Shown here one piece after another: positions 1-64,000 of a DNA stretch of 64,000 nucleotides (positions are counted from its first letter, which is position 1; every line of letters begins with the position of its first letter). The translations under genes were made by a program, and so were the position numbers. The notes beneath the pieces were generated by a model that saw only the letters and a list, made by a program, of their open reading frames with translations, was not told the DNA's origin and ran no database searches. The stretch comes from an uncultured Bacteroidia bacterium (lineage in GTDB: Bacteria; Bacteroidota; Bacteroidia; Bacteroidales; UBA932): the NCBI GenBank assembly GCA_902778855.1, contig CACYZM010000018.1:1-64000 (forward strand), in the 5' to 3' direction.

Positions 1-1
1 C

Positions 2-1575
2 ACCCGCAAGGGCAATGCCCAGATGCTGCGGCTTCTCACGGTTGTCGTGCTGTTGCTCCTGCTGTCAGCGGTTTTCAATTATGTAAACCTGAGCCTGGCG
101 CTTACGGGCAAGCGGGCCAAAGAAATGGCCACCCGGCGGCTTCTCGGGGCCGACAAGGCCGGCATCCTGTGGAAGTACATAGCCGAATCCGTGGCTTTCA
201 CCGCCGTGTGCTTCGCGGCGGCCCTGCTGCTGGCCGATCTCCTGGTCCCGATGATGAACAACCTGGTTTCCACCAGCGATCCGGACGAACTGATGCTGGG
301 CATCGATACAAGCGTACGGCTTTCCTTTATGTTGACGCCCGGTTATATCCTGGCATACTTCGCCTGCATCCTGGTTCTGGGCATCATCAACGGATTGCTC
401 CCGGCTGTCGCCGCATCCCGTTACCAACCCATCGACGTCATCAAAGGCACGCTCCGCCGCCGGAACAAGATGGTCCTGAGCAAAGTGTTCATCGTGGTGC
501 AGAACGTCCTTTCGGTATTCCTGATCTCCCTCGCCCTGGTGATGGAGGTGCAGATGCAACATATGCTTACCCGGCCGATGCATGCCGCGACGAAAAACCT
601 CTACTACATCGAGTACTCCGCCCGGGACTATGATATGATGAAGATCTTCAAGGACAAGGTGGAGCAACTGCCCTTTGTGACAAAGGCGGGTGTGGGGCGT
701 GGCATTCCGGGACACATCAATATGACCATGGGTGTACGGGTCGACGAAGAACATCGCGTGAATATGCCCCTCATCCTCTGCGATACGACGTATTTCAACC
801 TGCTGGGACTGGAGGTGGAAGAAGATTTCGGCCATCCGCTGACGCATTCCCTTTGGATGAGCCGCAGTGCTTTCAATGCCGCTGCGGTATCGGATACGTC
901 TACCGTATTCCCTCGGAGAATCAATGCGAACGGCGCCAAGCCGGAGTTCATCGGCGGCGTCGTGCACGATTTCCCGACGGCACCGGCCTCTCAGGACGAA
1001 TTCAATCCGAACGGCGGCGTCGTCGTGACCCGGGCCGAGGAACTCGAATATGCCAACTGTATGCTCATCGGTACCACGGGAGAAGACAAGTCTTACGATG
1101 AAGCCATCCGGCAAGCGTACAGGGAATACCGGCTGGAAACCGCCGGAGTGGAAGAACCCGCCTGGATGTACGGTTTCAGTTGGCCCTGGTGCGCAGGACC
1201 CTGCGCCTGGTGGAACTCTTTGCGTTTTTAGCGGTGCTCATCTCCCTGCTGGGCCTGCTGGCGATGAGTACCTATTTCGCCGATGAAAACACGAAACAGA
1301 TCGCCGTTCGGAAGGTCTTCGGCGCCGATGTCAACAGCGAAACCTGGCGGAATGTCCGCAGCTATATGGTTCTGACCGGCATCGCCTGCCTGATCGGCAT
1401 TCCGTTTGCGGTCTGGGCCGCCCGCGTCTATCTGGAGCGTTTCGCCTACCGGATCGAAAACTACGGTTGGGTATTCGCCGTCGCGGCACTCGTCGCCCTG
1501 GCCATCGCCTTCGGCACTGTCCTTTGGCAGACGATGAAGGCCGCACGGACGAATCCGGCGACTGAAGTCAGATTC
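2..1575 (+). pseudogene. FtsX/MacB-type ABC permease, 5'-truncated by the window edge and frameshifted
   Basis: This is the C-terminal two thirds of a large integral-membrane permease of the FtsX/MacB_PCD family, like the two intact permeases that follow. The frame is open from base 2 and shows the core NYVNLSLALTGKRAKEMATRRLLGA, shared almost word for word with the gene at 4511. The frame is lost near base 1178: the first frame stops at 1231, while the last transmembrane module (VELFAFLAVLISLLGLLAMST) continues in another frame from about 1180. Against the paralogs, roughly 6-10 residues are missing at that point, so a small out-of-frame deletion is likely. After TNPA near 1560 the frame slips again; LKSD, matching the LKKD/LKKE tails of the paralogs, is in a neighbouring frame and the stop codon is missing, so the frame runs on to 2052 inside ogt. 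It may be a true pseudogene or an assembly error. Confidence 0.75.
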
Positions 1576-2058
1576 CCAGTGGAGCAACCATTCCTTGCGG
1601 TCGAGGCCGGCGGCGTAGCCGGTCAGGCTGCCGTCGGCACCGATGACGCGGTGGCAGGGCACGATGATCGCGATCGGGTTGTGGCCCACGGCGCCGCCGA
1701 CCGCCTGGGCGGACATCCGGCCGAGGCCGCGGTCGGCGGCCACCCGCGCGGCAATCGCGCCGTATGTCATCGTGGCTCCGTAAGGGATCTCCTGAAGAAT
1801 CTCCCAGACCGCCAGCCGGAAAGGCGTCCCCTGCAGGGCCAGCGGCGGCGTAAAATCGGGCAGATATCCCCCGAAATAGCATTCGAGCCAGCGACAAGTC
1901 TCGTCAAAGACCGGAAGCCAGCGCACAGACGCATCTCCGGCAGAGGCCGGGGCTGGGGCGAACTGCTGCCTTTCGAACCAAAGCCCGGTGAGCGACTTTC
2001 CGTCCCCCGCCATCCACATTCTCCCCAAGGGGGAGTCATAATGCCATATTGAATCCAT
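1228..2058 (-). CDS. ogt: Methylated-DNA--[protein]-cysteine S-methyltransferase (Ogt/MGMT), with abnormal 3' extension
   Basis: Suicide repair enzyme that transfers the alkyl group from O6-alkylguanine or O4-alkylthymine to its own cysteine. The active-site block IIVPCHRVIGADGSLTGYAA is intact, as are the helix-turn-helix region (GTPFRLAVWEILQEIPYG) and the typical end GLDRKEWLLHWE, which is reached near base 1573. Start is ATG at 2058, just after a TAACTTTG promoter box. No stop follows the family's usual end; the frame runs about 115 codons through the antisense of the neighbouring permease to 1228. The normal product would be about 165 aa, the frame as written encodes 276. Catalysis may survive, but the tail is not native sequence. 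Confidence 0.85.
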   Translation of the reverse strand: MDSIWHYDSPLGRMWMAGDGKSLTGLWFERQQFAPAPASAGDASVRWLPVFDETCRWLECYFGGYLPDFTPPLALQGTPFRLAVWEILQEIPYGATMTYGAIAARVAADRGLGRMSAQAVGGAVGHNPIAIIVPCHRVIGADGSLTGYAAGLDRKEWLLHWESDFSRRIRPCGLHRLPKDSAEGDGQGDECRDGEYPTVVFDPVGETLQIDAGGPDRKRNADQAGDAGQNHIAADIPPGFAVDIGAEDLPNGDLFRVFIGEIGTHRQQAQQGDEHR

Positions 2059-2063
2059 CTCTG

Positions 2064-2071
2064 CAAAGTTA
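2064..2071 (-). promoter_or_regulatory. Promoter -7 box for ogt (TAACTTTG)
   Basis: Reads TAACTTTG on the minus strand, a full match to the Bacteroidota TAnnTTTG box, five bases before the ogt ATG. The transcript would have almost no leader. Confidence 0.55.
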
Positions 2072-2085
2072 ACACATAATTGACA

Positions 2086-4494
2086 ATGAAAACGTACCTT
2101 CGATTCCTTCGCAACCACAAGCTATATACGCTGATCGAATTCCTGGGCATCAGCGTGGCGCTTGCGTTCATCATTCCGCTGATGAGCTATGTGAACGATT
2201 TGTGGAACGTCGACCACGGGAATCGGGATTATGACCGGATCTACACGTTTACCCTCTATGGGGAGTATTTGTCCGGATGCTTCGATCAGCCGGAATTCCT
2301 GAAGAAGAACATTCCGGAGGTGGAGCAGACGACGCTCTTCAGCGCCACGCGTCCGGCCGACATCAAAGTGGGCGACGAGAGCTACAGCATCGAACTGCTG
2401 CTCTGCGACCTCGATTACTTCGATTTCTTTCCGACCCGTTTTCTCTCCGGCAGCCGGGAAGTGTTGCAGGACAACACGAATGCCCTGGTTTCGGAGTCTT
2501 TTGCCAAGAAGATCGGGTATGGCCGGGATGCCGTCGGAAAGCATTTCATCCTGGACTCTCTGGAATATACCATCGAGGGAATTGTCGATGACTATGACTG
2601 CGCCCTGATGCGCCCGCACGACGTGTTCATCAACATTGCAGGGCCTACGCTCCAGTACTATTGGAAGAATCCGCAGCGGATGCACTATAAAGACCTGTGT
2701 TTTTTCAAGGTGAAGCCCGGTACCGACCGGGAAGAGCTGGCCGAAAAAATCCGCCGGGCGGCCCGGGTCAATTACGCTTTTTTCGAGGGGCTGCCGAAGG
2801 AGCAGGAAGAGGAAACGCTTCGGAATAACGTGCGTCTGTACCGCTACGATGAAGTGTCCGGCGTCGGGGGCGGTGCGTTGGCCAGTTCCAACAAATATGT
2901 CTTCCGTGTCGTCCTGATCCTGAGTCTGGTGCTGCTGCTCTTCGCCTTGTTCAATTACATTGCGCTCAATGTGGCGATGGGGACATTCCGGGCCAAGGAG
3001 ATGGCCACGCGCCGGCTCCTGGGCTCTACCCGCGGGGAGATTATCGGCAAGCTGCTGGTGGAATCCCTTTGTTTGACGACAGCCTGCTTCCTGCTGGGCC
3101 TGCTGCTTTCCTACGCGATCGTTCCGGAAATCAATGCCCTTTTCCAGGCGAACAGTGAACTGGGCTTCAATGTGCGTGTCGCCTTTACGGGGAGAAGCTG
3201 GCTGTATTATCTCCTGTTGGTCCTCTTTGTGGGGCTGATTGCGGGCCTCATCCCGTCCCTGATCATTTCCCGCCCCCAGGCCATCGATGTCATCAAGGGG
3301 GAGGTGCGGATGCAGAACAAGATGGTGTTCAGCAAGGTGTTCATCTTTGTGCAGTGCTTTGTCACGATGGTTTTGCTCGTCTGCTTCCTTACTTATGCGG
3401 CGCAGTATCGGAAAACGGTCAGACAACCGCTTGGCGTGGACGTGGAGGATGTCTATTGGTTCTATGGTCCCTACGCCCACCACGAACTCGACCCTTGTCT
3501 GGAGGCATTGCGCCGCCTGCCCTGCGTGACGGAGCTGGGATACTGCGATGACCGACCCGGTTGGTGCAATATAGGCATATTCCTGCCTTTGGAAGGCGGT
3601 TCCTCTTCGATACGGATGAGAGATGAGAACGGGGATGATACGTATATGGAAGGCAACTATTTCTCAAAATTGTATTGCAGTCGGGGCGCTTTTGATGCCT
3701 ACGGTTTCAAGATCATCCGCGATTATCACCGGGAAGGGGAAAGGGTGGCCTGGCTGACCGAATCGTTCGTAAAAGATATGCAACTCGACCCGGTCGACCC
3801 GCGTCTGACCGCCGAACAGATGGACTGGATGGGCGTCACGGCGATTGGCGGCATTGTCGCTGATTTCCGTTCCGGCTATAACCGTGATCAAGCTTCATTC
3901 ATCTCCTTGCAGGAGGACTGGTACGAGAGTCCGGTCGCCTATTACAAATCGTTCGCCATCCGGACGGTCGGTCCGCACGGAGCAGCGGAGAAAGCCATCC
4001 TCGATTGTATGAAAGAGACGCTCGACCGTTCGTGGGGCGTGTACAAGGAGCCGCATATCAAGGGTTATATTCCGGAACTCAACAAGAGCCTCTTGCAGAG
4101 CGAAAGGGCGTCGATGAAGGTCATCGCACTGTTTACCGTCCTGATGCTTGTCCTGTCCCTGTTGGGCATGACCGGGCTGAGCAGTTGGTTCGTTTCCCTC
4201 AAGGAGCACGATATCGCCATCCGGAAGGTCTTCGGAGCCACGGTGAACGAAGAGACCTGGAAGAACAGCCGGAGCTATGTCTGGATTGTGCTGGCAGCCT
4301 GCGTGTGTGGCATCCCTGTCGCTTTCTGGCTCAGCGACTTGTTACTCCGGCCTTTTGCCCATCGGATTACGGTCGGTCCGCTGTATTTTATCGGAGCCAC
4401 GCTTTTGATCGTCGGTTTCTCCCTGCTGGCCGTCTGGGTGCAGACCCGGCGCGTCACGCGCCTGAATCCGGCAGGAACATTAAAGAAGGAATAA
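2086..4494 (+). CDS. ABC transporter permease, FtsX/MacB family
   Basis: An 802-aa inner-membrane permease. It has an N-terminal transmembrane helix (about residues 15-35), a periplasmic MacB_PCD-like domain, a central FtsX module with three helices starting near LILSLVLLLFALFNYIALNVAMGTFRAKEMATRRLLG, a second periplasmic domain, and a final FtsX module ending LNPAGTLKKE. The family works with a separate MacB/LolD-type ATPase, exporting substrates or sensing envelope signals; no ATPase is in view, so it probably lies left of the window. The ATG at 2086 is chosen over an in-frame TTG six bases upstream because MKTYLRFLRNHKLYT matches the paralog start at 4511. It is 16 bp upstream of that gene, in the same operon. 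Confidence 0.88.
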   Translation: MKTYLRFLRNHKLYTLIEFLGISVALAFIIPLMSYVNDLWNVDHGNRDYDRIYTFTLYGEYLSGCFDQPEFLKKNIPEVEQTTLFSATRPADIKVGDESYSIELLLCDLDYFDFFPTRFLSGSREVLQDNTNALVSESFAKKIGYGRDAVGKHFILDSLEYTIEGIVDDYDCALMRPHDVFINIAGPTLQYYWKNPQRMHYKDLCFFKVKPGTDREELAEKIRRAARVNYAFFEGLPKEQEEETLRNNVRLYRYDEVSGVGGGALASSNKYVFRVVLILSLVLLLFALFNYIALNVAMGTFRAKEMATRRLLGSTRGEIIGKLLVESLCLTTACFLLGLLLSYAIVPEINALFQANSELGFNVRVAFTGRSWLYYLLLVLFVGLIAGLIPSLIISRPQAIDVIKGEVRMQNKMVFSKVFIFVQCFVTMVLLVCFLTYAAQYRKTVRQPLGVDVEDVYWFYGPYAHHELDPCLEALRRLPCVTELGYCDDRPGWCNIGIFLPLEGGSSSIRMRDENGDDTYMEGNYFSKLYCSRGAFDAYGFKIIRDYHREGERVAWLTESFVKDMQLDPVDPRLTAEQMDWMGVTAIGGIVADFRSGYNRDQASFISLQEDWYESPVAYYKSFAIRTVGPHGAAEKAILDCMKETLDRSWGVYKEPHIKGYIPELNKSLLQSERASMKVIALFTVLMLVLSLLGMTGLSSWFVSLKEHDIAIRKVFGATVNEETWKNSRSYVWIVLAACVCGIPVAFWLSDLLLRPFAHRITVGPLYFIGATLLIVGFSLLAVWVQTRRVTRLNPAGTLKKE

Positions 4495-4510
4495 CAATAA
4501 AGAAAATACG

Positions 4511-6829
4511 ATGAACAGTTACCTGAAGTTTTTGAGCCGTAACAAGCTCTATACCGCCATCGAGGCGGTGGGGTTGGCCGTGAGCCTGGCGTTTGTGATC
4601 CTGATCGGATCGTATGCGTGGCAGCAGTGGTCGGTGACGCGGGAGCACCCGGAGCGGGAGCATATCTACAACTTCGGAATGCCCGATTTCCCGGGATTGA
4701 CCTACGGGTTCACCGATGCCGTGATGCAGCAGGTGCCGGAGGCGCAGCTGGCGGTGCGGTACGCCAACAATATGCTGCTGCGGACGCAGATCGGGGAGGA
4801 GAAGTTTGATTGCGATGCGGCGGCGGCCGTAGGGAGCGATTTCTTCAAGATGTTCCCGTACTACCGCTTCGTGGAAGGCGGCCCGGAAGCGTTTGACGAC
4901 ATTTCGAATGTCGTGGTTTCCGAGAGCTTCGCCCGGGCGCACGAGCTGAAAGTCGGGCAGATGATCCTCGTCAATGAGACGGAGCACACGGTGGCGGGCA
5001 TCCTGCAGGATTTCCAGGGTACGCTGTTCAAAAACGCGGATATCTGGGGCAGCGAGAAGGATCCCAGGATCAACGGCAATGCGCTCTCCGCCCCTTACGA
5101 TCATTTCGGTTCCTCATACGTGTTCGTGAAGTTTGCGTCGGATACCGATCCGGGTGTCATCTACGACAAGGTGGAACAGGTCTGCCGGAAAATCTATGGG
5201 GACGACCTCTACGGGACCGGTTTCTTCGAGAAACTCGATATGACGCGGCTCGACGAATTGTTTTTCAAGAAGTTCGATTTCACACCCTTCTGCCACGGCG
5301 ATACGGATACCCTGCGGCTGCTGGCCATCGTCGGCCTGCTGCTGCTCTTTTCGGCCATCTTCAATTACATCAATCTTTCCTTCGCCCTCACGGGCAAGCG
5401 GGCCCGGGAGATGGCGATGCGGCGGCTGCTCGGCGCGGAGAAGCGTGCCGTCATCGGGAAATACATCGCCGAATCCATTCTGTTTACCGCCGTGTGCTTC
5501 GCCCTCGGCCTGCTGCTGGCCTACGCCTTTGCGCCGGCCATCAACAGCCTGCTGAACAATCCCGACGTGCCCATCCGCGTGCATCTGACCCCGGGCTATC
5601 TGCTGGTCTATGCGCTGCTGATCGGGGTGGTCGGCGCTCTCGCCGGCCTGCTCCCGGCCCTGTTGGCCGGGCGCTACAAGCCCGTCGACATCGTGCGCGG
5701 CTCCTTCCGCCGCTCTACGAAAATGACCTTCAGCAAGATCTTCATCGTGCTGCAGAATGCCCTGGCCGTGTTCTTGATCGCGATGGCGCTGATCATGGAG
5801 GCGCAGTACCGCACCTCGCTCCACCGCCCGCTGCACGCGAACATCCAGAACATGGTTCTGGTGCGGGCCCTGGCGCAGTCCGGGACGGATGCGCTCGAGG
5901 CATCGCTGGCCGCCCTGCCGTGCGTCCGGCAAATGGGACACGCCAACGCAGTCCCGCTCAGCAGTTCGCAGGGGCAGTATTCCACAGCCCGGGACGGCCG
6001 CGACATCCTGTATCGCTATTATCGGGTCGATTCCTCGGCTTTCCGGATGCTGGGATTCGAAGTGCAGAAAGACTATCATACGCCACTGACCGGCGGCGTC
6101 TGGTTCGGCGAGACGGCCTTCGCCTCGACCGGGCTTACGGACGAAGACCTGTCCATCGATATGCTCTCCCAGCGCACGGGCGGCGACTGCGACCACGTGG
6201 CCGGCATCATCGCGGATTTCCCCGTGGAAGCCGACAATATGGGCGCCGTCGATCTTGTGATCGTGACGGTCAGGCCCGCGGAAGAACTGCAGGGATACCT
6301 GATGGAAATCTCCGGCGATCCGGCAGAAGCCCGGCGTGCCATCCAGGAAACGCTGGAAAGCTGGAAGCAGACGACGCAAGTCTATTATTCGGATTTCACG
6401 TTCGTGGAAGACAGCCTCCGCGAAGGCCTGCGGCCGGTCCGCAACAATATGCGCCTGCTGGAGGTCTTTATGATCCTGGCGGTCATCATCTCGCTCCTCG
6501 GCCTCGTGGCGATGAGTACCTATTACGCCGGGGAACGGGCCTCTGCCATTGCCGTCCGGAAAGTCTTCGGCGGTACCGTGGAGACGGAACTCCGCCGCGG
6601 CGTGCGCGACTATATGATTATGGTGGCCGTCGCCTGCGCCATCGGCATCCCCCTCGCCGTCTGGGCCGCCGGCCAGTACCTCCAGCAATTCACCGTCCGC
6701 CTCGAGAACTACGCCTGGATCTTCGTCCTCGCCGTCATCATCGCCGTCGCCATCGCCTTCCTCTCCGTCCTCTGGCAAACCCTCAAATCCGCCCAAACCA
6801 ACCCCGCCATCACGCTGAAAAAAGACTAG
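4511..6829 (+). CDS. ABC transporter permease, FtsX/MacB family
   Basis: A 772-aa paralog of the preceding permease and the closest relative of the broken copy at the left edge. Topology is the same: one N-terminal helix (MNSYLKFLSRNKLYTAIEAV, then a hydrophobic stretch), a large periplasmic domain, the FtsX core NYINLSFALTGKRAREMAMRRLLGA, a second periplasmic domain, and a final three-helix module ending in TNPAITLKKD. The conserved charged turn AIAVRKVFGG in the last module is intact. Several tandem FtsX permeases without their own ATPases are common in Bacteroidota envelope operons. The substrate cannot be read from the sequence. Confidence 0.88.
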   Translation: MNSYLKFLSRNKLYTAIEAVGLAVSLAFVILIGSYAWQQWSVTREHPEREHIYNFGMPDFPGLTYGFTDAVMQQVPEAQLAVRYANNMLLRTQIGEEKFDCDAAAAVGSDFFKMFPYYRFVEGGPEAFDDISNVVVSESFARAHELKVGQMILVNETEHTVAGILQDFQGTLFKNADIWGSEKDPRINGNALSAPYDHFGSSYVFVKFASDTDPGVIYDKVEQVCRKIYGDDLYGTGFFEKLDMTRLDELFFKKFDFTPFCHGDTDTLRLLAIVGLLLLFSAIFNYINLSFALTGKRAREMAMRRLLGAEKRAVIGKYIAESILFTAVCFALGLLLAYAFAPAINSLLNNPDVPIRVHLTPGYLLVYALLIGVVGALAGLLPALLAGRYKPVDIVRGSFRRSTKMTFSKIFIVLQNALAVFLIAMALIMEAQYRTSLHRPLHANIQNMVLVRALAQSGTDALEASLAALPCVRQMGHANAVPLSSSQGQYSTARDGRDILYRYYRVDSSAFRMLGFEVQKDYHTPLTGGVWFGETAFASTGLTDEDLSIDMLSQRTGGDCDHVAGIIADFPVEADNMGAVDLVIVTVRPAEELQGYLMEISGDPAEARRAIQETLESWKQTTQVYYSDFTFVEDSLREGLRPVRNNMRLLEVFMILAVIISLLGLVAMSTYYAGERASAIAVRKVFGGTVETELRRGVRDYMIMVAVACAIGIPLAVWAAGQYLQQFTVRLENYAWIFVLAVIIAVAIAFLSVLWQTLKSAQTNPAITLKKD

Positions 6830-6851
6830 GCCTGCATTAAACAAAAAGCAT

Positions 6852-6859
6852 TACATTTG
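6852..6859 (+). promoter_or_regulatory. Promoter -7 box (TACATTTG)
   Basis: TACATTTG matches TAnnTTTG and lies 23 bases before the ATG of the small beta-barrel gene. Confidence 0.5.
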
Positions 6860-6882
6860 TAGGAGACAACGCCCGCAGACCT

Positions 6883-7383
6883 ATGAAAAAAACCGTATTG
6901 CTTTTGGTTGCGCTCTGGATGGCGACTACTCTCTCGGCGCAAGTGTATGTCGGAGGCGGAATGGGCTTCCACCTGGGGCTTTTTGGCCGGGGGAGCCACA
7001 ACGCGCAGCTCAGCGTGATGCCGGAAATCGGCTACCGCGTCAACAACTGGCTGTCCGTCGGGACATCTGTCGGCTATCACTGGCAGGAAGAAGGGACGAG
7101 CCGGCTTTCCGTGGCGCCTTACGCCCGGGCCTATCTTCCGTTGGGGCAGTATGTCGGCCTTTTTGCGGATGCGTTGTATTCCTATTCCTATTATCTGGAT
7201 GACTCCTACCGTTCCTGGCGGGCCGGTATCTGCCCGGGCATCCATATCTCCCTTTCCCCGCGCTTCGGCCTGGTCTCCCGCGTGGCCTTCCTGGGCTACC
7301 GCTCCGTCAACGGAGAAGGCTATTTCGATGCCGACCTGAGTATCACCAATTCGGCCTCCCTAGGCTTCTACTACGCTTTCTGA
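6883..7383 (+). CDS. Small outer-membrane beta-barrel protein
   Basis: A 166-aa exported protein with a clear signal peptide (MKKTVLLLVALWMATTLSAQ, cleavage after SAQ) and alternating hydrophobic/polar strands rich in Gly, Tyr and Ser. It ends in a terminal Phe (GFYYAF), the usual C-terminal insertion signal of outer-membrane barrels. Size and pattern fit the eight-stranded OmpA/OmpW-like or OMP_b-brl families common in Bacteroidota. It has its own promoter box and is followed by a gene-free gap, so it is probably transcribed alone. No specific function can be assigned. Confidence 0.75.
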   Translation: MKKTVLLLVALWMATTLSAQVYVGGGMGFHLGLFGRGSHNAQLSVMPEIGYRVNNWLSVGTSVGYHWQEEGTSRLSVAPYARAYLPLGQYVGLFADALYSYSYYLDDSYRSWRAGICPGIHISLSPRFGLVSRVAFLGYRSVNGEGYFDADLSITNSASLGFYYAF

Positions 7384-7408
7384 GAACAGTTTCGTTGTCA
7401 TCTACTTT

Positions 7409-7447
7409 TGCCGCGACAGGACTAAGAACGACTTGCCAATCCTGTCG
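7409..7447 (-). repeat. Palindromic repeat family, copy 1
   Basis: A 39-bp element. Read on the minus strand it begins CGACAGGATTGGCA and ends AGTCCTGTCGCGGCA, with ten variable bases between. The copy at 61065-61103 has the same two arms, the same length and a different centre. The arms pair with each other, so the element is a hairpin in RNA or DNA. Confidence 0.8.
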
Positions 7448-7502
7448 CCGTCGCCTTGAAGAAAGAATGAGCGGGATTCGCGAGGCTCTCGCCAAACAGG
7501 CG

Positions 7503-7510
7503 CAAAGTTA
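7503..7510 (-). promoter_or_regulatory. Possible orphan promoter box (TAACTTTG)
   Basis: A perfect TAnnTTTG match on the minus strand with no gene downstream. A transcript from here would carry the repeat hairpin at 7409-7447. Confidence 0.25.
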
Positions 7511-7797
7511 CGTACTGTAACTAGCTGATAATGAGTGCTATTTTGCTTATGTCTTGGCGCCATAGCCCGAAATCGGCCTGTGGCGCAAAGTAATCTGCCT
7601 CTCACGCGCTGAGGGAACAATCCTTTTGCGCCTGATTGGCGAAAACAGGGGGAATGGCGCCTTAGTCACGGCCCGTCTGCCAGATCTCCCTCCCGTTCTG
7701 GTGTAGGTCGGCTCAAAAATGCCTGACCTAGCCTCTCCGTGAGCAGAATGGCCGGATTTGCACACCGAAAGGCGTCGTTCGGGGAAGAGAAAGCGAA

Positions 7798-7877
7798 AGC
7801 CCGCTTCAGCGGGCTGCGCCAAAGGCGCGAGGGGTCTGGGGGCTGTGCCCCCAGTAGAAAACAGTGCCTTCAGGCAC
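7798..7877. repeat. Cluster of four short hairpins
   Basis: Four perfect inverted repeats in 80 bases. 7798-7815 is AGCCCGC/GCGGGCT with loop TTCA. 7816-7828 is GCGCC/GGCGC with loop AAA. 7836-7854 is CTGGGGGC/GCCCCCAG with loop TGT. 7864-7877 is GTGCC/GGCAC with loop TTCA. The last overlaps one arm of the tRNA-Cys terminator and cannot form at the same time. Confidence 0.75.
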
Positions 7878-7928
7878 CTCCAATAAAAAAGCGAAGCCGT
7901 AAGCTTCGCTTTTTTATTGGAGGTGCCT
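7872..7928 (-). terminator. Terminator stem-loop of tRNA-Cys with perfect 26-bp arms
   Basis: Arms 7872-7897 and 7903-7928 are perfectly complementary over 26 bp around the loop CGTAA. The core GCGAAGC/GCTTCGC is flanked by A6/T6 tracts, so it can terminate in either direction. The outer seven base pairs reuse the tRNA acceptor 3' strand (7922-7928). Confidence 0.8.
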
Positions 7929-7991
7929 AGCGGAATTGAACCGCTCTACCTGGTTTTGCAGACCAGTGCCTAACCTCCCGGCCCAGGCACC
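7921..7991 (-). tRNA. tRNA-Cys (anticodon GCA)
   Basis: A 71-nt cloverleaf on the minus strand. The acceptor stem is GGTGCCT/AGGCACC with discriminator T, as expected for tRNA-Cys. The D stem is GCC/GGC, the anticodon stem is CTGGT/ACCAG with loop CTGCAAA (anticodon GCA), and the T stem is AGCGG/CCGCT with loop TTCAATT. The 3' CCA is not encoded. A TACCTTTG promoter box lies just upstream. Confidence 0.95.
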
Positions 7992-8000
7992 AAAGGACTA

Positions 8001-8008
8001 CAAAGGTA
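8001..8008 (-). promoter_or_regulatory. Promoter -7 box for tRNA-Cys (TACCTTTG)
   Basis: TACCTTTG on the minus strand, nine bases before the tRNA 5' end. Confidence 0.6.
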
Positions 8009-8037
8009 GAGATTCTTTTTGGAAAACCAAAGTTTTT

Positions 8038-9585
8038 TTACTCCTCTTCGTAATCGAACCCCTGGAACGCGGCTTTTCCGAGGCGGCAGTAGGGGCCGAC
8101 GGTCACGCCGGTGAAGCCGCCGGCCATCTCGGTGCTGACGAGTTTGGTGTCCACGCGGGTGATTTCGCGGCCGTTGAGCAGAAAATCATAGTGCTCGCCG
8201 TGGGCCTGGACTTCCAGCCGGGCTTCGGCTTTCGGGAGCGGCACGGCGGCCTGCTCGTGCAGGATGCTGTGCAGGCGTACGCGGACGACGGCCTGCGAAC
8301 GGCCTTTCTCCCGGCGGACGAAGAATTCGATGTGGCCGTTGTGTGACTGGTAGATGGCCAGGCCGGCTTCGCCGTCGCCCTGCAAGGCGACGCGGGTGCC
8401 GAAGCGGCACTCGGCGCTTTCCTGGCGACGGAGCAGGGCGGTGGGATGCCAGCCGCCCCAGTCGAAGCCGTCGCCGTTGCCCGTGAGGGTGAGTATGCCG
8501 TCGCGGACGGCGTAATTCTCGGCAATTGGATGCTGGATGTGCATCCACGCCGGACCGATGACGGAGAAGTCTTCGTGGACGGGCGCGGGTTGCGGCTGGG
8601 CGGGAACGTCGGGCAGACGGACGGTCATCCGTTCGGCCACCGGCTGGTTGCCATTGATGACCGGCCAGCCGTTTTCCCAGGTCACGGGCGCCAGGAAAGT
8701 TTCCCGGCCCAGATGATGGAAGTCGCCGCCGTAGCGCCGGTAGGCCAGGAAAACCGTCCACCAGGAACCGTCGGCGGCCTGGAAGAAGTCTGCGTGGCCC
8801 GTGCCCTGGATGTTGCTGTCCTGGGCTGCAAGCGAGCAGTGCGTGAAGATGGGATTGGCGGGATTGGCTTCGTAGGGGCCGTAGATGTGGCGGCTGCGGG
8901 CCACGGTCAGTTTGTGGGCCAGTTCGGTGCCGCCTTCGGAGATGAGCAGGTAGTACCAGCCGTCGTGTTTGTAGATGTGGGGTCCTTCCGGGTAACGGCC
9001 GCCCGTGCCGCGCCAGAGCGCCTTGCCCGGACTCAGGGTGGCGCCGGTGGCCGGGTCGATCTCACACAGGGTGATCGTGGCGTCCGGATTGGAGACCATA
9101 TAGCATTTGCCGTCCTCGAAATAGAGTGACGGGTCGATGCCGCCCTGCTGCAGCCAGAGCGGCTCGCTCCAGGGGCCGGCCGGATCCGTGGCGGTCACCA
9201 TGAAGTTGCCGCCGCCGCCCACGTTGGTGGTGATCATATAGAAGGTGCCCTCGTGGTAGCGGATCGTGGGCGCATAAATGCCCAGCGAGGCGTTTGATTT
9301 TTCCAGAGGAAGTTGGGAAGGGCGGTCCAGTACGTTGCCGATCTGCTCCCAGTTCTGCAGGTCGCGGCTGTGATACACGGGGACGCCGGGGAAATAGTGG
9401 AAAGAAGAGTTGATCAGATAATAGTCTGCTCCCACCGCCACGACCGACGGGTCCGGATGGAAACCGGGCAGGATGGGATTCCGGAGTTCCACTTCAACGC
9501 CGCCGACAGGGGCGCTTTGCGGGCGGGTGCAGGCAAAGGGAATGGCCAGGAGGAGGGCGGCCAGAATTGGCAGGGCTTTTCTCAT
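8038..9585 (-). CDS. Glycoside hydrolase family 43 lipoprotein (beta-xylosidase / arabinofuranosidase type)
   Basis: A 515-aa exported glycosidase. The signal peptide ends in a lipobox with Cys19 (IPFACTRP). The five-bladed propeller carries the GH43 triad: Asp45 in FHPDPS (base), Asp151 in GGIDPSLYF (pKa modulator) and Glu200 in RYPEGPHIY (acid). From about residue 330 a beta-sandwich domain of the GH43_C2 type follows, containing the WGGWHPTALLRRQ stretch. This architecture is usual for exo-acting beta-xylosidases and alpha-L-arabinofuranosidases; the exact sugar cannot be told from sequence. It is the last gene of a minus-strand run, 13 bp after the pseudouridine synthase, with no promoter box of its own seen. 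Confidence 0.9.
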   Translation of the reverse strand: MRKALPILAALLLAIPFACTRPQSAPVGGVEVELRNPILPGFHPDPSVVAVGADYYLINSSFHYFPGVPVYHSRDLQNWEQIGNVLDRPSQLPLEKSNASLGIYAPTIRYHEGTFYMITTNVGGGGNFMVTATDPAGPWSEPLWLQQGGIDPSLYFEDGKCYMVSNPDATITLCEIDPATGATLSPGKALWRGTGGRYPEGPHIYKHDGWYYLLISEGGTELAHKLTVARSRHIYGPYEANPANPIFTHCSLAAQDSNIQGTGHADFFQAADGSWWTVFLAYRRYGGDFHHLGRETFLAPVTWENGWPVINGNQPVAERMTVRLPDVPAQPQPAPVHEDFSVIGPAWMHIQHPIAENYAVRDGILTLTGNGDGFDWGGWHPTALLRRQESAECRFGTRVALQGDGEAGLAIYQSHNGHIEFFVRREKGRSQAVVRVRLHSILHEQAAVPLPKAEARLEVQAHGEHYDFLLNGREITRVDTKLVSTEMAGGFTGVTVGPYCRLGKAAFQGFDYEEE

Positions 9586-9598
9586 AGTCTTCGGATTT

Positions 9599-10873
9599 TT
9601 ATTGAAAATCGGATTCGAACGTCATTCTTCGGCCGTCGGCCGGGTGCCGGAAACTCAGGTAAGCGGCGTGGAGCATCAGGCGGGGTGCGTCTTCTCCGCC
9701 GTAGAGGCGGTCGCCGAGGATGGGGCGGCCGAGGCCGGCGGGGTGGGCGCAGTGGACACGGAGCTGGTGGGTGCGGCCGGTGTAGGGGATGAGCCGGACG
9801 AAGGCCGTGCCGTCGGGACGGACGTCCAGCACCTCGTAGTCGGTGACGGCCGGCTTGCCGTGCTCCGGGTCGGCCATCTGCCGCGGCCGGTCGTACCAGT
9901 CGGGGGCGAGCGGCAGCGAAATCTTGCCCCGGTCGCCGACGGCGAGGCTGGAGCAGTCAGCCGCCCCGTCCACGGCGGCCTCGTCCGCCGGAATCCGGGC
10001 TAGATAGGCCTTCGAGACCTCGCGGTTCTCAAACTGCCGTTGCAAGGCGGCCTGGGCCTCCGGGGTCTTGGCAAAGACCATCAGGCCGGAGGTATCCATA
10101 TCAAGCCGGTGGCAGGCGAAGACCGTCTGGCCGCAATAATCGGCCAGCCAGTCCTGGAGCGAGCGACGCGGTGTGACACCGGGCACCGGGCGCCCGGGCA
10201 CGGCCAGCATGCCGGCCGGTTTCTCGGCCACGATGAGGTCGGCATCTTCATACCGCACGACCGGATCGGTCAGCAGCCAGTGCGCGTCGCTCTCCAAAGG
10301 ATTCGGCTCGACGTCGACGCCCTGCAGCATATAGCCGAGCAGCGGCCCGCACTTGCCGGTGCAGGCGGGGTAGAACGCCCCGCTGCGCCGCACTTCGCGG
10401 GCCGGGGAGGCGCCGTACCAGAATTCGCCGATGGCCAGCGGCTTGAGCCCGTGCTGCAAGGCGTATTGCAGCAGCTTCGGCGCCGCGCAGTCGCCCGTGC
10501 CGCCCGGCGGGACAAGCCCCCGGTCGGCAAAGATCTGCCGGATCGAGCGTCGCTCGCCCCGGCCGTTAAGCACGACATACTGCTCGAACAGCCAGTCCTG
10601 CAACCGCCGCGACTCCTCAGCCGAGGAACTGACGATGTCCTCCGGCTTCCAGGCGAAAATCGGCGGCACGAACCCCTCGACGAAGGCGCTTCCTCCGGCG
10701 AGGCCGGAGAAGGCGTAGAGGAATTGGGAACCCTCTACCTCTAGGATGCCGAGCATCTTGCCTTCGGCGAAAATCTTCCGCAAACCGGGGTCTGCGTCGA
10801 TGCGGTCAATCAGCGCGCGGGCGGCGGCGACGATCGACGGGGAAGGGGTGTAGCAGAAAGGGTTATTCAACAT
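9599..10873 (-). CDS. RluA-family pseudouridine synthase with long N-terminal domain
   Basis: A 424-aa RNA-modifying enzyme that isomerises uridine in rRNA or tRNA. The catalytic block CHRLDMDTSGLMVFAKT contains the Asp of RLDxxTSG, and GRTHQLRVH is motif III. The first 200 or so residues are an extra domain typical of the two-domain RluA-like proteins of Bacteroidota. The ATG at 10873 (MLNNPFCYTPSP) lies inside the end of rlmI, an 11-bp overlap that suggests translational coupling; upstream in-frame codons are rlmI shadow. The target nucleotide is unknown. Confidence 0.88.
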   Translation of the reverse strand: MLNNPFCYTPSPSIVAAARALIDRIDADPGLRKIFAEGKMLGILEVEGSQFLYAFSGLAGGSAFVEGFVPPIFAWKPEDIVSSSAEESRRLQDWLFEQYVVLNGRGERRSIRQIFADRGLVPPGGTGDCAAPKLLQYALQHGLKPLAIGEFWYGASPAREVRRSGAFYPACTGKCGPLLGYMLQGVDVEPNPLESDAHWLLTDPVVRYEDADLIVAEKPAGMLAVPGRPVPGVTPRRSLQDWLADYCGQTVFACHRLDMDTSGLMVFAKTPEAQAALQRQFENREVSKAYLARIPADEAAVDGAADCSSLAVGDRGKISLPLAPDWYDRPRQMADPEHGKPAVTDYEVLDVRPDGTAFVRLIPYTGRTHQLRVHCAHPAGLGRPILGDRLYGGEDAPRLMLHAAYLSFRHPADGRRMTFESDFQ

Positions 10874-12074
10874 AGAGGACCAGGCCTTTGAGGTAGGCCC
10901 CCTCGGGATGGAAAATGTTGACGGCGTGGTCGGCGGGCTGGTTGAGGCGGTCGATGATGCGGACGCGGCGGCCGGCATCGGCGGCGGCGCTGAAGACGGC
11001 CAGCGCGAAGGTCTCGCGGTCGACGACCTGCGAGCAGCTGAAGGTGAATACGAGCCCGCCCGGCGCGACGGCCGAAATGGCCGCGGCGTTGAGGCGCTGA
11101 TAGGCGCGCAGCGCGTTGTTCAGGGCGCCGCGGTGCTTGGCGAAGGCCGGCGGATCGACGATCATCAGGTCGTAGGCGTCTTTCGGCGCGTCTTTTACGA
11201 AATCGATGGCATCGGCGCAGATGGCGCGGTGCGGCGCGTCCGCGCCGAAATTGAGGGTGATATTCTTCTCCACCAGCTCGACTGCCCGGCCCGAGCTGTC
11301 GACCGAATCGACGGAGACGGCGCCGCCGGCGAGGGCGTAGACGCTGAAACCGCCGGTGTAGCAGAACAGGTTCAGGACCCGACGGCCGCGGGCGTAACGC
11401 TCCACGAGCGCGCGGTTCTCGCGCTGGTCGAGGAAAAAGCCGGTTTTCTGCCCGTTTTCCCAGTCGACGAGGAAACGGTGTCCGTTTTCCAGAACGGTGC
11501 GGGGACACAGCCCCTGCGGAGCGGAGGCGGGATAGAGATAGCCGTCGCCCAGGTCGAGCCCGGCCTTGAACGGCGCGGTGCCTTCGCTTTTATCGTAAAC
11601 GGCCTGCAGCTGGTCTCCGTAGACGGCCTGCAGCGCTTCGGCAATCATCTTCCGGGCCCGGAACATACCGGCCGAATGGGCCTGCATCACACAGACGCCG
11701 TCGTACCAGTCGATAATCAGGCCGGGCAGCGAGTCGCCTTCACCGTGGACGAGGCGGTAACAGTTCGTGGTTGCGAAGCCGGCGAGCCCGAACGCGCGGC
11801 GGGCCTGCAGGCATCCCTGCAGCCGCGCGGTCCAAAAGGCCAAGTCCGGCCCGCCGGCGGGCATATCGTCGGCGAAGCTGAGCATCCGGACGGCGATCGA
11901 GCCGATCTGGTAGTGGCCCCAGCCCAGGAATTCCTTGCGGGCCGAGTAGACGGCGACCACGTCGCCTTCTTCCGGGTCGGGCCCCTCGAGGCCGAAGACG
12001 GCGCCCGAGAAAACCCAGGGATGGAAACGGAGGAGCGATTCCTCGCGTCCTTTTTTGAGATAGAGTTTTGTCAT
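10863..12074 (-). CDS. rlmI: 23S rRNA (cytosine-C5)-methyltransferase, RlmI family
   Basis: A 403-aa class I SAM-dependent methyltransferase of the RlmI (YccW) family, which makes m5C1962 in 23S rRNA in E. coli. The N-terminal PUA domain (LKKGREESLLRFHPWVFSGAV) is followed by an EEHUD-like region and the Rossmann domain with VLNLFCYTGGFSVYAL as SAM-binding motif I. DLMIVDPPAF is motif IV, and the catalytic cysteine region is FTFSCSQVV. Length and architecture are standard. It sits between the exonuclease (12 bp upstream) and the pseudouridine synthase it overlaps, forming an RNA-metabolism mini-operon. Confidence 0.92.
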   Translation of the reverse strand: MTKLYLKKGREESLLRFHPWVFSGAVFGLEGPDPEEGDVVAVYSARKEFLGWGHYQIGSIAVRMLSFADDMPAGGPDLAFWTARLQGCLQARRAFGLAGFATTNCYRLVHGEGDSLPGLIIDWYDGVCVMQAHSAGMFRARKMIAEALQAVYGDQLQAVYDKSEGTAPFKAGLDLGDGYLYPASAPQGLCPRTVLENGHRFLVDWENGQKTGFFLDQRENRALVERYARGRRVLNLFCYTGGFSVYALAGGAVSVDSVDSSGRAVELVEKNITLNFGADAPHRAICADAIDFVKDAPKDAYDLMIVDPPAFAKHRGALNNALRAYQRLNAAAISAVAPGGLVFTFSCSQVVDRETFALAVFSAAADAGRRVRIIDRLNQPADHAVNIFHPEGAYLKGLVLYVE

Positions 12075-12086
12075 GGCCGGGGTCGT

Positions 12087-12677
12087 CTAAAGCTGGCGCG
12101 GGGTGGCCAGCAGGGCCTTGTACATCATTACGCAGATCCAGGCGTCGGTGGCGGCGTAGATCTGCTGGGCTTCCGAGAGGGGATCCGCCTCCCAGTTGGA
12201 GCACTGCTGGGCCTTCGACACTTTCCGGCCCAGGATGATGGCCGCCATCTTGCGCACGCTCTTCTCCTTGATGCCGAAGCGTTCGCCGAACGACTGCAGG
12301 TCCAGGAAACGCTGCGCTTCGAAACGGCAGTAGTGCTGCAGCCCATGGATGTCTTCGCCCACGGCGGCGCCGATCTTGGTGATGTAAGGCGAAGCCATGA
12401 TGTCGGCGATTTCCTGCGGCAGTCCGAGCGGGTGGAGCCGGAACAGGAAGGCTTCCGTCTCGCTGGACAGTTGCAGCAGCGCGGTATGGTTGCGGGGCTG
12501 GTGGGCCTGGAAGATGGGTTTGGTCTCGGTGTCGAAGCCGATCAGCCGCTGGCTGCCCAGATGCGCGATGGCGTGGTCCAGTTCAGGACCGGGCTGGGAG
12601 ATGACGGTGATCGGGCCGGGGAAGGCGGCCAGTTCGAGCGGTTCTATTTCTTCGGGCGTAATGGTTTCTTTGTACAT
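12087..12677 (-). CDS. DEDD-family 3'-5' exonuclease domain protein
   Basis: A 196-aa RNase D-like exonuclease consisting of one domain. Exo I is GFDTET (Asp and Glu), Exo II lies in the AVGEDIHGL region, and Exo III is YAATDAW with the Tyr-x3-Asp signature, so all metal ligands appear present. It lacks the HRDC domains of RNase D, like the short 3'-5' exonucleases widespread in Bacteroidota. The ATG at 12677 is preferred over a TTG one codon upstream. It lies six bases after the racemase-like gene. A role in RNA trimming or DNA proofreading is not distinguishable. Confidence 0.85.
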   Translation of the reverse strand: MYKETITPEEIEPLELAAFPGPITVISQPGPELDHAIAHLGSQRLIGFDTETKPIFQAHQPRNHTALLQLSSETEAFLFRLHPLGLPQEIADIMASPYITKIGAAVGEDIHGLQHYCRFEAQRFLDLQSFGERFGIKEKSVRKMAAIILGRKVSKAQQCSNWEADPLSEAQQIYAATDAWICVMMYKALLATPRQL

Positions 12678-12683
12678 CAAGGC

Positions 12684-14186
12684 TTATTTGAGCGAAGGGG
12701 CGATCAGTCCGTACGAATAGGGGAGCCGCTCCTCGATCCGCTGGAGGTTGTTGCTGTCGATGTTCTTGAGCGAGAAGGGCACCTGTTTGGTGGTCTGGTC
12801 TTCCGTACCGGGTTTGCGGCCGTACTTGTAGTCGTGGGTGAGCATGCCTTCCGAGGTCAGGCAGGTGTCCTCGAGGAGGTTGCTCGGCACGGAGATGTAG
12901 GCCTCGACCTTGGTGGGGGAGATGCGGTAGGCCAGGTTGCCGTCCTGCCGGAGGGTGTTGTAGCACTCGATGGCGGTGTATACGGCCGGGTCGATGAAGG
13001 TGATTTCGTCGGCGATCAGATCGCGGTAGGGATAGCGGCCGTCCTCGCGGTAGTCCTTGAGTTCGGCAAGCGTTTCGTTGAGGGTTTCCAGGTGGAAAGG
13101 ATAGTGGGTGCAGCCCAGGATGATGGCGCGGATGGGCGTGCCGGTGCCGCTCTGGCGGTGCCGCTCGAGGAGCGAGACCATATTGAAGCGGGCGTAGTTC
13201 TCCGCGCTATTGAGCTGGAGCGACGCATACCCGCCGTCGGGGCTGCGGCGCGCGAGCATCTTGTTGTCGGAAAAGTCGAAATTGTAGGCTTTGAGCAGTT
13301 CCTGCTTGATGCTGCCGTCGGCTTCACCGAGGGCCGGGCCGCGGTATGTGCTGCGGGGAGCGAAGAGCAGGGGATTGACGTAGTCGGGGTCGGAATCCAC
13401 GGCTTCGGCGAAGCCGTAGCCGCTCTGGTTGACGATGTCGATCGGGGTGGTGATGCCCCGGCGGGCGATCTCTTCGCGGAGGGTGCGTTCATAGGCGCCC
13501 GAAGCGATGGTGCCGGGCGTAGCCAGCACGCCGATGGCGAAGGGGGCGTCGCCGGGCTTGACGTTCAACTCGTCGAGCGTGGCGGAGACGCCGGCGTTGA
13601 TCACGCCGATCACCTTCACGCCGGTGCCCGTCTGGTCCAGCATTTTCTCGATGAGGTCGAGGCCGTAGGCCGTGGCGGTGTTGCAGGCCACCACGATGAT
13701 CTTGACGCGGGATTTCTTGCCCGTAGGCGTCTCTTCGATGGGGTTGGCGAAATAGTCGTCGTCCATCAGGAAGAGGGCGTCCTTAAGGACGAGCTCCTGC
13801 AGGTATTCGCTGTTGCCTTCGGCTTCGTAGTTGCCGTATGGCATGTTGGCCTGGTCGGCGAGATACACGAAGTGTTCGCCCGCGAAGTCGAGGATGCTGT
13901 CGCGGCCGGCCTGGCCCGTGATGTTGTCGAAGGCGTCGAGGCTCAGCAGTTTCTCCAGGACGGTGAGGCCGCCGGTGCCCGAGTCGAAGATGCCGATCGG
14001 GAGATTGCGCATTTCGGCGGGATATTCGTTGAATTCCACGTAGAAATTGGAGGCGGTGTCGTAGAGCGCCTTGGTCACGACAACGGGGTTGTCGGCGGGC
14101 AGTTCCTGCTTGTGGCAGCCGATGGCGGAGAGGAGCGCGACGAAAGTCGCGAGTCCGGCGGCGATGATGGAAAACCTGCGGTGCAT
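12684..14186 (-). CDS. Exported glutamate/aspartate racemase-like lipoprotein
   Basis: A 500-aa protein that combines a lipoprotein-type signal peptide (Cys24 after LLSAIG) with the glutamate racemase (MurI) fold. Visible MurI features are IGIFDSGTGGLTV, YLADQANMPYGNY, the first catalytic cysteine in VVACNTATAYG (about Cys168) and the second in ILGCTHYPF. Cytoplasmic MurI is about 270 aa; the extra length is insertions and a C-terminal extension. Location outside the cytoplasm is at odds with MurI's normal job of supplying D-Glu for peptidoglycan precursors. It might act on released D-Glu or another periplasmic amino acid. ATG 14186 is used rather than an upstream in-frame codon because it directly begins the signal peptide. 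It is divergent from dacB over a shared palindromic promoter. Confidence 0.82.
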   Translation of the reverse strand: MHRRFSIIAAGLATFVALLSAIGCHKQELPADNPVVVTKALYDTASNFYVEFNEYPAEMRNLPIGIFDSGTGGLTVLEKLLSLDAFDNITGQAGRDSILDFAGEHFVYLADQANMPYGNYEAEGNSEYLQELVLKDALFLMDDDYFANPIEETPTGKKSRVKIIVVACNTATAYGLDLIEKMLDQTGTGVKVIGVINAGVSATLDELNVKPGDAPFAIGVLATPGTIASGAYERTLREEIARRGITTPIDIVNQSGYGFAEAVDSDPDYVNPLLFAPRSTYRGPALGEADGSIKQELLKAYNFDFSDNKMLARRSPDGGYASLQLNSAENYARFNMVSLLERHRQSGTGTPIRAIILGCTHYPFHLETLNETLAELKDYREDGRYPYRDLIADEITFIDPAVYTAIECYNTLRQDGNLAYRISPTKVEAYISVPSNLLEDTCLTSEGMLTHDYKYGRKPGTEDQTTKQVPFSLKNIDSNNLQRIEERLPYSYGLIAPSLK

Positions 14187-14204
14187 ATTTTTGTATTTAG
14201 GTGG

Positions 14205-14221
14205 CAAATTTACTAAATTTG
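14205..14221. promoter_or_regulatory. Palindromic divergent double promoter
   Basis: CAAATTTACTAAATTTG is a perfect 8+1+8 palindrome in which each arm is a TAAATTTG box, one for the racemase-like gene (minus) and one for dacB (plus). The two boxes face away from each other one base apart, so both promoters cannot be occupied together. Confidence 0.65.
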
Positions 14222-14242
14222 TAAGACATATTGCAAGCGGAT

Positions 14243-15736
14243 ATGAAAAAGACTCTTTTGATCGCCCTGACGCTCATTCCGTTGATGAGCCTGGCCCAGA
14301 ACCGTGTCCAGAACTACATCGACCAGCGGATGAAAACCGACTCCCTGCTGATCAACGCCGTCGTCGGCATCCTCGCCGTCGACAGCCAGGGGCGGGAAAT
14401 CGCCGCCTGGAATCCCGACATGCCCCTTCTGACGGCCTCCACGATGAAGACCATCACCACCGGCCTGGGCTACGAAGTGCTCGGACCCGGCTACCGCTTC
14501 TCTACGCGCGTCGCCTATGACGGCCGCATCGAAAACGGCGTCCTCCACGGCAATCTCTATATCGTCGGCGGCGCCGATCCCACCCTGGGCTCGCGCGACA
14601 CGATCGCCTTCCCGATCGATTCCATCTTCGGCATCTGGGCCGATGCCGTCAAGAAAGCGGGCATCCGCCGCATCAACGGCCGCATCGTCGGCGACGACCG
14701 CATCTATGATGAAGAGAACATCCCCTCCAGCTGGTCGTACGGCAACATCGGCTACGACTACGGCAGCGGCACCTCCGGCCTGTCGTTCTGCGAGAACCTG
14801 TCCTACTTCGACATCGAAGCGGGCGAAGCCGTGGGCGATCCCGTCCGCATTACGCCCGTCGGCCCGTATTCCCCGTATATGACCTTCATCAACGAAGTGA
14901 CCACCGGAGAAAAGGGCGACGGCGACAACACCGAATACTACGCCTCGAGCCTCACCCCGATCGGCAAGTTCGTCGGTAGCTTCGGCATCGACGCCAAGCC
15001 GCGCACCCTGGCCCAGTCCAACAAGTACGGTCCGGCCACCTGCGCCGCCTCCTTCTCCGATTTCCTGCGCGAGCGCGGCATCGGCTGCAAGGGCGTCTCC
15101 GACGTCCGCTCCATCGCCTACGACTACGCCGTCCCCCCGCAGGCCTCGCTGCATTACATCGCCGAAACCTTCTCGCCCGAACTCCGCAAGATCGTGAAGG
15201 TGACCAATACCATCAGCAACAACTTCTTCGCCGAGACCATCTTCAAAATGGTGGGCAAAGCCCTCGTCGAGCGGAAGACCGGCGAGCCCTGCCTGGGCAT
15301 CTCCTATTCCCGCGCCAGCCGGGTCATCGAGGATTATCTCCACGAACGCGGTGTGTCGACCTACGGCTACACCCAGGAAGACGGCAGCGGCCTCTCCCGC
15401 CAGAACTACGTATCCCCGCGCTTCTTCACCCGCTTCTATGCGATGATGGCCGCCAGCCCCAACTTCCGGGAGTATATCGAAACCTTCCCGGGTCCCGGCC
15501 GCCCCGGCACGCTGCGGACGGTCCTGGCCAAGGCCGACCCCGACCTGAAGAAGACGATCTTCGCCAAGAGCGGCTCGCTTTCCAGCGTGCGCTGCTACGC
15601 CGGCTATGTGGATTCGAAACGCGGCCTCATCCGCTTCGCGATCCTGGTCAACAACTATGCGTGCCCGACCAGCCAGGTGCAGCCCAAGATCGAGGGCTTT
15701 ATGGAAGAACTCGCCAAATACGGCGCAAAACTGTAA
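14243..15736 (+). CDS. dacB: D-alanyl-D-alanine carboxypeptidase/endopeptidase PBP4
   Basis: A 497-aa periplasmic penicillin-binding protein of peptidase family S13, which trims the terminal D-Ala and cuts cross-links in peptidoglycan. A cleavable signal peptide ends at LMSLAQ. Active-site motifs are Ser66-x-x-Lys69 (STMK), SNN in NTISNNFFAE, and KSG in AKSGSLSSVRCYAG. ATG 14243 starts the signal peptide; a TTG 12 bases upstream is not needed. Its head-to-head partner is the exported glutamate-racemase-like gene, so both may act on wall-derived material. Confidence 0.93.
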   Translation: MKKTLLIALTLIPLMSLAQNRVQNYIDQRMKTDSLLINAVVGILAVDSQGREIAAWNPDMPLLTASTMKTITTGLGYEVLGPGYRFSTRVAYDGRIENGVLHGNLYIVGGADPTLGSRDTIAFPIDSIFGIWADAVKKAGIRRINGRIVGDDRIYDEENIPSSWSYGNIGYDYGSGTSGLSFCENLSYFDIEAGEAVGDPVRITPVGPYSPYMTFINEVTTGEKGDGDNTEYYASSLTPIGKFVGSFGIDAKPRTLAQSNKYGPATCAASFSDFLRERGIGCKGVSDVRSIAYDYAVPPQASLHYIAETFSPELRKIVKVTNTISNNFFAETIFKMVGKALVERKTGEPCLGISYSRASRVIEDYLHERGVSTYGYTQEDGSGLSRQNYVSPRFFTRFYAMMAASPNFREYIETFPGPGRPGTLRTVLAKADPDLKKTIFAKSGSLSSVRCYAGYVDSKRGLIRFAILVNNYACPTSQVQPKIEGFMEELAKYGAKL

Positions 15737-15758
15737 TCTCTGTTTAATTCACCCAATA

Positions 15759-16958
15759 ATGCTTACACTCTCCAAAAAGGCGCAGGCCATGCCTGCCTCG
15801 CCGATCCGCAAACTGGTCCCGTACGCGGACGCAGCCAAGAAACGCGGAATCAAAGTCTATCACCTCAATATCGGACAGCCCGACATCGAATCGCCGCAGG
15901 AGGCCCTCGATGCCGTGAAGAACAACCAGCTCAAGGTCGTGGCCTATGCCAAGAGCGGCGGCAACGACTCGCTCCGCGAAGGCGTCGCCCGCTACTACCA
16001 GGGCATCGGCATCAACGTGGAAGCTGCCGACATCAACATCACCAATGGTGGCAGCGAGGCGCTCCAGATCGCCCTTTCGGTGACCTGCAACCCCGACGAC
16101 GAGGTGATCGTCTTCGAACCCTTCTATACCAACTACAACTCCTTCGCGCTGCAGAACGACGTGAAGCTCGTGCCCATCACCACCCACATCGAAGACGGCT
16201 TCGCGCTGCCGCCGATGAAGGAAGTGGAGAAGCACATCACCGCCAAGACCAAAGGCGTGGTGATCTGCAATCCGGGCAACCCCACCGGCTGCCTCTACAC
16301 GAAGGAAGCGCTGCTCGAACTGGGCGAGATCGCCAAGAAGTACGGCCTGTTCATCTTCGCCGACGAGGTGTACCGCGAATTCTGCTACACCGACGCCCCG
16401 CACTTCTCCTGCATGCACATCCCCGGCCTCGAGCAGAACGTCATCCTGCTCGACTCCGTGTCGAAGCGCTACAGCCTCTGCGGCGCGCGCATCGGCTATC
16501 TCGTCTCCCGCAACAAGGAGGTGATGGCCGCCGTGATGCGCTACGCCCAGGCCCGCCTCTGCTCGCCTTCCTACGGCCAGATTGCCGCCGAAGGCGCACT
16601 CGACGCCCCGGCCTCCTATTTCAAGGCCGTCCGTGACGAGTACATCCACCGCCGCGACGTGCTGATCGACGGCCTGCAGAAAATGAAGGGCGTCGTCGCC
16701 CCTCGCCCGATGGGCGCCTTCTATGCCGCCGCCCAGCTGCCGGTCGACGACTCCGAGAAATTCGCCAAATGGCTGCTCGAAGAGTTCAGCTACAACGGCG
16801 AGACCGTGATGGTCGCCCCGATGGCCGGCTTCTATGCCACCCCCGGCCTGGGCCGCAACCAGATCCGCCTGGCCTACGTGCTCAAGGAAGAAGACCTCCG
16901 ACACGCGCTGGTCTGTCTCGAGAAAGCCTTGGAAACCTATCCGGGGCGCACGATATAA
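15759..16958 (+). CDS. PLP-dependent aminotransferase, class I/II
   Basis: A 399-aa fold-type I aminotransferase of the aspartate aminotransferase superfamily. NIGQPDIESPQEAL is the N-terminal arm, GGSEALQIAL the phosphate-binding turn, NPGNPTGCLYTKEAL the conserved Asn-Pro-Thr-Gly block, and SVSKRYSLCGARIGY carries the Schiff-base lysine. Several Bacteroidota aminotransferases of this type are general aspartate or aromatic aminotransferases; specificity is not visible. Start is ATG 15759, 22 bases after dacB, so co-transcription is likely. A strong hairpin terminator follows. Confidence 0.9.
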   Translation: MLTLSKKAQAMPASPIRKLVPYADAAKKRGIKVYHLNIGQPDIESPQEALDAVKNNQLKVVAYAKSGGNDSLREGVARYYQGIGINVEAADINITNGGSEALQIALSVTCNPDDEVIVFEPFYTNYNSFALQNDVKLVPITTHIEDGFALPPMKEVEKHITAKTKGVVICNPGNPTGCLYTKEALLELGEIAKKYGLFIFADEVYREFCYTDAPHFSCMHIPGLEQNVILLDSVSKRYSLCGARIGYLVSRNKEVMAAVMRYAQARLCSPSYGQIAAEGALDAPASYFKAVRDEYIHRRDVLIDGLQKMKGVVAPRPMGAFYAAAQLPVDDSEKFAKWLLEEFSYNGETVMVAPMAGFYATPGLGRNQIRLAYVLKEEDLRHALVCLEKALETYPGRTI

Positions 16959-16966
16959 TTTAATGG

Positions 16967-16991
16967 AAAGGCCGGTTCATCCGGCCTTTTT
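16967..16991 (+). terminator. Rho-independent terminator after the aminotransferase
   Basis: Stem AAAGGCCGG/CCGGCCTTT with loop TTCAT followed by a short T run. It stands only about 30 bases before the susC start. Confidence 0.85.
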
Positions 16992-17018
16992 GTATGGAAA
17001 GAATCAACCAAACAAATA

Positions 17019-20012
17019 ATGCCGATGAAAAACACCCTTTGTTACAAGTGCCTGCTGCTGTTGTCAGCGCTGCTGATCACGCTGCCGGCGCTTGCCGTTC
17101 CGGGAGGACAGGACTTCCGGAACCGGGTCTCCGGTACGGTCGTCGACACCCAGAACGAACCCCTGATCGGGGTGACCGTTCACAACGAGGTGTCGGGACA
17201 GTACACGACGACCGACGTCGGCGGCAACTATGAGATTGCCGCCAAAGCCGGCGACCGCCTCACGTTCACCTGCATCGGAATGGAGACGCAGACCGTTGAC
17301 GTGGCCGGCCGCAGCCTGATCAACATCATCATGGCCAACGATGCCGAATTCCTGGAGGAAACCATCGTGGTCGGTTACGGTACCGCCAAGAAGATCAGTT
17401 CGGTGGTCGGTGCCTCCACGCTCGTCAAGTCCGACGCTTTCACCAAGATTCCGGCGGCCAGCGCCGGCGACGCCCTGCAGGGCAAGGTCGCCGGTCTGCA
17501 GGTCTACACCAGTTCCGGTGAGCCGAGCGCGACCGTGTCGATGCGCCTCCGTGGTGTCAACTCGATCAACGCCTCGAATACGCCGCTGTTCATCCTCGAC
17601 GGTACGCCGGTCGACGTGGCCATCTTCACGGCCTTGAACCCCAACGACATCGAGAACGTGACGGTGATGAAGGACGCATCCTCCACCGCCATCTACGGTT
17701 CCCGCGCCGCCAACGGCGTGGTGTACATCACCACGAAGAAGGGTACCGGCGAGAAGCCGACCGTGACGGTCAGCGGATCCTACGGTATCTCCAACCTGGC
17801 GCAGTTCCCGATGCCGCTGATGAACGCCGAGGAGTGGTTCGCCTTCCGCGAACTGGCCGATCCGAGCCTCAAGGAGAACGCCCAGTTCCAGGAGTTGAAG
17901 GACTTCCGCCTCAAGAACAACATCCATACGGACTGGCGCGAGTGGATCCTCAACGAGAATGCTCCGACCTGGAAGGCCGACCTGAGCGTCTCGGGCCGCA
18001 GCCAGCGCAGCGACTACTACATCTCGCTGGGCGCCTTCGACCGCCAGGGTATCGAGCCGTACTCCGATATGGAGCGCTACTCGGTCCGTTCGAACGTCAA
18101 CAGCAAGATCGCCGATTGGCTCAAGATCGGCATCAACCTGAACCTCACCTGGCAGTCGCACCATACGGCAGGCTATTCGACCACGAGCACGGGTTACTAC
18201 AACCCGATGAACATCGTGGCCTGGGGTCTTCCGTACGCCACGCCGTATGAGATCATCACCGACGCCAACGGCAATTTCATGGGTTACGGCGACGAGCCCG
18301 ACTACATCACCGACCTCGGTATGTGGAACTATTTCCGCCGGATGGAGGCCCAGCCCACCAAACGGCAGACGGCCCGCCTGAACGGCAACCTCTATCAGGA
18401 AATCACCCCGTTCAAGGGATTCACCATCCGCACCGTCCAGGCCATCGAAGGAATGGACTACCGCTACACCGGCAAGGTGCTTCCCAACAAGATCAACCTG
18501 GCGACCGTCACGGAAGAATCGTTCGAGCGCTTCTTCCGCCTGACCTCCACCAACACGGCCGAATACAAGTTCGCCATCGCGAAGGACCATCACTTCATCC
18601 TTCTGGCCGGCCACGAGTCGATCTACTCGCAGGACACCTATTTCTCCACCTGGACCAACGGCCAGACCGACGAGCGCCTGACCAACGTCAACCACGGTAC
18701 GCAGGCCAACCTGCCTTCGTACACCTTCTCGGAGACCGCCTACAACTCCTTCTTCTCCCGGTTCTCCTACGACTACGCCGACAAGTATTTCCTCGACCTG
18801 ACCTACCGTATCGACGGTTCCTCGCTCTTCGGCGCGAACCGCCGCTACGCCAGCTTCTGGTCGGTCGGCGCGATGTGGAACATCGGCAAGGAGAAATTCA
18901 TCCAGGATGTGGACTGGATCGACGCCCTGCAGCTGAAGGCCTCCTACGGTACGATGGGTAACTCGGGCATCAGCAACTACCGTGCGTACGGTCTGACCTC
19001 CACGGGCCGGCTCTACGACGGCCAGACCTCCTGGTACATCTCCTCGCTGAGCAACCCGAACCTGACCTGGGAAACCCTCGAGGCGCTCAACGTCGGCCTT
19101 AACGGCCGCCTGTTCAACCGCTTGAGCTTCAACGTCGAGTTCTACAACAAGAACACCCGCGACATGCTGATGTACATCCCGTATTCCTATATCTCCGGCT
19201 TCTCCGGCGGTTGGGGCAACGTGGGTTCGATGCGCAACCGCGGTGTCGACGTGGAACTGAAGTTCGACGTGGTCAATACCAAGGACTGGTATTTCGGCCT
19301 GGGCTTCAACATGAACTACAACAAGAACGTCATCACCGAGCTCTATGACGGCCGCGACGAATTCGTGGACGGCAGCTCCGGCCTGAAGTTCCAGGTGGGC
19401 CACGCCTACGGCGAGTTCTTCCTGGTCGACTTCGCCGGTGTCGACCCGGCCAACGGCAAGTCGCTCTGGCGCAACGCCGACGGCTCGCTCACCAGCACCT
19501 ACACGGAAAGCAACGCCGTGTTCCTCGGTAAGAACCGTTTCGCCCCCTGGTCGGGCGGCGCCTCGGTCGATGCCAGCTGGAAGGGCCTTTCCTTCAACGC
19601 CACCTTCTCGGGCGTGATCGGCAAGTATATGGAGAACTACGACCGCTACTTCGTGGAGAATCCCGCCTTCGCCGACGAGTCGAACATGACCAAACGGATG
19701 ATGAACATCTGGACGACGCCCGGCCAGATCACCGACATTCCGAAGGCCGGTGAAGCGGTGCGCCACGACAGCCGTTTCATCGACAACGCCTCGTTCGTCC
19801 GCCTGAAGAACGTCCAGCTCTCCTACGAGTTCCCGAAGAAACTGATGCAGAGCACCGGCTTCCTCGGCGGAGCGAAGATCTATGTATCCGGCCGCAACCT
19901 GCTGACCTTTACCAAGTACACAGGCTGGGACCCGGAAATCGACGCCATTACGGCCATGGGTAACTATCCGAACACGAAGCAGTACGTCTTCGGTGTCGAA
20001 TTGACATTCTAA
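17019..20012 (+). CDS. SusC/RagA-family TonB-dependent outer-membrane transporter
   Basis: A 997-aa outer-membrane channel that imports oligomers bound by its SusD partner, using TonB energy. After a signal peptide (to about residue 28) comes a carboxypeptidase-regulatory-like domain (about 35-105), a TonB-box-like stretch near residue 108 (LEETIVVGYGTAKK), the plug with RGVNSINASNTPLFILDG and KDASSTAIYGSRAANGVVYITT, and a 22-strand barrel ending YVFGVELTF. It lacks an STN domain, so anti-sigma signalling is unlikely. The first ATG (17019) and a second six bases on are both possible. It heads a same-strand locus reaching 35055. No TAnnTTTG box is visible between the upstream terminator and the start. 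Confidence 0.95.
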   Translation: MPMKNTLCYKCLLLLSALLITLPALAVPGGQDFRNRVSGTVVDTQNEPLIGVTVHNEVSGQYTTTDVGGNYEIAAKAGDRLTFTCIGMETQTVDVAGRSLINIIMANDAEFLEETIVVGYGTAKKISSVVGASTLVKSDAFTKIPAASAGDALQGKVAGLQVYTSSGEPSATVSMRLRGVNSINASNTPLFILDGTPVDVAIFTALNPNDIENVTVMKDASSTAIYGSRAANGVVYITTKKGTGEKPTVTVSGSYGISNLAQFPMPLMNAEEWFAFRELADPSLKENAQFQELKDFRLKNNIHTDWREWILNENAPTWKADLSVSGRSQRSDYYISLGAFDRQGIEPYSDMERYSVRSNVNSKIADWLKIGINLNLTWQSHHTAGYSTTSTGYYNPMNIVAWGLPYATPYEIITDANGNFMGYGDEPDYITDLGMWNYFRRMEAQPTKRQTARLNGNLYQEITPFKGFTIRTVQAIEGMDYRYTGKVLPNKINLATVTEESFERFFRLTSTNTAEYKFAIAKDHHFILLAGHESIYSQDTYFSTWTNGQTDERLTNVNHGTQANLPSYTFSETAYNSFFSRFSYDYADKYFLDLTYRIDGSSLFGANRRYASFWSVGAMWNIGKEKFIQDVDWIDALQLKASYGTMGNSGISNYRAYGLTSTGRLYDGQTSWYISSLSNPNLTWETLEALNVGLNGRLFNRLSFNVEFYNKNTRDMLMYIPYSYISGFSGGWGNVGSMRNRGVDVELKFDVVNTKDWYFGLGFNMNYNKNVITELYDGRDEFVDGSSGLKFQVGHAYGEFFLVDFAGVDPANGKSLWRNADGSLTSTYTESNAVFLGKNRFAPWSGGASVDASWKGLSFNATFSGVIGKYMENYDRYFVENPAFADESNMTKRMMNIWTTPGQITDIPKAGEAVRHDSRFIDNASFVRLKNVQLSYEFPKKLMQSTGFLGGAKIYVSGRNLLTFTKYTGWDPEIDAITAMGNYPNTKQYVFGVELTF

Positions 20013-20028
20013 TCAAGGAGGATACGCT

Positions 20029-21534
20029 ATGAAAAAGATATTATTCAGCCTTTGCACCCTCACGCTGCTGCTTGTGACGGCCTGCAACCTTGACCTGAAG
20101 CCCACGAGCTCGATCTCGACGGAAGAAGCGCTCCGTTCGATGGACGACGCGCAGAAACTCCGCCGCGACATCTATATCACGATGCGCAACAGCCTGAATT
20201 CGGGCGCGCCCGTCTACCTGATGGAACTGATGGCCGATTCGTTCCACGGCTCGATCACCTACGGCAACCGCAACGGTGAGTACTACAAGTGGGAGATGCG
20301 TTCCACGTTCGGCAACGTCGAATCCCTCTGGTCGAGCGCCTACTACCTGGTGATGCTGGCCAACTTCCTGGAAGGCGGCATTCCCGCCCTGCAGGCGGAA
20401 GCCTCCGCGGCCGAGAAAGCGCAGTACGACGTGATCCTGGGCGAAAGCGCCTTTGCCAAGGCGTATGCGATGTTCATCCTCACGGAACTCTTCTGCAAGA
20501 ACTACTCGTCCAACGCTTCGTCCGACTACGGCGTGATGCTCTCCGACGCGACGTTCGCCACGCCGAGCGACCAGTCCACGTATGTGGGCCGTAGCTCCTT
20601 GGCCGACACCTATGCCTACATCGAGAAGAACCTCGACAAGGCCGCCCAGCTCCTGGGCTCCGTGACCGGCGCCGAAGGTTCGATCTACCTTACGGCCGAC
20701 GCCGTGAAGGCCCTGCAGGCCCGCGTCGCCCTGACCAAGGGCGAATACGCCAAGGCCGCCGGCCTGGCCGCCGAACTGATCAATGGCGGCCGCTATCCGC
20801 TGCTCAACACGCAGGACGATTTCACCGCCCTGTGGACCAACGACAGCGGCAAGGAATGCATCACCCAGTTCTGGGCCAGCTTCGATTCGACGCCCAGTAC
20901 CAACGACTACGGGTACATCCAGTACACGGGCGGTCTCTATGCGCCGAACTACATTCCGGAGAAATGGATCGTCGAGTCCTATGACAAGAACGACCTGCGC
21001 TTCACGACCTGGTTCCGCCGGACCCAGGTCAACCTGGGCAACTTCTCGGGCACCGTCTATCTCTGCTTCAAGTTCCCCGGCAACCCGGCACTGATGGCCT
21101 CGACGGGCGCTTCGACCTACATCCAGAAGATCAAGCCGTTCCGCATCGCGGAGCAGTACCTGATCGCGGCCGAGGGCTACGCCATGGCCGGCCAGGCCGA
21201 CCAGGCCTGCACCTATCTGAACCTGCTTCGCGCCAGCCGCATCCCGGGCTACGCCGACCGCCACTACACCGGCGACGAGCTGATGGCCCAGATCAAACTG
21301 GAGCGTGCACGGGAACTCTACGGCGAAGGTTTCCGCTTCAAGGACCTCAAGCGTTGGAACCAGGGCTTCGCGCGCAGCGAGGCGCAGGACAAGAACCTGG
21401 TGATCGACGCGGGCAGCACCTACACGGAACTGCTCTCCCGCGATGCGTCCGATCCCTTCTTCGTATGGCCGATCCCGCAGGCCGAGATCGACTCCAATCC
21501 GCAGATCCGCAGCCAGCAGAACCCCGGTTATTAA
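20029..21534 (+). CDS. SusD/RagB-family nutrient-binding outer-membrane lipoprotein
   Basis: A 501-aa surface lipoprotein (Cys19 after LLVTA) forming the lid of the SusC channel. The alpha-helical TPR-type fold is indicated by the helical repeats between 100 and 260, and the conserved ending KLERARELYGEGFRFKDLKRWNQ, then FFVWPIPQAEIDSNP, is diagnostic of RagB/SusD. It is preceded by AAGGAGG seven bases before the ATG, a true Shine-Dalgarno match that is rare in this phylum and may raise expression relative to susC, 16 bp upstream. Confidence 0.95.
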   Translation: MKKILFSLCTLTLLLVTACNLDLKPTSSISTEEALRSMDDAQKLRRDIYITMRNSLNSGAPVYLMELMADSFHGSITYGNRNGEYYKWEMRSTFGNVESLWSSAYYLVMLANFLEGGIPALQAEASAAEKAQYDVILGESAFAKAYAMFILTELFCKNYSSNASSDYGVMLSDATFATPSDQSTYVGRSSLADTYAYIEKNLDKAAQLLGSVTGAEGSIYLTADAVKALQARVALTKGEYAKAAGLAAELINGGRYPLLNTQDDFTALWTNDSGKECITQFWASFDSTPSTNDYGYIQYTGGLYAPNYIPEKWIVESYDKNDLRFTTWFRRTQVNLGNFSGTVYLCFKFPGNPALMASTGASTYIQKIKPFRIAEQYLIAAEGYAMAGQADQACTYLNLLRASRIPGYADRHYTGDELMAQIKLERARELYGEGFRFKDLKRWNQGFARSEAQDKNLVIDAGSTYTELLSRDASDPFFVWPIPQAEIDSNPQIRSQQNPGY

Positions 21535-21553
21535 TCGATAAAGTGAACGTATC

Positions 21554-22960
21554 ATGAAAAAGATCATAAGCTTTTTTGCCGCCTGTCTGGTCGCCCTTTC
21601 CGCGCTGGTTTCCTGCGAACAGGATACCTACCTCTATCAACCGACCAACGAGTGCCTGACCTTCAGCGCCAACAGCGGGGCCTGGCTCTTCACAGACGAA
21701 CCCGTGATCGAGTTCCAGCTCATCCGGGGTGTGCTTACCTCCGACCTGACGGTCAACCTGACCCTCAGCGGTGACGGACTCTTCGCGCTGGAGACGCCCG
21801 CCCAGGTCCATTTTGCTCCGGGCGAGTCGTCGGCGACGGTCCGGGTCGGCTATGACGCCGACCAGGCCGAAGCGGGTGAGTCCTACAGCTTCACCGTGTC
21901 GTTCGACAAGGAGAAAGTCTCTCCCGCCGGCTGGAACGAGTTCTCCGGCATCCTGACGATGCCGGGCGGCGACGATTCCGAGTTCGTGGACTATGCCACG
22001 GTGGAATTCTACCAGGGTAAGATGAACAGCTCGGTCAGCTTGTTCGACGAGCAGTATTCGACGCTCCAGGTCTCCAAGTACGACAAGGAGAAATACCGCA
22101 TCCGCAATGCGATGAACTCGGGCATCGACCTCGACTTCACGCTGGGATCCGACGGTGTGGTCTACCTGCTCAACGAGACGGTCGAATGCCCGTACGACGG
22201 CGAGCAGTACATCAAGGTTCCGAGCACCATCGAGTACGAGGGCGAAATGGTTACCTTCTGGATCGACCCGAACCCGAAGTACAACAAGGTGGCCGAGAAC
22301 ATCGGTACCGGCGAGTACACCATGGACATGACGGCCGACGGCGGTACGTCCATCACCTGGTATGTGTGGATGGAAACCGCTTCACGCGGCATCCTGACCT
22401 TCGGTGACGGCGACGACGGCTGGTGGCGCATGTATTACGACGTGGTCAACCTGAACCCGCGTCCGAACCCCGACGCCGACTATATGAAGCTGGGCAAGGT
22501 GGAATTCTACCAGGGCAAGATGAACGCGAGCGTCACCTCCGAGAAGGTGCTCCATTCGCTGCTGCTGGTCAACAAGTACGATCCCGCCAAGTTCCGCATC
22601 AAGAACGCCATCAACTCGGGCATCGACCTCGACTTCACGATTTCCGCCGAAGGCGTGGTCTATCTGCTCAACGAGACGGAGGAATGCCCGTATGACGGCG
22701 AACAGTACATCAAGCTCCCGAGCTCCATCCTCTACGACGGGGAAGCGGTCACCTTCTGGATCGACCCGAACCCGAAGTACAACAAGGTGGCCGAGAACAT
22801 CGGCACCGGCCCGTACCTGATGGACATGACGCCCGACGGCGGCACCTCCATCACCTGGTACGTGTGGATGGAAACCGCTTCTCGCGGCATCCTGACCTTC
22901 AGCGATGACGACGACGGCTGGTGGCGTATGTACTACGACGTAACCGAAGTCTACTACTAG
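21554..22960 (+). CDS. Surface lipoprotein with duplicated C-terminal domain, probable glycan-binding protein of the locus
   Basis: A 468-aa lipoprotein (Cys21 after LSALVS) in the position where SusE/SusF-type surface glycan-binding proteins are normally encoded. Residues about 25-140 look like an Ig-like/Calx-beta domain with the strand pattern ITLxLSGDG...FAPGESSATVRV. Residues about 150-312 and 316-468 are two copies of one aromatic-rich domain; TFWIDPNPKYNKVAENIGTG and WYVWMETASRGILTF occur in each. Two copies suggest multivalent ligand binding. I do not recognise a named family for the repeat. It follows susD by 19 bases. Confidence 0.75.
   Translation: MKKIISFFAACLVALSALVSCEQDTYLYQPTNECLTFSANSGAWLFTDEPVIEFQLIRGVLTSDLTVNLTLSGDGLFALETPAQVHFAPGESSATVRVGYDADQAEAGESYSFTVSFDKEKVSPAGWNEFSGILTMPGGDDSEFVDYATVEFYQGKMNSSVSLFDEQYSTLQVSKYDKEKYRIRNAMNSGIDLDFTLGSDGVVYLLNETVECPYDGEQYIKVPSTIEYEGEMVTFWIDPNPKYNKVAENIGTGEYTMDMTADGGTSITWYVWMETASRGILTFGDGDDGWWRMYYDVVNLNPRPNPDADYMKLGKVEFYQGKMNASVTSEKVLHSLLLVNKYDPAKFRIKNAINSGIDLDFTISAEGVVYLLNETEECPYDGEQYIKLPSSILYDGEAVTFWIDPNPKYNKVAENIGTGPYLMDMTPDGGTSITWYVWMETASRGILTFSDDDDGWWRMYYDVTEVYY
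22001..22958 (+). repeat. Tandem 498-bp domain duplication inside the surface lipoprotein gene
   Basis: GTGGAATTCT begins at 22001 and again at 22499, and TGGAAACCGC at 22371 and 22869: a constant 498-bp offset, exactly 166 codons. Long DNA blocks are nearly identical, so the duplication is fairly recent or kept alike by gene conversion. Confidence 0.85.
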
Positions 22961-22962
22961 CG

Positions 22963-25900
22963 ATGGGAAGGATTGGCGCAAAGTTCTGGGCAGCCTGCCT
23001 GCTGCTGGCGGCGCTCCTTTCCTGCACGCCGGAAGGTGAACGGTATCTCTGCAACTACCGGGTTGCGGAGATATCGACCACCGACAGCACCGTCCTGGCC
23101 GGTTTCGCGGCCAGGAACGGGCTGTCGGACGGCGTCCATCGCGACCTGATGAGCCATTGCCTGGTGCTTCAGAAGAACGGCGAGAAGATCTGCATCATCT
23201 CCAACGACCTGATGGAGGTCGGCATCGAGACGGCCGACGAGATCCGGAAAGCCATTTCCGAACAGTCCGGCCTGCCGATGGACCACATCCTGATGCACTG
23301 CATCCACACGCACTCCGCGCCGCGGACCGGCGGCTGGTGCGCCAAGGAAGGCCAGCCCAACTACGCGTACGCGCAGAAAGTGCGCCGCGTGGTGGTGGAG
23401 AACGCCGTGGCGGCGATTGCCGACGATGCGGCGTTCCGCCCCTTCGAGATGGAATTCGGCCAGGGCACGAGCGACATCAACTACAACCGCTGCGACAAGG
23501 ACGGCTTCTGCAACAAGGACGCCTACGTGCTGCGGCTGGTGGACCCGAAGAGCCGCAAGCCCATCGTGTCGATGGTCAACTATTCGTGCCATCCGGTGAG
23601 CCTCGGCCCCGGCAGCTACAAGGTCTCGACCGATTTCCCGGGCTTCTCCTGCGATTCGCTCTCGAAGGCCTGGGGCGGGGAAGTGGTGCACTTCACCTCC
23701 GCCAGCGGCAACGCCGACCCGGCCTACGGCATCAAGAAGGATGTCGAGGCCGCCGAGCGCAACGGCTGGCAGCTGGCAACCGACCTGAAGGACATCTCCT
23801 TCCGGAAGATTCCCTTCGACGGGAGCTTCACCCTGAAGACCAGTCGGATCGACCTGCCTTACCGGGCCGACACCATCACGGTCGACCTGATCCGGCAGCA
23901 CGTGGCCGAGGTGACGCAGTGGAAGAACACGGTCTCCGCCTCGTGGGTGGACGACGTGAACTACTGGGCCAAATACACCATCGAGGACATCGAGGCCGGC
24001 CTGGTGGAGAACACGCTTCCGTTCTATGTGGAGGCGGTCAACCTGGGCGGCGTCGTGCTCTTCTTCACGCAGGGCGAGCCCTTCATGGAGTACCAGGTGG
24101 CCCTCCGCGAGCGTTTCCCGGATACCCCGCTGCTGTTCATCGCCTATACCAACGGCCAGAATTCCTATCTGCCGAGCAAGACGGCCTTTGAAGACACCAG
24201 CGGCAAGTACGACTACGAGGTCAAGCAGATGCACGTCTATATCGGCGCCCCGTATCCGCTGTCCGAACGGATGCCCGACGTCTATCTTGACGGCATCACC
24301 GACATCGTGCGGGAAGTCCTTCAGCCTGCAGAAAGCGGGCTGACATCTTCTATCATCCCCAAGCCCCTTCATTTCGAGGGGGCTTCGGGTTGCTTTACGT
24401 TCGGAAAAGGCGGCGCCGTGGCCGTGGAGGCCACGGACCCGCTTTTCCGCGAGGTTGCCGGCGATTTCGCCGCGACCCTCCGGCTGCCCGTTGCGCAGGC
24501 GGGCAATGTCACGATCCGGCAGGTGGACGGCCTCGCGACCGAGGCCTACCGGCTGACCGTTTCTCCCGAAGCCGTCACCATCGAGGCTTCCGCCCCCAAC
24601 GGGGCTTTTTACGGCACGCGGAGCCTGCTCCAGCTGCTTCCGCCGCAGGCGATGCAGCGGGGCGCTGCCGGCTGCACCGTGCCTTGCTGCCGCATCGACG
24701 ATGCGCCCGCGATGGAATACCGGGCCATCATGGCCGACGTGGCGCGCCATTTCCAGAGCCGCGAAGAGATCGAGAAAGTCATCGACATCCTGGCCCTGCA
24801 CAAGATCAATACGTTCCACTGGCACCTGACCGACGACCAGGGCTGGCGGATTGAAAGCAAGAAATATCCCGACCTGGTGAAAGCCGGGCCCTATTATACG
24901 CAGGAAGACCTGCGCGCGGTGGTGGAATACGCCCGCCGCCGCTATGTGACGGTCGTGCCGGAAGTCGAACTGCCCGGTCACGCTCTGGCCGCCCTGTCGG
25001 CCTATCCCGTCTTTTCCTACCACCCTGATTCGACGATCGCCATCGCGACCGATCTGGGCATCTACGACGAAATCTTCTGTCCGAGCGACACCACCTATAC
25101 TTTCTTCACCGATATCTTCGGCGAACTCTTCGACATCTTCCCGTCGAAATACTACCACATCGGCGGCGACGAATGCCCGCCCGACGACGGCAGTCAGGCC
25201 GCATTCATCGTCCGCATCACGGAATTCCTCCAGGCCCACGGCAAAGAGGTGATCGCCTGGGACGAAGTGGTGGACCGCGGCGCCACGCCCGGCACCATCG
25301 CGCTCTCGTACCGCGGCCACGCGCCCGGCAGGCGGGCGCTGGACAAAGGCATGCGGACGGTCTTCACGCCGAACCGCTGGTGCTATCTCGACTATTACCA
25401 GGAGGAAGGCGACGGGTATCCGTCCCAGCCGTATTTCCTTCCCCTGTCCAAGGTATACAACTATTATCCGATCAGCGATACGGTCTCCGCGGCGGTGCGG
25501 CCGCGCATTCTGGGCGTCGAGGGCTGTCTCTGGACCGAATTCGTGGAGACGCCGGAGCATTTCGAACATATGCTCTTCCCCCGCGCCCTGGCGCTGGCCG
25601 AGACGGGCTGGACGCCCAAGTACGACCGGAATTACGCCGATTTCTGCCGCCGGCTCCTGACCGACCTGCCGCGGCTGGATGATGCCGGCGTCCATTACAG
25701 CCGGGCTTTCGGGAACGTGCTTTTCATGCACGATGATTTCGAAGAAGACCGTTACGACAACGACCGCCTGAATCTCCAGTTCGATTATCCTGACGGGGAA
25801 ATCCGCTATACCACCGACGGCTCCGTCCCGACCCGGTCATCCCGCCTGTATACCGGCCCGGCCGGCCGGATTGCGCCGGGTACGACCGTCAAGGCGCAGG

Positions 25901-27516
25901 GCTTCGACCGGCAGACGGGTAAGAAAGTCGGCCGGCTCGCCGAAAAAACTTTCGGCATTGCCGGCCTGTTGCCGCAGCCGGAGAAAGTCGAGGTCCGCAA
26001 GGGGACCTTCCGCCTGCGCCGTTCGACCACAGTGACGGTTGAAGACGGTGACAGCAGCTTTGTGTCGCAGGTCAACTACCTGACCGGTCGCGTCGACCTG
26101 CGCGTGGCGGAGACCGCTCCCGAGAAGAACTATCTGAAGATTCGCAAAGGCCGCAACAACATCCCGCGCGAAGGCTATGTGATGGAGGTCGCGCCCGAGG
26201 GCATCACCATCTGGTGCTCCGCTCCCAACGGGGCATTCTATGCCCTCCAGACGCTGTTCCAGCTGATGCCAGACGCCGTCTTTGCCGGCCGGTTCTCCGG
26301 CAAGGCCGACATCCCTTGCTGCCGCATCGAGGATGCGCCCCGCTTTGAATACCGGGGCATGCATCTGGATGTCTGCAGTCATTTCTTCGGGGTGGATTTC
26401 ATCAAGAAATACCTCGATGAACTGGCCATGCACAAATTCAACGTGTTCCACTGGCACCTGACCGAAGACCAGGGCTGGCGCATCGAGATCAGGAAATACC
26501 CGAAACTGACTGAAAAAGGTTCCGTCCGGCCGTATACGGTGGTGGGCGACCTGCATTCCCCGATCAATGACGGGACGCCTCACGGCGGCTTCTATACGCA
26601 GGACGAAATCCGGGAAATCGTGCGCTATGCCGCGGAGCGGTATATCACCGTGCTGCCCGAAATCGAGATGCCGGGCCACGCCCGCGCCGCCATCACCTGT
26701 TTCCCGGAGCTGAGCTGTTTCCCTGAGCAGGAGCATTCGCTGGCCACCAAATGGGGCGTGTTCCGCGACGTGTACTGTCCCCGCGAGGAAACCTTCGCCT
26801 TCCTGGAAGACGTGCTTACGGAAGTGATGGAACTCTTCCCTTCGCCGCTGATCCACATCGGCGGCGACGAGTGCCCGAAGTACAACTGGCAGCACAGCGA
26901 ATTCTGCCAGCAGCTGATGCGCCGCGAAGGGCTGAAGAACGAGGAGGAACTGCAGAGCTGGTTCATCCGCCGCATCGAGCGTTTCCTCAACGGCAAGGGC
27001 CGCAACATCATCGGCTGGGACGAGATCCTGCAGGGCGGCCTGGCGCCGAACGCGGCCGTCATGTCGTGGCTCGGCGAGCAGGGCGGTATCGCGGCGGCGC
27101 GGCAGCACCACAAAGTGGTGATGTGCCCGTACCAGCGCTACTATCTGGACTATTATCAGGTCGATCCCACGGAAGACGCCATCTCGATGGGCCATCTGGT
27201 CCCGCTCAAGGTGGTTTACGACTATGAGCCGGTGCCGGCCGTCCTCACGGAAGAGGAAAAGGAATATATCATCGGCGTGGAAGGGACGGTCTGGACGGAA
27301 TACATCAAGAATCCGGCGCGGGCCGAGTATATGGCTTTCCCGCGGGCCCTGGCCATCGCCGAGGCCGGCTGGACCCGCGGCCACGCGAAGGATTTCGACG
27401 GGTTCACGCAGCGGATGGAACGCCACTTCGCCCGCCTCGACGCCGCCGGCGTCAACTATTGCAGAAATTGGAATGTAACAGCATATCAAGATGAGACTTA
27501 CGGAACAGCCTTCTAA
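22963..27516 (+). CDS. Giant lipoprotein: neutral-ceramidase-like domain + GH20 + chitobiase C-domain + second GH20
   Basis: A 1,517-aa exported enzyme (lipobox Cys21). Residues about 25-455 match the neutral/alkaline non-lysosomal ceramidase N-terminal domain: His115/His117 in IHTHSAP, a later ligand in SCHPVSLG, Glu in TQGEPF and Tyr in NSYLPS fit its zinc site. Residues about 460-905 are a complete GH20 beta-N-acetylhexosaminidase with the Asp-Glu pair Asp736-Glu737 (HIGGDECPPD) and TFHWHLTDDQGWRIE. Around 930-990 a CHB_HEX_C-like linker reads IRYTTDGSVPT. Residues about 1000-1510 are a second GH20 with Asp1302-Glu1303 (HIGGDECPKYN). The catalytic pairs of both GH20 domains look intact. 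GH20 removes terminal GlcNAc/GalNAc; the first domain is an amidase fold whose substrate here is unknown. It overlaps murQ by 26 bp. Confidence 0.88.
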   Translation: MGRIGAKFWAACLLLAALLSCTPEGERYLCNYRVAEISTTDSTVLAGFAARNGLSDGVHRDLMSHCLVLQKNGEKICIISNDLMEVGIETADEIRKAISEQSGLPMDHILMHCIHTHSAPRTGGWCAKEGQPNYAYAQKVRRVVVENAVAAIADDAAFRPFEMEFGQGTSDINYNRCDKDGFCNKDAYVLRLVDPKSRKPIVSMVNYSCHPVSLGPGSYKVSTDFPGFSCDSLSKAWGGEVVHFTSASGNADPAYGIKKDVEAAERNGWQLATDLKDISFRKIPFDGSFTLKTSRIDLPYRADTITVDLIRQHVAEVTQWKNTVSASWVDDVNYWAKYTIEDIEAGLVENTLPFYVEAVNLGGVVLFFTQGEPFMEYQVALRERFPDTPLLFIAYTNGQNSYLPSKTAFEDTSGKYDYEVKQMHVYIGAPYPLSERMPDVYLDGITDIVREVLQPAESGLTSSIIPKPLHFEGASGCFTFGKGGAVAVEATDPLFREVAGDFAATLRLPVAQAGNVTIRQVDGLATEAYRLTVSPEAVTIEASAPNGAFYGTRSLLQLLPPQAMQRGAAGCTVPCCRIDDAPAMEYRAIMADVARHFQSREEIEKVIDILALHKINTFHWHLTDDQGWRIESKKYPDLVKAGPYYTQEDLRAVVEYARRRYVTVVPEVELPGHALAALSAYPVFSYHPDSTIAIATDLGIYDEIFCPSDTTYTFFTDIFGELFDIFPSKYYHIGGDECPPDDGSQAAFIVRITEFLQAHGKEVIAWDEVVDRGATPGTIALSYRGHAPGRRALDKGMRTVFTPNRWCYLDYYQEEGDGYPSQPYFLPLSKVYNYYPISDTVSAAVRPRILGVEGCLWTEFVETPEHFEHMLFPRALALAETGWTPKYDRNYADFCRRLLTDLPRLDDAGVHYSRAFGNVLFMHDDFEEDRYDNDRLNLQFDYPDGEIRYTTDGSVPTRSSRLYTGPAGRIAPGTTVKAQGFDRQTGKKVGRLAEKTFGIAGLLPQPEKVEVRKGTFRLRRSTTVTVEDGDSSFVSQVNYLTGRVDLRVAETAPEKNYLKIRKGRNNIPREGYVMEVAPEGITIWCSAPNGAFYALQTLFQLMPDAVFAGRFSGKADIPCCRIEDAPRFEYRGMHLDVCSHFFGVDFIKKYLDELAMHKFNVFHWHLTEDQGWRIEIRKYPKLTEKGSVRPYTVVGDLHSPINDGTPHGGFYTQDEIREIVRYAAERYITVLPEIEMPGHARAAITCFPELSCFPEQEHSLATKWGVFRDVYCPREETFAFLEDVLTEVMELFPSPLIHIGGDECPKYNWQHSEFCQQLMRREGLKNEEELQSWFIRRIERFLNGKGRNIIGWDEILQGGLAPNAAVMSWLGEQGGIAAARQHHKVVMCPYQRYYLDYYQVDPTEDAISMGHLVPLKVVYDYEPVPAVLTEEEKEYIIGVEGTVWTEYIKNPARAEYMAFPRALAIAEAGWTRGHAKDFDGFTQRMERHFARLDAAGVNYCRNWNVTAYQDETYGTAF

Positions 27517-28315
27517 GTACGACAACTTGGAAAAGAAATCCGTGATGGAGATCATCACGGACATCAACAACGAAGACAAGACGGTGGCCTATGCCATCGA
27601 AAAGGTGCTGCCCGACCTGGAGCGGCTCATAACGGCGATTGAAAAGCAGCTGAAGGCCGGCGGCCGGATGTTTTACGTCGGCTGCGGCACCGGCGGCCGC
27701 CTTTCGGTCCTCGACGTGGTGGAACTCCCCAATACCTACGGCATCGATCCGGAAATGATCCAGACGGTGCTGGCCGGCGGCGTGGAGAACCTGGTGCTGG
27801 CTCTGGAAGAGGCCGAGGACGACATCGAGGAAGGGTGGCGCACGCTGGTGGAAAAGCACCACGTCACCCCGAAGGACATCGTGGTCGGTATCTCGGCCAG
27901 CGGCACGACGCCCTACGTGCTCCATACGCTGCGGCACTGCCGGGAAAACGGCATCCCGACCGGCAGTTTCGTCAACAATCCGCAGTCGCCCATTTCCGAG
28001 TATTCGGACTATCCCGTCGAGGTGATCACGGGCACGGAATACATCACCGGCAGCACCCGGATGAAATGCGGCACCGCCCAGAAGATGATCTGCGACATGA
28101 TCAGTTCGACCGTCCTGATCCGGCTGGGCCGGATCGAGGGCAACCGCATGGTCAACGTCCGCCTGATCAACGACAAGGTGGTGGACCGTTCCGTCCGGAT
28201 GTTTATGGAACGCAACCCGTCGATCACCGATTACGAGTACGTGAAGGAGATCATCGTCAAGACCGGCACCGTCAAGAAGGCGGAGGCCTATCTCAAGGAA
28301 AAAGGAGAACTATGA
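27491..28315 (+). CDS. murQ: N-acetylmuramic acid 6-phosphate etherase
   Basis: A 274-aa cytoplasmic lyase that removes the D-lactyl ether from MurNAc-6-P, giving GlcNAc-6-P. The family opening TEQPSKYDNLEKKSVMEIIT, the SIS-domain loop GCGTGGRLSVLD, the proposed catalytic glutamate Glu78 in VVELPNTYG, ISASGTTPYV, and TGSTRMKCGTAQKM are all present. Length is slightly under the E. coli enzyme (298 aa). It begins within the end of the GH20 fusion gene and shares ATGA with the downstream kinase, so translation of all three is linked. Its presence is the clearest sign that the locus handles MurNAc. Confidence 0.92.
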   Translation: MRLTEQPSKYDNLEKKSVMEIITDINNEDKTVAYAIEKVLPDLERLITAIEKQLKAGGRMFYVGCGTGGRLSVLDVVELPNTYGIDPEMIQTVLAGGVENLVLALEEAEDDIEEGWRTLVEKHHVTPKDIVVGISASGTTPYVLHTLRHCRENGIPTGSFVNNPQSPISEYSDYPVEVITGTEYITGSTRMKCGTAQKMICDMISSTVLIRLGRIEGNRMVNVRLINDKVVDRSVRMFMERNPSITDYEYVKEIIVKTGTVKKAEAYLKEKGEL

Positions 28316-29151
28316 TTCTGATTGCAGACAGCGGTGCCACCACCACCACGTGGTGTGCCCTGGACCGCGGCAGCGTTGTCGCCCGGTTCGAGAGCGAGGG
28401 GTATAACCCCAATTACATCACGCTCGACTATATGGTGGCAGATATTCGCAAAGCCCTACCAGCGGACTTCGAACCCCGGGCTGTGGATCACGTGTATTTC
28501 TACGGTGCGGGCGTGACGGAACTGCAGTACGGTTTCGTGCGCGAAGCGATCGCGCAGGTGATGCCGAATGCGGAGACCTTTGTGGCGATGGACCTGCTGG
28601 CTTCCGCGCGGGCCCTGCTCGGCCACAAGGCCGGTTTCGCAGCCATCCTGGGCACGGGTACCAACAGCTGTCTGTATGACGGCGAGCGGATCACGCTCAA
28701 CATCGACTCCCTGGGCTTCATCCTCGGCGACGAAGGAAGCGGCGCCTATATGGGCAAGCGGATGCTCGTCGATTACGTTCGCGGCCGGGTTTCCGACGCG
28801 GCGCGCAGCGTGATCGAGGCGGCCGTTCCCTACAACGGCGACGAGATCATCGATATCATTTACACCAAGCCGTTCCCGAACCGCTTTTGCGGGCAGTACG
28901 GCAAACTGATTCACGACAATCTGTCGATCCCGTATTTCCACGACCTGGCCGAAGATTCCTTCTGCCAGCTGTTCGAGCAGATCATATCCCTGTATCCCGA
29001 CTACCGGTCCTACGCGTTCAACTGCGTGGGCTCGGTCGGCTGGTATTTCCAGGACATCCTCAAGCCCGTCGTCCGCCGCTACGGGATGGAGGTGGGGACG
29101 CTGCTCCGGACGCCGATGGAAGGCTTGATTCACTATCATCAGGAAGATTAG
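28312..29151 (+). CDS. BadF/BadG-type N-acetylglucosamine / N-acetylmuramate kinase
   Basis: A 279-aa ASKHA-fold sugar kinase. ADSGATTTTWCAL is the phosphate-1 motif, ILGTGTNSCLYDG phosphate-2, and GFILGDEGSGAYMGK is typical of GlcNAc kinases of this family. Start ATG 28312 overlaps the murQ stop in ATGA. In oral Bacteroidota a kinase of this type (MurK) is encoded beside murQ and phosphorylates MurNAc; adjacency here points the same way, although GlcNAc may be a co-substrate. The product would be the substrate of MurQ. Confidence 0.85.
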   Translation: MILIADSGATTTTWCALDRGSVVARFESEGYNPNYITLDYMVADIRKALPADFEPRAVDHVYFYGAGVTELQYGFVREAIAQVMPNAETFVAMDLLASARALLGHKAGFAAILGTGTNSCLYDGERITLNIDSLGFILGDEGSGAYMGKRMLVDYVRGRVSDAARSVIEAAVPYNGDEIIDIIYTKPFPNRFCGQYGKLIHDNLSIPYFHDLAEDSFCQLFEQIISLYPDYRSYAFNCVGSVGWYFQDILKPVVRRYGMEVGTLLRTPMEGLIHYHQED

Positions 29152-29154
29152 CTT

Positions 29155-31653
29155 ATGAAAAGACTGTGCTTATTGCTGCTGGCCGCCCTGGTCGCGTTCC
29201 CGACCGGGTCGGAAGCCTGTACGACCGCCATCGTATCGGCCGAAGCCAGCGCGACCGGCCGGCCGCTGATCTGGAAACAGCGCGACACCGAGAATCCCCA
29301 CAACGTCCTTCAGTATGTCACGGGGGGGCAGTATGCCTACACGGCGGTGTTCAACGCCTCCGACAAGAAGCGTCGGAGCGCTTATGCCGGCGCCAACGAA
29401 GTGGGCTTCGTCATTATGAACAATCTTTCCTACAATCTGGCCGAAGGGACGTATGAGTCTGTCGTGAACGGGCGCGTCATCTCGGAAGCGCTGGCCACGT
29501 GCCGGACGTTGGAAGACTTCGAGCGGATGCTGGAGGAATGGCCGAAGCCTCGTAAGATCGAGGCGAACTTCGGTGTGGCCGACGCCTTCGGCGGCATCGC
29601 CTATTTCGAGGTGGGCGACACGAAGGTGGTCCGTTTCGACGTGGAGCCCGGCAGCTGGCTCGTGCGCACCAATTTCTCGCTGGCCGGCAGGGACGGGGAG
29701 GGCTCCGGCATGGCCCGCTATGAGACGGCGGAGTACCTGATGTCGCAGCACACCGGCAAGTTCACGCCGGAATTCCTGATCGACGGGCTGGGCCGCAGTT
29801 TCTACAACGCGGAGCTGGGCGCCGATATGCAGGCCGCTTCGCCGGCGGGCGTGGCGGTCGACCTCGACTTCATTCCGCGCTATACTTCGGTGTCGAGCGT
29901 CTGCATCGAGGGCGTCGGCCCGGGCGACGATCCGGCTTCCGCCGTTCTCTGGACGGCCATCGGCTATACGCCGACGTGCTATGCCGTACCTGTCTGGGTC
30001 GCGGGCGGGGAGGAGATTCCCGCTTTCCTGCTGCCCGATCCGCAGACGGAGACCGGTTATGCGCCGGCGAATGCGCTGGCCGAAGAACTGATGCATTATG
30101 TCCATCCGGCCGACCGCGACGCGAAGTCGAAATACATCGATTTCCGCCGGCTTAACCCCGTTCTGGCAGCCGTCCGGGCGGCGGAGGCCGCGGAAGTCGC
30201 GGCCGGCCGCGAACTGGGCGGCCGGATGCGCCGCACGGGCTTCGACGCCGAAGCCGTGCGCCGCTACAACCGCGAAGCGGAAAGCCGCTTCGCTGCTTTC
30301 CGGACCGCCATGGATCCGAAAGCGCTTGAACAGGCCTTTGTGGGTCCTGAACGGGACCAGACCGTGACGCCGGCGCTGCTGGACCGCCTTGCCGCAAAGG
30401 CGAAGGACGTCCCGGAACGGGTCGGCGACCGTTTCCTGACGCAGGATCTGTACAAGGCTTCGCTCAATCAGGCCGTCGCCGCGGCGATGGATACGACGTG
30501 CACGTATTTCGTTCCCTCGCGGGGCATTACCGACCAGGATGAGTCGGGCCGCTGCTGGCTGTTCTCGACGCTCAACATCCTGCGGGCCGAAATGATTGCC
30601 CGCTACGATCTGGGCCCGTTCCAGTTCTCCCAGACCTTCGGCCAGTTCTACGACATCCTGGAGAAGGCCAACCGCTGCCTGGAAAATGTCATCGCCCATC
30701 GCAATGAGCCGATGGAAAGCCGCTACAACACCTGGCTCTTCAACAAGCCGATCGGCGACGGCGGCCATTTCGCCAATGCGGCCCACATCATCGCCAAATA
30801 CGGCATGGTGCCGCAGGAGGTGATGCCCGAACGCTTCAGCAGCACCGACAACGTGTCGCTGATGAAGACCGTCACGCGGCTGCTCCGCCGCTACGGCCTG
30901 GAGCTGCGCGATGCTTCCGCCGAGGAGGTCCAATCCGTCAAGGAGCAGGCCCTGGCCGACATCTACCGCCTGCTGGTCGCCACGCTGGGCGAACCGCCGC
31001 AGGAATTCGACTATACGCTGCGCGACAAGAACGGCCGCGTGCTCTCGGTGGCGCATTATACGCCGCAGTCGTTCCGCGATATCTATATCCCGCACGACCT
31101 GGAGGCCGACTACGCCATCTTTATGGACGATCCCACGCTGCCGTATTACCGGATGTACGAAGTGGCGGAGAGCCGCAACTGCTACGAGTACGCCAACTGG
31201 CGTTTCCTGAATGTGCCGATGTCCGACATCCGGAAGATGGGTGTCGCCTCGCTCGCGGGCGGCCGCCGTTTCTACATCTCGGCTGATACGATGCACGATT
31301 ACCTGATGACGGAGGGCATCTATGATACGGAGCTCTTCGCGCTGGATTCGCTGCTGGGCATCCACACCGATATGCCGAAAGAAATGCAGGTCCGCAGCGC
31401 GGAGACGCGATCGGTCCACGCCATCGCCGTGGCCGGCGTGAAACTCGATGCGGCCGGCGAACCCGTGAAATGGGTGATCGAGAACAGCTACGGCCTGGTC
31501 CGCGGCTGGGGTGGCTACGTGGCCGCCACCGATCCCTGGCTCCAGAAGTATCTCTATCGCCTGGTCGTGGAGAAACGCTTCGTGGACGACAAACTGCTGA
31601 AGCTCTTTGAAGGGCCGGTGGAGACGCTTCCGGCCTGGTATCCCAATTATTGA
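29155..31653 (+). CDS. Exported fusion: Ntn-hydrolase (C45/AAT-like) + bleomycin-hydrolase-type peptidase C1B
   Basis: An 832-aa protein. The signal peptide (residues 1-21, ending GSEA) would, when removed, expose Cys22 of CTTAIVSAEASATGRPLIWKQRD, the N-terminal nucleophile expected for acyl-CoA:6-APA acyltransferase/linear-amide hydrolase (C45-like) enzymes; this domain spans about 22-400. Residues about 430-830 match aminopeptidase C/bleomycin hydrolase: Cys467 in ESGRCWLFSTLN, His755 in SVHAIAVAG and Asn777 in WVIENSYG make a complete triad. Bleomycin hydrolases are usually separate proteins, often cytoplasmic. The pairing suggests stepwise cleavage of amide-linked groups from a glycoconjugate or peptide. 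It is three bases after the kinase gene. Confidence 0.85.
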   Translation: MKRLCLLLLAALVAFPTGSEACTTAIVSAEASATGRPLIWKQRDTENPHNVLQYVTGGQYAYTAVFNASDKKRRSAYAGANEVGFVIMNNLSYNLAEGTYESVVNGRVISEALATCRTLEDFERMLEEWPKPRKIEANFGVADAFGGIAYFEVGDTKVVRFDVEPGSWLVRTNFSLAGRDGEGSGMARYETAEYLMSQHTGKFTPEFLIDGLGRSFYNAELGADMQAASPAGVAVDLDFIPRYTSVSSVCIEGVGPGDDPASAVLWTAIGYTPTCYAVPVWVAGGEEIPAFLLPDPQTETGYAPANALAEELMHYVHPADRDAKSKYIDFRRLNPVLAAVRAAEAAEVAAGRELGGRMRRTGFDAEAVRRYNREAESRFAAFRTAMDPKALEQAFVGPERDQTVTPALLDRLAAKAKDVPERVGDRFLTQDLYKASLNQAVAAAMDTTCTYFVPSRGITDQDESGRCWLFSTLNILRAEMIARYDLGPFQFSQTFGQFYDILEKANRCLENVIAHRNEPMESRYNTWLFNKPIGDGGHFANAAHIIAKYGMVPQEVMPERFSSTDNVSLMKTVTRLLRRYGLELRDASAEEVQSVKEQALADIYRLLVATLGEPPQEFDYTLRDKNGRVLSVAHYTPQSFRDIYIPHDLEADYAIFMDDPTLPYYRMYEVAESRNCYEYANWRFLNVPMSDIRKMGVASLAGGRRFYISADTMHDYLMTEGIYDTELFALDSLLGIHTDMPKEMQVRSAETRSVHAIAVAGVKLDAAGEPVKWVIENSYGLVRGWGGYVAATDPWLQKYLYRLVVEKRFVDDKLLKLFEGPVETLPAWYPNY

Positions 31654-31667
31654 TCCATTTCCGCCCT

Positions 31668-34112
31668 ATGAAAACCCGGTTCTTTTCCCTGGCCGCCCTG
31701 ATCCTGTTGCTGGCTGCCTGCGGACAGCCCAAGACGGAGGCTCCCGCGCCCCTGATCCACGCCACTTATTCGGTCTATTCCCGGCTTGTGCCCGAGGAAC
31801 TGACGGTCGATCAGCTCAAGAACTACCAGTACTATTATTTCCAGGCCATGCCGTCCTGGCAGCCCGAGGAATTCGATGCGCCGCTCGAAGACATCCTCCG
31901 CGACAAGGTGGACAACCACGTGTACGGCGAAGTGGCGGAGCCGCGGATCAACCAGTATATCGGGCTGATCCACGAAGCCGGCAACCAGATTTACCTCTCG
32001 TTCTCCGGCACGCGGTACAACCAGATTACCGACGATCCGGCACGCCGCACGAAGTTTGCCGTCTATATGGCCGCTTTTGCGCGGCACCACGGTTTCGATG
32101 GCCTGGAGCTTGACTGGGAGCACACCGTCACGAAAGAGACGCACCTGGCCCTGATGCAGGACATTCGCGCCGCGCTCGACAGCCTCGGCGCCCTCGACGG
32201 CCGCCGCTACGGCCTGACGACGGCGCTCAACAGCGAGCACAATTATTCGCAGGAAGAAGCTGACGCCCTGTCCGCCTGCTGCGACTGGGTGAACATCATG
32301 TACTACGACATGGGCGGCGGCTGGTGGGGCAAATGCGGTACGCACAACACGCCGCTGCCCGACATCAAGGCGAACTATGAGGCCAACTGGAGCCGTTTCG
32401 CGCCGGAGAAGATCCATATCGGTCTGGCCAGTTACGGATATCGCTACGACGGTCTCGCGCCGGGCGAAACGCCCCCCGAGGGAAAGCGGCTTTCGGACTG
32501 TGCCGGCGATTTCTTCTATCCCGACCTGCCCGGTCTGCTGAAAGCCGGCTGGACGGAAGAATGGGACGATGAGGCGCAGTGCCCGTACTATTTCTCGCCC
32601 GACCACTCGTCTTTCGTCTCGGCCGACAATGCGCGTTCCATCGCCGCCAAGATGGCCTGGGTGAAGGAGAAAGGATTCGGCGGCGTCTTCTGGTGGGAGT
32701 ACCACTGCGACTATCTCCCTTCCGAAGGCCGTCACCTGCTGATGGACTGCATCGAGGAACCGGACCTGCCGATGTTCTGGACCTGGATGGAGGAAGAGGA
32801 AGGCCGCGATATGGAGAAAGCCTTCGCCCATATGGAAGAAGCGGGACTCGATGCCGTAATGCTGCACGCACCTGACGCCGAAGCCTACGAACGCTATATC
32901 GAAATGGCACATCGCCACGGCATCGCCGTCTATGCCTGGGTATGGACGCTCAAGCCGCCGTATGAAGACAGGGCTGCATTGCTGGAAGCCCATCCCGACT
33001 GGTTCGACGTGAACCGTAACGGCGAGAGCCTGGTCGATCACAAGGCCTATGTCAATTCCTACAAGTTCCTGAATCCCGCCATTCCGGAAGTACAGGATTA
33101 TCTGGTGGAGAAAGTCCGTTCGATCTGCGCCATCCCGGGCATCGAAGGCATCTGCATCGACTACTGCCGTCTGGTGGACTGCGTGCTGCCGATGTCGCTC
33201 TCGTATATCTATGGCATCGTTCAGGATGGGGAAGTCAAGCCGGAATACGATTACGGCTACCATCCCGCGATGCTCGCGCGCTTTCAGGCCGAATACGGCT
33301 ATGATCCGCGCACGCAGCCCGATCCCTCCCGGGATCCGAACTGGTGCCGCTTCCGCTGCGACGAGGTGACGGAGGCTGCCAACCGGATGGCCCACGAGGC
33401 CCACGCGGCCGGCAAGAAGGTGACGGCTTCGCCGTTCGCCACGGAGCGGGTTTCGGAGTTCATGGTCTTCCAGCGTTTCCACGACTGGGACCTTGACTTC
33501 GTGTTCCCGATGGTCTATACCGACTTCTATACGCAAGACCCGCAGTTCGCTTACGATGCGACGGTGATGAACAACCGCGACAAGAATCCGCGCACCACGC
33601 TGTTCTGCGGTCTCGATACGGAACTCGGCGGCCCGGCCGAAGCCATCTTCGAGAAGATGGACAATGCGTTCCGCGCCGGGGCGCAGGGCATTTCGCTCTA
33701 CACGAGCGAAGGCTTGAAATCGCCGCGGCTGCGTCGGCAATTCAAGGCCTATGCCGACCGGATGCGTGCCGAACGGGCGGCCGGTAACGGACGGATCTCG
33801 TTCGAAGCGGCGTCTGCCGCCGATCTCGATCCCTTCGCCCATCCCGGCCTGGTGGCGAATGTGGAATACGCCATCAAGCGCCTGGTGGCCGGGGAACCGG
33901 TGCATGCGGAAACCGTCAATGGCATGGCGCCTGCCGTGCCGGGCAAGGCCTATCCGGCGCTCGACCTGGGACCGTATGAGAAACTGCCCGGATCGGAGCG
34001 GCTGGCGTGCTATTCCGTGACGGACCGCGCGAGCGGCAAGTCTTTTGATGTGGTGTTCGTCGTCCTGGGCGACGTGATCTGGGGATGGGACGTCCGCCCC
34101 CGGGAGGAATGA
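31668..34112 (+). CDS. Lipoprotein fusion: GH18 glycosidase + GHL10/DUF187-type glycosidase
   Basis: An 814-aa lipoprotein (Cys18 after LLLAA). Residues about 30-360 are a GH18 barrel with FDGLELDWEHT, catalytic Glu151, and the later NIMYYDMG motif; GH18 enzymes include chitinases and endo-beta-N-acetylglucosaminidases. Residues about 370-680 resemble the GHL10 (COG1649/DUF187) barrel: HGIAVYAWVWTLKPP, HPDWFDVNRNG, NPAIPEVQDYLVEKV and GIEGICIDYCRL. E. coli DigH, a GHL10 enzyme, cuts peptide-free peptidoglycan strands. The two barrels may attack different linkages of one polymer. ATG 31668 begins the signal peptide; an in-frame TTG 18 bases upstream is rejected. Confidence 0.82.
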   Translation: MKTRFFSLAALILLLAACGQPKTEAPAPLIHATYSVYSRLVPEELTVDQLKNYQYYYFQAMPSWQPEEFDAPLEDILRDKVDNHVYGEVAEPRINQYIGLIHEAGNQIYLSFSGTRYNQITDDPARRTKFAVYMAAFARHHGFDGLELDWEHTVTKETHLALMQDIRAALDSLGALDGRRYGLTTALNSEHNYSQEEADALSACCDWVNIMYYDMGGGWWGKCGTHNTPLPDIKANYEANWSRFAPEKIHIGLASYGYRYDGLAPGETPPEGKRLSDCAGDFFYPDLPGLLKAGWTEEWDDEAQCPYYFSPDHSSFVSADNARSIAAKMAWVKEKGFGGVFWWEYHCDYLPSEGRHLLMDCIEEPDLPMFWTWMEEEEGRDMEKAFAHMEEAGLDAVMLHAPDAEAYERYIEMAHRHGIAVYAWVWTLKPPYEDRAALLEAHPDWFDVNRNGESLVDHKAYVNSYKFLNPAIPEVQDYLVEKVRSICAIPGIEGICIDYCRLVDCVLPMSLSYIYGIVQDGEVKPEYDYGYHPAMLARFQAEYGYDPRTQPDPSRDPNWCRFRCDEVTEAANRMAHEAHAAGKKVTASPFATERVSEFMVFQRFHDWDLDFVFPMVYTDFYTQDPQFAYDATVMNNRDKNPRTTLFCGLDTELGGPAEAIFEKMDNAFRAGAQGISLYTSEGLKSPRLRRQFKAYADRMRAERAAGNGRISFEAASAADLDPFAHPGLVANVEYAIKRLVAGEPVHAETVNGMAPAVPGKAYPALDLGPYEKLPGSERLACYSVTDRASGKSFDVVFVVLGDVIWGWDVRPREE

Positions 34113-34113
34113 A

Positions 34114-35055
34114 ATGAGAATCTATCGTTGGTTATTGATCCTATGTGCTTCGCTGGGCCTGGTCGCTTGCCAGGATCCCGAAGACGGGCCGCGTCATCTG
34201 ACGCCGGAAGAGATTGAAAAATACAAGCAGGAGCAGACGCTCAAGATCGACAAGTACGTGGAGTACCGGAAGGGAACCTGCCCGATCATCCTGACCGTCC
34301 CGCACGGCGGCACGGTCGTCGAATCGTTCCTGACCCTCCGTAACACGGGCAACTGTCCGGACCCGGATTTCGCCACCGACCTCGACTACAACACGCGGGA
34401 GCTGGCCGATGAAATCGACAAGGCCTTCTTCCAGCAGACGGGGAAGCATCCCTATATGGTCATCGCGCTGATCAAGCGCAACCACGTGGATTTCAACCGG
34501 AAACGCCAATATGCGATTCCGGCGGGCGACGACAATGTGGGAAAAATCTACGATGCGTACCACGCCTATATCACCACCGCCCGCAATGAGGTCACGCAGC
34601 AGTACGGTCACGGCCTGCTGCTCGACATCCACGGCCAGAGCCACTCCGAGGACATCGAGCTGGGCTACCTGCTTCCGCCCTCGACGCTGGACCTGTCGGA
34701 TGCCAAGCTCGACAGCGGCACATATGTCTCCTCGTCCAGCATTCCGCATCTGGTCCGCACCAACAAGGCCGGCCACTCGTTCTCCCAGATGCTCCGGGGG
34801 AAAGACTCGTTCGGCGGCTTCCTCAACCGCAACGGGCTGGAATGCGTTCCGCGTCCCGGCTACCTCTCGCCCGGCAACAACCCGTACTTTTACGGCGGCT
34901 ATACGACCCGCACCTACGGCTCCTACGGCGGCGGCGTGGTCGACGCAATCCAGTGCGAGTTCCGCTACTCCTACCGCGACACCCAGTCCGAACGCGTCCG
35001 TGCCGCCGCCGCCTTCGCCAAATCCATCACCGAATTTACCCAGGCGGCCTGGTAG
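34114..35055 (+). CDS. N-formylglutamate amidohydrolase-superfamily lipoprotein
   Basis: A 313-aa exported protein (lipobox Cys19, LGLVAC) with the N-formylglutamate amidohydrolase (FGase) fold: TVPHGGTVVE, RNHVDFNRKRQY and LLDIHGQSH supply the expected metal and substrate residues. True FGases act in cytoplasmic histidine degradation; a lipoprotein version must act on an external amide, perhaps an N-acyl amino acid or wall peptide. It starts one base after the GH18 stop and is the last gene of the locus. No terminator hairpin is obvious before the rplU promoter about 50 bases on. Confidence 0.78.
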   Translation: MRIYRWLLILCASLGLVACQDPEDGPRHLTPEEIEKYKQEQTLKIDKYVEYRKGTCPIILTVPHGGTVVESFLTLRNTGNCPDPDFATDLDYNTRELADEIDKAFFQQTGKHPYMVIALIKRNHVDFNRKRQYAIPAGDDNVGKIYDAYHAYITTARNEVTQQYGHGLLLDIHGQSHSEDIELGYLLPPSTLDLSDAKLDSGTYVSSSSIPHLVRTNKAGHSFSQMLRGKDSFGGFLNRNGLECVPRPGYLSPGNNPYFYGGYTTRTYGSYGGGVVDAIQCEFRYSYRDTQSERVRAAAAFAKSITEFTQAAW

Positions 35056-35105
35056 CGGGGCGTGAAGAAACTTTTCTTTTTCTTTGTGGGAATCAAATAT
35101 TTATG

Positions 35106-35113
35106 TATCTTTG
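35106..35113 (+). promoter_or_regulatory. Promoter -7 box for rplU-rpmA (TATCTTTG)
   Basis: A perfect TAnnTTTG box 96 bases before the rplU ATG, leaving a long structured leader. Confidence 0.65.
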
Positions 35114-35135
35114 CATCCCTAAAAGAATGTTTGAA

Positions 35136-35205
35136 AACCGCTAAGCTAGTGATTAAGAGATAGTTAGATGTCTATCCGCTTACGGTTATAAATTTTTAAA
35201 ATTTA
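35136..35205 (+). promoter_or_regulatory. Structured 5' leader of rplU, possible autoregulatory element
   Basis: AACCGCTAAGC (35136-35146) pairs with GCTTACGGTT (35178-35187) with one bulged C. Inside, GATAG (35159-35163) pairs with CTATC (35172-35176). Next comes TAAATTTTTAAAATTTA (35189-35205), a perfect palindrome ending four bases before the start codon. Nested helices ahead of a ribosomal-protein operon suggest feedback control. Confidence 0.5.
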
Positions 35206-35209
35206 TTTT

Positions 35210-35521
35210 ATGTACGCAATCGTAGATATTGCAGGACAGCAGTTCAAAGTGGAAGCGGGCAAGCAGATCTTCGTCAACCGTCAGGCTGCCGAGGTCGGAT
35301 CGTCCGTCTCTTACGACAAGGTGTTGCTTCTCGCCGGTGACGAGGGTGGCGTCAAGGTCGGTAATCCGTACGTCGAAGGTGCCGCCGTCAATGCGACGGT
35401 CGTCGAGCACTGCAAGGCCGACAAAGTGATCATCTTCAAGAAGAAGCGCCGCAAGGGCTATCAGAAGAAGAACGGACACCGCCAGTACCTGACCAAAATC
35501 CAGATCGAAGGCATCGCGTAA
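35210..35521 (+). CDS. rplU: 50S ribosomal protein L21
   Basis: 103 aa, full length for L21, a 23S rRNA-binding protein of the large subunit. MYAIVDIAGQQFKVEAG opens it, and the C-terminal FKKKRRKGYQKKNGHRQYLT is the signature region. It is co-transcribed with rpmA 26 bases downstream, as in most bacteria. A long structured leader precedes it. Confidence 0.97.
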   Translation: MYAIVDIAGQQFKVEAGKQIFVNRQAAEVGSSVSYDKVLLLAGDEGGVKVGNPYVEGAAVNATVVEHCKADKVIIFKKKRRKGYQKKNGHRQYLTKIQIEGIA

Positions 35522-35547
35522 CTAACCATTAAAAACAAGAACGAGTT

Positions 35548-35817
35548 ATGGCACACAAAAAAGGTGTAGGTAGTTCTAAGAACGGCCGTGAATCACAAAG
35601 CAAGCGTTTGGGCGTCAAATTGTTCGGTGGTCAGTATTGCAAAGCCGGCAACATCCTCGTCCGTCAGCGGGGAACCGTCCACAATCCGGGTGAGAACGTC
35701 GGAATGGGCAAGGATCACACCCTGTTCGCCCTCGTCGACGGTGTCGTCACTTTCAAGAAGAAGCGCGACGACAAGTCCTTCGTGTCGGTTGTCCCGATGC
35801 CGAAGGCGGAAGCTTAG
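35548..35817 (+). CDS. rpmA: 50S ribosomal protein L27
   Basis: 89 aa. The N-terminus [20 protein letters not shown] begins directly with the mature form seen in Gram-negatives (no Firmicutes-type cleaved leader); this tail reaches the peptidyl-transferase centre. [22 protein letters not shown] is the family signature. A strong terminator follows. Confidence 0.97.
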
Positions 35818-35840
35818 TCTTCCCGGTGAACCCATAAAAA

Positions 35841-35873
35841 GAGGGTGACTCATCAGGGGTCACCCTTTTTTTT
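35841..35873 (+). terminator. Rho-independent terminator after rpmA
   Basis: Stem GGGTGAC/GTCACCC followed by a run of eight T. Confidence 0.9.
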
Positions 35874-35884
35874 GTATAATTCCT

Positions 35885-35892
35885 TACTTTTG
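35885..35892 (+). promoter_or_regulatory. Promoter -7 box (TACTTTTG)
   Basis: Matches TAnnTTTG ten bases before the homocysteine methyltransferase ATG, so the leader would be only a few bases long. Confidence 0.55.
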
Positions 35893-35902
35893 CAACGTGA
35901 AA

Positions 35903-36919
35903 ATGGACGATGATATCCGAAAGGTAATGGGGGAGCGGATCCTGCTGCTCGACGGTGCGACGGGAACCCTGTTCCAGCGCAGCGGCCGCAGCGGCAATTT
36001 CGACGCGCTCAATTTGACGGAGCCCGATCTGGTGACCGGCATACACCGCGCCTATATCGAGGCCGGCGCCGATATCATCGAAACCAATACGTTCAGCAGC
36101 AACCGGATCTCGCAGAAAGAATATGGCATGGACGGCCGGGCCGCCGAAATGGCGCTGGCCGGTGCCCGCCTTGCCCGCGCGGAAGCGGACCGGGCCGGCC
36201 GGAAAGTCTGGGTAGCCGGCAGTGTCGGCCCCACGTCCAAATCGCTGACCCTGGCGACCGACCTGGCCGACGGCAGCGGTCGTTCCCTTTCGTTCGATGA
36301 CCTGGCGGCCATCTATGAGGAACAGATCGCCGCCCTCATCGCCGGCGGCGTCGACCTGCTGCTCATCGAGACCTGCTTCGACGCGCTCAACGCCAAAGCC
36401 GCGCTGTATGCGCTCGCCCGGGTCCGGTATGGATTTCCCGCCATCGTCTCCGTATCGCCCGGTGACCGGGCCGGACGCACCCTGACCGGCCAGACCCTCG
36501 AAGCCTTTTACACCGCTGTCCGGCATTATCCGCTGACGGCTTTCGGGCTCAATTGCTCGCTCGGCGCCGAACAGCTGTTGCCGCTCATCGAGCAGGTGGC
36601 CGGCTTCTGCGAGGTACCCGTCATCTGCTATCCCAATGCCGGCCTTCCCAATGAGATGGGCCTCTATGACGAGACGCCGGAAATGATGGCCGCTTCTATC
36701 CGGAAGATGGCCGAGGCCGGATGGGTCAACATCGTAGGCGGCTGCTGCGGCACCACGCCCGATCATATCGCCGCCGAAAAGGAAGCGGTGACCGGCTTGT
36801 CGCCCCGGCCGTTCCGGGAGGCCGACAAGCAGCTGCGCGTCAGCGGCCTGCCCGCCGTTCACTTCTATACAATGGGAAAATCCCGCAACATCGCGGAGAT
36901 ATTGCGGGAATGTTTCTGA
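35903..36919 (+). CDS. Homocysteine S-methyltransferase domain protein (stand-alone MetH N-terminal module)
   Basis: A 338-aa cytoplasmic protein corresponding to the homocysteine-binding barrel of cobalamin-dependent methionine synthase. [12 protein letters not shown] opens the barrel. The zinc ligands are the Cys of GLNCSLG and the Cys pair of [10 protein letters not shown]. It ends shortly after the barrel ([11 protein letters not shown]); folate, cobalamin and reactivation modules are absent. It could be a split MetH subunit or an S-methylmethionine-type homocysteine methyltransferase (MmuM/BhmT-like). ATG 35903 is preferred over GTG 35897, which would sit almost on the promoter box. Confidence 0.88.
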
Positions 36920-36934
36920 TTCGCTAAGCCAGCG

Positions 36935-38614
36935 TTATTTCTTCAGGTCATTCGCGACGCCGCGCAGCCAGCGTTCGCGGAACTGCGGGTGCAGCGGGGA
37001 AGCCGGGATGTGCTTGCCGTTGCCGTTGTCCTTGAAGCTGCCGTCGTCGTTGGTCTGCTTGATGTTGCCGTCCATATACTTGACGGTCTGCTTGATGTTG
37101 CCGTCCATATACTTGACCAGCATCCGGTTGCCGAGGTCTTTCCACTGGTTGAACAGCAGTTGGGCGCGGTTGAGGGAGAAAGCGGTCAACGCATCGACGG
37201 CCTGGGGCTTGTTGCCGGCCTTGAGCATCTTGAGGGCCTTGGCATCCATCTCGTCGACGAGGGCCTTGCTCTCGTTCTCGAAGCAGTCGATGGCCGCACG
37301 CAGTTCGGGTGCCACGCGGTCGTAGAACAGGTAGGCGAGGTGGGTGGTGCGGTTGAAGAGCCAGAAAGCGGAGGTTTCGCTATAGGTCATCATATCGCCG
37401 TTGCCGACGGCATAGCTCTGCGGAACCTTCTTCGTGCAGACATAGATGGGCGTCAGGGCGCTGGTGGCGGAGTCGTCGACGCCGAACCAGTTGAGGGCGC
37501 CGATCTCGTCGGGCAGCCAGCCGCGGGCCTGGGCGACGAACCAGAAGCCCGTCTGCTGCGTACCGGCGGAACGCTCGAACTCATATTCCTTGCCGTCCAC
37601 TTCGAAGCCCATCGGGCGCCAGCGGTAGGGGCGGCGGAATTCACCGGCGCCGACATCTTCCGAGAAGTCGAAGGGCGTGCCCTCGAAGTGGTCGCGCTGG
37701 GCGTCGGCGATATCTTTCACCGTCAGTTTTTTCTTGGGGCGGATGGTCAGCGGCATCTTGTTGGCCGGATTGTCGCCGGCGGCGAAGTCGAGGTAGCGGT
37801 CAGCGTCGAAGTTCTCGCCGCCGAGGATGCGGAAGGCCGACCAGGTGCGGGTTTCGCAGCCGCGGAGGGTGTCGTGGCTGGCCGGGGCGTAGGCGTCGCA
37901 GAAGCTGAAGTCCTCATCCTTGCCGGTGAAGAAGCCCATCTTCCGGGCGAAGCTGATCACGTCGGGCGCATAGATGCAGTTGTCGGGATCGTGGAGCGGG
38001 AAATGGTGGATGCGGCTGCAGTTGGCGTGGGCCGAGATTTCTCCGTCGGGGATGCGGATGGCCACCCAGACCGCGCCTTTCTCTTTGCCTTTGCCGATGA
38101 TTTCCATGATCCAGGCCTCTTCCGTGTCGGCGATCGAGAACGTCTCGCCTTCGGAGGCGTAGCCGTATTTGGCCAGCAGGTCGCCGATCGTGGCGATGGC
38201 TTCCCGGGCGGTCCGGGCGCGCTGGAGCGTGAGGTAGATCAGCGAGCCGTAGTCGATCAGGCCGTCGGGATTGGTCAGCCCTTCGCGGCCGCCGAAGGTG
38301 GTCTCGCCGATGATGAGCTGGTGTTCATTGATGTTGCCGGTCACCTGGAACGTATGCGGAACCTGCGGGATGCGGCCCAGGTAGCGGCCGCTGTCCCAGT
38401 CGTAAACATCGGTCATTGCGCCGGCCGGCCAGTTGGCGGCGGGCCAATAATAGAGCTCTCCGTAGAGCTGGTGGGAGTCGGCCAGGTAACTGACCATGCA
38501 GGAGCCGTCGGCGGAGGCGCCCTTGGTTACGATGATGTTGGTGCAGGCCGACGCCTGGATGGCCGGAGCCAGCAGGCAGACGGCGATCAGGGAGAGGAAG
38601 AGCGTACGTTTCAT
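36935..38614 (-). CDS. C69-family dipeptidase (exported)
   Basis: A 559-aa Ntn-hydrolase of the PepD/dipeptidase A family. The signal peptide ends at AIQASA; removal exposes Cys24 of CTNIIVTKGASADGS, the predicted N-terminal nucleophile. GETTFGGREGL, GETFSIADTEEAWIMEI and HANCSRIHHF are family blocks. C69 enzymes split dipeptides. Near the C-terminus an 11-residue unit (VKYMDGNIKQT) occurs twice in tandem. It converges with the homocysteine methyltransferase gene 15 bases away. A TAAATTTG box lies 20 bases upstream of the start. Confidence 0.9.
   Translation of the reverse strand: MKRTLFLSLIAVCLLAPAIQASACTNIIVTKGASADGSCMVSYLADSHQLYGELYYWPAANWPAGAMTDVYDWDSGRYLGRIPQVPHTFQVTGNINEHQLIIGETTFGGREGLTNPDGLIDYGSLIYLTLQRARTAREAIATIGDLLAKYGYASEGETFSIADTEEAWIMEIIGKGKEKGAVWVAIRIPDGEISAHANCSRIHHFPLHDPDNCIYAPDVISFARKMGFFTGKDEDFSFCDAYAPASHDTLRGCETRTWSAFRILGGENFDADRYLDFAAGDNPANKMPLTIRPKKKLTVKDIADAQRDHFEGTPFDFSEDVGAGEFRRPYRWRPMGFEVDGKEYEFERSAGTQQTGFWFVAQARGWLPDEIGALNWFGVDDSATSALTPIYVCTKKVPQSYAVGNGDMMTYSETSAFWLFNRTTHLAYLFYDRVAPELRAAIDCFENESKALVDEMDAKALKMLKAGNKPQAVDALTAFSLNRAQLLFNQWKDLGNRMLVKYMDGNIKQTVKYMDGNIKQTNDDGSFKDNGNGKHIPASPLHPQFRERWLRGVANDLKK
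37052..37117 (-). repeat. Perfect 33-bp tandem duplication inside the C69 peptidase gene
   Basis: Units 37052-37084 and 37085-37117 are identical. In protein they repeat VKYMDGNIKQT in frame. Confidence 0.95.
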
Positions 38615-38634
38615 AGAGGTTTGGATTTGTCCTA

Positions 38635-38642
38635 CAAATTTA
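38635..38642 (-). promoter_or_regulatory. Promoter -7 box for the C69 peptidase (TAAATTTG)
   Basis: Minus-strand TAnnTTTG match, 20 bases before the ATG; 24 bases from the divergent serS box. Confidence 0.6.
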
Positions 38643-38666
38643 AGAAAAACAAAGATTGATTTTTTA

Positions 38667-38674
38667 TATATTTG
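38667..38674 (+). promoter_or_regulatory. Promoter -7 box for serS-ruvC (TATATTTG)
   Basis: Plus-strand TAnnTTTG match, 25 bases before the serS ATG. Confidence 0.65.
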
Positions 38675-38699
38675 CAGGATTAACGAAAGGAATTGCCAG

Positions 38700-39971
38700 A
38701 TGTTGACGCTCAAACTTTTGCGGGAGAACCCCGAATTCGTCATCGAACGCTTGCAGGTCAAGCATTTCGATGCCAAGCAGATTGTATACGAAATCCTGGA
38801 TATGGACCACCGCCGCCGTGCGGCGCAGACCGAACTCGACGCCTGCCTCGCGCAGCAGAAACAGAAAGCCGCCGAAATCGGCTCCCTGATGAAACAGGGA
38901 CGCCGCGACGAGGCCGAAACGGCCAAACAGGCCGTCGCCGCGCTGAAGGAAAAGTCCAAGGCCCTCGAGACGGAAATGGCCGAGGCCGAAAAGAAACAGC
39001 AGGAACTGGTGGTGCTGCTGCCGAACCTGCCCTGCGCGCTCGTGCCGGAAGGCCGTACCGCGGAAGACAACGTGGTGGTCAAAATGGGTGGCCCCGAGCC
39101 GCATCTGCCGGAGCACGCCCTCCCGCACTGGGAACTGGTCAAGAATCTCGACATCATCGATTTCGACCTGGGCGTGAAGCTCACGGGCGCCGGATTCCCG
39201 GTCTATAAGGGCAAGGGCGCCAAGATCCAGCGGGCGCTCATCTCCTGGTTCCTCGAGAAGAACACCGACGCCGGCTATCTGGAATATCAGCCGCCGTATA
39301 TGGTCAACGCCGACTCCGGTTTCGGCACCGGCCAGCTGCCCGACAAGGAAGGACAGATGTATTTCGCTCCGCTCGACGGCTTCTATATGATTCCGACGGC
39401 CGAAGTCCCCGTGACCAACATCTATCGCGACGTGATTCTCAAACCCGAGGACTTCCCGGTGAAGATGACGGCCTACACCCCGTGCTGGCGCCGTGAAGCC
39501 GGCTCCTACGGCAAGGACGTCCGCGGCCTGAACCGCCTGCACCAGTTCGACAAGGTGGAGATCGTCCGCCTCGAACTCCCCGAGAACTCCTACGCCGCCC
39601 TCGACGAGATGGTGGCCCACGTGGAGACCCTCGTCCAGGGCCTCGGCCTGCCGTACCGCATCCTGCGCCTCTGCGGCGGCGATATGAGCTTCACCTCCGC
39701 CATTACCTACGACTTCGAGGTCTTCTCCGCCGCGCAGCAGCGCTGGCTGGAAGTCAGCTCGGTGTCGAACTTCGAATCGTACCAGGCCAACCGCCTGAAG
39801 CTCCGCTATAAGGACGCCAACGGCAAGACGCAGCTCGCCCATACGCTCAACGGCAGCTCGCTCGCCCTCCCGCGCATCCTGGCCACGATCATCGAGAATT
39901 ACCAGACCGCCGACGGCCACATCGTGGTCCCGGAAGTCCTGCGCAAATACACCGGCTTCGACCTCATCTGA
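38700..39971 (+). CDS. serS: Seryl-tRNA synthetase
   Basis: A 423-aa class II synthetase that charges tRNA-Ser. The N-terminal long coiled-coil arm covers about residues 30-100 (charged heptads such as AALKEKSKALETEMAEAEKK). Motif 2 is YTPCWRREAGSYGKDVRGLNRLHQF and motif 3 is NGSSLALPRILATIIENYQ. Length is standard. Its stop overlaps the ruvC start in TGATG, so the two are coupled. Confidence 0.97.
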   Translation: MLTLKLLRENPEFVIERLQVKHFDAKQIVYEILDMDHRRRAAQTELDACLAQQKQKAAEIGSLMKQGRRDEAETAKQAVAALKEKSKALETEMAEAEKKQQELVVLLPNLPCALVPEGRTAEDNVVVKMGGPEPHLPEHALPHWELVKNLDIIDFDLGVKLTGAGFPVYKGKGAKIQRALISWFLEKNTDAGYLEYQPPYMVNADSGFGTGQLPDKEGQMYFAPLDGFYMIPTAEVPVTNIYRDVILKPEDFPVKMTAYTPCWRREAGSYGKDVRGLNRLHQFDKVEIVRLELPENSYAALDEMVAHVETLVQGLGLPYRILRLCGGDMSFTSAITYDFEVFSAAQQRWLEVSSVSNFESYQANRLKLRYKDANGKTQLAHTLNGSSLALPRILATIIENYQTADGHIVVPEVLRKYTGFDLI

Positions 39972-40552
39972 TGGCGGCGGCGCAACGGATCATCCTCGGA
40001 ATCGACCCCGGAACCAACATCCTTGGTTACGGGGTCATTCTCGTAGATAAGAAAAGCGTCCATTACGTGGATATGGGGGTGATCGACCTGCGCAAGGAGA
40101 AAGACCATTTCCTCAAGCTCAGCCGCATCTTCGAAGGGGTGGGGGCCCTGATGGACCGCTACGCCCCCGATGACCTGGCCATCGAGGCGCCCTTCTTCGG
40201 CAAGAACGTCCAGTCGATGCTCAAACTGGGCCGGGCGCAGGGCGCGGCCATCGCCGCCGGCCTGCACCGCCAGATCCCCGTGTTCGAGTATGCGCCCCGC
40301 AAGGTGAAAATGGCCATCACGGGCCGCGGCGACGCGTCAAAGGAGCAGGTGAAGCTGCTGATGGAGAAGACTATGAAGACGACGCTCGACGCCAAATTCC
40401 TCGATGCGACCGACGCGCTGGCCATCGCGATGTGCCATTTCTATCAGCTCACCAGCCCGCTGGTCGACACGGCTTCTTCCCGCAACTGGAAATCGTTCAT
40501 TGAAGCCCACCCCGGGCGGGTCAGCGGCGGCGTCAGCCCGGAGAAAAAATAA
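39971..40552 (+). CDS. ruvC: Holliday-junction resolvase RuvC
   Basis: A 193-aa endonuclease that cuts four-way junctions with RuvAB. Acidic residues are in place: GIDPGT, AIEAPFFGKN and DATDALAIAMCH. The C-terminus is about 20 residues longer than E. coli RuvC, which is common in this phylum. It starts inside the serS stop codon. Confidence 0.95.
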   Translation: MAAAQRIILGIDPGTNILGYGVILVDKKSVHYVDMGVIDLRKEKDHFLKLSRIFEGVGALMDRYAPDDLAIEAPFFGKNVQSMLKLGRAQGAAIAAGLHRQIPVFEYAPRKVKMAITGRGDASKEQVKLLMEKTMKTTLDAKFLDATDALAIAMCHFYQLTSPLVDTASSRNWKSFIEAHPGRVSGGVSPEKK

Positions 40553-40569
40553 GGAAAAAAAGTTGCTAC

Positions 40570-40629
40570 CGGTTTTTAACCTTTCGCGTGCGCGCGAGTC
40601 TAAAAACCGTTGAAATGAATTGTGACAAT
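40570..40629 (+). promoter_or_regulatory. Leader hairpin and small palindrome before the outer-membrane protein gene
   Basis: CGGTTTTTA (40570-40578) pairs with TAAAAACCG (40601-40609), enclosing a second stem TCGCG/CGCGA. Then ATTGTGACAAT (40619-40629) is a perfect palindrome ten bases before the ATG. There is no T run after the big stem, so it is not a standard terminator; a regulatory leader or operator is more likely. Confidence 0.4.
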
Positions 40630-40638
40630 CTTATTTAC

Positions 40639-43587
40639 ATGAAATATCGTTTTTGCAAGGCAGCCTTACTCGTGTTGCTTCTCGTGGGGGCGGCCTTCGG
40701 TGCACAAGCCCAGAATTACAATCTGAAAATCAAACTGGTCGACAAGGGGACGAAGGAACCGGTCGGTTACGCCACGGTGGCGGTCACGCCCGACGGCAAG
40801 ACCGAAGTGCTCAAGTATACCCAGAGCGACGGCAACGGTCTGGCCGAGATCAAAGGTATCCCGGCCGGCAAATACAAGGTTTCCGCCATGCTGATGGGTT
40901 ACGACGACTACACGGAGACGCTCGACATCCGCCAGAACGTCGACCTCGGCACGAAAGAGATGGCCGTCCAGGCCAATTTCCTGGAAGGCGCCACGGTGAC
41001 CGATGTCGGCAACCCCATTACCGTCAAGAAAGATACGATCACCCACAACGTGACCCTGATCAAAACGTCCGACAATGACATGCTCGAGGATCTGCTCAAG
41101 AAACTCCCGGGCGTGGAAGTGTCTTCCGATGGTTCGATCACGGCCAACGGCAAAACCGTCAGCAAGATCAAGGTCGGTGGACGTGAATTCTTCCTGGATG
41201 ATCCTTCCATTGCGAGTAAGAACCTGCCCGCCAATATCATTGAAAAGATCAGCATCGTCGAAGAGAAATCCGAACAAGCCCGCTTTACCGGCATCGATGA
41301 CGGGGAAGAGGAGACGATCCTCGATCTGGGTGTCCGCAAGGGAATGATGAACGGCTGGCTTGGCAATTTCATGGCCGGTGGCGGACATGATATGGTGGAA
41401 CAAGGAGCGGCGCACAACGATTTCCGTTATCAGGGTGCTGCGATGTTGGCCAACTTTAATGAGAAATCACAACTGGCTTTCATCGGCAATGCCAACAATA
41501 CCAATAACCGCGGCTTCAACGATATGGCGGCCAGCGCCATGGGCGGCATGCGCGGCGGCGGCATGCGCGGCGGCATGGGCGGCATGGGCGGCGGCTGGGG
41601 AGGCAACGGCATCGCCAGTTCCTATATGGCCGGTTTCAATGGCGGTTACACCTGGCCGAATAAATCGGAAGTCGTAGGTAACGCTATGTTCAACGGGAAC
41701 GAAAGAGTCGTAGAAGAGAAAAGTTCCAACCAGATCCTGCTGCAGGACAAATCCTGGCAGATTTCCGACGAAGAGGGTTATACCCTGACCAATACGTACG
41801 GTGTGCGCGGCGGTGTCCGCGCCGACTGGAAGATTTCGGATAAGACGTCGATCCTCTTCGAACCCAACTTCAATGTCGGCTGGGGTAATTTTGAGGACAA
41901 AAGCGAATTCGCAAGTTTCCGCCGTTCGGAAAACGATCAGGAGCGCAAGGTCAATGAAGGTAACAGTCTGTCGACCGGTGAGAGCAACAGTCAGCGCGCC
42001 AACGGTCGTATCCTCTGGCGCCAGCGTCTGGGCAAACCGGGTCGGACCCTGTCGCTGAATGCCCGTTATGCATTCAACAATAATGCGATGGAGGGATATA
42101 ACCAGTCGTTGACCCGGACTTTCTCGAATATCGGAAACGACCCCGAAACGAATGAACCGGTCTACTGGACCAATGACAAGGTCATCGACCAGAAGTATTA
42201 TACCAAATCGCAGACGCAGAGCATCAATGGCCGTCTGTCGTATACCGAGCCCCTGGGCAGGAACTTCTATCTGGAGGCCAATTATTCATACAATTATTCG
42301 CGCAGCCTGTCTACCAAGGATACCTACGACAAAGGGACAAGTGGTTACGATGTCATCGTCCCCGACTATAGCAGCAACATCTCCAATGAGGTTCATCGCC
42401 AGAATGCCGGCTTCAACTTCCGCAAACAGGAAGAGAAGTACAATTTCACCCTCGGTGCCAGCATTCAGCCGCAAACCACCCACAACAAGACCGTCAGGGG
42501 CGTCAACTCCCTGGACACGACGCTCAAGGTGCTCAACTGGTCGCCCAACGCCCGCCTGGACATCAATTTCAGCGATTACAAGATGCTGCGCATCAACTAC
42601 CGTGGACAGAGTACGCAGCCCAGCCTGACGCAAATGATGCCTGTACCGGACAACTCGAATCCGCAGCGCGTAACCCTGGGTAATCTGGGCTTGAACCCTT
42701 CATTCTCGCATAATGTCAATATGCGGTACAACTCCACCAATATGAAGAACTATGCTTCTTTCAACGTGAATGCGAACTTCTCGTACCGCACCAACAATAT
42801 CGTCAACGCCACTTGGACCGATGATGCGGGCGTTACTTACACCCTTCCGATCAACAACGATAAGGGTGCCTGGAACGCGGGTACGTTCATCATGTTCAAC
42901 TCGCCGATCGCCAAGAGCAAGTTCTCCATCATGTCGTTTACGAATTCCAACTATTCTACCGGCGTGACCTTGATCGGCAACAAGTCCATCAACCCGGCCG
43001 ATGAGCTTTCGTACCTGGATATGGACAATTATACGCAGAATACCAACCGGACCGTATCGGCCGGCGAGAACCTGCGTCTGGTCTTTCGCGACGACATTTT
43101 CGAAGTCTCGTTGGGTGGCGGTACCCGTTACTCGCAGACCTGGTTTTCCAATGCGACGGACAACCGGCCGGCAACCTGGACCAGCAACGTGCAGGGGAAT
43201 TTCATCGCAAAGGTTCCGAATATCATCAATGTCCAGACCGATGCCCGTTATACCTTCTATAATGGTTACAGCAGCGGCTTCAACACGCCGCGCCTGGTGT
43301 GGAACGCTGAGATCAGCAAACAACTTTTCAAGAATCAGTTTACGCTGGCTGTCAAGGCCTATGACATCCTGAACCAGTCGCGCAACACCTACCGCAGCGA
43401 CCAGGGCAGCAATATCCAGGATGTGCAGAACAACACCCTTGGCCGCTACATCATGGTCAGCCTGACTTACCGCTTCGGCAACTTTGGCGGTCAGCGTGGC
43501 GGCATGCACGGACCTGGCGGCCCCGGTCGTGGTCCCGGTGGTCCTGGACGCGGCCCCGGCGGATGGGGTGGCGGAAGACGCTTCTAG
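40639..43587 (+). CDS. Large outer-membrane beta-barrel protein with CarboxypepD_reg-like domain
   Basis: A 982-aa exported protein. After the signal peptide (to AQAQ) come a carboxypeptidase-regulatory-like domain (about 24-105), a TonB-plug-like region (KDTITHNVTLIKTSDNDMLEDLLKKLPGVEV, GGREFFLDDPSIASKNLP), and a long barrel, as in the OMP_b-brl_3 / TonB-receptor-like families of Bacteroidota. A Gly/Met/Arg-rich insert (GGMRGGGMRGGMGGMGGG) lies near residues 310-330, and the C-terminus is a Gly-Pro-Arg tail ending GGGRRF. No SusD partner is next to it. Its role (transport, secretion or adhesion) is unknown. ATG 40639 begins the signal peptide; upstream in-frame codons are rejected. Confidence 0.85.
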   Translation: MKYRFCKAALLVLLLVGAAFGAQAQNYNLKIKLVDKGTKEPVGYATVAVTPDGKTEVLKYTQSDGNGLAEIKGIPAGKYKVSAMLMGYDDYTETLDIRQNVDLGTKEMAVQANFLEGATVTDVGNPITVKKDTITHNVTLIKTSDNDMLEDLLKKLPGVEVSSDGSITANGKTVSKIKVGGREFFLDDPSIASKNLPANIIEKISIVEEKSEQARFTGIDDGEEETILDLGVRKGMMNGWLGNFMAGGGHDMVEQGAAHNDFRYQGAAMLANFNEKSQLAFIGNANNTNNRGFNDMAASAMGGMRGGGMRGGMGGMGGGWGGNGIASSYMAGFNGGYTWPNKSEVVGNAMFNGNERVVEEKSSNQILLQDKSWQISDEEGYTLTNTYGVRGGVRADWKISDKTSILFEPNFNVGWGNFEDKSEFASFRRSENDQERKVNEGNSLSTGESNSQRANGRILWRQRLGKPGRTLSLNARYAFNNNAMEGYNQSLTRTFSNIGNDPETNEPVYWTNDKVIDQKYYTKSQTQSINGRLSYTEPLGRNFYLEANYSYNYSRSLSTKDTYDKGTSGYDVIVPDYSSNISNEVHRQNAGFNFRKQEEKYNFTLGASIQPQTTHNKTVRGVNSLDTTLKVLNWSPNARLDINFSDYKMLRINYRGQSTQPSLTQMMPVPDNSNPQRVTLGNLGLNPSFSHNVNMRYNSTNMKNYASFNVNANFSYRTNNIVNATWTDDAGVTYTLPINNDKGAWNAGTFIMFNSPIAKSKFSIMSFTNSNYSTGVTLIGNKSINPADELSYLDMDNYTQNTNRTVSAGENLRLVFRDDIFEVSLGGGTRYSQTWFSNATDNRPATWTSNVQGNFIAKVPNIINVQTDARYTFYNGYSSGFNTPRLVWNAEISKQLFKNQFTLAVKAYDILNQSRNTYRSDQGSNIQDVQNNTLGRYIMVSLTYRFGNFGGQRGGMHGPGGPGRGPGGPGRGPGGWGGGRRF

Positions 43588-44651
43588 ATTTCCTCGTCCT
43601 CTTCGAGGACGTTAAAACCGGCATAGCGCCGCCACTTTTCGAGCAGCGCTGCCATATCGGAAGGGATCTCGCTGTCGAGCGAGATCTCTTTCTTTGTGGT
43701 GGGATGGATGAAGCCCAGCGTCTTGGCGTGCAGCGCCTGACGGGGGCAGAGGGCGAAGCAGTTGTCGATGAATTGCTTGTATTTGGTGTAGAGCGTCCCC
43801 TTCAGGATGCGGTCGCCGCCGTAGCGGGCGTCGTTGAAGAGGGGATGACCGATGTGGTTCATATGGACGCGGATCTGGTGGGTGCGTCCGGTCTCCAGCC
43901 GGCATTCGACCAGGGTCACGTAGCCGAAGCGCTCGATCACGCGGAAATGCGTGACGGCGTGCTTGCCCAGCGTCTCGTCGGCGCAGACGCGGAAGCGCAG
44001 CCGGTCGTTGGGATCGCGGCCGATGGGCGCGTCGATGGTGCCTTCGTCCTCGGCGATGTTGCCCCAGACCAGGGCCCAGTAGTGGCGCTCGATGGTGTGG
44101 CGGAAGAACTGGCGGGCCAGGTCGATCTGGGCCGCGTCGGTCTTGGCCACGACCAGCAGGCCGGAGGTGTCCTTGTCGATACGGTGGACCAGCAGCCCGA
44201 GGCGTTCGTCGGTCTCGCCGGGAACGGGTTCCTTGCCCAGGTAATAGGCCAGGGCGTTGACCAGCGTGCCGCTGTAATTGCCGTGGCCCGGGTGGACCAC
44301 GAGGCCGGCGGGCTTGTTGACGACCAGCAGGTCGTCGTCTTCATAGACGATATTGAGCGGGATGGGCTCGGGTTTGATCTCGACGCCCCGCCGCTGGTAG
44401 GGCATCTCGAGCGTGATCACGTCGAGCGGGCGTACTTTGTAGCTTGCCTTGACGACCTGTCCGTTGACGCGGACGTATTCGGCGTCGATGGCCAGCTGGA
44501 CGCGGTGGCGCGACGTGTCCTGGAGATGGTCGGCGAGGTATTTGTCGATGCGCAGCGGGCTCTGGCCGCGGTCGGCCTCCAGCCGGAAATGCTCGAACAT
44601 CTCCTGCTGCTCGTCCTCGGGGAGGAGGTCGTCGCGGGTTTCGTCGCTCAT
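43584..44651 (-). CDS. rluD: 23S rRNA pseudouridine synthase, RluD family
   Basis: A 355-aa enzyme with an N-terminal S4 RNA-binding domain (SPLRIDKYLADHLQDTSRHRVQLAIDAEYVRVNGQ) and the RluA-type catalytic domain (VHRIDKDTSGLLVVAKT, catalytic Asp; GRTHQIRVHMNHIGHPLF). RluD modifies helix 69 of 23S rRNA. It shares four bases with the upstream PASTA gene and overlaps the convergent outer-membrane gene by four bases at its end. Confidence 0.92.
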   Translation of the reverse strand: MSDETRDDLLPEDEQQEMFEHFRLEADRGQSPLRIDKYLADHLQDTSRHRVQLAIDAEYVRVNGQVVKASYKVRPLDVITLEMPYQRRGVEIKPEPIPLNIVYEDDDLLVVNKPAGLVVHPGHGNYSGTLVNALAYYLGKEPVPGETDERLGLLVHRIDKDTSGLLVVAKTDAAQIDLARQFFRHTIERHYWALVWGNIAEDEGTIDAPIGRDPNDRLRFRVCADETLGKHAVTHFRVIERFGYVTLVECRLETGRTHQIRVHMNHIGHPLFNDARYGGDRILKGTLYTKYKQFIDNCFALCPRQALHAKTLGFIHPTTKKEISLDSEIPSDMAALLEKWRRYAGFNVLEEDEEI

Positions 44652-45445
44652 CGTGCGGCGATCTTGGCCTGGCTGGTGGTCAGCTTCAGATGGATGGTGG
44701 CTCCCATGCGCGCGGGCGCGCCGGGACTATAGGCAGGACTCTGCTGATAGACGATGGCGCTCACGGAATCCTGATACGATTCGACGGTTTCGTCGTAAGA
44801 CACGTTGCCCAGGTTCAGGGAGTTCTCGAAGAGGTTGTCGCGGGCGACGGCGAGCGTGTAGCCGATCAGATAAGGGATGAAGGTCTCGTTTTCATCGGGG
44901 GAAAGGCCGAGCAGCAGATCCACGGGCGTTTCCGCTTCCACTTCGGTTCCCGGCGCTACGTAGCGGCCCTTGATGAACTGGTCGAGGACGTTGTTGGTGG
45001 CGATGTCTTCGCGGTAGGCGAGTTTGCCGACCGACAGGCCGCTGGAGAGGATCTCCGTCTTGGCCTGGCGGAGCGAGTAGCCCACCAGGTTGGGCATCTT
45101 GACCATCTTGGTCTGATGGGCGTTGATCGTCAGTTTGATGACGCGGTCTTTCTTGACCTCCTTGCCCGCGGCGGGGTTCTGGGAAAACACGTTTCCTTTT
45201 TCAATCCGTTTCACGTACACGGAGTCGACGACCTCGGTGCGGATGTGGTTGCGTTTGGCCACAATCTTGGCGTCGGCCACCGACAGGCCGGTGAGGTCGG
45301 GTACGATGATGACCTGGTTGTGGCGCGTGATGGCCTTCAGGCCCATTTGGGTGAGCACGAGCAGCACGGCAAAGAAAGCGATTGCCAGCAGAATGTTCCG
45401 GATGATCCAACGCGAGGTCGGTTTATTGTCCTTGTCAACTTCCAT
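44648..45445 (-). CDS. PASTA-domain membrane protein
   Basis: A 265-aa protein with a short cytoplasmic tail, one transmembrane helix (about residues 14-36) and three PASTA domains in the periplasm (starting near VIIVPDLTGLSV, MVKMPNLVGYSL and ETFIPYLIGYTL). PASTA domains bind peptidoglycan fragments or beta-lactams in Ser/Thr kinases and PBPs; no kinase domain is attached here. The pairing with rluD is common in Bacteroidota. A TAACTTTG box lies eight bases before the ATG. Confidence 0.9.
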   Translation of the reverse strand: MEVDKDNKPTSRWIIRNILLAIAFFAVLLVLTQMGLKAITRHNQVIIVPDLTGLSVADAKIVAKRNHIRTEVVDSVYVKRIEKGNVFSQNPAAGKEVKKDRVIKLTINAHQTKMVKMPNLVGYSLRQAKTEILSSGLSVGKLAYREDIATNNVLDQFIKGRYVAPGTEVEAETPVDLLLGLSPDENETFIPYLIGYTLAVARDNLFENSLNLGNVSYDETVESYQDSVSAIVYQQSPAYSPGAPARMGATIHLKLTTSQAKIAAR

Positions 45446-45452
45446 AACAAAG

Positions 45453-45460
45453 CAAAGTTA
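45453..45460 (-). promoter_or_regulatory. Promoter -7 box for PASTA-rluD (TAACTTTG)
   Basis: Minus-strand TAnnTTTG match whose first three bases are the mqnE stop codon. Confidence 0.55.
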
Positions 45461-46516
45461 CGAAATAATCTTGTAAAAACTGTCTCTTTCGACCGCTTTC
45501 CATCCCGCGGCTTCGGCGCGCTGCCGCAATTCCTGCACCGGGAAGGCCGGACGCTGCTCTTCGGCGCCCGCGAGCGAATAGATTCGCGTGGAATCGTTGA
45601 TGGTGCCGTCCAGGTCGTCGGCGCCCCACGCCATGGCTTCGAGTGCGAGGTCCTTGCCGAGCATCGGCCAGTAGGCCTTGATGTGGGGGATGTTGTCGAG
45701 CGCCAGCCGCGCGATGGCGAAAGTCCGGAGCGTCTCTTCGCGGGAGACTTCGCCCAGGCCGGCCAGGGCGTTGTCGCGCGCCCGGAATTTCAGGGGGATG
45801 AAGGCATTGAAGCCGCCCGTCTCGTCCTGCAGTTCGCGCAGGGCGAGCAGGTGGTCGATGCGGTCTTCCCGGCTTTCGAGGTGGCCGAAAAGCATTGTGC
45901 CGTTGGTGGGAATGCCCATCCGGTGGGCGGTGCGGTGGATCTGGAGCCAGCGTTCGCCCGTGCATTTGTCGGGGCAGATCTGCCGGCGGATGTGCGGTGC
46001 GAAGATTTCCGCGCCGCCGCCCGGCATCGTGTCGAGCCCCGCTTCGCGCAGTGCCTGCAGGCAGGCCTCGGTCGAGAGGCCGTTGTAGCGGACCATATCG
46101 TCGATTTCAACGGCCGTGTAGGCCTTGATGGCGATGGGCTTTTCGGGGGTTTCGTGCGCACGGGCGAAGCCCTTGGCCAAGGCGACGATCTGCCGGTAGT
46201 AGTCGAAGGACTGGCCGGGATGCACGCTGCCCACGATGTGGATTTCGGTCATACCGGGCTCGAACTTGGCTTCGCAATAGGGGAGAATGTCATCCAGCGC
46301 CATGCTCCAGGCGCCGGGCTGCGACGCGTCGTCGCGGCGGTAGGAGCAGAAGCGGCAGCGGTGGGCGCAGATGTTGGACGGCTCGATGTGGAAGTTCCGG
46401 TTGTACCAGATGCGGTCGCCGTTCAGGCTTTGGCGCACAAAAGAAGACGCCGCCTGCAGTTCGGGCAGGGGCGCCTCATAAAGATCCGACAGCGCTTTCC
46501 GGGAAAGTCTTACCAA
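45458..46516 (-). CDS. mqnE: Aminodeoxyfutalosine synthase (radical SAM, menaquinone biosynthesis)
   Basis: A 352-aa radical SAM enzyme of the futalosine pathway that condenses 3-(1-carboxyvinyl)oxybenzoate with the 5'-deoxyadenosyl group. The cluster ligands are Cys50, Cys54 and Cys57 in [29 protein letters not shown] and GTMLFGHLE are MqnE/MqnC-type blocks. No ATG is available near the family's usual start; the best start is TTG at 46516, inside the last codons of rpmH. Alternative rarer starts would shorten it a little. Confidence 0.88.
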
Positions 46517-46662
46517 AGATCCTCGGAGCTGACGGTCAGTTTCTTGCGGCCGTGACGACGGCGCGCAGCAAGGACGCGACGTCCATTGGGCGTGGACATT
46601 CTTTCACGGAAACCGTGTTTGTTGCGACGCTTGCGCTGCGAAGGTTGAAAAGTACGTTTCAT
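46510..46662 (-). CDS. rpmH: 50S ribosomal protein L34
   Basis: A 50-aa protein recognised by translation: it starts [20 protein letters not shown], continues with [21 protein letters not shown] and ends LTVSSEDLW. The highly basic composition and the motifs are diagnostic of L34. The stop (46510-46512) overlaps the mqnE TTG start. A TACCTTTG box lies 32 bases upstream. Confidence 0.95.
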
Positions 46663-46694
46663 ATCTCGATATTTTATTTTCGATTTTGGGAACG

Positions 46695-46702
46695 CAAAGG
46701 TA
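46695..46702 (-). promoter_or_regulatory. Promoter -7 box for rpmH-mqnE (TACCTTTG)
   Basis: Minus-strand TAnnTTTG match; drives rpmH with mqnE overlapping behind it. Confidence 0.6.
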
Positions 46703-46728
46703 ATGCTTTTCCGCTAATTTGCAAATTA

Positions 46729-47352
46729 TTATTGCGAGATCATCAGAATTTTTTTCTCTGCAAACCAGGGGTCTTCGAACCAGGTGGAAACCGGGGCCTG
46801 GAAGAGGGTGGCCGGATCGAGGCGGCAGCGGCGCACGCAGGTGTCGATTTCCTCGCCGAGGTCGCCGCCCTTGAGGTAGAACACCGCGTAGCGGAATTTT
46901 CCCCGGACCCAGGGATAGAAGGTGGCCAGGTCGGTGACGGCGCGCGAGACCACGAAGTCGTAGGTCTCGGGCAGCGCTTCCGCCCGGGCGTTCACGCAGG
47001 TGACGTTGCCGAGCTGTAATCCGTCGGCAACAGCCTGTGCCACTTTGACTTTCTTTCCGATTGAATCGCAGAGGGTGAAGCGGACTTCCGGGAACAGCAC
47101 GGCGAGGGGAATGCCGGGAAAACCGCCGCCCGTTCCCACGTCGAGCACCGTGCAGCCGGCCGGGAATTCGATGAGTTTGGCAATGGCCAGCGAGTGCAGG
47201 ATGTGGTGGAGCCGGAACTGCTCCGGTTCCATATCCTTGCGGGAGATGACGTTGATCTGCGCGTTCCACGTGCGGTAGAGTTCCTCCATCGCCGCGAACT
47301 TCGCCAGCTGGTCTTCCGTCATGGCGGGGAAGTATTTAGTCAGCCACGCCAT
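46729..47352 (-). CDS. rsmG: 16S rRNA (guanine527-N7)-methyltransferase RsmG
   Basis: A 207-aa SAM-dependent methyltransferase (GidB). INVISRKDMEPEQFRLHHILHSL is the family opening, VLDVGTGGGFPGIPLAV the SAM-binding loop, and SRAVTDLATFYPW the later block. Standard length. It starts 17 bases inside the end of the sigma-factor gene, which suggests coupled translation. Confidence 0.95.
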   Translation of the reverse strand: MAWLTKYFPAMTEDQLAKFAAMEELYRTWNAQINVISRKDMEPEQFRLHHILHSLAIAKLIEFPAGCTVLDVGTGGGFPGIPLAVLFPEVRFTLCDSIGKKVKVAQAVADGLQLGNVTCVNARAEALPETYDFVVSRAVTDLATFYPWVRGKFRYAVFYLKGGDLGEEIDTCVRRCRLDPATLFQAPVSTWFEDPWFAEKKILMISQ

Positions 47353-47926
47353 CTTCCTTGGATTCCAGATGTTTTTCGAGCTGCTTGCGGGCCCGGTTGA
47401 TCCGTGTCTTGACCGTGCCCAGGGGCAGATTCAGCTCGCGGGCGATGTCTTCGTAGGCGTAGTCCTTGATGAAGCGCAGTTCGGCCACCTGCCGGTAGCT
47501 TTCGCGCAGGCCCTGGATGCCCGAGAGCAGGTTGCTGACCGCCTGGTCGATGATGAATTCCTCTTCCGGGGTCGTGCCCGAGAGGACGTCGAGCGCCTCG
47601 CGCTCCTCGGAGATGGGAACGGAATTGATGGAGGTGCGGCTGCGGCGGATATGGTCGATCGCCTCGTTCTGGGCGATGTTGTAGAGCCAGGTCGAGAAGG
47701 CGTATTGCGCGTTGTAACGGTCAATGTTCATAAAGGCCTTTTCGAAGCTGCGCTGGCAGATGTCTTCGGCATCCTCGACGACCGACACGTATTTCAGGAT
47801 GTGGGACATCAGGGAGCTGCGGTACTTCTCGAGCAGGAGCGCGAAGGCGCCCTGGTCGCGTTGCAGCGCCAGTTCCACCAGGGAGCTGTCGTCCAGTTTA
47901 GTGGGCTTCCCGCCAGTTCTTTCCAT
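47336..47926 (-). CDS. ECF-type RNA polymerase sigma factor (sigma-70 family)
   Basis: A 196-aa sigma factor with region 2 (YRSSLMSHILKYVSVVEDAEDICQRSFEKAF, then STWLYNIAQNEAIDHIRR) and region 4 (YEDIARELNLPLGTVKTRINRARKQLEKH). Many Bacteroidota carry a housekeeping RpoE-like sigma of this length without a neighbouring anti-sigma; none is present here. It overlaps polA by 29 bases upstream and rsmG by 17 bases downstream. Confidence 0.9.
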   Translation of the reverse strand: MERTGGKPTKLDDSSLVELALQRDQGAFALLLEKYRSSLMSHILKYVSVVEDAEDICQRSFEKAFMNIDRYNAQYAFSTWLYNIAQNEAIDHIRRSRTSINSVPISEEREALDVLSGTTPEEEFIIDQAVSNLLSGIQGLRESYRQVAELRFIKDYAYEDIARELNLPLGTVKTRINRARKQLEKHLESKEDGVAD

Positions 47927-50450
47927 AGTTGCACTCGGTGATGAGGGGGACGGACAGCGTGCAGACGCTCTCCATTTCCTGTTTGACGATTTCCATGACC
48001 CGGTCGCGCTCGTCGGCCGTCACGTCGAAGACCAGTTCGTCGTGGACCTGGAGCACCATCTTGCTCTTGAGCCCTTCCGCGGCGAAGCGGCGGCTCACGG
48101 CGATCATGGCCAGTTTGATGATGTCGGCGGCGCTCCCTTGGATCGGGGCGTTGATGGCGTTGCGTTCGGCCAGCCCGCGGGCGACGGCGTTCTTGCTATT
48201 GATGTCGGGCAGGAAACGTTTACGGCCGAAAAGGGTCTCGACATAGCCTTTCTCCCGGGCCTGGGCGACCACGGCGTCCATATAGGCCTTGACGCCCGGA
48301 TAGCTTTGGAAATAGGCCTCGATGAAGGCCTTGGCCTCGGAGCGGGAGATGCCCATCCGCTGCGACAGGCCGAAGGCGGAGATGCCGTAGATGATGCCGA
48401 AGTTGGCTACTTTCGCGTGGCGGCGCTGCTCGGCGCTGACCTGTTCGGGATCGAGGTGGAAGATGCGGGCGGCCGTGGCGCGGTGGACGTCGGCGCCGTG
48501 GGCGAAGCCGGCCACCATATGCGCGTCGCCGCTCAGGTGGGCCATCAGCCGCAACTCGATCTGCGAATAGTCGGCCGACACGATCCAGCCGTCGGGATCG
48601 CCCGGAACGAAGGCCTCGCGGATCTTCATTCCACGCTCCGTGCGGATGGGGATGTTCTGCAGATTGGGCTTGAGGCTGCTCAGGCGGCCCGTGGCGGTGA
48701 GGGCCTGGGTAAAGGTGGTGTGGATCCGGCCGGTCGCCGGGTTGATGAGGGCCGGGAGCGGGTCGATATAGGTGGAGAGCAGTTTCTTGACGGCCCGGAA
48801 TTCCAGGATTTTCCCGACGATGGGATGCCGGTCGGCGATTTCCGTGAGGGTCTCTTCGTCGGTGGGGTAGCTGTCGTTGCGGCTCTTCTTGACGCGGGGA
48901 TTGAGGTTCAGCTTTTCGTAGAGGACGACGCCCAGCTGTTTGGGGGAGGAGAGGTTGAGCGCGGGTTCGCCCGCCAGCTCACGGGCCTCCTGCTCGATCT
49001 GCACGAGCTCTTTGGAGAGGACCCGGCTGTATTTGCCCAGCATCACCGGGTCGATCTTGACGCCGGTGGCTTCCATATCGGCGAGGATGCCGATCAGCGG
49101 CATCTCGATCCGGGTGTAGAGATCCCACAGGCGCTGTTCTTCCAGTTCCTGGCGAAGCAGCGGCTCGATGAGGCCGGCGGCCACGCATTCGCGTCCGCCC
49201 GCCTTGTCGTCGAAGTCGAAGAGCATCATCTGCCCGTCGGCGGCGGCTTCCGTCAGGTCGGCGCCGAGGTAAGCGGCCGCCTGGGTTTCCAGTTTGTGGC
49301 TCCGCTCGGGATTGAGCAGATAGTGCATGATCTCGATATCGTGGAGCGGCCCCTTGAGGGCGGTGTGTTTCAGGCCGAAGCCGCATTTGACGATCTTCTC
49401 GTCGGCCAGAACGGGCGCTGCCTCTTCGAAGGTGAGGCTGGCGTATTCATTGCCCGAGGCGAGCATCACGCGGTCGGAGAGCCGGACGGCGATGCGGCCG
49501 TCCTGACGCGCCTTGGCAAGCAACGCTTCCTTCGGGGCCGACTGGCAGGCGAGCACGTCGCGCTGGACGGTGGGAACGGCTTCGATCGACGGCACCAGCC
49601 CGCGCAGGGAGTTGAATTCATAGCGGTCGAACAGTTCGGCCACGCGGACCGGATCGGGCTGGCCGACGGCCAGCAGCGATTCCTCGACGGCGATGTCGAC
49701 ATCGGTCTTGACGGTGACCAGGAACTTGCTCTGATCTAGATGGGGCAGGGCTTCGCGGAATGCGGCCTGCTGCTTGGCGGGCAGTTCGTCGAGGTGCGCC
49801 TCGATGCCTTCCAGCGAACCGTATTTCGCCACCAGCTTGCGGGCGCCCACTTCGCCGACGCCGGCGACGCCCTTCACGTTGTCGGCCGCGTCGCCCCAGA
49901 TGGCCAGGATGTCGATGATCTGGGCGGGGTCGTCGATGCCGTAATGGGCGCAGACGGCGGCCTTGTCGACGATTTCATTGTCGGCGCCGCCCTTGCCGGG
50001 CTTGTACTGGAAGATATGGTCGCCGATCATCTGGCCCAGGTCCTTGTCGGGCGTGACCATATACACGTCGAAGCCGCGACCGGCGAAATCGCGGGCCACG
50101 GTGCCGATCACGTCGTCGGCCTCGAAGCCGGGCTTCATCAGCACGGGGATGCCGAGGGCGTCGACGATTTCGGAGAGCGGTTCGAGCGCGGCCTTCACCA
50201 GTTCGGGCGTGGCGGTGCGGGTGGCTTTGTATTCCGGGTAGATTTCGTGCCGGAAAGTCCCGCCCGGCGGGTCGAACATCACGGCCAGATGCGTGGGCTT
50301 CTCGCGGGCGATGAGTTCCAGCAGATACTTGGTGAACCCGAACAGGATGGACGTGTCCTCGCCTTTCGAGTTGATCATGGGCCGGCGCAGGAATGCGTAA
50401 TACATCCGGAAAATCAGCGCGTGGCCGTCGATCAGGTATAGGTTTTTCAT
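47898..50450 (-). CDS. polA: DNA polymerase I
   Basis: An 850-aa polymerase for repair and Okazaki-fragment processing. The N-terminal 5' nuclease (about 1-290) has IDGHALIFR, FEADDVIGTVAR, TPDKDLGQMI and GDAADNVKGVAGVG. The polymerase domain has motif A DYSQIELRLMAHLS, motif B RRHAKVANFGIIYG and motif C QVHDELVFDV. The middle 3'-5' exonuclease domain is short and the usual Asp-x-Glu motif is not visible (the region reads RIAVRLSDRVMLASG), so proofreading is probably lost. A TATATTTG box lies seven bases before the ATG. Confidence 0.96.
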   Translation of the reverse strand: MKNLYLIDGHALIFRMYYAFLRRPMINSKGEDTSILFGFTKYLLELIAREKPTHLAVMFDPPGGTFRHEIYPEYKATRTATPELVKAALEPLSEIVDALGIPVLMKPGFEADDVIGTVARDFAGRGFDVYMVTPDKDLGQMIGDHIFQYKPGKGGADNEIVDKAAVCAHYGIDDPAQIIDILAIWGDAADNVKGVAGVGEVGARKLVAKYGSLEGIEAHLDELPAKQQAAFREALPHLDQSKFLVTVKTDVDIAVEESLLAVGQPDPVRVAELFDRYEFNSLRGLVPSIEAVPTVQRDVLACQSAPKEALLAKARQDGRIAVRLSDRVMLASGNEYASLTFEEAAPVLADEKIVKCGFGLKHTALKGPLHDIEIMHYLLNPERSHKLETQAAAYLGADLTEAAADGQMMLFDFDDKAGGRECVAAGLIEPLLRQELEEQRLWDLYTRIEMPLIGILADMEATGVKIDPVMLGKYSRVLSKELVQIEQEARELAGEPALNLSSPKQLGVVLYEKLNLNPRVKKSRNDSYPTDEETLTEIADRHPIVGKILEFRAVKKLLSTYIDPLPALINPATGRIHTTFTQALTATGRLSSLKPNLQNIPIRTERGMKIREAFVPGDPDGWIVSADYSQIELRLMAHLSGDAHMVAGFAHGADVHRATAARIFHLDPEQVSAEQRRHAKVANFGIIYGISAFGLSQRMGISRSEAKAFIEAYFQSYPGVKAYMDAVVAQAREKGYVETLFGRKRFLPDINSKNAVARGLAERNAINAPIQGSAADIIKLAMIAVSRRFAAEGLKSKMVLQVHDELVFDVTADERDRVMEIVKQEMESVCTLSVPLITECNYGKNWREAH

Positions 50451-50456
50451 AACCTA

Positions 50457-50464
50457 CAAATATA
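50457..50464 (-). promoter_or_regulatory. Promoter -7 box for polA operon (TATATTTG)
   Basis: Minus-strand TAnnTTTG match immediately before polA; likely drives polA, the sigma factor and rsmG. Confidence 0.65.
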
Positions 50465-50544
50465 ATGCTTTTTTCGTAGCAACTGACTTTAAATTTATTT
50501 GTTGAAAAATTCTCAAATAATAGCGACAGTTCTTTCAAATTTGT

Positions 50545-50552
50545 TATATTTG
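50545..50552 (+). promoter_or_regulatory. Promoter -7 box for aminotransferase (TATATTTG)
   Basis: Plus-strand TAnnTTTG match, 30 bases before the ATG at 50583. Confidence 0.65.
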
Positions 50553-50582
50553 CAATACGATTGATAAAATTCTTAAACCATT

Positions 50583-51782
50583 ATGGATATTACCCCTTTG
50601 CTTTCGAACAATGCCCTGAGCATGCGCCGCTCCCAGATCCGTGACCTGCTCAGCGTCGCGACCCGCCCCGAAATCATCTCCTTTGCCGGTGGCTTCCCCA
50701 ATCCTGAAACCTTCCCGCTGGAAGATCTCAAATCCATTATGCAGGAAGTGCTCGACAAGGAGGGCTATGCCGCCCTCCAATACGGTTCCACCGACGGTGT
50801 CGTTTCTCTCCGCCAGGAGATATCCAAACTCTACAAACGCGAAGAAGGGCTTGACATTCCCATCAAGAATATTATGATCACGACGGCTTCGCAGCAGGCC
50901 CTCGACCTGGTCTCCCGCGTGTTCATCAATCCGGGCGACGTGGTGGTCTGCGGTCTTCCGTCCTATCTGGGCGCGCTCCAGGCCTTCTGGTCGTATCAGG
51001 GGCAGCCTTACGGCCTGCGTCACAACCGAGGCCTCGACGAAGCCTGCAACGTTCTCTGTGCGACGGGCAAGAAGCCGAAATTCCTCTATTCGATCCCTGA
51101 CTTCCAGAACCCTTCGGGTGAGACGATGACCCTCGATGAGCGCGAATACGCCGTGGAGGTGGCCAAGAAATACGATCTGCTGATCGTCGAGGATACGCCG
51201 TACAAGAACATCCGTTTCGCGGGAGAACGCCTTCCGTCGATGTATTCGATGGATCCCGAGCGGGTCATCATGCTCGGTACCTTCTCCAAGACTTTCGTCC
51301 CGGGCTTCCGCCTCGGCTGGGTGGTTGCTCCCGATAACGTCATCGACCGTCTCATCGTGGCCAAGCAGTCGGCCGACCTCTGCACGCCGGCTTTCAACCA
51401 GCTGGTCGCGGCCCGCTACCTGGCTTCCGGTGCGTACGACGAGAACCTGAAGAAAACCTGCGCCCTCTACAAGCGCAAGAAAGACCTGATGATCCAGGCT
51501 TTCGAAAAGTATATGCCGGAAGGCGTGAAATGGACGAATCCGGAAGGCGGTCTGTTCCTCTTCCTGAAACTCCCCAAGCAGTATGACTCCCGCGAACTGT
51601 TCGACCTGGCCATCAAGGAGAACGTGGCGTTCGTCACCGGCGATGCTTTCCACTGCGACGGAACCGGCAAGCACACCCTGCGCATGAACTTCTCCTTCGC
51701 GACCGACGAGAAGATCGAAGAGGGCGTCCGTCGGCTGGCCAACGCCATCCGGCAGCTGTACGCCAGATACGAAAACGATTAG
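50583..51782 (+). CDS. PLP-dependent aminotransferase (2-aminoadipate/MocR-like class)
   Basis: A 399-aa fold-type I aminotransferase. FAGGFPNPETFP, LQYGSTDGVVSLRQEI and TTASQQALDLVSRVF are typical of the LysN / 2-aminoadipate-type subgroup. SIPDFQNPSGETM and TFSKTFVPGFRLGW (Schiff-base lysine) complete the site. No GntR DNA-binding domain is attached. Substrate may be 2-aminoadipate, branched-chain or aromatic amino acids. It ends in a four-base overlap with convergent marC. Confidence 0.9.
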   Translation: MDITPLLSNNALSMRRSQIRDLLSVATRPEIISFAGGFPNPETFPLEDLKSIMQEVLDKEGYAALQYGSTDGVVSLRQEISKLYKREEGLDIPIKNIMITTASQQALDLVSRVFINPGDVVVCGLPSYLGALQAFWSYQGQPYGLRHNRGLDEACNVLCATGKKPKFLYSIPDFQNPSGETMTLDEREYAVEVAKKYDLLIVEDTPYKNIRFAGERLPSMYSMDPERVIMLGTFSKTFVPGFRLGWVVAPDNVIDRLIVAKQSADLCTPAFNQLVAARYLASGAYDENLKKTCALYKRKKDLMIQAFEKYMPEGVKWTNPEGGLFLFLKLPKQYDSRELFDLAIKENVAFVTGDAFHCDGTGKHTLRMNFSFATDEKIEEGVRRLANAIRQLYARYEND

Positions 51783-52354
51783 ATCATCGTGGCAAGATTG
51801 GCCGTGAAGAGTTTGACGGCCATGGCCAACAGGATGATTCCGAAGATTTTACGGAGAATATAAATGACGGTTGGGCCGAGCACTCGCTCGACCCAATCGA
51901 CGTATTTGAGCACGAAGTAGACCACCACCATGTTGAGGGCGATGGCCACGATGATGTTCTGGATCGCATATTCGGCCCGCATCGAAATGAGGGTGGTCAG
52001 CACGCCGGCGCCGGCGATCAGCGGGAAGATGATGGGCACGGCGTTGGCGGCGGAAGCGGGGCCGTCGTTGTTGATGATCTCCCGGCCCAGAATCATCTCC
52101 ATGCCATAGATGAAGATGATGATGGCGCCCGCCACGGCGAACGAGTTGATCTCCACGCCGAAGAGGGAGAGGAGTCCTTCGCCCGCGAAGAGGAAGGCCA
52201 CCAGGATGGCGAACGAGATGAGCGAAACCTTCAGCGGGCCGATCTTGGCCCCTTTGCTGCGCAGGTCGATGATGATGGGCAGCGAGCCCGTGATGTCGAT
52301 GATGGCGAAAAGCACGATGAACGCGCTGATGATCTCTTTGAAGCTGAAACTCAT
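51779..52354 (-). CDS. MarC-family integral membrane protein
   Basis: A 191-aa inner-membrane protein with six predicted helices, of the MarC/NAAT family. FAIIDITGSLPIIIDL, IIFIYGMEMILGR and AVPIIFPLIAGAGVLTTLI are family blocks. Function in bacteria is unsettled (once linked to antibiotic resistance; amino-acid transport proposed for some members). ATG 52354 (MSFSFKEIIS) is used; a longer upstream frame would run through the promoter. Confidence 0.88.
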   Translation of the reverse strand: MSFSFKEIISAFIVLFAIIDITGSLPIIIDLRSKGAKIGPLKVSLISFAILVAFLFAGEGLLSLFGVEINSFAVAGAIIIFIYGMEMILGREIINNDGPASAANAVPIIFPLIAGAGVLTTLISMRAEYAIQNIIVAIALNMVVVYFVLKYVDWVERVLGPTVIYILRKIFGIILLAMAVKLFTANLATMI

Positions 52355-52373
52355 TTCGGACGATTTTGTGCCG

Positions 52374-52381
52374 CAAAAATA
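52374..52381 (-). promoter_or_regulatory. Promoter -7 box for marC (TATTTTTG)
   Basis: Minus-strand TAnnTTTG match, 20 bases before the marC ATG and 12 bases from the divergent tpiA box. Confidence 0.55.
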
Positions 52382-52393
52382 CAACTAATTTTC

Positions 52394-52401
52394 TATATTT
52401 G
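52394..52401 (+). promoter_or_regulatory. Promoter -7 box for tpiA (TATATTTG)
   Basis: Plus-strand TAnnTTTG match, 33 bases before the tpiA ATG. Confidence 0.65.
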
Positions 52402-52434
52402 CAGTTTCAGGAAAACAACTAAACACTTGCAATA

Positions 52435-53190
52435 ATGAGAAAGAAAATCGTCGCCGGCAACTGGAAGATGAATACCACCGTTGCCGAAGGTCTGGCCCTG
52501 GCGAAGGGTATCGTGGAAAAAGTCGAAGAAGTGCCTGCGGACGTTACGCTGGTCGTGGCGCCGCCGTTCACGCATCTGACCTCCGTGGCCCAGGTGCTCG
52601 AGGGAACCCCGATCCAACTCTCGGCCCAGAACTGCGCCGACGAGCCGAAAGGCGCCTTCACGGGCGAAGTCTCCGCCGCCATGCTGAAGGACGCCGGCTG
52701 CGCCTATACGATCCTCGGCCACTCCGAGCGCCGCGAATACTATGGTGAAACCTCCGCCAAACTGGTCAAGAAGATGGCCCTCGCTTTCGAGAACGGCCTC
52801 GATGTGATCTTCTGCGTCGGTGAGAAACTGGCCGAACGCCAGGAAGGCATCCACTTCGACGTGGTCGCCACGCAGATCTCCGAAGTGCTCTTCACGCTCA
52901 CGGCCGAGCAGATGGCCCACGTCGTGGTTGCCTACGAGCCGGTCTGGGCCATCGGCACCGGTGTCACCGCCACCGCCGCCCAGGCGCAGGAAATCCACGG
53001 TTTCATCCGCAACACCCTGTCCGCCCACTTCGGCGAAGAAGTGGCCGAAGCCACCACGATCCTCTACGGCGGCAGCTGCAAGCCTTCCAACGCCCAGGAA
53101 CTCTTCGCCTGCCCCGACATCGACGGCGGCCTGATCGGCGGCGCCTCCCTGAAGGCCGGCGACTTCATCGCCATCGCCAAGGCGTACTAG
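52435..53190 (+). CDS. tpiA: Triosephosphate isomerase
   Basis: A 251-aa glycolytic enzyme interconverting dihydroxyacetone phosphate and glyceraldehyde 3-phosphate. The catalytic Lys is in GNWKMN, His in ILGHSERRE and Glu in VAYEPVWAIGTG; GGSCKPSNAQ and GLIGGASLK close the phosphate site. Standard length and single-gene unit with its own promoter and terminator. Confidence 0.98.
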   Translation: MRKKIVAGNWKMNTTVAEGLALAKGIVEKVEEVPADVTLVVAPPFTHLTSVAQVLEGTPIQLSAQNCADEPKGAFTGEVSAAMLKDAGCAYTILGHSERREYYGETSAKLVKKMALAFENGLDVIFCVGEKLAERQEGIHFDVVATQISEVLFTLTAEQMAHVVVAYEPVWAIGTGVTATAAQAQEIHGFIRNTLSAHFGEEVAEATTILYGGSCKPSNAQELFACPDIDGGLIGGASLKAGDFIAIAKAY

Positions 53191-53219
53191 TCGAATTCCG
53201 AAAACAACGACAGCCATTT

Positions 53220-53252
53220 GCCTGCTACGGTGCCCGTAGCAGGCATTTTTTT
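53220..53252 (+). terminator. Rho-independent terminator after tpiA
   Basis: Perfect 11-bp stem GCCTGCTACGG/CCGTAGCAGGC with loop TGC and then A-T7. Its last base reaches the stop codon of the convergent ThuA gene, and it may also act on that strand. Confidence 0.92.
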
Positions 53253-54019
53253 CATCGCCCGCGTCCGGCAGCGTAGAGGATTGCATTCAAGAGCAACTGG
53301 CGGAAGGCCTCGCTGTCCATCAATTTGGGACTGTGGCCGAACTGGATGTAAATGTTCGGCGCCTTCTTGGCGGTGTTGGTCCAGATGACCGGGTGGTCGC
53401 CCATTTCGATGCCGGCCGGGCGGGTGTAGGAAGCCTCGTCCACGTGCGCCAGCACCTGGATGTCCGGATTCAGGCGCGGACTCTTGTCATAGGTATACCA
53501 TTCGTCGTCCGGGATGACGAAACTGCCCGGCACGTTCCGGAACACGGGATGCTCCGGTCGCTCCACTTCCACGCAGGCGTCGGAGAGGTCGGCCATATAG
53601 TTGTCGTAGCGGATACCGCCCATGAATTCGCTGAACCAGTCCCACATCGGGAAGCCGTCGAATTCGCCCAACAGCGTCGCGTGGTGGAAGCCGACCCAGC
53701 CGCCGCGGCCGTTGTCAATATAGTCTTCAAAGGCTTCGAATGCGGCTTCGGGCCAGTTGTACGGGGCATAGTCCAGCTGGAGAATGACATCGAACCGCTT
53801 CAGATACTCCTTGTCCACCGGTGTTACGCGGGTGATGGGGGTAATGGTATAGTTGTAAGCGGAAGCGTTTTCCTCCAGCCAGGGGATGGCCACGTCGGTA
53901 AAGAGTTTGTGCCAGCCGTGATTCTCGTACAGGACCAGGACGGAAGTCGGCTTTTGGGGAGCGCAGGCGGCCGTACAGAGCGTCAGGGCGGCCAGCAACA
54001 GGATTTTTTTCAGTTTCAT
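53252..54019 (-). CDS. ThuA-domain lipoprotein
   Basis: A 255-aa exported lipoprotein (Cys19 after LCTAA) with the ThuA/glutamine-amidotransferase-like fold: VLVLYENHGWHKLF, RFDVILQLDYAP, GRGGWVGFHHATLL, PVIWTNTAKKAPNIYIQFGHS. ThuA proteins are linked to trehalose/sucrose and other sugar catabolism, but the biochemical role is unknown. It is the last gene of a five-gene minus-strand operon that also ends-caps with a second ThuA protein at 57138, which shares the GGWxGFHxA and VxWTNxxY blocks. Confidence 0.85.
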   Translation of the reverse strand: MKLKKILLLAALTLCTAACAPQKPTSVLVLYENHGWHKLFTDVAIPWLEENASAYNYTITPITRVTPVDKEYLKRFDVILQLDYAPYNWPEAAFEAFEDYIDNGRGGWVGFHHATLLGEFDGFPMWDWFSEFMGGIRYDNYMADLSDACVEVERPEHPVFRNVPGSFVIPDDEWYTYDKSPRLNPDIQVLAHVDEASYTRPAGIEMGDHPVIWTNTAKKAPNIYIQFGHSPKLMDSEAFRQLLLNAILYAAGRGR

Positions 54020-54025
54020 GACAGG

Positions 54026-55291
54026 CTAGGCTTCATCAGCAGTTTGGACCGGTTTGGAACCCCGGAGGGCATAGTAGAGCATAAAGAGTTCGCCGAACAG
54101 GACGATGAACCAAGAAGGTCGCCAGGCGCCGGTGGCGTCGGCCAGGATGCCCTGGAGCAGCGGCAGGATGGCGCCGCCGACCACGCCGATCATAAAGACG
54201 CCCGTCGCGATGCTGGTATATTTGCCCAGGTGCGCCGTGGCCAGCGTGAAGATGGCGCCCCACATGATCGAGTGGAACAGGCCGACGATGACCAGGACCC
54301 AGGGATTGTCGAGCACGATGGCCAGGATGACGAGCATGGCCGCCACGGATGTCGTGAAAACCAGCTGCGTACGCGGCGGAATCTTGCTCAGCGAACTGCC
54401 GACGCTGCGCCCGACGAGCATGCCGCCCCAGTAAAGCGTGGCCAGCAGGGCCGGCGAGGCGAGGCCTTTGTCGAGGGCGTACAGGTTGATGTTGCCGCCG
54501 ATGCAGACTTCCACGCCTACGTAGAAAAAGATGGCGATGACGCCGAGCGTCAGATGGCGGAACGACCAGACGCTGTGCTCGAGTTTGGTATTTCCCTCGT
54601 TGCGGGTGCCCTGGATGTCGGGCAGCGCGAAGCGGGAAAGAAGCAGGGCAAGCAGCAGGATGACGGCCGTCAGGATGATGAACGGCGTTTGGATCTGTTC
54701 GATCCGGACATCCTCCATGGCCAGGCCGCCGAAGACCACGCCGGTGACGAAATAGGGGGCCAGGGTGGTGCCCACGGAATTGGCGGTCCCGCCCATCGCC
54801 AGGCGCTGGATGGGCTGCGTCCCTTTCACGGAACAGGCCGACAGATACGGGTTGATGACCACCTGCAGGATTGTCGCCGATGCGCCCGTCACGAAAGAGC
54901 CCAGCAGGAAAACCAGGAATCCGGCGTGGAAACGGACGTTGCCCATCGTAATCATCGCCTTGGGGACGTGGACGGTAATCCAGGACGAGCAGAACGAAAG
55001 GAACAGGCCGGCCGCCATCACGAACAGGCCGCGCAGCAGAGTCCCCTTATAACCAAAGCGGTTCACCCAACGGGAGCCGAGGCCGCCGCACAGGGGATAG
55101 GCGAGGAACCAGGAGAACGTGATCAGCGTGGCGAACGTGTTTTTCAGGTTGCCCGCTCCCGACAGGAACGCATCTTTGAGCGGTCCCTGGAACTGGGTAT
55201 TGGCCGTGGTCAGGAACCCGATGATCAGGAACAGGAAGACCATGGTCAGGAAGGGCCCCAGATAGTTGACGGAGTTCTTTTCTTGTGTCAT
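54026..55291 (-). CDS. MFS sugar transporter, FucP/NagP type
   Basis: A 421-aa inner-membrane permease with 12 predicted helices, in the FucP-like sugar:H+ symporter branch (LTTANTQFQGPLKDAFL, then a long run of helices; VINPYLSACS in helix 4). This branch includes carriers for L-fucose, GlcNAc (NagP) and, in oral Bacteroidota, MurNAc. Beside a NagB-like gene and a GH18, an amino sugar is the likely substrate. It lies seven bases before the ThuA gene. Confidence 0.88.
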   Translation of the reverse strand: MTQEKNSVNYLGPFLTMVFLFLIIGFLTTANTQFQGPLKDAFLSGAGNLKNTFATLITFSWFLAYPLCGGLGSRWVNRFGYKGTLLRGLFVMAAGLFLSFCSSWITVHVPKAMITMGNVRFHAGFLVFLLGSFVTGASATILQVVINPYLSACSVKGTQPIQRLAMGGTANSVGTTLAPYFVTGVVFGGLAMEDVRIEQIQTPFIILTAVILLLALLLSRFALPDIQGTRNEGNTKLEHSVWSFRHLTLGVIAIFFYVGVEVCIGGNINLYALDKGLASPALLATLYWGGMLVGRSVGSSLSKIPPRTQLVFTTSVAAMLVILAIVLDNPWVLVIVGLFHSIMWGAIFTLATAHLGKYTSIATGVFMIGVVGGAILPLLQGILADATGAWRPSWFIVLFGELFMLYYALRGSKPVQTADEA

Positions 55292-55302
55292 AAGTGCAGG
55301 AT

Positions 55303-56034
55303 TTACAGGAGCGAGGCGGCTTCGGCGTCGAGCAGGAACTCGCAGGCGGGATGCAGTTGGAGCATACTGGCAGGCACGGCTTCCGTCACGGGACCGCAGA
55401 GCATTTGCTTGACGATGGCGGCCTTGTGCGTGCCTTTGGCGGCCAGGATGAGACGGCGGGCGTGCATCACGTCCTGCAGGCCCAGCGTGGCGCCGCCGAT
55501 CGGGTCGGTCAGGCCCAGCCCGAGTTCGCGCCGGACTCGGGCGTCCAGCTCGGGCAACACTTCGGCGACGCGGGCCGTGGAACCGAACGGCGTTCCGGGC
55601 TGATTGAATCCCAAGTGCCCGTTTTCCCCGAGCCCAAGGAGCAGGAGATCGATCCCGCCCCGGGCCTCGAGTTCAGCGGTAAATGCGGCAGCCGCCTGCG
55701 GGTAGTCATCCGGGCAGGTGGAGAGCATCAGGAATTGGCTATCGTCAATGTCGATGGCGTCGATCAGCTGGGTTTTCAGCATCGTATAGCAGGCGCCGCT
55801 GTACTCCTTGGGGACACCGGTGATTTCATCCTGTCCGAAGAAGGTGATTCCGCGGAGGTCCAGGGGATGGTCGGCCAGCATCCGGGCGAGGATGCGGTGC
55901 ATGTTGCCGGTAGTCCGGCCGGTCGACAGACCGATGACGGAACGGGGATTGGCGGCAATCTGGTCGTACAGGCGGCTTGCGGCCACCTGGTCGAACGATG
56001 CTTCGTCCGGCTGCACGTTGAGGGTCAGTTTCAT
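55303..56034 (-). CDS. Glucosamine/galactosamine-6-phosphate deaminase (NagB/AgaI family)
   Basis: A 243-aa cytoplasmic isomerase-deaminase that would convert an amino-sugar 6-phosphate to a ketose 6-phosphate and ammonia. GLSTGRTTGNMH binds phosphate, Asp69 in FFGQDEITG is the proton-transfer residue, and GENGHLGFNQPG holds His140. Where E. coli NagB has a catalytic Glu (FNEPG), this protein has Gln145. The change, and the short length, fit the galactosamine-6-phosphate isomerase-like subgroup better than classical NagB; activity should be treated as probable, not certain. Confidence 0.8.
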   Translation of the reverse strand: MKLTLNVQPDEASFDQVAASRLYDQIAANPRSVIGLSTGRTTGNMHRILARMLADHPLDLRGITFFGQDEITGVPKEYSGACYTMLKTQLIDAIDIDDSQFLMLSTCPDDYPQAAAAFTAELEARGGIDLLLLGLGENGHLGFNQPGTPFGSTARVAEVLPELDARVRRELGLGLTDPIGGATLGLQDVMHARRLILAAKGTHKAAIVKQMLCGPVTEAVPASMLQLHPACEFLLDAEAASLL

Positions 56035-56050
56035 AAGGCAGGGCCTCCGT

Positions 56051-57133
56051 TTAATGCGGGCGCCTGGCCCGCAGACCGGGCGTGGGGAGGGTCCCGTTGA
56101 GGGCCTGGTAGACGGTGCGGCGGAGGTCGCCGGCGGCGTTGTCGCCGTTATAGGCCCAGTACATGCAGCCCTTGAACCCTTTTTCCAGGGTATATTCCGC
56201 CTTGATGCGGAGGGATTTCTCTTCGTCGAAGCCGAAGACCATCTCGCCGGTTGCGTCGTCGGTCAGGTATGCTACCTGGGAGACATTGTGCCAATGGTAG
56301 GTGTATCCCGGCAGCAGATGGGCTTTGGTCACATCGACGCCGCGGGGGAAACCTTCCGCACCCCGTCCGTAGAACGGCAGGCCGACCACCAGTTTCTCCG
56401 GCGGGACGCCCTTCTCCAGATGGGCCTGGACGCATTCGGAAACGGACATCGATCCGGGCTCCAGCAACTCGGAGGGATAGAGCGGTGCATTGTGGTAAGG
56501 GGCGTGTCCGAGGTCGTAGGACATCACGTTGGTCCAGTCGATGTACTGGTCCAGGGCCGGGAAATCGTAGAATTTACCGGAGCCGGCCGTCGCGTGGGTC
56601 AGCAGTTTGTCCGGCCCGATGGCGGCCCGGATGTCGCGCATCAGCAGCGTGTAGTTGGCGATGTCGTTTTCCGAAGCCGAGATCTTGGCCACGTCTTCGC
56701 CGGGATATTCCCAGTCGATGTCGATTCCGTCGAGTTTGAATTCGTCCACGACGCGCTTGCAGTCCTTGGCGAATGCGCTCCGAAGTCCGTCTTCGGCGCA
56801 CATTTCGCTGAAATTACCGCTGCCCCAGCCGCCAATGGACAGGAGAATCTTGACGTGCGGATACTGGCGTTTGATGCTGACCAGCCGGTGCAGTTCGTCC
56901 GGATTGTCGAGGCGGACGCCGTTGAAAGTGTCGTTCACGTGCCCGAAGGCGTAGTTGATGTGGGTCAGGTAGGTAGCGTCCGGCAGTTCGTTCATCCGGA
57001 ACACATAGGCCAGCAGGATTTTCTCGGCCGGGTCGCCGTGCTTGGTTCCCAGTTCTTCCTGGGTCGGGCCCTGGGCCGTGCAGGCGGCCAGGCAAAGGGC
57101 GGCCGCCGCCAGGATAAGGAGTTGTTTGCGCAT
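56051..57133 (-). CDS. GH18 chitinase / endo-N-acetylglucosaminidase-like lipoprotein
   Basis: A 360-aa lipoprotein (Cys18 after LCLAA) consisting of one GH18 barrel. ILLSIGGWGSGNF is the SxGG motif, LDGIDIDWEYP is the full DxxDxDxE motif with acid Glu142, and NVMSYDLGHAP plus GCMYWAYNGD are later conserved strands. The catalytic set is complete, so it should cleave beta-1,4 bonds next to GlcNAc by substrate-assisted catalysis. It differs from the GH18 domain of the fusion at 31668. No chitin-binding domain is attached. Confidence 0.9.
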   Translation of the reverse strand: MRKQLLILAAAALCLAACTAQGPTQEELGTKHGDPAEKILLAYVFRMNELPDATYLTHINYAFGHVNDTFNGVRLDNPDELHRLVSIKRQYPHVKILLSIGGWGSGNFSEMCAEDGLRSAFAKDCKRVVDEFKLDGIDIDWEYPGEDVAKISASENDIANYTLLMRDIRAAIGPDKLLTHATAGSGKFYDFPALDQYIDWTNVMSYDLGHAPYHNAPLYPSELLEPGSMSVSECVQAHLEKGVPPEKLVVGLPFYGRGAEGFPRGVDVTKAHLLPGYTYHWHNVSQVAYLTDDATGEMVFGFDEEKSLRIKAEYTLEKGFKGCMYWAYNGDNAAGDLRRTVYQALNGTLPTPGLRARRPH

Positions 57134-57137
57134 ATCG

Positions 57138-57956
57138 TTATTTGTCGAGGGGGTTTCCGTTCGGATCGTTCGAGACGATCCACTGCAGGGCGTTGATGAA
57201 CAGCAGCTGCTCGGTGGCGTCGGAGAACTGTTCGTCGCCGTGGCCCATGTTGATGTAGATCATCCGGTAGTTGCGGTTGGTCCAGACCACGGGAAAGTCG
57301 CCGCCATAGACGATGTCTTTCAGACCCATCGGGAAATTGCGGGGCGAGAGCGACACCAGCACTTCGATGTCGGGATTCTCGCGCGGTTCCGGCGTCCACT
57401 GGTAGAACTCGGTGGCGGGGCAGACATAGGTGTCCGGAAGATTGCGGGTGACCGGATGGTCCTTGCGGTCCAGTTCCAGCAGGGCCGGCTGCGGCGGCCA
57501 GTTGTTGCACTTGAACACGCCGCCGCCCAGGAATTTGAGGAACCAGGGCCATTGGGTCCGGCTGTCGTTGTAGGCGGCCGCGTGGAACCCGATCCAGCCA
57601 CCGCCGTTCTCCATATAGTTTTCGAACAGCGGACGGGCCTCACGTGACGGAGCGGCATTGAGCGCGATGATGGCGGTGTATTCTTTCAACTGATCGGCCG
57701 TGAAAGCGCCCAGATTCTGGGTCGAATCGACGATGAACCCTTCGCCGACCGTGAGTTTGTTGAAAAAGGCGATGGCCTGGTGATCGAACTGGACGTGGGC
57801 CTCTTCGGCCGAATCGTCATAGAGCAGCAGTACTTTGAAACGGGGACCGTTTTTCGCGTAGTTGGTCTCCCGATAGGGAGCATCGGCAGGGCCGGCGGCA
57901 GGACGTCCGCAAGCGGCCAGCGCCAGGGTCAGGAGGAGAAGGAGCGCCTTTTTCAT
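57138..57956 (-). CDS. ThuA-domain lipoprotein
   Basis: A 272-aa lipoprotein (Cys16 after LALAA), first gene of the minus-strand amino-sugar operon. FKVLLLYDDSAEEAHVQF, GGGWIGFHAAAYN, FPVVWTNRNYRMIYINMGHGD mark the ThuA fold. It is a paralog of the protein at 53252 but clearly diverged. Role unknown; the position suggests a periplasmic function in sugar use. The in-frame stretch upstream of 57956 is prmA antisense and is excluded. A TATATTTG promoter box stands 21 bases upstream. Confidence 0.85.
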   Translation of the reverse strand: MKKALLLLLTLALAACGRPAAGPADAPYRETNYAKNGPRFKVLLLYDDSAEEAHVQFDHQAIAFFNKLTVGEGFIVDSTQNLGAFTADQLKEYTAIIALNAAPSREARPLFENYMENGGGWIGFHAAAYNDSRTQWPWFLKFLGGGVFKCNNWPPQPALLELDRKDHPVTRNLPDTYVCPATEFYQWTPEPRENPDIEVLVSLSPRNFPMGLKDIVYGGDFPVVWTNRNYRMIYINMGHGDEQFSDATEQLLFINALQWIVSNDPNGNPLDK

Positions 57957-57976
57957 AAACCCGGTTTTAGTTAATG

Positions 57977-57984
57977 CAAATATA
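57977..57984 (-). promoter_or_regulatory. Promoter -7 box for the ThuA-GH18-NagB-MFS-ThuA operon (TATATTTG)
   Basis: Minus-strand TAnnTTTG match. The five genes that follow are separated by 4 to 16 bases, so this is probably their only promoter. Confidence 0.65.
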
Positions 57985-58007
57985 AAAAAAAAGAGTAACT
58001 TAGCATT

Positions 58008-58880
58008 ATGGATTATATCGCCGTACATATCAGGATCGAGCCCTTCAGCGAAGCGTGGGCCGAGATCGTGGAGGCGGAGATCGAGGAATTGGGTTTCGAC
58101 AGCTTTACGGTCGAAGATCCGTTCCTGAACGCCTTCATCCCGAAAGACCTTTTTTCCGAACCGAACCTCAAGACGATGCTCAGCGCTTTCGACGGCGCGG
58201 AAGTCCGCCTTTCCCATACCGTGGAACTGGTCAAGGAACAGAACTGGAACGCCGCCTGGGAAAGTGATTTCGAACCCGTCGTGGTGGGCGACCAGGTCAC
58301 CGTCCGGGCTACGTACCATAAGGATTTGCCCCGGACCCGCTATAACATCGTCATCGACCCCCAGATGAGTTTCGGCAGCGGCCATCACCAGACCACCACG
58401 ATGATGATCGAACAGCTGCTGGAAGACCGCCGTTTGCTGAAAGGCAAAGCCGTGCTCGACATGGGCTGCGGTACCGGCATCCTCGCCATCGTGGCCGCCA
58501 AACTCGGCGCCGCCGTGCCGGTCCACGCCGTGGACATCGACCCGCGCTGCTGCCGCTCGACCGTCGCCAACGCCCGCCGCAACCGCGTCCCGCACAAACT
58601 CATCACCGTGTGCGGCGACGCCTCCGTGCTCATCCGCGGCCAGTATGACATCGTGCTGGCCAACATCAACCGCAATATCCTTCTGGCCGATATGGTCTCC
58701 TATGTCCGGGCGCTCAAGCCGCAGGGCGGCCGCATCCTGCTCAGCGGCTTCTATACCGCCGACATCCCGATGCTGCTCGAAAAAGCCGCTTCGCTCGGCC
58801 TGACGGAAGTCTCCCGTCGCTCGCGCGACGACTGGGCCCTGCTCGTCCTCCAGAAAGAAATGTGGAAACTCTATGAATAA
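58008..58880 (+). CDS. prmA: Ribosomal protein L11 methyltransferase
   Basis: A 290-aa SAM-dependent enzyme that trimethylates L11. WNAAWESDFEPVVVGD ends the L11-recognition domain, DPQMSFGSGHHQTTTMM and VLDMGCGTGILAIVAAKLGA form the SAM site, and DIVLANINRNILL the catalytic loop. Standard length. Its end overlaps the phosphatase gene by eight bases. Confidence 0.95.
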   Translation: MDYIAVHIRIEPFSEAWAEIVEAEIEELGFDSFTVEDPFLNAFIPKDLFSEPNLKTMLSAFDGAEVRLSHTVELVKEQNWNAAWESDFEPVVVGDQVTVRATYHKDLPRTRYNIVIDPQMSFGSGHHQTTTMMIEQLLEDRRLLKGKAVLDMGCGTGILAIVAAKLGAAVPVHAVDIDPRCCRSTVANARRNRVPHKLITVCGDASVLIRGQYDIVLANINRNILLADMVSYVRALKPQGGRILLSGFYTADIPMLLEKAASLGLTEVSRRSRDDWALLVLQKEMWKLYE

Positions 58881-60141
58881 GTTTGGTTTATCCGCGCTGC
58901 TGCTGCTCGTCTGTTTCGTGGCCGGCGCCCAGCAATATGATGTGCTGGATCAAGTGAAATCCGATCCCCGCAAAGCGGCGGGAATGGAAGGCCCGCACCG
59001 TTTCGAGGTCCCGGCGCCCACGCCGGCTCCCAAGGGTTACAAACCGTTTTATATCAGCCATTACGGCCGACACGGCTCCCGCTATGCCTGGGATTCCAAA
59101 ACCTATACGCTGCTCCACGAAGTCCTCTCGGCCGCACACGAGGCCGGGAAACTGACGCCCAGGGGCGAGGATTTCTACGGGAAGTTCGAGGCCTTCTATC
59201 CGATCCCGCTCATCAATACGGGCGACTTGACACCGCTGGGCTGGGAGCAGCACAAGCGGATCGCCGCCTGGGTGTACGACCAGTTCCCCGAAGTGTTCCG
59301 CAAATCCCGTGAGGTCGACGCCATCGTGTCGACCGCCCCGCGCAGCATCGTCAGTATGAGTTCCTTCTGCCTGAGCCTGAAGGAAAAGAATCCGAAGCTC
59401 CGGTTCTACCAGAGTTCCACGCATACCGGCCTGACGGTGGCCACGCCCACGAGCGCGCCGAAAGACTTGAGGCGCACTTTCAAGACCGATGACGTCAAAT
59501 TCGAGCCGCTCGCTCATTTCAATGAGCGATTCGTTGATTATGAGGGGATTCTTGGGCGTATCTTCACCGATACTTCGTTCCCCTCCCAGTTCTCGGGCGG
59601 CCGCACGGCCTTCGTCAACCAGCTGTATTCCCTCCTCGGCGGCTATCACAATTACGAGCCCGAACCGCTGTTCGACGACCTGATCACACCCGACCAGTAC
59701 GCCAATCTTTGGGAAGCGCTCAACTATTATTCCTGGACCATCGACCTGGAAGCCCGCTACCAGAACATCCCCTTGCTGGAAGACTTCATCGCCAAGGCGG
59801 ATGCCGCTTTTGCCAATCCCGACCGGGCGGCCGACCTGCGCTTCGGTCACGACTACGTGTTCGAGGCCTTTATGTGCCTGATCAACACGAACGGCAGCGG
59901 CACCGTGCCGGAAAAGGCCTCTGAGGTCAAGTACTGGTTCCAGAGCTACAATGTCCCGATGGCCGCCACGCTCCTGTTCGTGTTCTACCGCAACCGGCAG
60001 GGTGACATCCTCTTCAAGATCCTGCAGAACGAGGTTGAGGCCACGCTTCCCCAGCTGACGCCGGTCAGCGGTCCGTACTATCGCTGGTCCGATTTCAAGG
60101 CCTGGGCTTCCGCGATGATGGCGGCCCATCCGCAATTGTAA
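58873..60141 (+). CDS. Histidine-type phosphatase (acid phosphatase / phytase-like), exported
   Basis: A 422-aa periplasmic enzyme with a signal peptide (to VAGA). The phosphohistidine motif is Arg66-His67-Gly68-x-Arg70 (YGRHGSRY) and the downstream acid is in LRFGHDYVFE, so it belongs to branch 2 of the histidine phosphatases (MINPP/phytase-like). STAPRSIVSMSSF is another family block. Substrate may be inositol phosphates or other phosphomonoesters. It overlaps prmA, giving a prmA-phosphatase-lysoplasmalogenase operon. Confidence 0.9.
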   Translation: MNKFGLSALLLLVCFVAGAQQYDVLDQVKSDPRKAAGMEGPHRFEVPAPTPAPKGYKPFYISHYGRHGSRYAWDSKTYTLLHEVLSAAHEAGKLTPRGEDFYGKFEAFYPIPLINTGDLTPLGWEQHKRIAAWVYDQFPEVFRKSREVDAIVSTAPRSIVSMSSFCLSLKEKNPKLRFYQSSTHTGLTVATPTSAPKDLRRTFKTDDVKFEPLAHFNERFVDYEGILGRIFTDTSFPSQFSGGRTAFVNQLYSLLGGYHNYEPEPLFDDLITPDQYANLWEALNYYSWTIDLEARYQNIPLLEDFIAKADAAFANPDRAADLRFGHDYVFEAFMCLINTNGSGTVPEKASEVKYWFQSYNVPMAATLLFVFYRNRQGDILFKILQNEVEATLPQLTPVSGPYYRWSDFKAWASAMMAAHPQL

Positions 60142-60148
60142 GTTTGCC

Positions 60149-60844
60149 ATGAAACCGCAAAGGCTCTGGCTCATTCCCTGCGCATTCTTCCTCGCCGCCT
60201 GTGCCGTCAATCTGTATGGTTGCCTGCTCCACAATGTGACGGTGGAGCGCTATGTCAAGGGCGCGCTGATGCCCCTGCTGGCCGTGACCGGCATTGCGTA
60301 TCTGGCCCAGCGGCCGTTCGATAAGCGTGTCGCCGGTACGTTGCTGCTGGCCCAGATGCTGGGCTGGGCAGGGGACTCCCTACTGATGGGCGACGGATTC
60401 GCCTGGTTCGCTTCCGGAATCGGCTGCTTCCTGCTGGGGCATATCGGCTATATCAGCATTTTCGCGCGGGCCGTTAAAGGACTCCGTCCCGTCACCTGGG
60501 TCATCACGACGATCGTGATGGCCGGGTTGTTGGTGGCCCTGGTGCTGGGCATCGGCATCAACGGCGCCCTGCTGGCCCCGATGGTCTTCTATGGCGCTGC
60601 GCTGCTGGTCATTACATTCTGCGGCCTGTGTGGCCTCGTCCGCGGCCAGGGACCTTCGCGCGCCGTCTGGTGGATGGTGACCCTCGGCGGCCTCCTGTTC
60701 GTGATCTCCGACGGCCTGATCGCGATGCGGACCTTCGGCCTGGCCCATTTCGAGCTCCGCGGCTTCGTCATCATGTCCACCTACCTGGTCGCCCAGTCGC
60801 TCCTCTGCGCCGCCGCCGCCCGCATCGCCCTAGTCAAAAAATAA
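60149..60844 (+). CDS. YhhN/TMEM86-family membrane protein (lysoplasmalogenase-like)
   Basis: A 231-aa integral membrane protein with seven or eight predicted helices. Family acids are seen in GWAGDSLLMGD and LLFVISDGLIAMRTF. Characterised members hydrolyse the vinyl-ether bond of lysoplasmalogens; plasmalogens occur in some anaerobic Bacteroidota relatives, but their presence here cannot be judged. It is seven bases after the phosphatase gene. Confidence 0.85.
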   Translation: MKPQRLWLIPCAFFLAACAVNLYGCLLHNVTVERYVKGALMPLLAVTGIAYLAQRPFDKRVAGTLLLAQMLGWAGDSLLMGDGFAWFASGIGCFLLGHIGYISIFARAVKGLRPVTWVITTIVMAGLLVALVLGIGINGALLAPMVFYGAALLVITFCGLCGLVRGQGPSRAVWWMVTLGGLLFVISDGLIAMRTFGLAHFELRGFVIMSTYLVAQSLLCAAAARIALVKK

Positions 60845-60848
60845 TTCG

Positions 60849-60856
60849 TATCTTTG
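60849..60856 (+). promoter_or_regulatory. Promoter -7 box for tRNA-Leu (TATCTTTG)
   Basis: Plus-strand TAnnTTTG match, 12 bases before the tRNA 5' end. Confidence 0.65.
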
Positions 60857-60868
60857 CGCCGATAACCC

Positions 60869-60950
60869 GCGGGTGTGTTGTAATTGGTAGCCAAGCCAGA
60901 CTTAGGATCTGGTGCCGAAAGGCGTGCGAGTTCGAGTCTCGCCACCCGTA
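60869..60950 (+). tRNA. tRNA-Leu (anticodon TAG)
   Basis: An 82-nt class II tRNA. The acceptor stem is GCGGGTG/CACCCGT with discriminator A, the anticodon stem is CCAGA/TCTGG with loop CTTAGGA (anticodon TAG), the long variable arm is TGCCGAAAGGCGT, and the T arm is GCGAGTTCGAGTCTCGC. The 3' CCA is not encoded. Confidence 0.95.
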
Positions 60951-61064
60951 CTTGTGTCTTCTGGGCTCCGCCCAGACCTTCCGCTGCGGCCTGCTATCGC
61001 ACAGGCTAACCCTCACGGCCTCCGCTAGCGGCTGATGCCGCGGGGCTCGCCCCGACTTTTGTCG

Positions 61065-61103
61065 CGACAGGATTGGCAGGACGTGTCCAGTCCTGTCGCG
61101 GCA
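61065..61103 (+). repeat. Palindromic repeat family, copy 2
   Basis: 39 bp, CGACAGGATTGGCA ... AGTCCTGTCGCGGCA with centre GGACGTGTCC. Arms are identical to copy 1 read on the other strand; only the ten central bases differ. Confidence 0.85.
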
Positions 61104-61133
61104 GGTTTTTGAGCGAAAATGCCGTAAATGCAG

Positions 61134-61171
61134 CCACGACAGGACTCTCCTTCGGCTCAGGAATCCTGTCG
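61134..61171 (-). repeat. Palindromic repeat family, copy 3 (diverged)
   Basis: On the minus strand CGACAGGATT ... AGTCCTGTCGTGGC with a 15-base centre. It keeps the ten-base cores of both arms. Confidence 0.75.
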
Positions 61172-61205
61172 TGTCAGATTTAGTTAACTAAACTTGCCTG
61201 GCATA

Positions 61206-61242
61206 GCAGATACTTCTGTGTTTCGCCAGCAGAAGTATCTGC
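61206..61242. repeat. 13-bp perfect inverted repeat downstream of blaR1
   Basis: GCAGATACTTCTG (61206-61218) and CAGAAGTATCTGC (61230-61242) around an 11-base loop. No T run follows on either strand, so a role as terminator is uncertain. Confidence 0.7.
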
Positions 61243-61248
61243 ATCGCC

Positions 61249-61292
61249 AGACGGTTTTTCCCAGGTCGAAGGCGGACTGGAGTTTGGCATCG
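61249..61292 (-). pseudogene. Remnant of a flavodoxin-type reductase gene 3' end; direct repeat with 63598-63641
   Basis: Bases 61249-61275 are identical to 63598-63624. On the minus strand it reads KLQSAFDLGKTV, against KLQAAFDLGKTV at the end of the intact gene, but the stop codon is replaced by TGG and no upstream body is present. Confidence 0.75.
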
Positions 61293-61298
61293 GCCTTT

Positions 61299-63032
61299 CT
61301 ACTTAATCTGAACCTGGATTCCCTTGATATCGGTTTCCATGAGTTTCAGCCGAACGGCCTTGCGGATTTCAAGGCCTTCTTCTTCCAGTTCGTAGCTGCT
61401 ATAATGTTTTCCGTAATGTTGTATCGTGTAAGCATCGCGGACTTCGTCAACGGCGGCCCGGAAGATTGACTGCGCGTTCACGAACGCGCCGTATGGCGTT
61501 GCGCGATCGTTCTGGAGAAGGATCAGGTAGGTCTGCGGCTGGGCTTTGATGATATTGACCAATGTGGGCTGCAACGCCTCCATTTCGATGTTCTTGTCGT
61601 CCAAACGGAATTGGCCGCGGGCGTTGATCAACAGCCGGTGGGTGGTCTCCTTGCTCAATTTGAATTCTTCCTGGACCGTCGAGCCCTTCTTTTCGGCGTT
61701 TTCACGGGTGGGCGGAAGCAGCCGAGGTGCTTCTTTTTGCTGTCCATTGCCGAAGTCACAGTTGTATCTGACCTTCAGGAGTTCTTTACCGCGCAGCTGT
61801 TCGCGGACGTCTTCGATCAGGCCCATCTTGCATTCCGGTTCGGCGTCGAGGACGACGGTGTGATACTTTCCGCTGAGGACGTTGGGCAGGTCTTTTTCCC
61901 AGATAGGACCGTAGCTGTAGAGGCCGTCAATCTCTTCCGGGGCGAAGTTCCTCAGATAAAGGAACAGTGTGTCGGCAACGGCGTCGCCCTTGATGATCTT
62001 GAAGTAGGCATGTTCGGTCCGTTTCTCGATGGGAGCGGAGGATTTGGGTACGACAAGGTCTACTTGCTTGTCGGTCGTTACGGAATTATCACTAACTTTG
62101 TAGTCAGTGACCGTGCGGGCGTTGGCTGCCAGGAAGACCAGCGCCAACGGCAGAAGGTAGAGGCCTCTGAGCGCCCTGACCTTCGGAGATCTGGATTTTG
62201 ACATCATGGTAATACGGTTTTTAAGGATACTGTGATGGAAGCTGTTGGTGATGGAGTAGCCGCTCGCACCAACAGCTTTTTTTACTAAGGAATATTGATA
62301 GGCCTTCACGTCAGCACCGTGGCTGAGCACGGCGTCGTCGGCCTCGTACTCGTGAATGGCCCGCAGCTCGCGCTTCAGCAGCCAGGCGGCTGGGTTGAAC
62401 CACTGCAGGTCGCAGAAGATCTCGGCCAGCAACACTTCCTTCGAATGGCCGAAGGCCAGATGTGCCTTTTCGTGCGCGAGGATGAAGGGGCTTGCTTCTT
62501 CGAAATCGTTTCTTGAAAGGACGATCCACTGCATCCAGCTGAAGGGGGCCAGATCGTGATCGACGACGATGATGGACGTTCCGTCGGCATCGTAATGCTG
62601 TTCGCCGCCGCGAATCAGGCGGGATACCTGCAAGGCCGAGTAAGCCGTGCGTGAAAGCGTGACGATAACACCGGCGCCGTACAGGCCCAGCAAGGCCAAT
62701 TGCCACCAGGGAGTTTTGGGAGTTGCGGCTTGTGCCGTCAGGTCAGAGGCTTCTGAACCGGTTGTCGCCATATCCAGATTCCGCATGCCATCCGCCGGCA
62801 TTTCAAATTCAGAAACGTGCGCAACAAGTGCTGACTCTCCGGCGGGAATCATCTCAGTCCGGTGTACCGTGATGATGCAAAAAGGGAGGAGCGCCGAGAG
62901 AACCAACGCGCCCATCAGGACAAGCCGGCCGAGGCGATGGAATGTTTCACGGCTGAGCAACAGTTTGTAGAACAGATAGAACGCTACCAGCAGCAGCGCG
63001 ACTTTCCCGATATAAAACAGAAGTGCCGTCAT
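61299..63032 (-). CDS. BlaR1-type M56 metallopeptidase with ExbD-like C-terminal domain
   Basis: A 577-aa membrane sensor-protease. Helices near residues 5-25, 37-58 and 108-128 surround the M56 zinc protease domain, with HEKAH at 187-191 (ILAHEKAHLAFGHS) and NPAAWLLKRELRAIHEYEADD. In place of the penicillin-binding sensor of classical BlaR1, the periplasmic part ends in a segment resembling ExbD/TolR (THRLLINARGQFRLDDKNIEME, then PQTYLILLQNDRATPYGAFVN). It starts ten bases after blaI. The expected role is cleavage of BlaI in response to an envelope signal, not necessarily beta-lactams. Confidence 0.87.
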   Translation of the reverse strand: MTALLFYIGKVALLLVAFYLFYKLLLSRETFHRLGRLVLMGALVLSALLPFCIITVHRTEMIPAGESALVAHVSEFEMPADGMRNLDMATTGSEASDLTAQAATPKTPWWQLALLGLYGAGVIVTLSRTAYSALQVSRLIRGGEQHYDADGTSIIVVDHDLAPFSWMQWIVLSRNDFEEASPFILAHEKAHLAFGHSKEVLLAEIFCDLQWFNPAAWLLKRELRAIHEYEADDAVLSHGADVKAYQYSLVKKAVGASGYSITNSFHHSILKNRITMMSKSRSPKVRALRGLYLLPLALVFLAANARTVTDYKVSDNSVTTDKQVDLVVPKSSAPIEKRTEHAYFKIIKGDAVADTLFLYLRNFAPEEIDGLYSYGPIWEKDLPNVLSGKYHTVVLDAEPECKMGLIEDVREQLRGKELLKVRYNCDFGNGQQKEAPRLLPPTRENAEKKGSTVQEEFKLSKETTHRLLINARGQFRLDDKNIEMEALQPTLVNIIKAQPQTYLILLQNDRATPYGAFVNAQSIFRAAVDEVRDAYTIQHYGKHYSSYELEEEGLEIRKAVRLKLMETDIKGIQVQIK

Positions 63033-63042
63033 AGTCTCCGTA

Positions 63043-63405
63043 TTATTTCTGGTGTTCTATCTGCTCAATCAAAGCCTTGAGTTCATCGACGTCGAGCTTC
63101 TTCTCTTCGACGAACTGGGATACCAGGCTCGCATAAGAGTTTCCGTAGTAACGCGACACGACTTCGCCAACCGTGGAGCCGCGGTACTGGCGCTCGGTGA
63201 TGGCCACTTCATAGATGAAGGTATTGGCGACGGGCCGACGCCGCAGGAATCCTTTGTTCTCAAGAAATCCTACCTGCGTGGCCACCGTCTTATAATTGGG
63301 GCGGGGTTCGGGAAGGCTCTCGACCAGGTCGCGGATACAAAGATCACCCTTTTCCCAAAAGATGTTCATCAGGGCCTCTTCTTTGGCTGTCAGTCTCTGT
63401 TTCAT
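63043..63405 (-). CDS. BlaI/MecI/CopY-family transcriptional repressor
   Basis: A 120-aa winged-helix repressor. RLTAKEEALMNIFWEKGDLCIRDLVESL and PNYKTVATQVGFLENKGFLRRR form the DNA-binding domain; the C-terminal helices dimerise. The protease-sensitive segment of BlaI homologs lies around the dimer domain. ATG 63405 (MKQRLTAKEE) is chosen because the longer upstream frame runs through the promoter and an operator-like dyad. Downstream blaR1 would inactivate it by cleavage. Its own promoter is the likely target. Confidence 0.92.
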   Translation of the reverse strand: MKQRLTAKEEALMNIFWEKGDLCIRDLVESLPEPRPNYKTVATQVGFLENKGFLRRRPVANTFIYEVAITERQYRGSTVGEVVSRYYGNSYASLVSQFVEEKKLDVDELKALIEQIEHQK

Positions 63406-63423
63406 GGTTCGTTCAGGATGTTT

Positions 63424-63440
63424 TCTACAGCAAAGGTAGA
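63424..63440. promoter_or_regulatory. blaI-blaR1 promoter box with overlapping dyad, candidate BlaI operator
   Basis: TCTAC-7-GTAGA is a perfect dyad (63424-63428 and 63436-63440), and the minus-strand -7 box TACCTTTG (63431-63438) lies across its right half. BlaI-type operators are dyads around TACA/TGTA, so this resembles one. A second box TAAATTTG is at 63501-63508. Confidence 0.5.
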
Positions 63441-63595
63441 CAAAAAAATGATATCTCCTAATAAAATTAAGAGAATATTTAAAAAAAATAAGATATGTGC
63501 GCAAATTTATTAAGCGAAGCCGTCAAAGTGTCCGCACTGGAGACGGCTTGGAGGCTGTCTATCGCAGGTGTCTTGTGTACACGGGCCTTGCAGCG

Positions 63596-64000
63596 CTAGA
63601 CGGTTTTTCCCAGGTCGAAGGCGGCTTGGAGTTTGGGGTTGCCGGCGATTTCTTTGGGGCCGTTGACGCCGCCGCAGAAGAGGTGGGCTTTGAGGGTGGC
63701 TTTTTCGAAGCAGTCGATCCAGCCCTGGAGGCCGCTTTCGGCGCGCAGGGGCGTTTCTTTTTCGTCTTCGGCGGCAGTGGTCAGGAGATAGACTTCGCGG
63801 AAGCGGTAGTCCTTGGGGTACATGGCGTTCATCCGGTCGATGAGGGTCTTCATCTGGCCGCTCATTTCATAATAGTAGATCGGGGTGGCCCAGCAGACGA
63901 CATCGGCATTCAGGACACGGTCCATGATGGCCGGGACATCGTCCTTGAAGACGCAGGCGCCGGTTTTCTGGCACGACAGGCAGCCGATGCAGAATTTGAT
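63596..64000 (-). CDS. Flavodoxin-fold NAD(P)H-dependent FMN reductase, truncated by the window edge
   Basis: The C-terminal 134 residues of a flavodoxin-like reductase; the start lies beyond base 64000. CIGCLSCQKTGACVFKDD is the cysteine cluster seen in many small iron-sulfur or multimeric flavodoxin-type reductases, and ADVVCWATPIYYYEMSGQMKTLIDRM is the FMN-phosphate/dimer motif. TTAAEDEKETP follows in the next strand. It ends FDLGKTV at 63596 (TAG). The same gene end is repeated on the far side of blaR1. Physiological substrate unknown. Confidence 0.88.
   Translation of the reverse strand: MKFCIGCLSCQKTGACVFKDDVPAIMDRVLNADVVCWATPIYYYEMSGQMKTLIDRMNAMYPKDYRFREVYLLTTAAEDEKETPLRAESGLQGWIDCFEKATLKAHLFCGGVNGPKEIAGNPKLQAAFDLGKTV

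Follow-up and report, generated by a model that had tools for sequence, protein, structure and literature searches.

Bacillus subtilis rescues muropeptides through NagZ, AmiE, NamZ, MurP and MurQ, with GlcNAc and peptide being stripped outside the cell and MurNAc being imported and passed to MurQ. The locus described here shares this logic; B. subtilis, however, uses GH3, GH171 and amidase enzymes together with a PTS, whereas GH20 and ceramidase-like domains, SusC/SusD and a kinase occur here. Kinase and etherase of the same families are encoded in the murTKQ and ampG operon of Tannerella forsythia, which serves MurNAc use (accessible parts of PMC5388701, PMC5790795 and PMC10465942). SusC/SusD has 0 occurrences in the accessible text of PMC5388701, no GH20 or ceramidase domain is named in the accessible parts of these papers, and T. 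forsythia MurK has a canonical pocket, from which the kinase of our locus appears to differ.

The closest printed precedent that we found is a murein PUL predicted for the Urechidicola symbiont of Idas mussels. As far as the accessible part of PMC10199937 goes, it resembles the present locus type in its susCD pairs and murQ, and its deoR regulator has counterparts in some relatives here; it further holds GH3, GH171, ampG, ampD, dacA and nagB. The locus studied here instead carries two GH20 domains, a ceramidase-like amidase and a BadF/MurK-family kinase (a comparison at the level of gene content), and Pfam detected none of the Urechidicola-type markers GH171, ampD, ampG and GH3 among its nine genes. 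The initial annotation of this DNA knew of no described locus with this exact set; a predicted murein PUL combining susCD with murQ has already been published (PMC10199937, accessible part), with a different gene set, so that the locus is less novel than the annotation held. No characterised Sus-type locus for bacterial cell walls was found in the open-licence literature searched.

The window, that is, the whole analysed stretch of 64,000 nucleotides from an uncultured Bacteroidales bacterium, contains nine ORFs spanning 17019-35055, all on the + strand according to an ORF check. The junctions measure, in gene order, 16, 19, -40, -26, -4, 3, -4 and 1 bases, which bears out the original description of nine same-strand genes with small gaps or overlaps (-40 to 19 bases):

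17019..20012, + strand: SusC-type TonB-linked outer-membrane transporter (TIGR04056, 750 bits against a cut-off of 368)
20029..21534, + strand: SusD-type surface lipoprotein (PF07980, E 1.8e-30)
21554..22960, + strand: lipoprotein with internal duplication, without family match
22921..27516, + strand: exported lipoprotein (by sequence) with neutral-ceramidase-like amidase, GH20A (CHB_HEX_C_1 match) and GH20B (Pfam, Foldseek)
27491..28315, + strand: MurQ-like SIS etherase, in a clade distinct from canonical MurQ (PRK05441 subfamily, 4s12 match)
28312..29151, + strand: BadF/MurK-family sugar kinase, in a clade distinct from the canonical kinases (8oqw match, tree)
29155..31653, + strand: exported (by sequence) C45-like Ntn-hydrolase with C1B (bleomycin-hydrolase/PepC-type) cysteine peptidase (PF03051, E 3.4e-96)
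31650..34112, + strand: lipoprotein (by sequence) with GH18 and GHL10 (PF00704, E 4.4e-40; PF02638, E 7.3e-13)
34114..35055, + strand: N-formylglutamate-amidohydrolase-like lipoprotein (by sequence; PF05013, 34.7 bits against 28.9)

With adjacent susC and susD and carbohydrate-active enzymes on a single strand, the locus has the make-up of a polysaccharide-utilization locus. The domain calls of the initial annotation were upheld by Pfam and NCBIfam; those for the ceramidase, the BadF kinase and the TIGR00274 etherase rest on structure or PDB matches, as their scores are below the curated cut-offs (PF04734, 25.4 against 32.1; PF01869, 23.5 against 31.5; TIGR00274 equivalog, 249.1 against 302 bits). 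No linked regulator occurs in the ten flanking ORFs scanned within the window, and relatives' loci have DeoR or sigma/FecR genes. A gene for an inner transporter of the MFS/symporter type is absent from the nine-gene cluster. With guarded confidence, we favour the reading that the locus scavenges peptidoglycan-derived muramyl sugars, be it plain MurNAc or a muramyl unit with some modification.

The ORF of the ceramidase-GH20-GH20 protein is listed from a GTG at 22921; the likely start is an in-frame ATG at 22963, 2 bases past the preceding stop. A model of the ceramidase-like domain matched the neutral ceramidase 2zws (Foldseek E 1.4e-19, TMq 0.58) and also 4wgk. Its motifs HTHS, CHPVS and TQGEP, the HIGGDE present in both GH20 domains, GRCW in the C1B domain and DGLELDWE in the GH18 domain are catalytic; the His and Glu motifs of the ceramidase-like domain are invariant in 12 aligned sequences and presumably Zn-ligand-like. 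Pfam and NCBIfam identified two GH20 copies, each with domain 2. The GH20 part matches 6q63, a beta-hexosaminidase of known structure from B. theta with a link to N-glycans; that GH20B is nearest to this protein counts against the muramyl reading. Relatives also carry fusions: ceramidase is joined to GH20A in several genomes and, in the clade of the window, to both GH20s; the family genome G003 has one GH20 only. The lipoprotein at 21554-22960 gave no Pfam or NCBIfam match. By eye, part of its first half is repeated in the second, its AlphaFold model is mainly-beta at low confidence (pLDDT 62.9, pTM 0.38), and a shorter homologue occurs in the family genome G140 (28-30% identity). It is probably a glycan-binding surface protein.

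A SusC/SusD locus type recurs across animal-gut Bacteroidales, in the order SusC, SusD, ceramidase-like amidase, GH20, GH20, MurQ-like, accessory genes, MurK-like and MFS, and the window locus is a derived form of it. A ceramidase-domain search of 249 family genomes returned 35 with a match, 13 of them forming a full-length clade of at least 44% identity. Apart from these and one fragment (G241), 21 matches were weak, and the three loci inspected among them (L138-L140) had no MurQ. Distant ceramidase-like matches, at most 30% identical, occurred in 22 of 393 genomes of the order besides the window. All 12 assessable clade genomes have a MurQ-like and a MurK-like gene within this locus or on the stretch next to it, the sequence of the thirteenth (G196) ending in the GH20 gene. 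A ceramidase-domain scan of an 84,980-species contig collection, with a profile built from 12 MurQ-linked members, found 66 loci, 54 of which have a MurQ-like gene; 53 loci extend at least 5.5 kb downstream. The four MurQ-less loci among these 53, horse-associated according to their titles, keep the ceramidase domain, which counts against the muramyl reading. Because 11 of the 66 loci are on the same contigs as the family set, family and scan counts overlap. The co-occurrence exceeds chance. As a baseline, in a survey by eye of the genus genomes present in both the GH20 and the MurQ listings, no GH20 outside the locus lay less than 10 kb from a listed MurQ, the nearest being about 35 kb away on one contig. 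Named carriers of the locus type are Hallella multisaccharivorax DSM 17128, Prevotella sp. KH2C16 and Alistipes sp. An66.

The initial annotation would have been contradicted by homologous loci regularly lacking murQ and the kinase; for murQ, the loci show no such pattern. With a MurQ-like gene in 49 of the 53 assessable scan loci and both genes in 12/12 assessable family genomes, the two are integral to the locus type; in the wider scan, the kinase often falls beyond the flank, so that for this gene the statement holds for the family. The window-specific fusions were considered as the key feature and rejected, the core consisting of the ceramidase, GH20, MurQ-like and MurK-like parts. The full Ntn-C1B fusion and a near full-length GH18-GHL10 protein are found in the same 5 of the 249 family genomes and are therefore recent additions. 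Ntn and C1B are separate genes in the relative locus L093 and at a contig end of the family genome G096. The Ntn-C1B protein, whose N-terminal part is C45/AAT-like and precedes a Peptidase C1_2 domain, matched 4k7c (E 1.3e-59) and, weakly, PF03417 and NF040521; the FGase-like lipoprotein has no PDB relative at E<=1, and the GH18-GHL10 gene has an in-frame ATG at codon 7. We further scanned, with Pfam, representatives of nine non-core gene clusters (among clusters numbered 0-35). The accessory genes scanned add further HexNAc-type or amide/peptide hydrolase families, namely GHL10, DUF4015, transglutaminase-like, C1B, Ntn and M20. NamZ, AmpD/amidase, NlpC/P60, lytic transglycosylase and LysM were found neither in the nine genes nor in the scanned accessory genes, and this absence of peptidoglycan-specific domains counts against the muramyl reading.

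The locus etherase belongs to the MurQ subfamily PRK05441 (NCBIfam) and matches 4s12 (E 3.3e-55). Glu78 and Glu106, the expected MurQ catalytic glutamates, are kept in 60/60 locus-type sequences. Nevertheless, the locus clade stands apart from canonical MurQ in the tree (support 100/100), and GTGGR, VVELPN and SASG replace, as fixed changes, the near-invariant canonical GTSGR, DASE[CI]PP and AASG. This weakens the assumption that family membership alone makes MurNAc-6-P the substrate of the locus MurQ, and so does a canonical pair elsewhere in the genome. A likewise diverged branch is NagS, a GlcNAc-6-P dehydratase of Streptomyces that shows that MurQ relatives can switch reaction (PMC12680351, accessible part). 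The Ser-x-Ser motif of the locus clade may match NagS Ser119/Ser121. That the locus enzyme is such a dehydratase is, however, most improbable: NagS is limited to Streptomycetaceae according to the same text, canonical Bacteroidota MurQs share 41-53% identity with the window protein, and the first-glutamate residue seems different in NagS, whose catalytic Arg64 would, judging from approximate residue spacing alone, coincide with locus Glu78.

The kinase gene, starting at 28312, overlaps the etherase gene by 4 bases. Its product matched 1zxo (E 9.4e-61) and 8oqw (E 1.9e-54), the numbering of the latter fitting the Tf_MurK residues given in the accessible part of PMC10465942. Its clade is separate from the canonical kinases (support 100/100), and the catalytic Asp D94 is invariant within it. 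An invariant Asp occupies, in 20/20 locus kinases, a MurNAc-pocket position at which charged residues block the lactyl group (PMC10465942, accessible part). Among 17 pocket columns, 4 were locus-fixed and different, compared to 16/261 columns elsewhere (p 0.025); when only locus-conserved columns are compared, the values are 4/13 and 16/75 (p 0.33), and some pocket positions are variable among canonical kinases too. The aligned sequences thus suggest divergence of the kinase at MurNAc-pocket positions, for which the statistical support is modest, and we gave this argument lower weight because the control comparison shows modest enrichment only.

Both the kinase pocket and the etherase motifs, in differing from the canonical pair, count against the muramyl reading. 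The invariant pocket Asp would suit a food of muramyl-free GlcNAc glycans (N-glycan cores, chito-oligosaccharides or PNAG), with the ceramidase-like domain cutting GlcNAc-Asn or an N-acyl amide, the kinase acting on GlcNAc and the MurQ-like protein having a new role. General beta-hexosaminidases such as the GH20s and the NagP/GluP-like transporter of relatives would fit this as well. A GH92 gene, from a mannosidase family, is found in the neighbourhood of 7 loci, in most cases on the opposite strand, in favour of such glycans and against muramyl sugars. Still, an etherase would be superfluous for GlcNAc-6-P, yet both its glutamates are invariant and it accompanies the kinase throughout the assessable family genomes; moreover, the recurring clusters scanned hold no fucosidase, sialidase or galactosidase family. 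A muramyl-free food is therefore possible, but we consider it rather unlikely.

One murQ per genome was ruled out: elsewhere, the window's genome has a second, canonical MurQ with its MurK and a symporter, a set similar to T. forsythia murTKQ, plus a NamZ cluster, its three NamZ_N matches all being on other contigs. Plain MurNAc use is therefore already covered. MurK and MurQ homologues could also serve ordinary recycling, in which the cell recovers material from its own wall turnover instead of feeding on foreign material. This is very unlikely, as SusC/SusD and the lipoproteins point to outside uptake, the genome has canonical salvage genes at other sites and the close MurQ form occurs in 13/249 family genomes only.

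Returning to the muramyl reading, the sequence itself shows the gene order, the families, their conservation, the separate clades and the NagA and NagB genes; we infer the substrate, the compartments, the order of steps and peptide removal by the ceramidase-like domain as follows. SusC/SusD and the duplicated lipoprotein would pick up soluble GlcNAc-muramyl(-peptide) fragments. Before entering the cytoplasm, these would lose beta-HexNAc units to the two GH20 domains and an amide-linked group to the fused ceramidase-like amidase, the simplest candidate for this group being the stem peptide on the muramyl lactyl group. In the window lineage, the Ntn-C1B and FGase-like proteins may trim freed peptides and GH18-GHL10 may make internal cuts. 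The muramyl sugar would reach the cytoplasm via a NagP/GluP-like MFS in several relatives or another transporter in the window. For T. forsythia MurT, in contrast to the relatives' transporter, the introduction of PMC5790795 gives the sodium symporter superfamily, and its discussion the MFS (accessible part). The locus kinase would then phosphorylate the sugar, and the MurQ-like enzyme would remove the 3-O-ether, yielding GlcNAc-6-P for NagA and NagB, both above cut-off in the window's genome. The earlier proposal that peptidoglycan fragments are stripped outside the cell agrees with core enzymes that target beta-HexNAc linkages and, judged by their fold, amide bonds; MurNAc-6-P as the substrate of MurQ is not supported in the form proposed. 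A bolder version, which we regard as unlikely, is that the core forms a complete peptidoglycan-sugar route from families not known for one, in which a ceramidase-type zinc amidase frees the stem peptide, the two GH20s split GlcNAc and muramyl linkages, and kinase and etherase have been adapted to a muramyl unit that is modified (peptide-bearing, de-N-acetylated or lactam) and not to free MurNAc.

In all probability, then, amino-sugar fragments resembling cell wall are broken down outside the cell by this locus, whose products supply a duplicated, altered kinase-etherase pair inside. Bacterial cell walls may plausibly be an abundant food in rumen, omasum and hindgut. With the diverged MurK/MurQ pair there is a specific starting point for finding a new sugar-phosphate substrate or reaction, and the question is testable as the gene set reaches named strains.

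The locus at 17019-35055 comprises nine genes, all on the + strand, with junctions between -40 and +19 bases. Family searches gave the following order:

17019-35055, + strand: SusC, SusD, lipoprotein without a family match, ceramidase-like domain fused to two GH20 domains, MurQ-like etherase, BadF/MurK-like kinase, C45-like Ntn domain with C1B peptidase, GH18 with GHL10, FGase-like protein

A promoter-like match at 16930-16959 overlaps the end of the upstream ORF (10/12, by consensus only; one found versus 0.2 expected). The DNA 3' of the cluster translates by eye as the start of a ribosomal-protein-like ORF, which we take to be L21-like, and the cluster therefore appears to end at 35055. The source genome (2.4 Mb, 79 contigs, 98% complete) has the goat-omasum MAG RGIG2727 (L061) as closest named relative. 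An S13 D-Ala-D-Ala carboxypeptidase (14231-15736, +) and a C69 dipeptidase (36935-39184, -) are also encoded near the locus, probably by coincidence; a Pfam search with the 1102-residue + strand ORF at 10908-14216 gave no match.

Some MurQ match was present in 160 of 249 family genomes. The close form (68-100% identity) occurred in 13, the remaining matches listed being at most 51% identical. In 12 of these 13, a ceramidase-like domain and GH20 adjoin MurQ (window and tblastn); in the other, G200, the contig stops within the second GH20 gene. At least two GH20 plus SusC upstream or nearby accompany 11 of the 12 MurQ-linked cases, G003 having a single GH20 and its sole SusC match beyond the MFS gene, and all 12 carry a MurK-like gene when adjoining stretches are included. 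The reverse search by ceramidase-like domain, blind to MurQ, gave matches in 35 of the 249 genomes, 13 of which form a full-length clade at 44% or more. Twelve of this clade are MurQ-linked, and the contig of the remaining member (G196) ends at GH20; G241, with ceramidase-like fragments only, at a contig edge, was counted apart.

Scanning the genome_contigs collection (84,980 species) with a profile of this domain derived from 12 MurQ-linked members yielded 66 loci, every title a Bacteroidia member (among them Hallella multisaccharivorax, Prevotella KH2C16, Proteiniphilum and Alistipes An66), and many titles name rumen, omasum, goat, buffalo, yak or horse as sample origin; 11 of the 66 contigs, matched by length, also belong to the family set, so the two counts overlap. 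A MurQ-like gene (at least 57% identity) was found in 54 of the 66 loci, or in 49 of 53 when restricted to loci with at least 5.5 kb downstream; 7 of the 12 MurQ-less loci have less than 4 kb of downstream sequence. None was found in the 7-10 kb downstream of L096, L112, L115 and L121, which by title are horse-associated MAG loci that keep the ceramidase-like domain (as a contig-edge fragment in L121); no GH20 was seen in L112, L115 and L121 either. For the MurQ-less L122, the counting search gave no ceramidase match. A MurK-like match fell inside the 10-kb flank in 17 of 66 loci, and the longer stretches available for G103, G176 and G231 show the kinase further along.

The usual order is regulator (DeoR, or sigma factor with FecR), SusC, SusD, ceramidase-like, GH20A, GH20B, MurQ-like, accessory genes, MurK-like and MFS, the accessory genes (DUF4015/LTD, BACON and transglutaminase-like proteins) being missing in some loci; L100, L104, L108 and L120 depart from it. 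The Hallella locus is near-minimal: sigma factor, a clustered gene at the usual FecR position, SusC, SusD, ceramidase-GH20, GH20, MurQ-like, MurK-like and MFS. In the window, the locus further includes the lipoprotein, the triple fusion, Ntn-C1B, GH18-GHL10 and an FGase-like gene. G188 and G052 have an MFS gene after the kinase and before Ntn-C1B (Pfam read on L057, same contig as G052). In the window none stands at this point, the gene that follows starting 3 bases past the kinase, and G034 likewise lacks one after the kinase. In four genomes that carry the locus, contigs other than the locus contig encode free-standing GHL10 proteins related (53-64%) to the window's GH18-GHL10 (L178 at 9565, L179 at 5223, L180 at 9407, L181 at 3170). 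A GH92 gene is close to 7 of 70 clustered loci, mostly on the opposite strand, e.g. L070 427-3069 (-).

Contig C7 of the window genome carries a second MurQ-kinase pair, canonical in type (43% and 39% identical, respectively). In the relative G004, a domain scan reads the equivalent arrangement as PnuC, kinase, MurQ, RecR and SSF symporter; the C7 symporter matches TIGR00813 under cut-off, and the other two neighbours (220 and 204 residues) fit the PnuC and RecR genes by size only. The C7 kinase, MurQ and symporter resemble T. forsythia murTKQ; PMC5790795 places MurT in the sodium symporter superfamily in its introduction and among the major facilitators in its discussion. On contig C38 (L183), positions 7901-12780 hold consecutive genes for NamZ, an MFS protein presumably AmpG-like by motif, and a DUF4922-SpoIID protein; we take T. 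forsythia ybbC to be NamZ. This cluster, similar to the lytB-ampG-ybbC genes of PMC5388701, is a canonical salvage system distinct from the locus. All three NamZ_N matches in the genome are on contigs other than the locus contig.

Judged by sequence, the locus kinase-etherase pair is a diverged copy of the canonical pair. One branch (support 100/100, length 0.86) separates 53 locus-type from 49 canonical MurQs. GTSGR, DASE[CI]PP (one DASELPP) and AASG are found in each of the 23 canonical MurQs from the family and in the further canonical rows listed, whereas the 60 locus-type sequences, which include copies from shared contigs, have GTGG[RKH] (one GSGG), E[LVI]PN (59/60) and SASG. The expected catalytic Glu78 and Glu106 are present in 60/60; at 90%, 10 positions are fixed differently between the types and 70 conserved alike. 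G761, from a different order of Bacteroidia, has a 58% MurQ relative of the diverged clade with no adjacent kinase; the neighbours of this gene are a NagP-like MFS and, transcribed divergently, a GH20-like gene (31%; L170 9847-14347).

The kinases (18 and 20, in the same order) likewise fall apart at 100/100, with a program warning that long branches meet. Locus kinases retain D94, N118 and D140, and canonical residues are replaced by N34 (18/20), Y35, M93, D132 and S133 (each 20/20), at positions tied to acetamide and lactyl groups in PMC10465942. Across 17 pocket columns, locus-specific changes were modestly enriched (p 0.025), an enrichment gone among conserved columns (p 0.33); altered kinase specificity is therefore suggested. 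Two loci from another genus of the family (L139 5332-11655, L140 10506-16510) pair a remote ceramidase-like gene (25%) with a MurK-family kinase (36-37%) some 4-5 kb away and lack MurQ, possibly representing a different system.

At its core the locus encodes two beta-HexNAc hydrolases and a single amidase of ceramidase fold. In some loci, scanned accessory genes also encode GHL10/DUF4015/GH18 relatives and peptide/amide hydrolases (Ntn, C1B, M20, transglutaminase-like). Combined with an etherase of the MurQ family, this set makes a peptidoglycan fragment the most economical and the probable substrate, the main rival being a muramyl-free GlcNAc glycan; no fucosidase, sialidase or galactosidase family was found among the accessory clusters scanned, a subset of all clusters. 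If the substrate is a peptidoglycan fragment, stem-peptide removal would be the missing step. The ceramidase-like domain, which matches the neutral ceramidase fold with invariant HTH, CHP and QGEP motifs, is the best candidate for it because it is the sole amidase in the core. The muramyl unit may be either plain MurNAc or modified, and NagA and NagB are available in the window genome for the etherase product.

A murein PUL carrying susCD and murQ has already been predicted in print (PMC10199937), with an enzyme set that differs from the one here. Our literature searches found no account of this locus architecture or of the diverged kinase-etherase pair. The locus offers a testable chance of new biochemistry.
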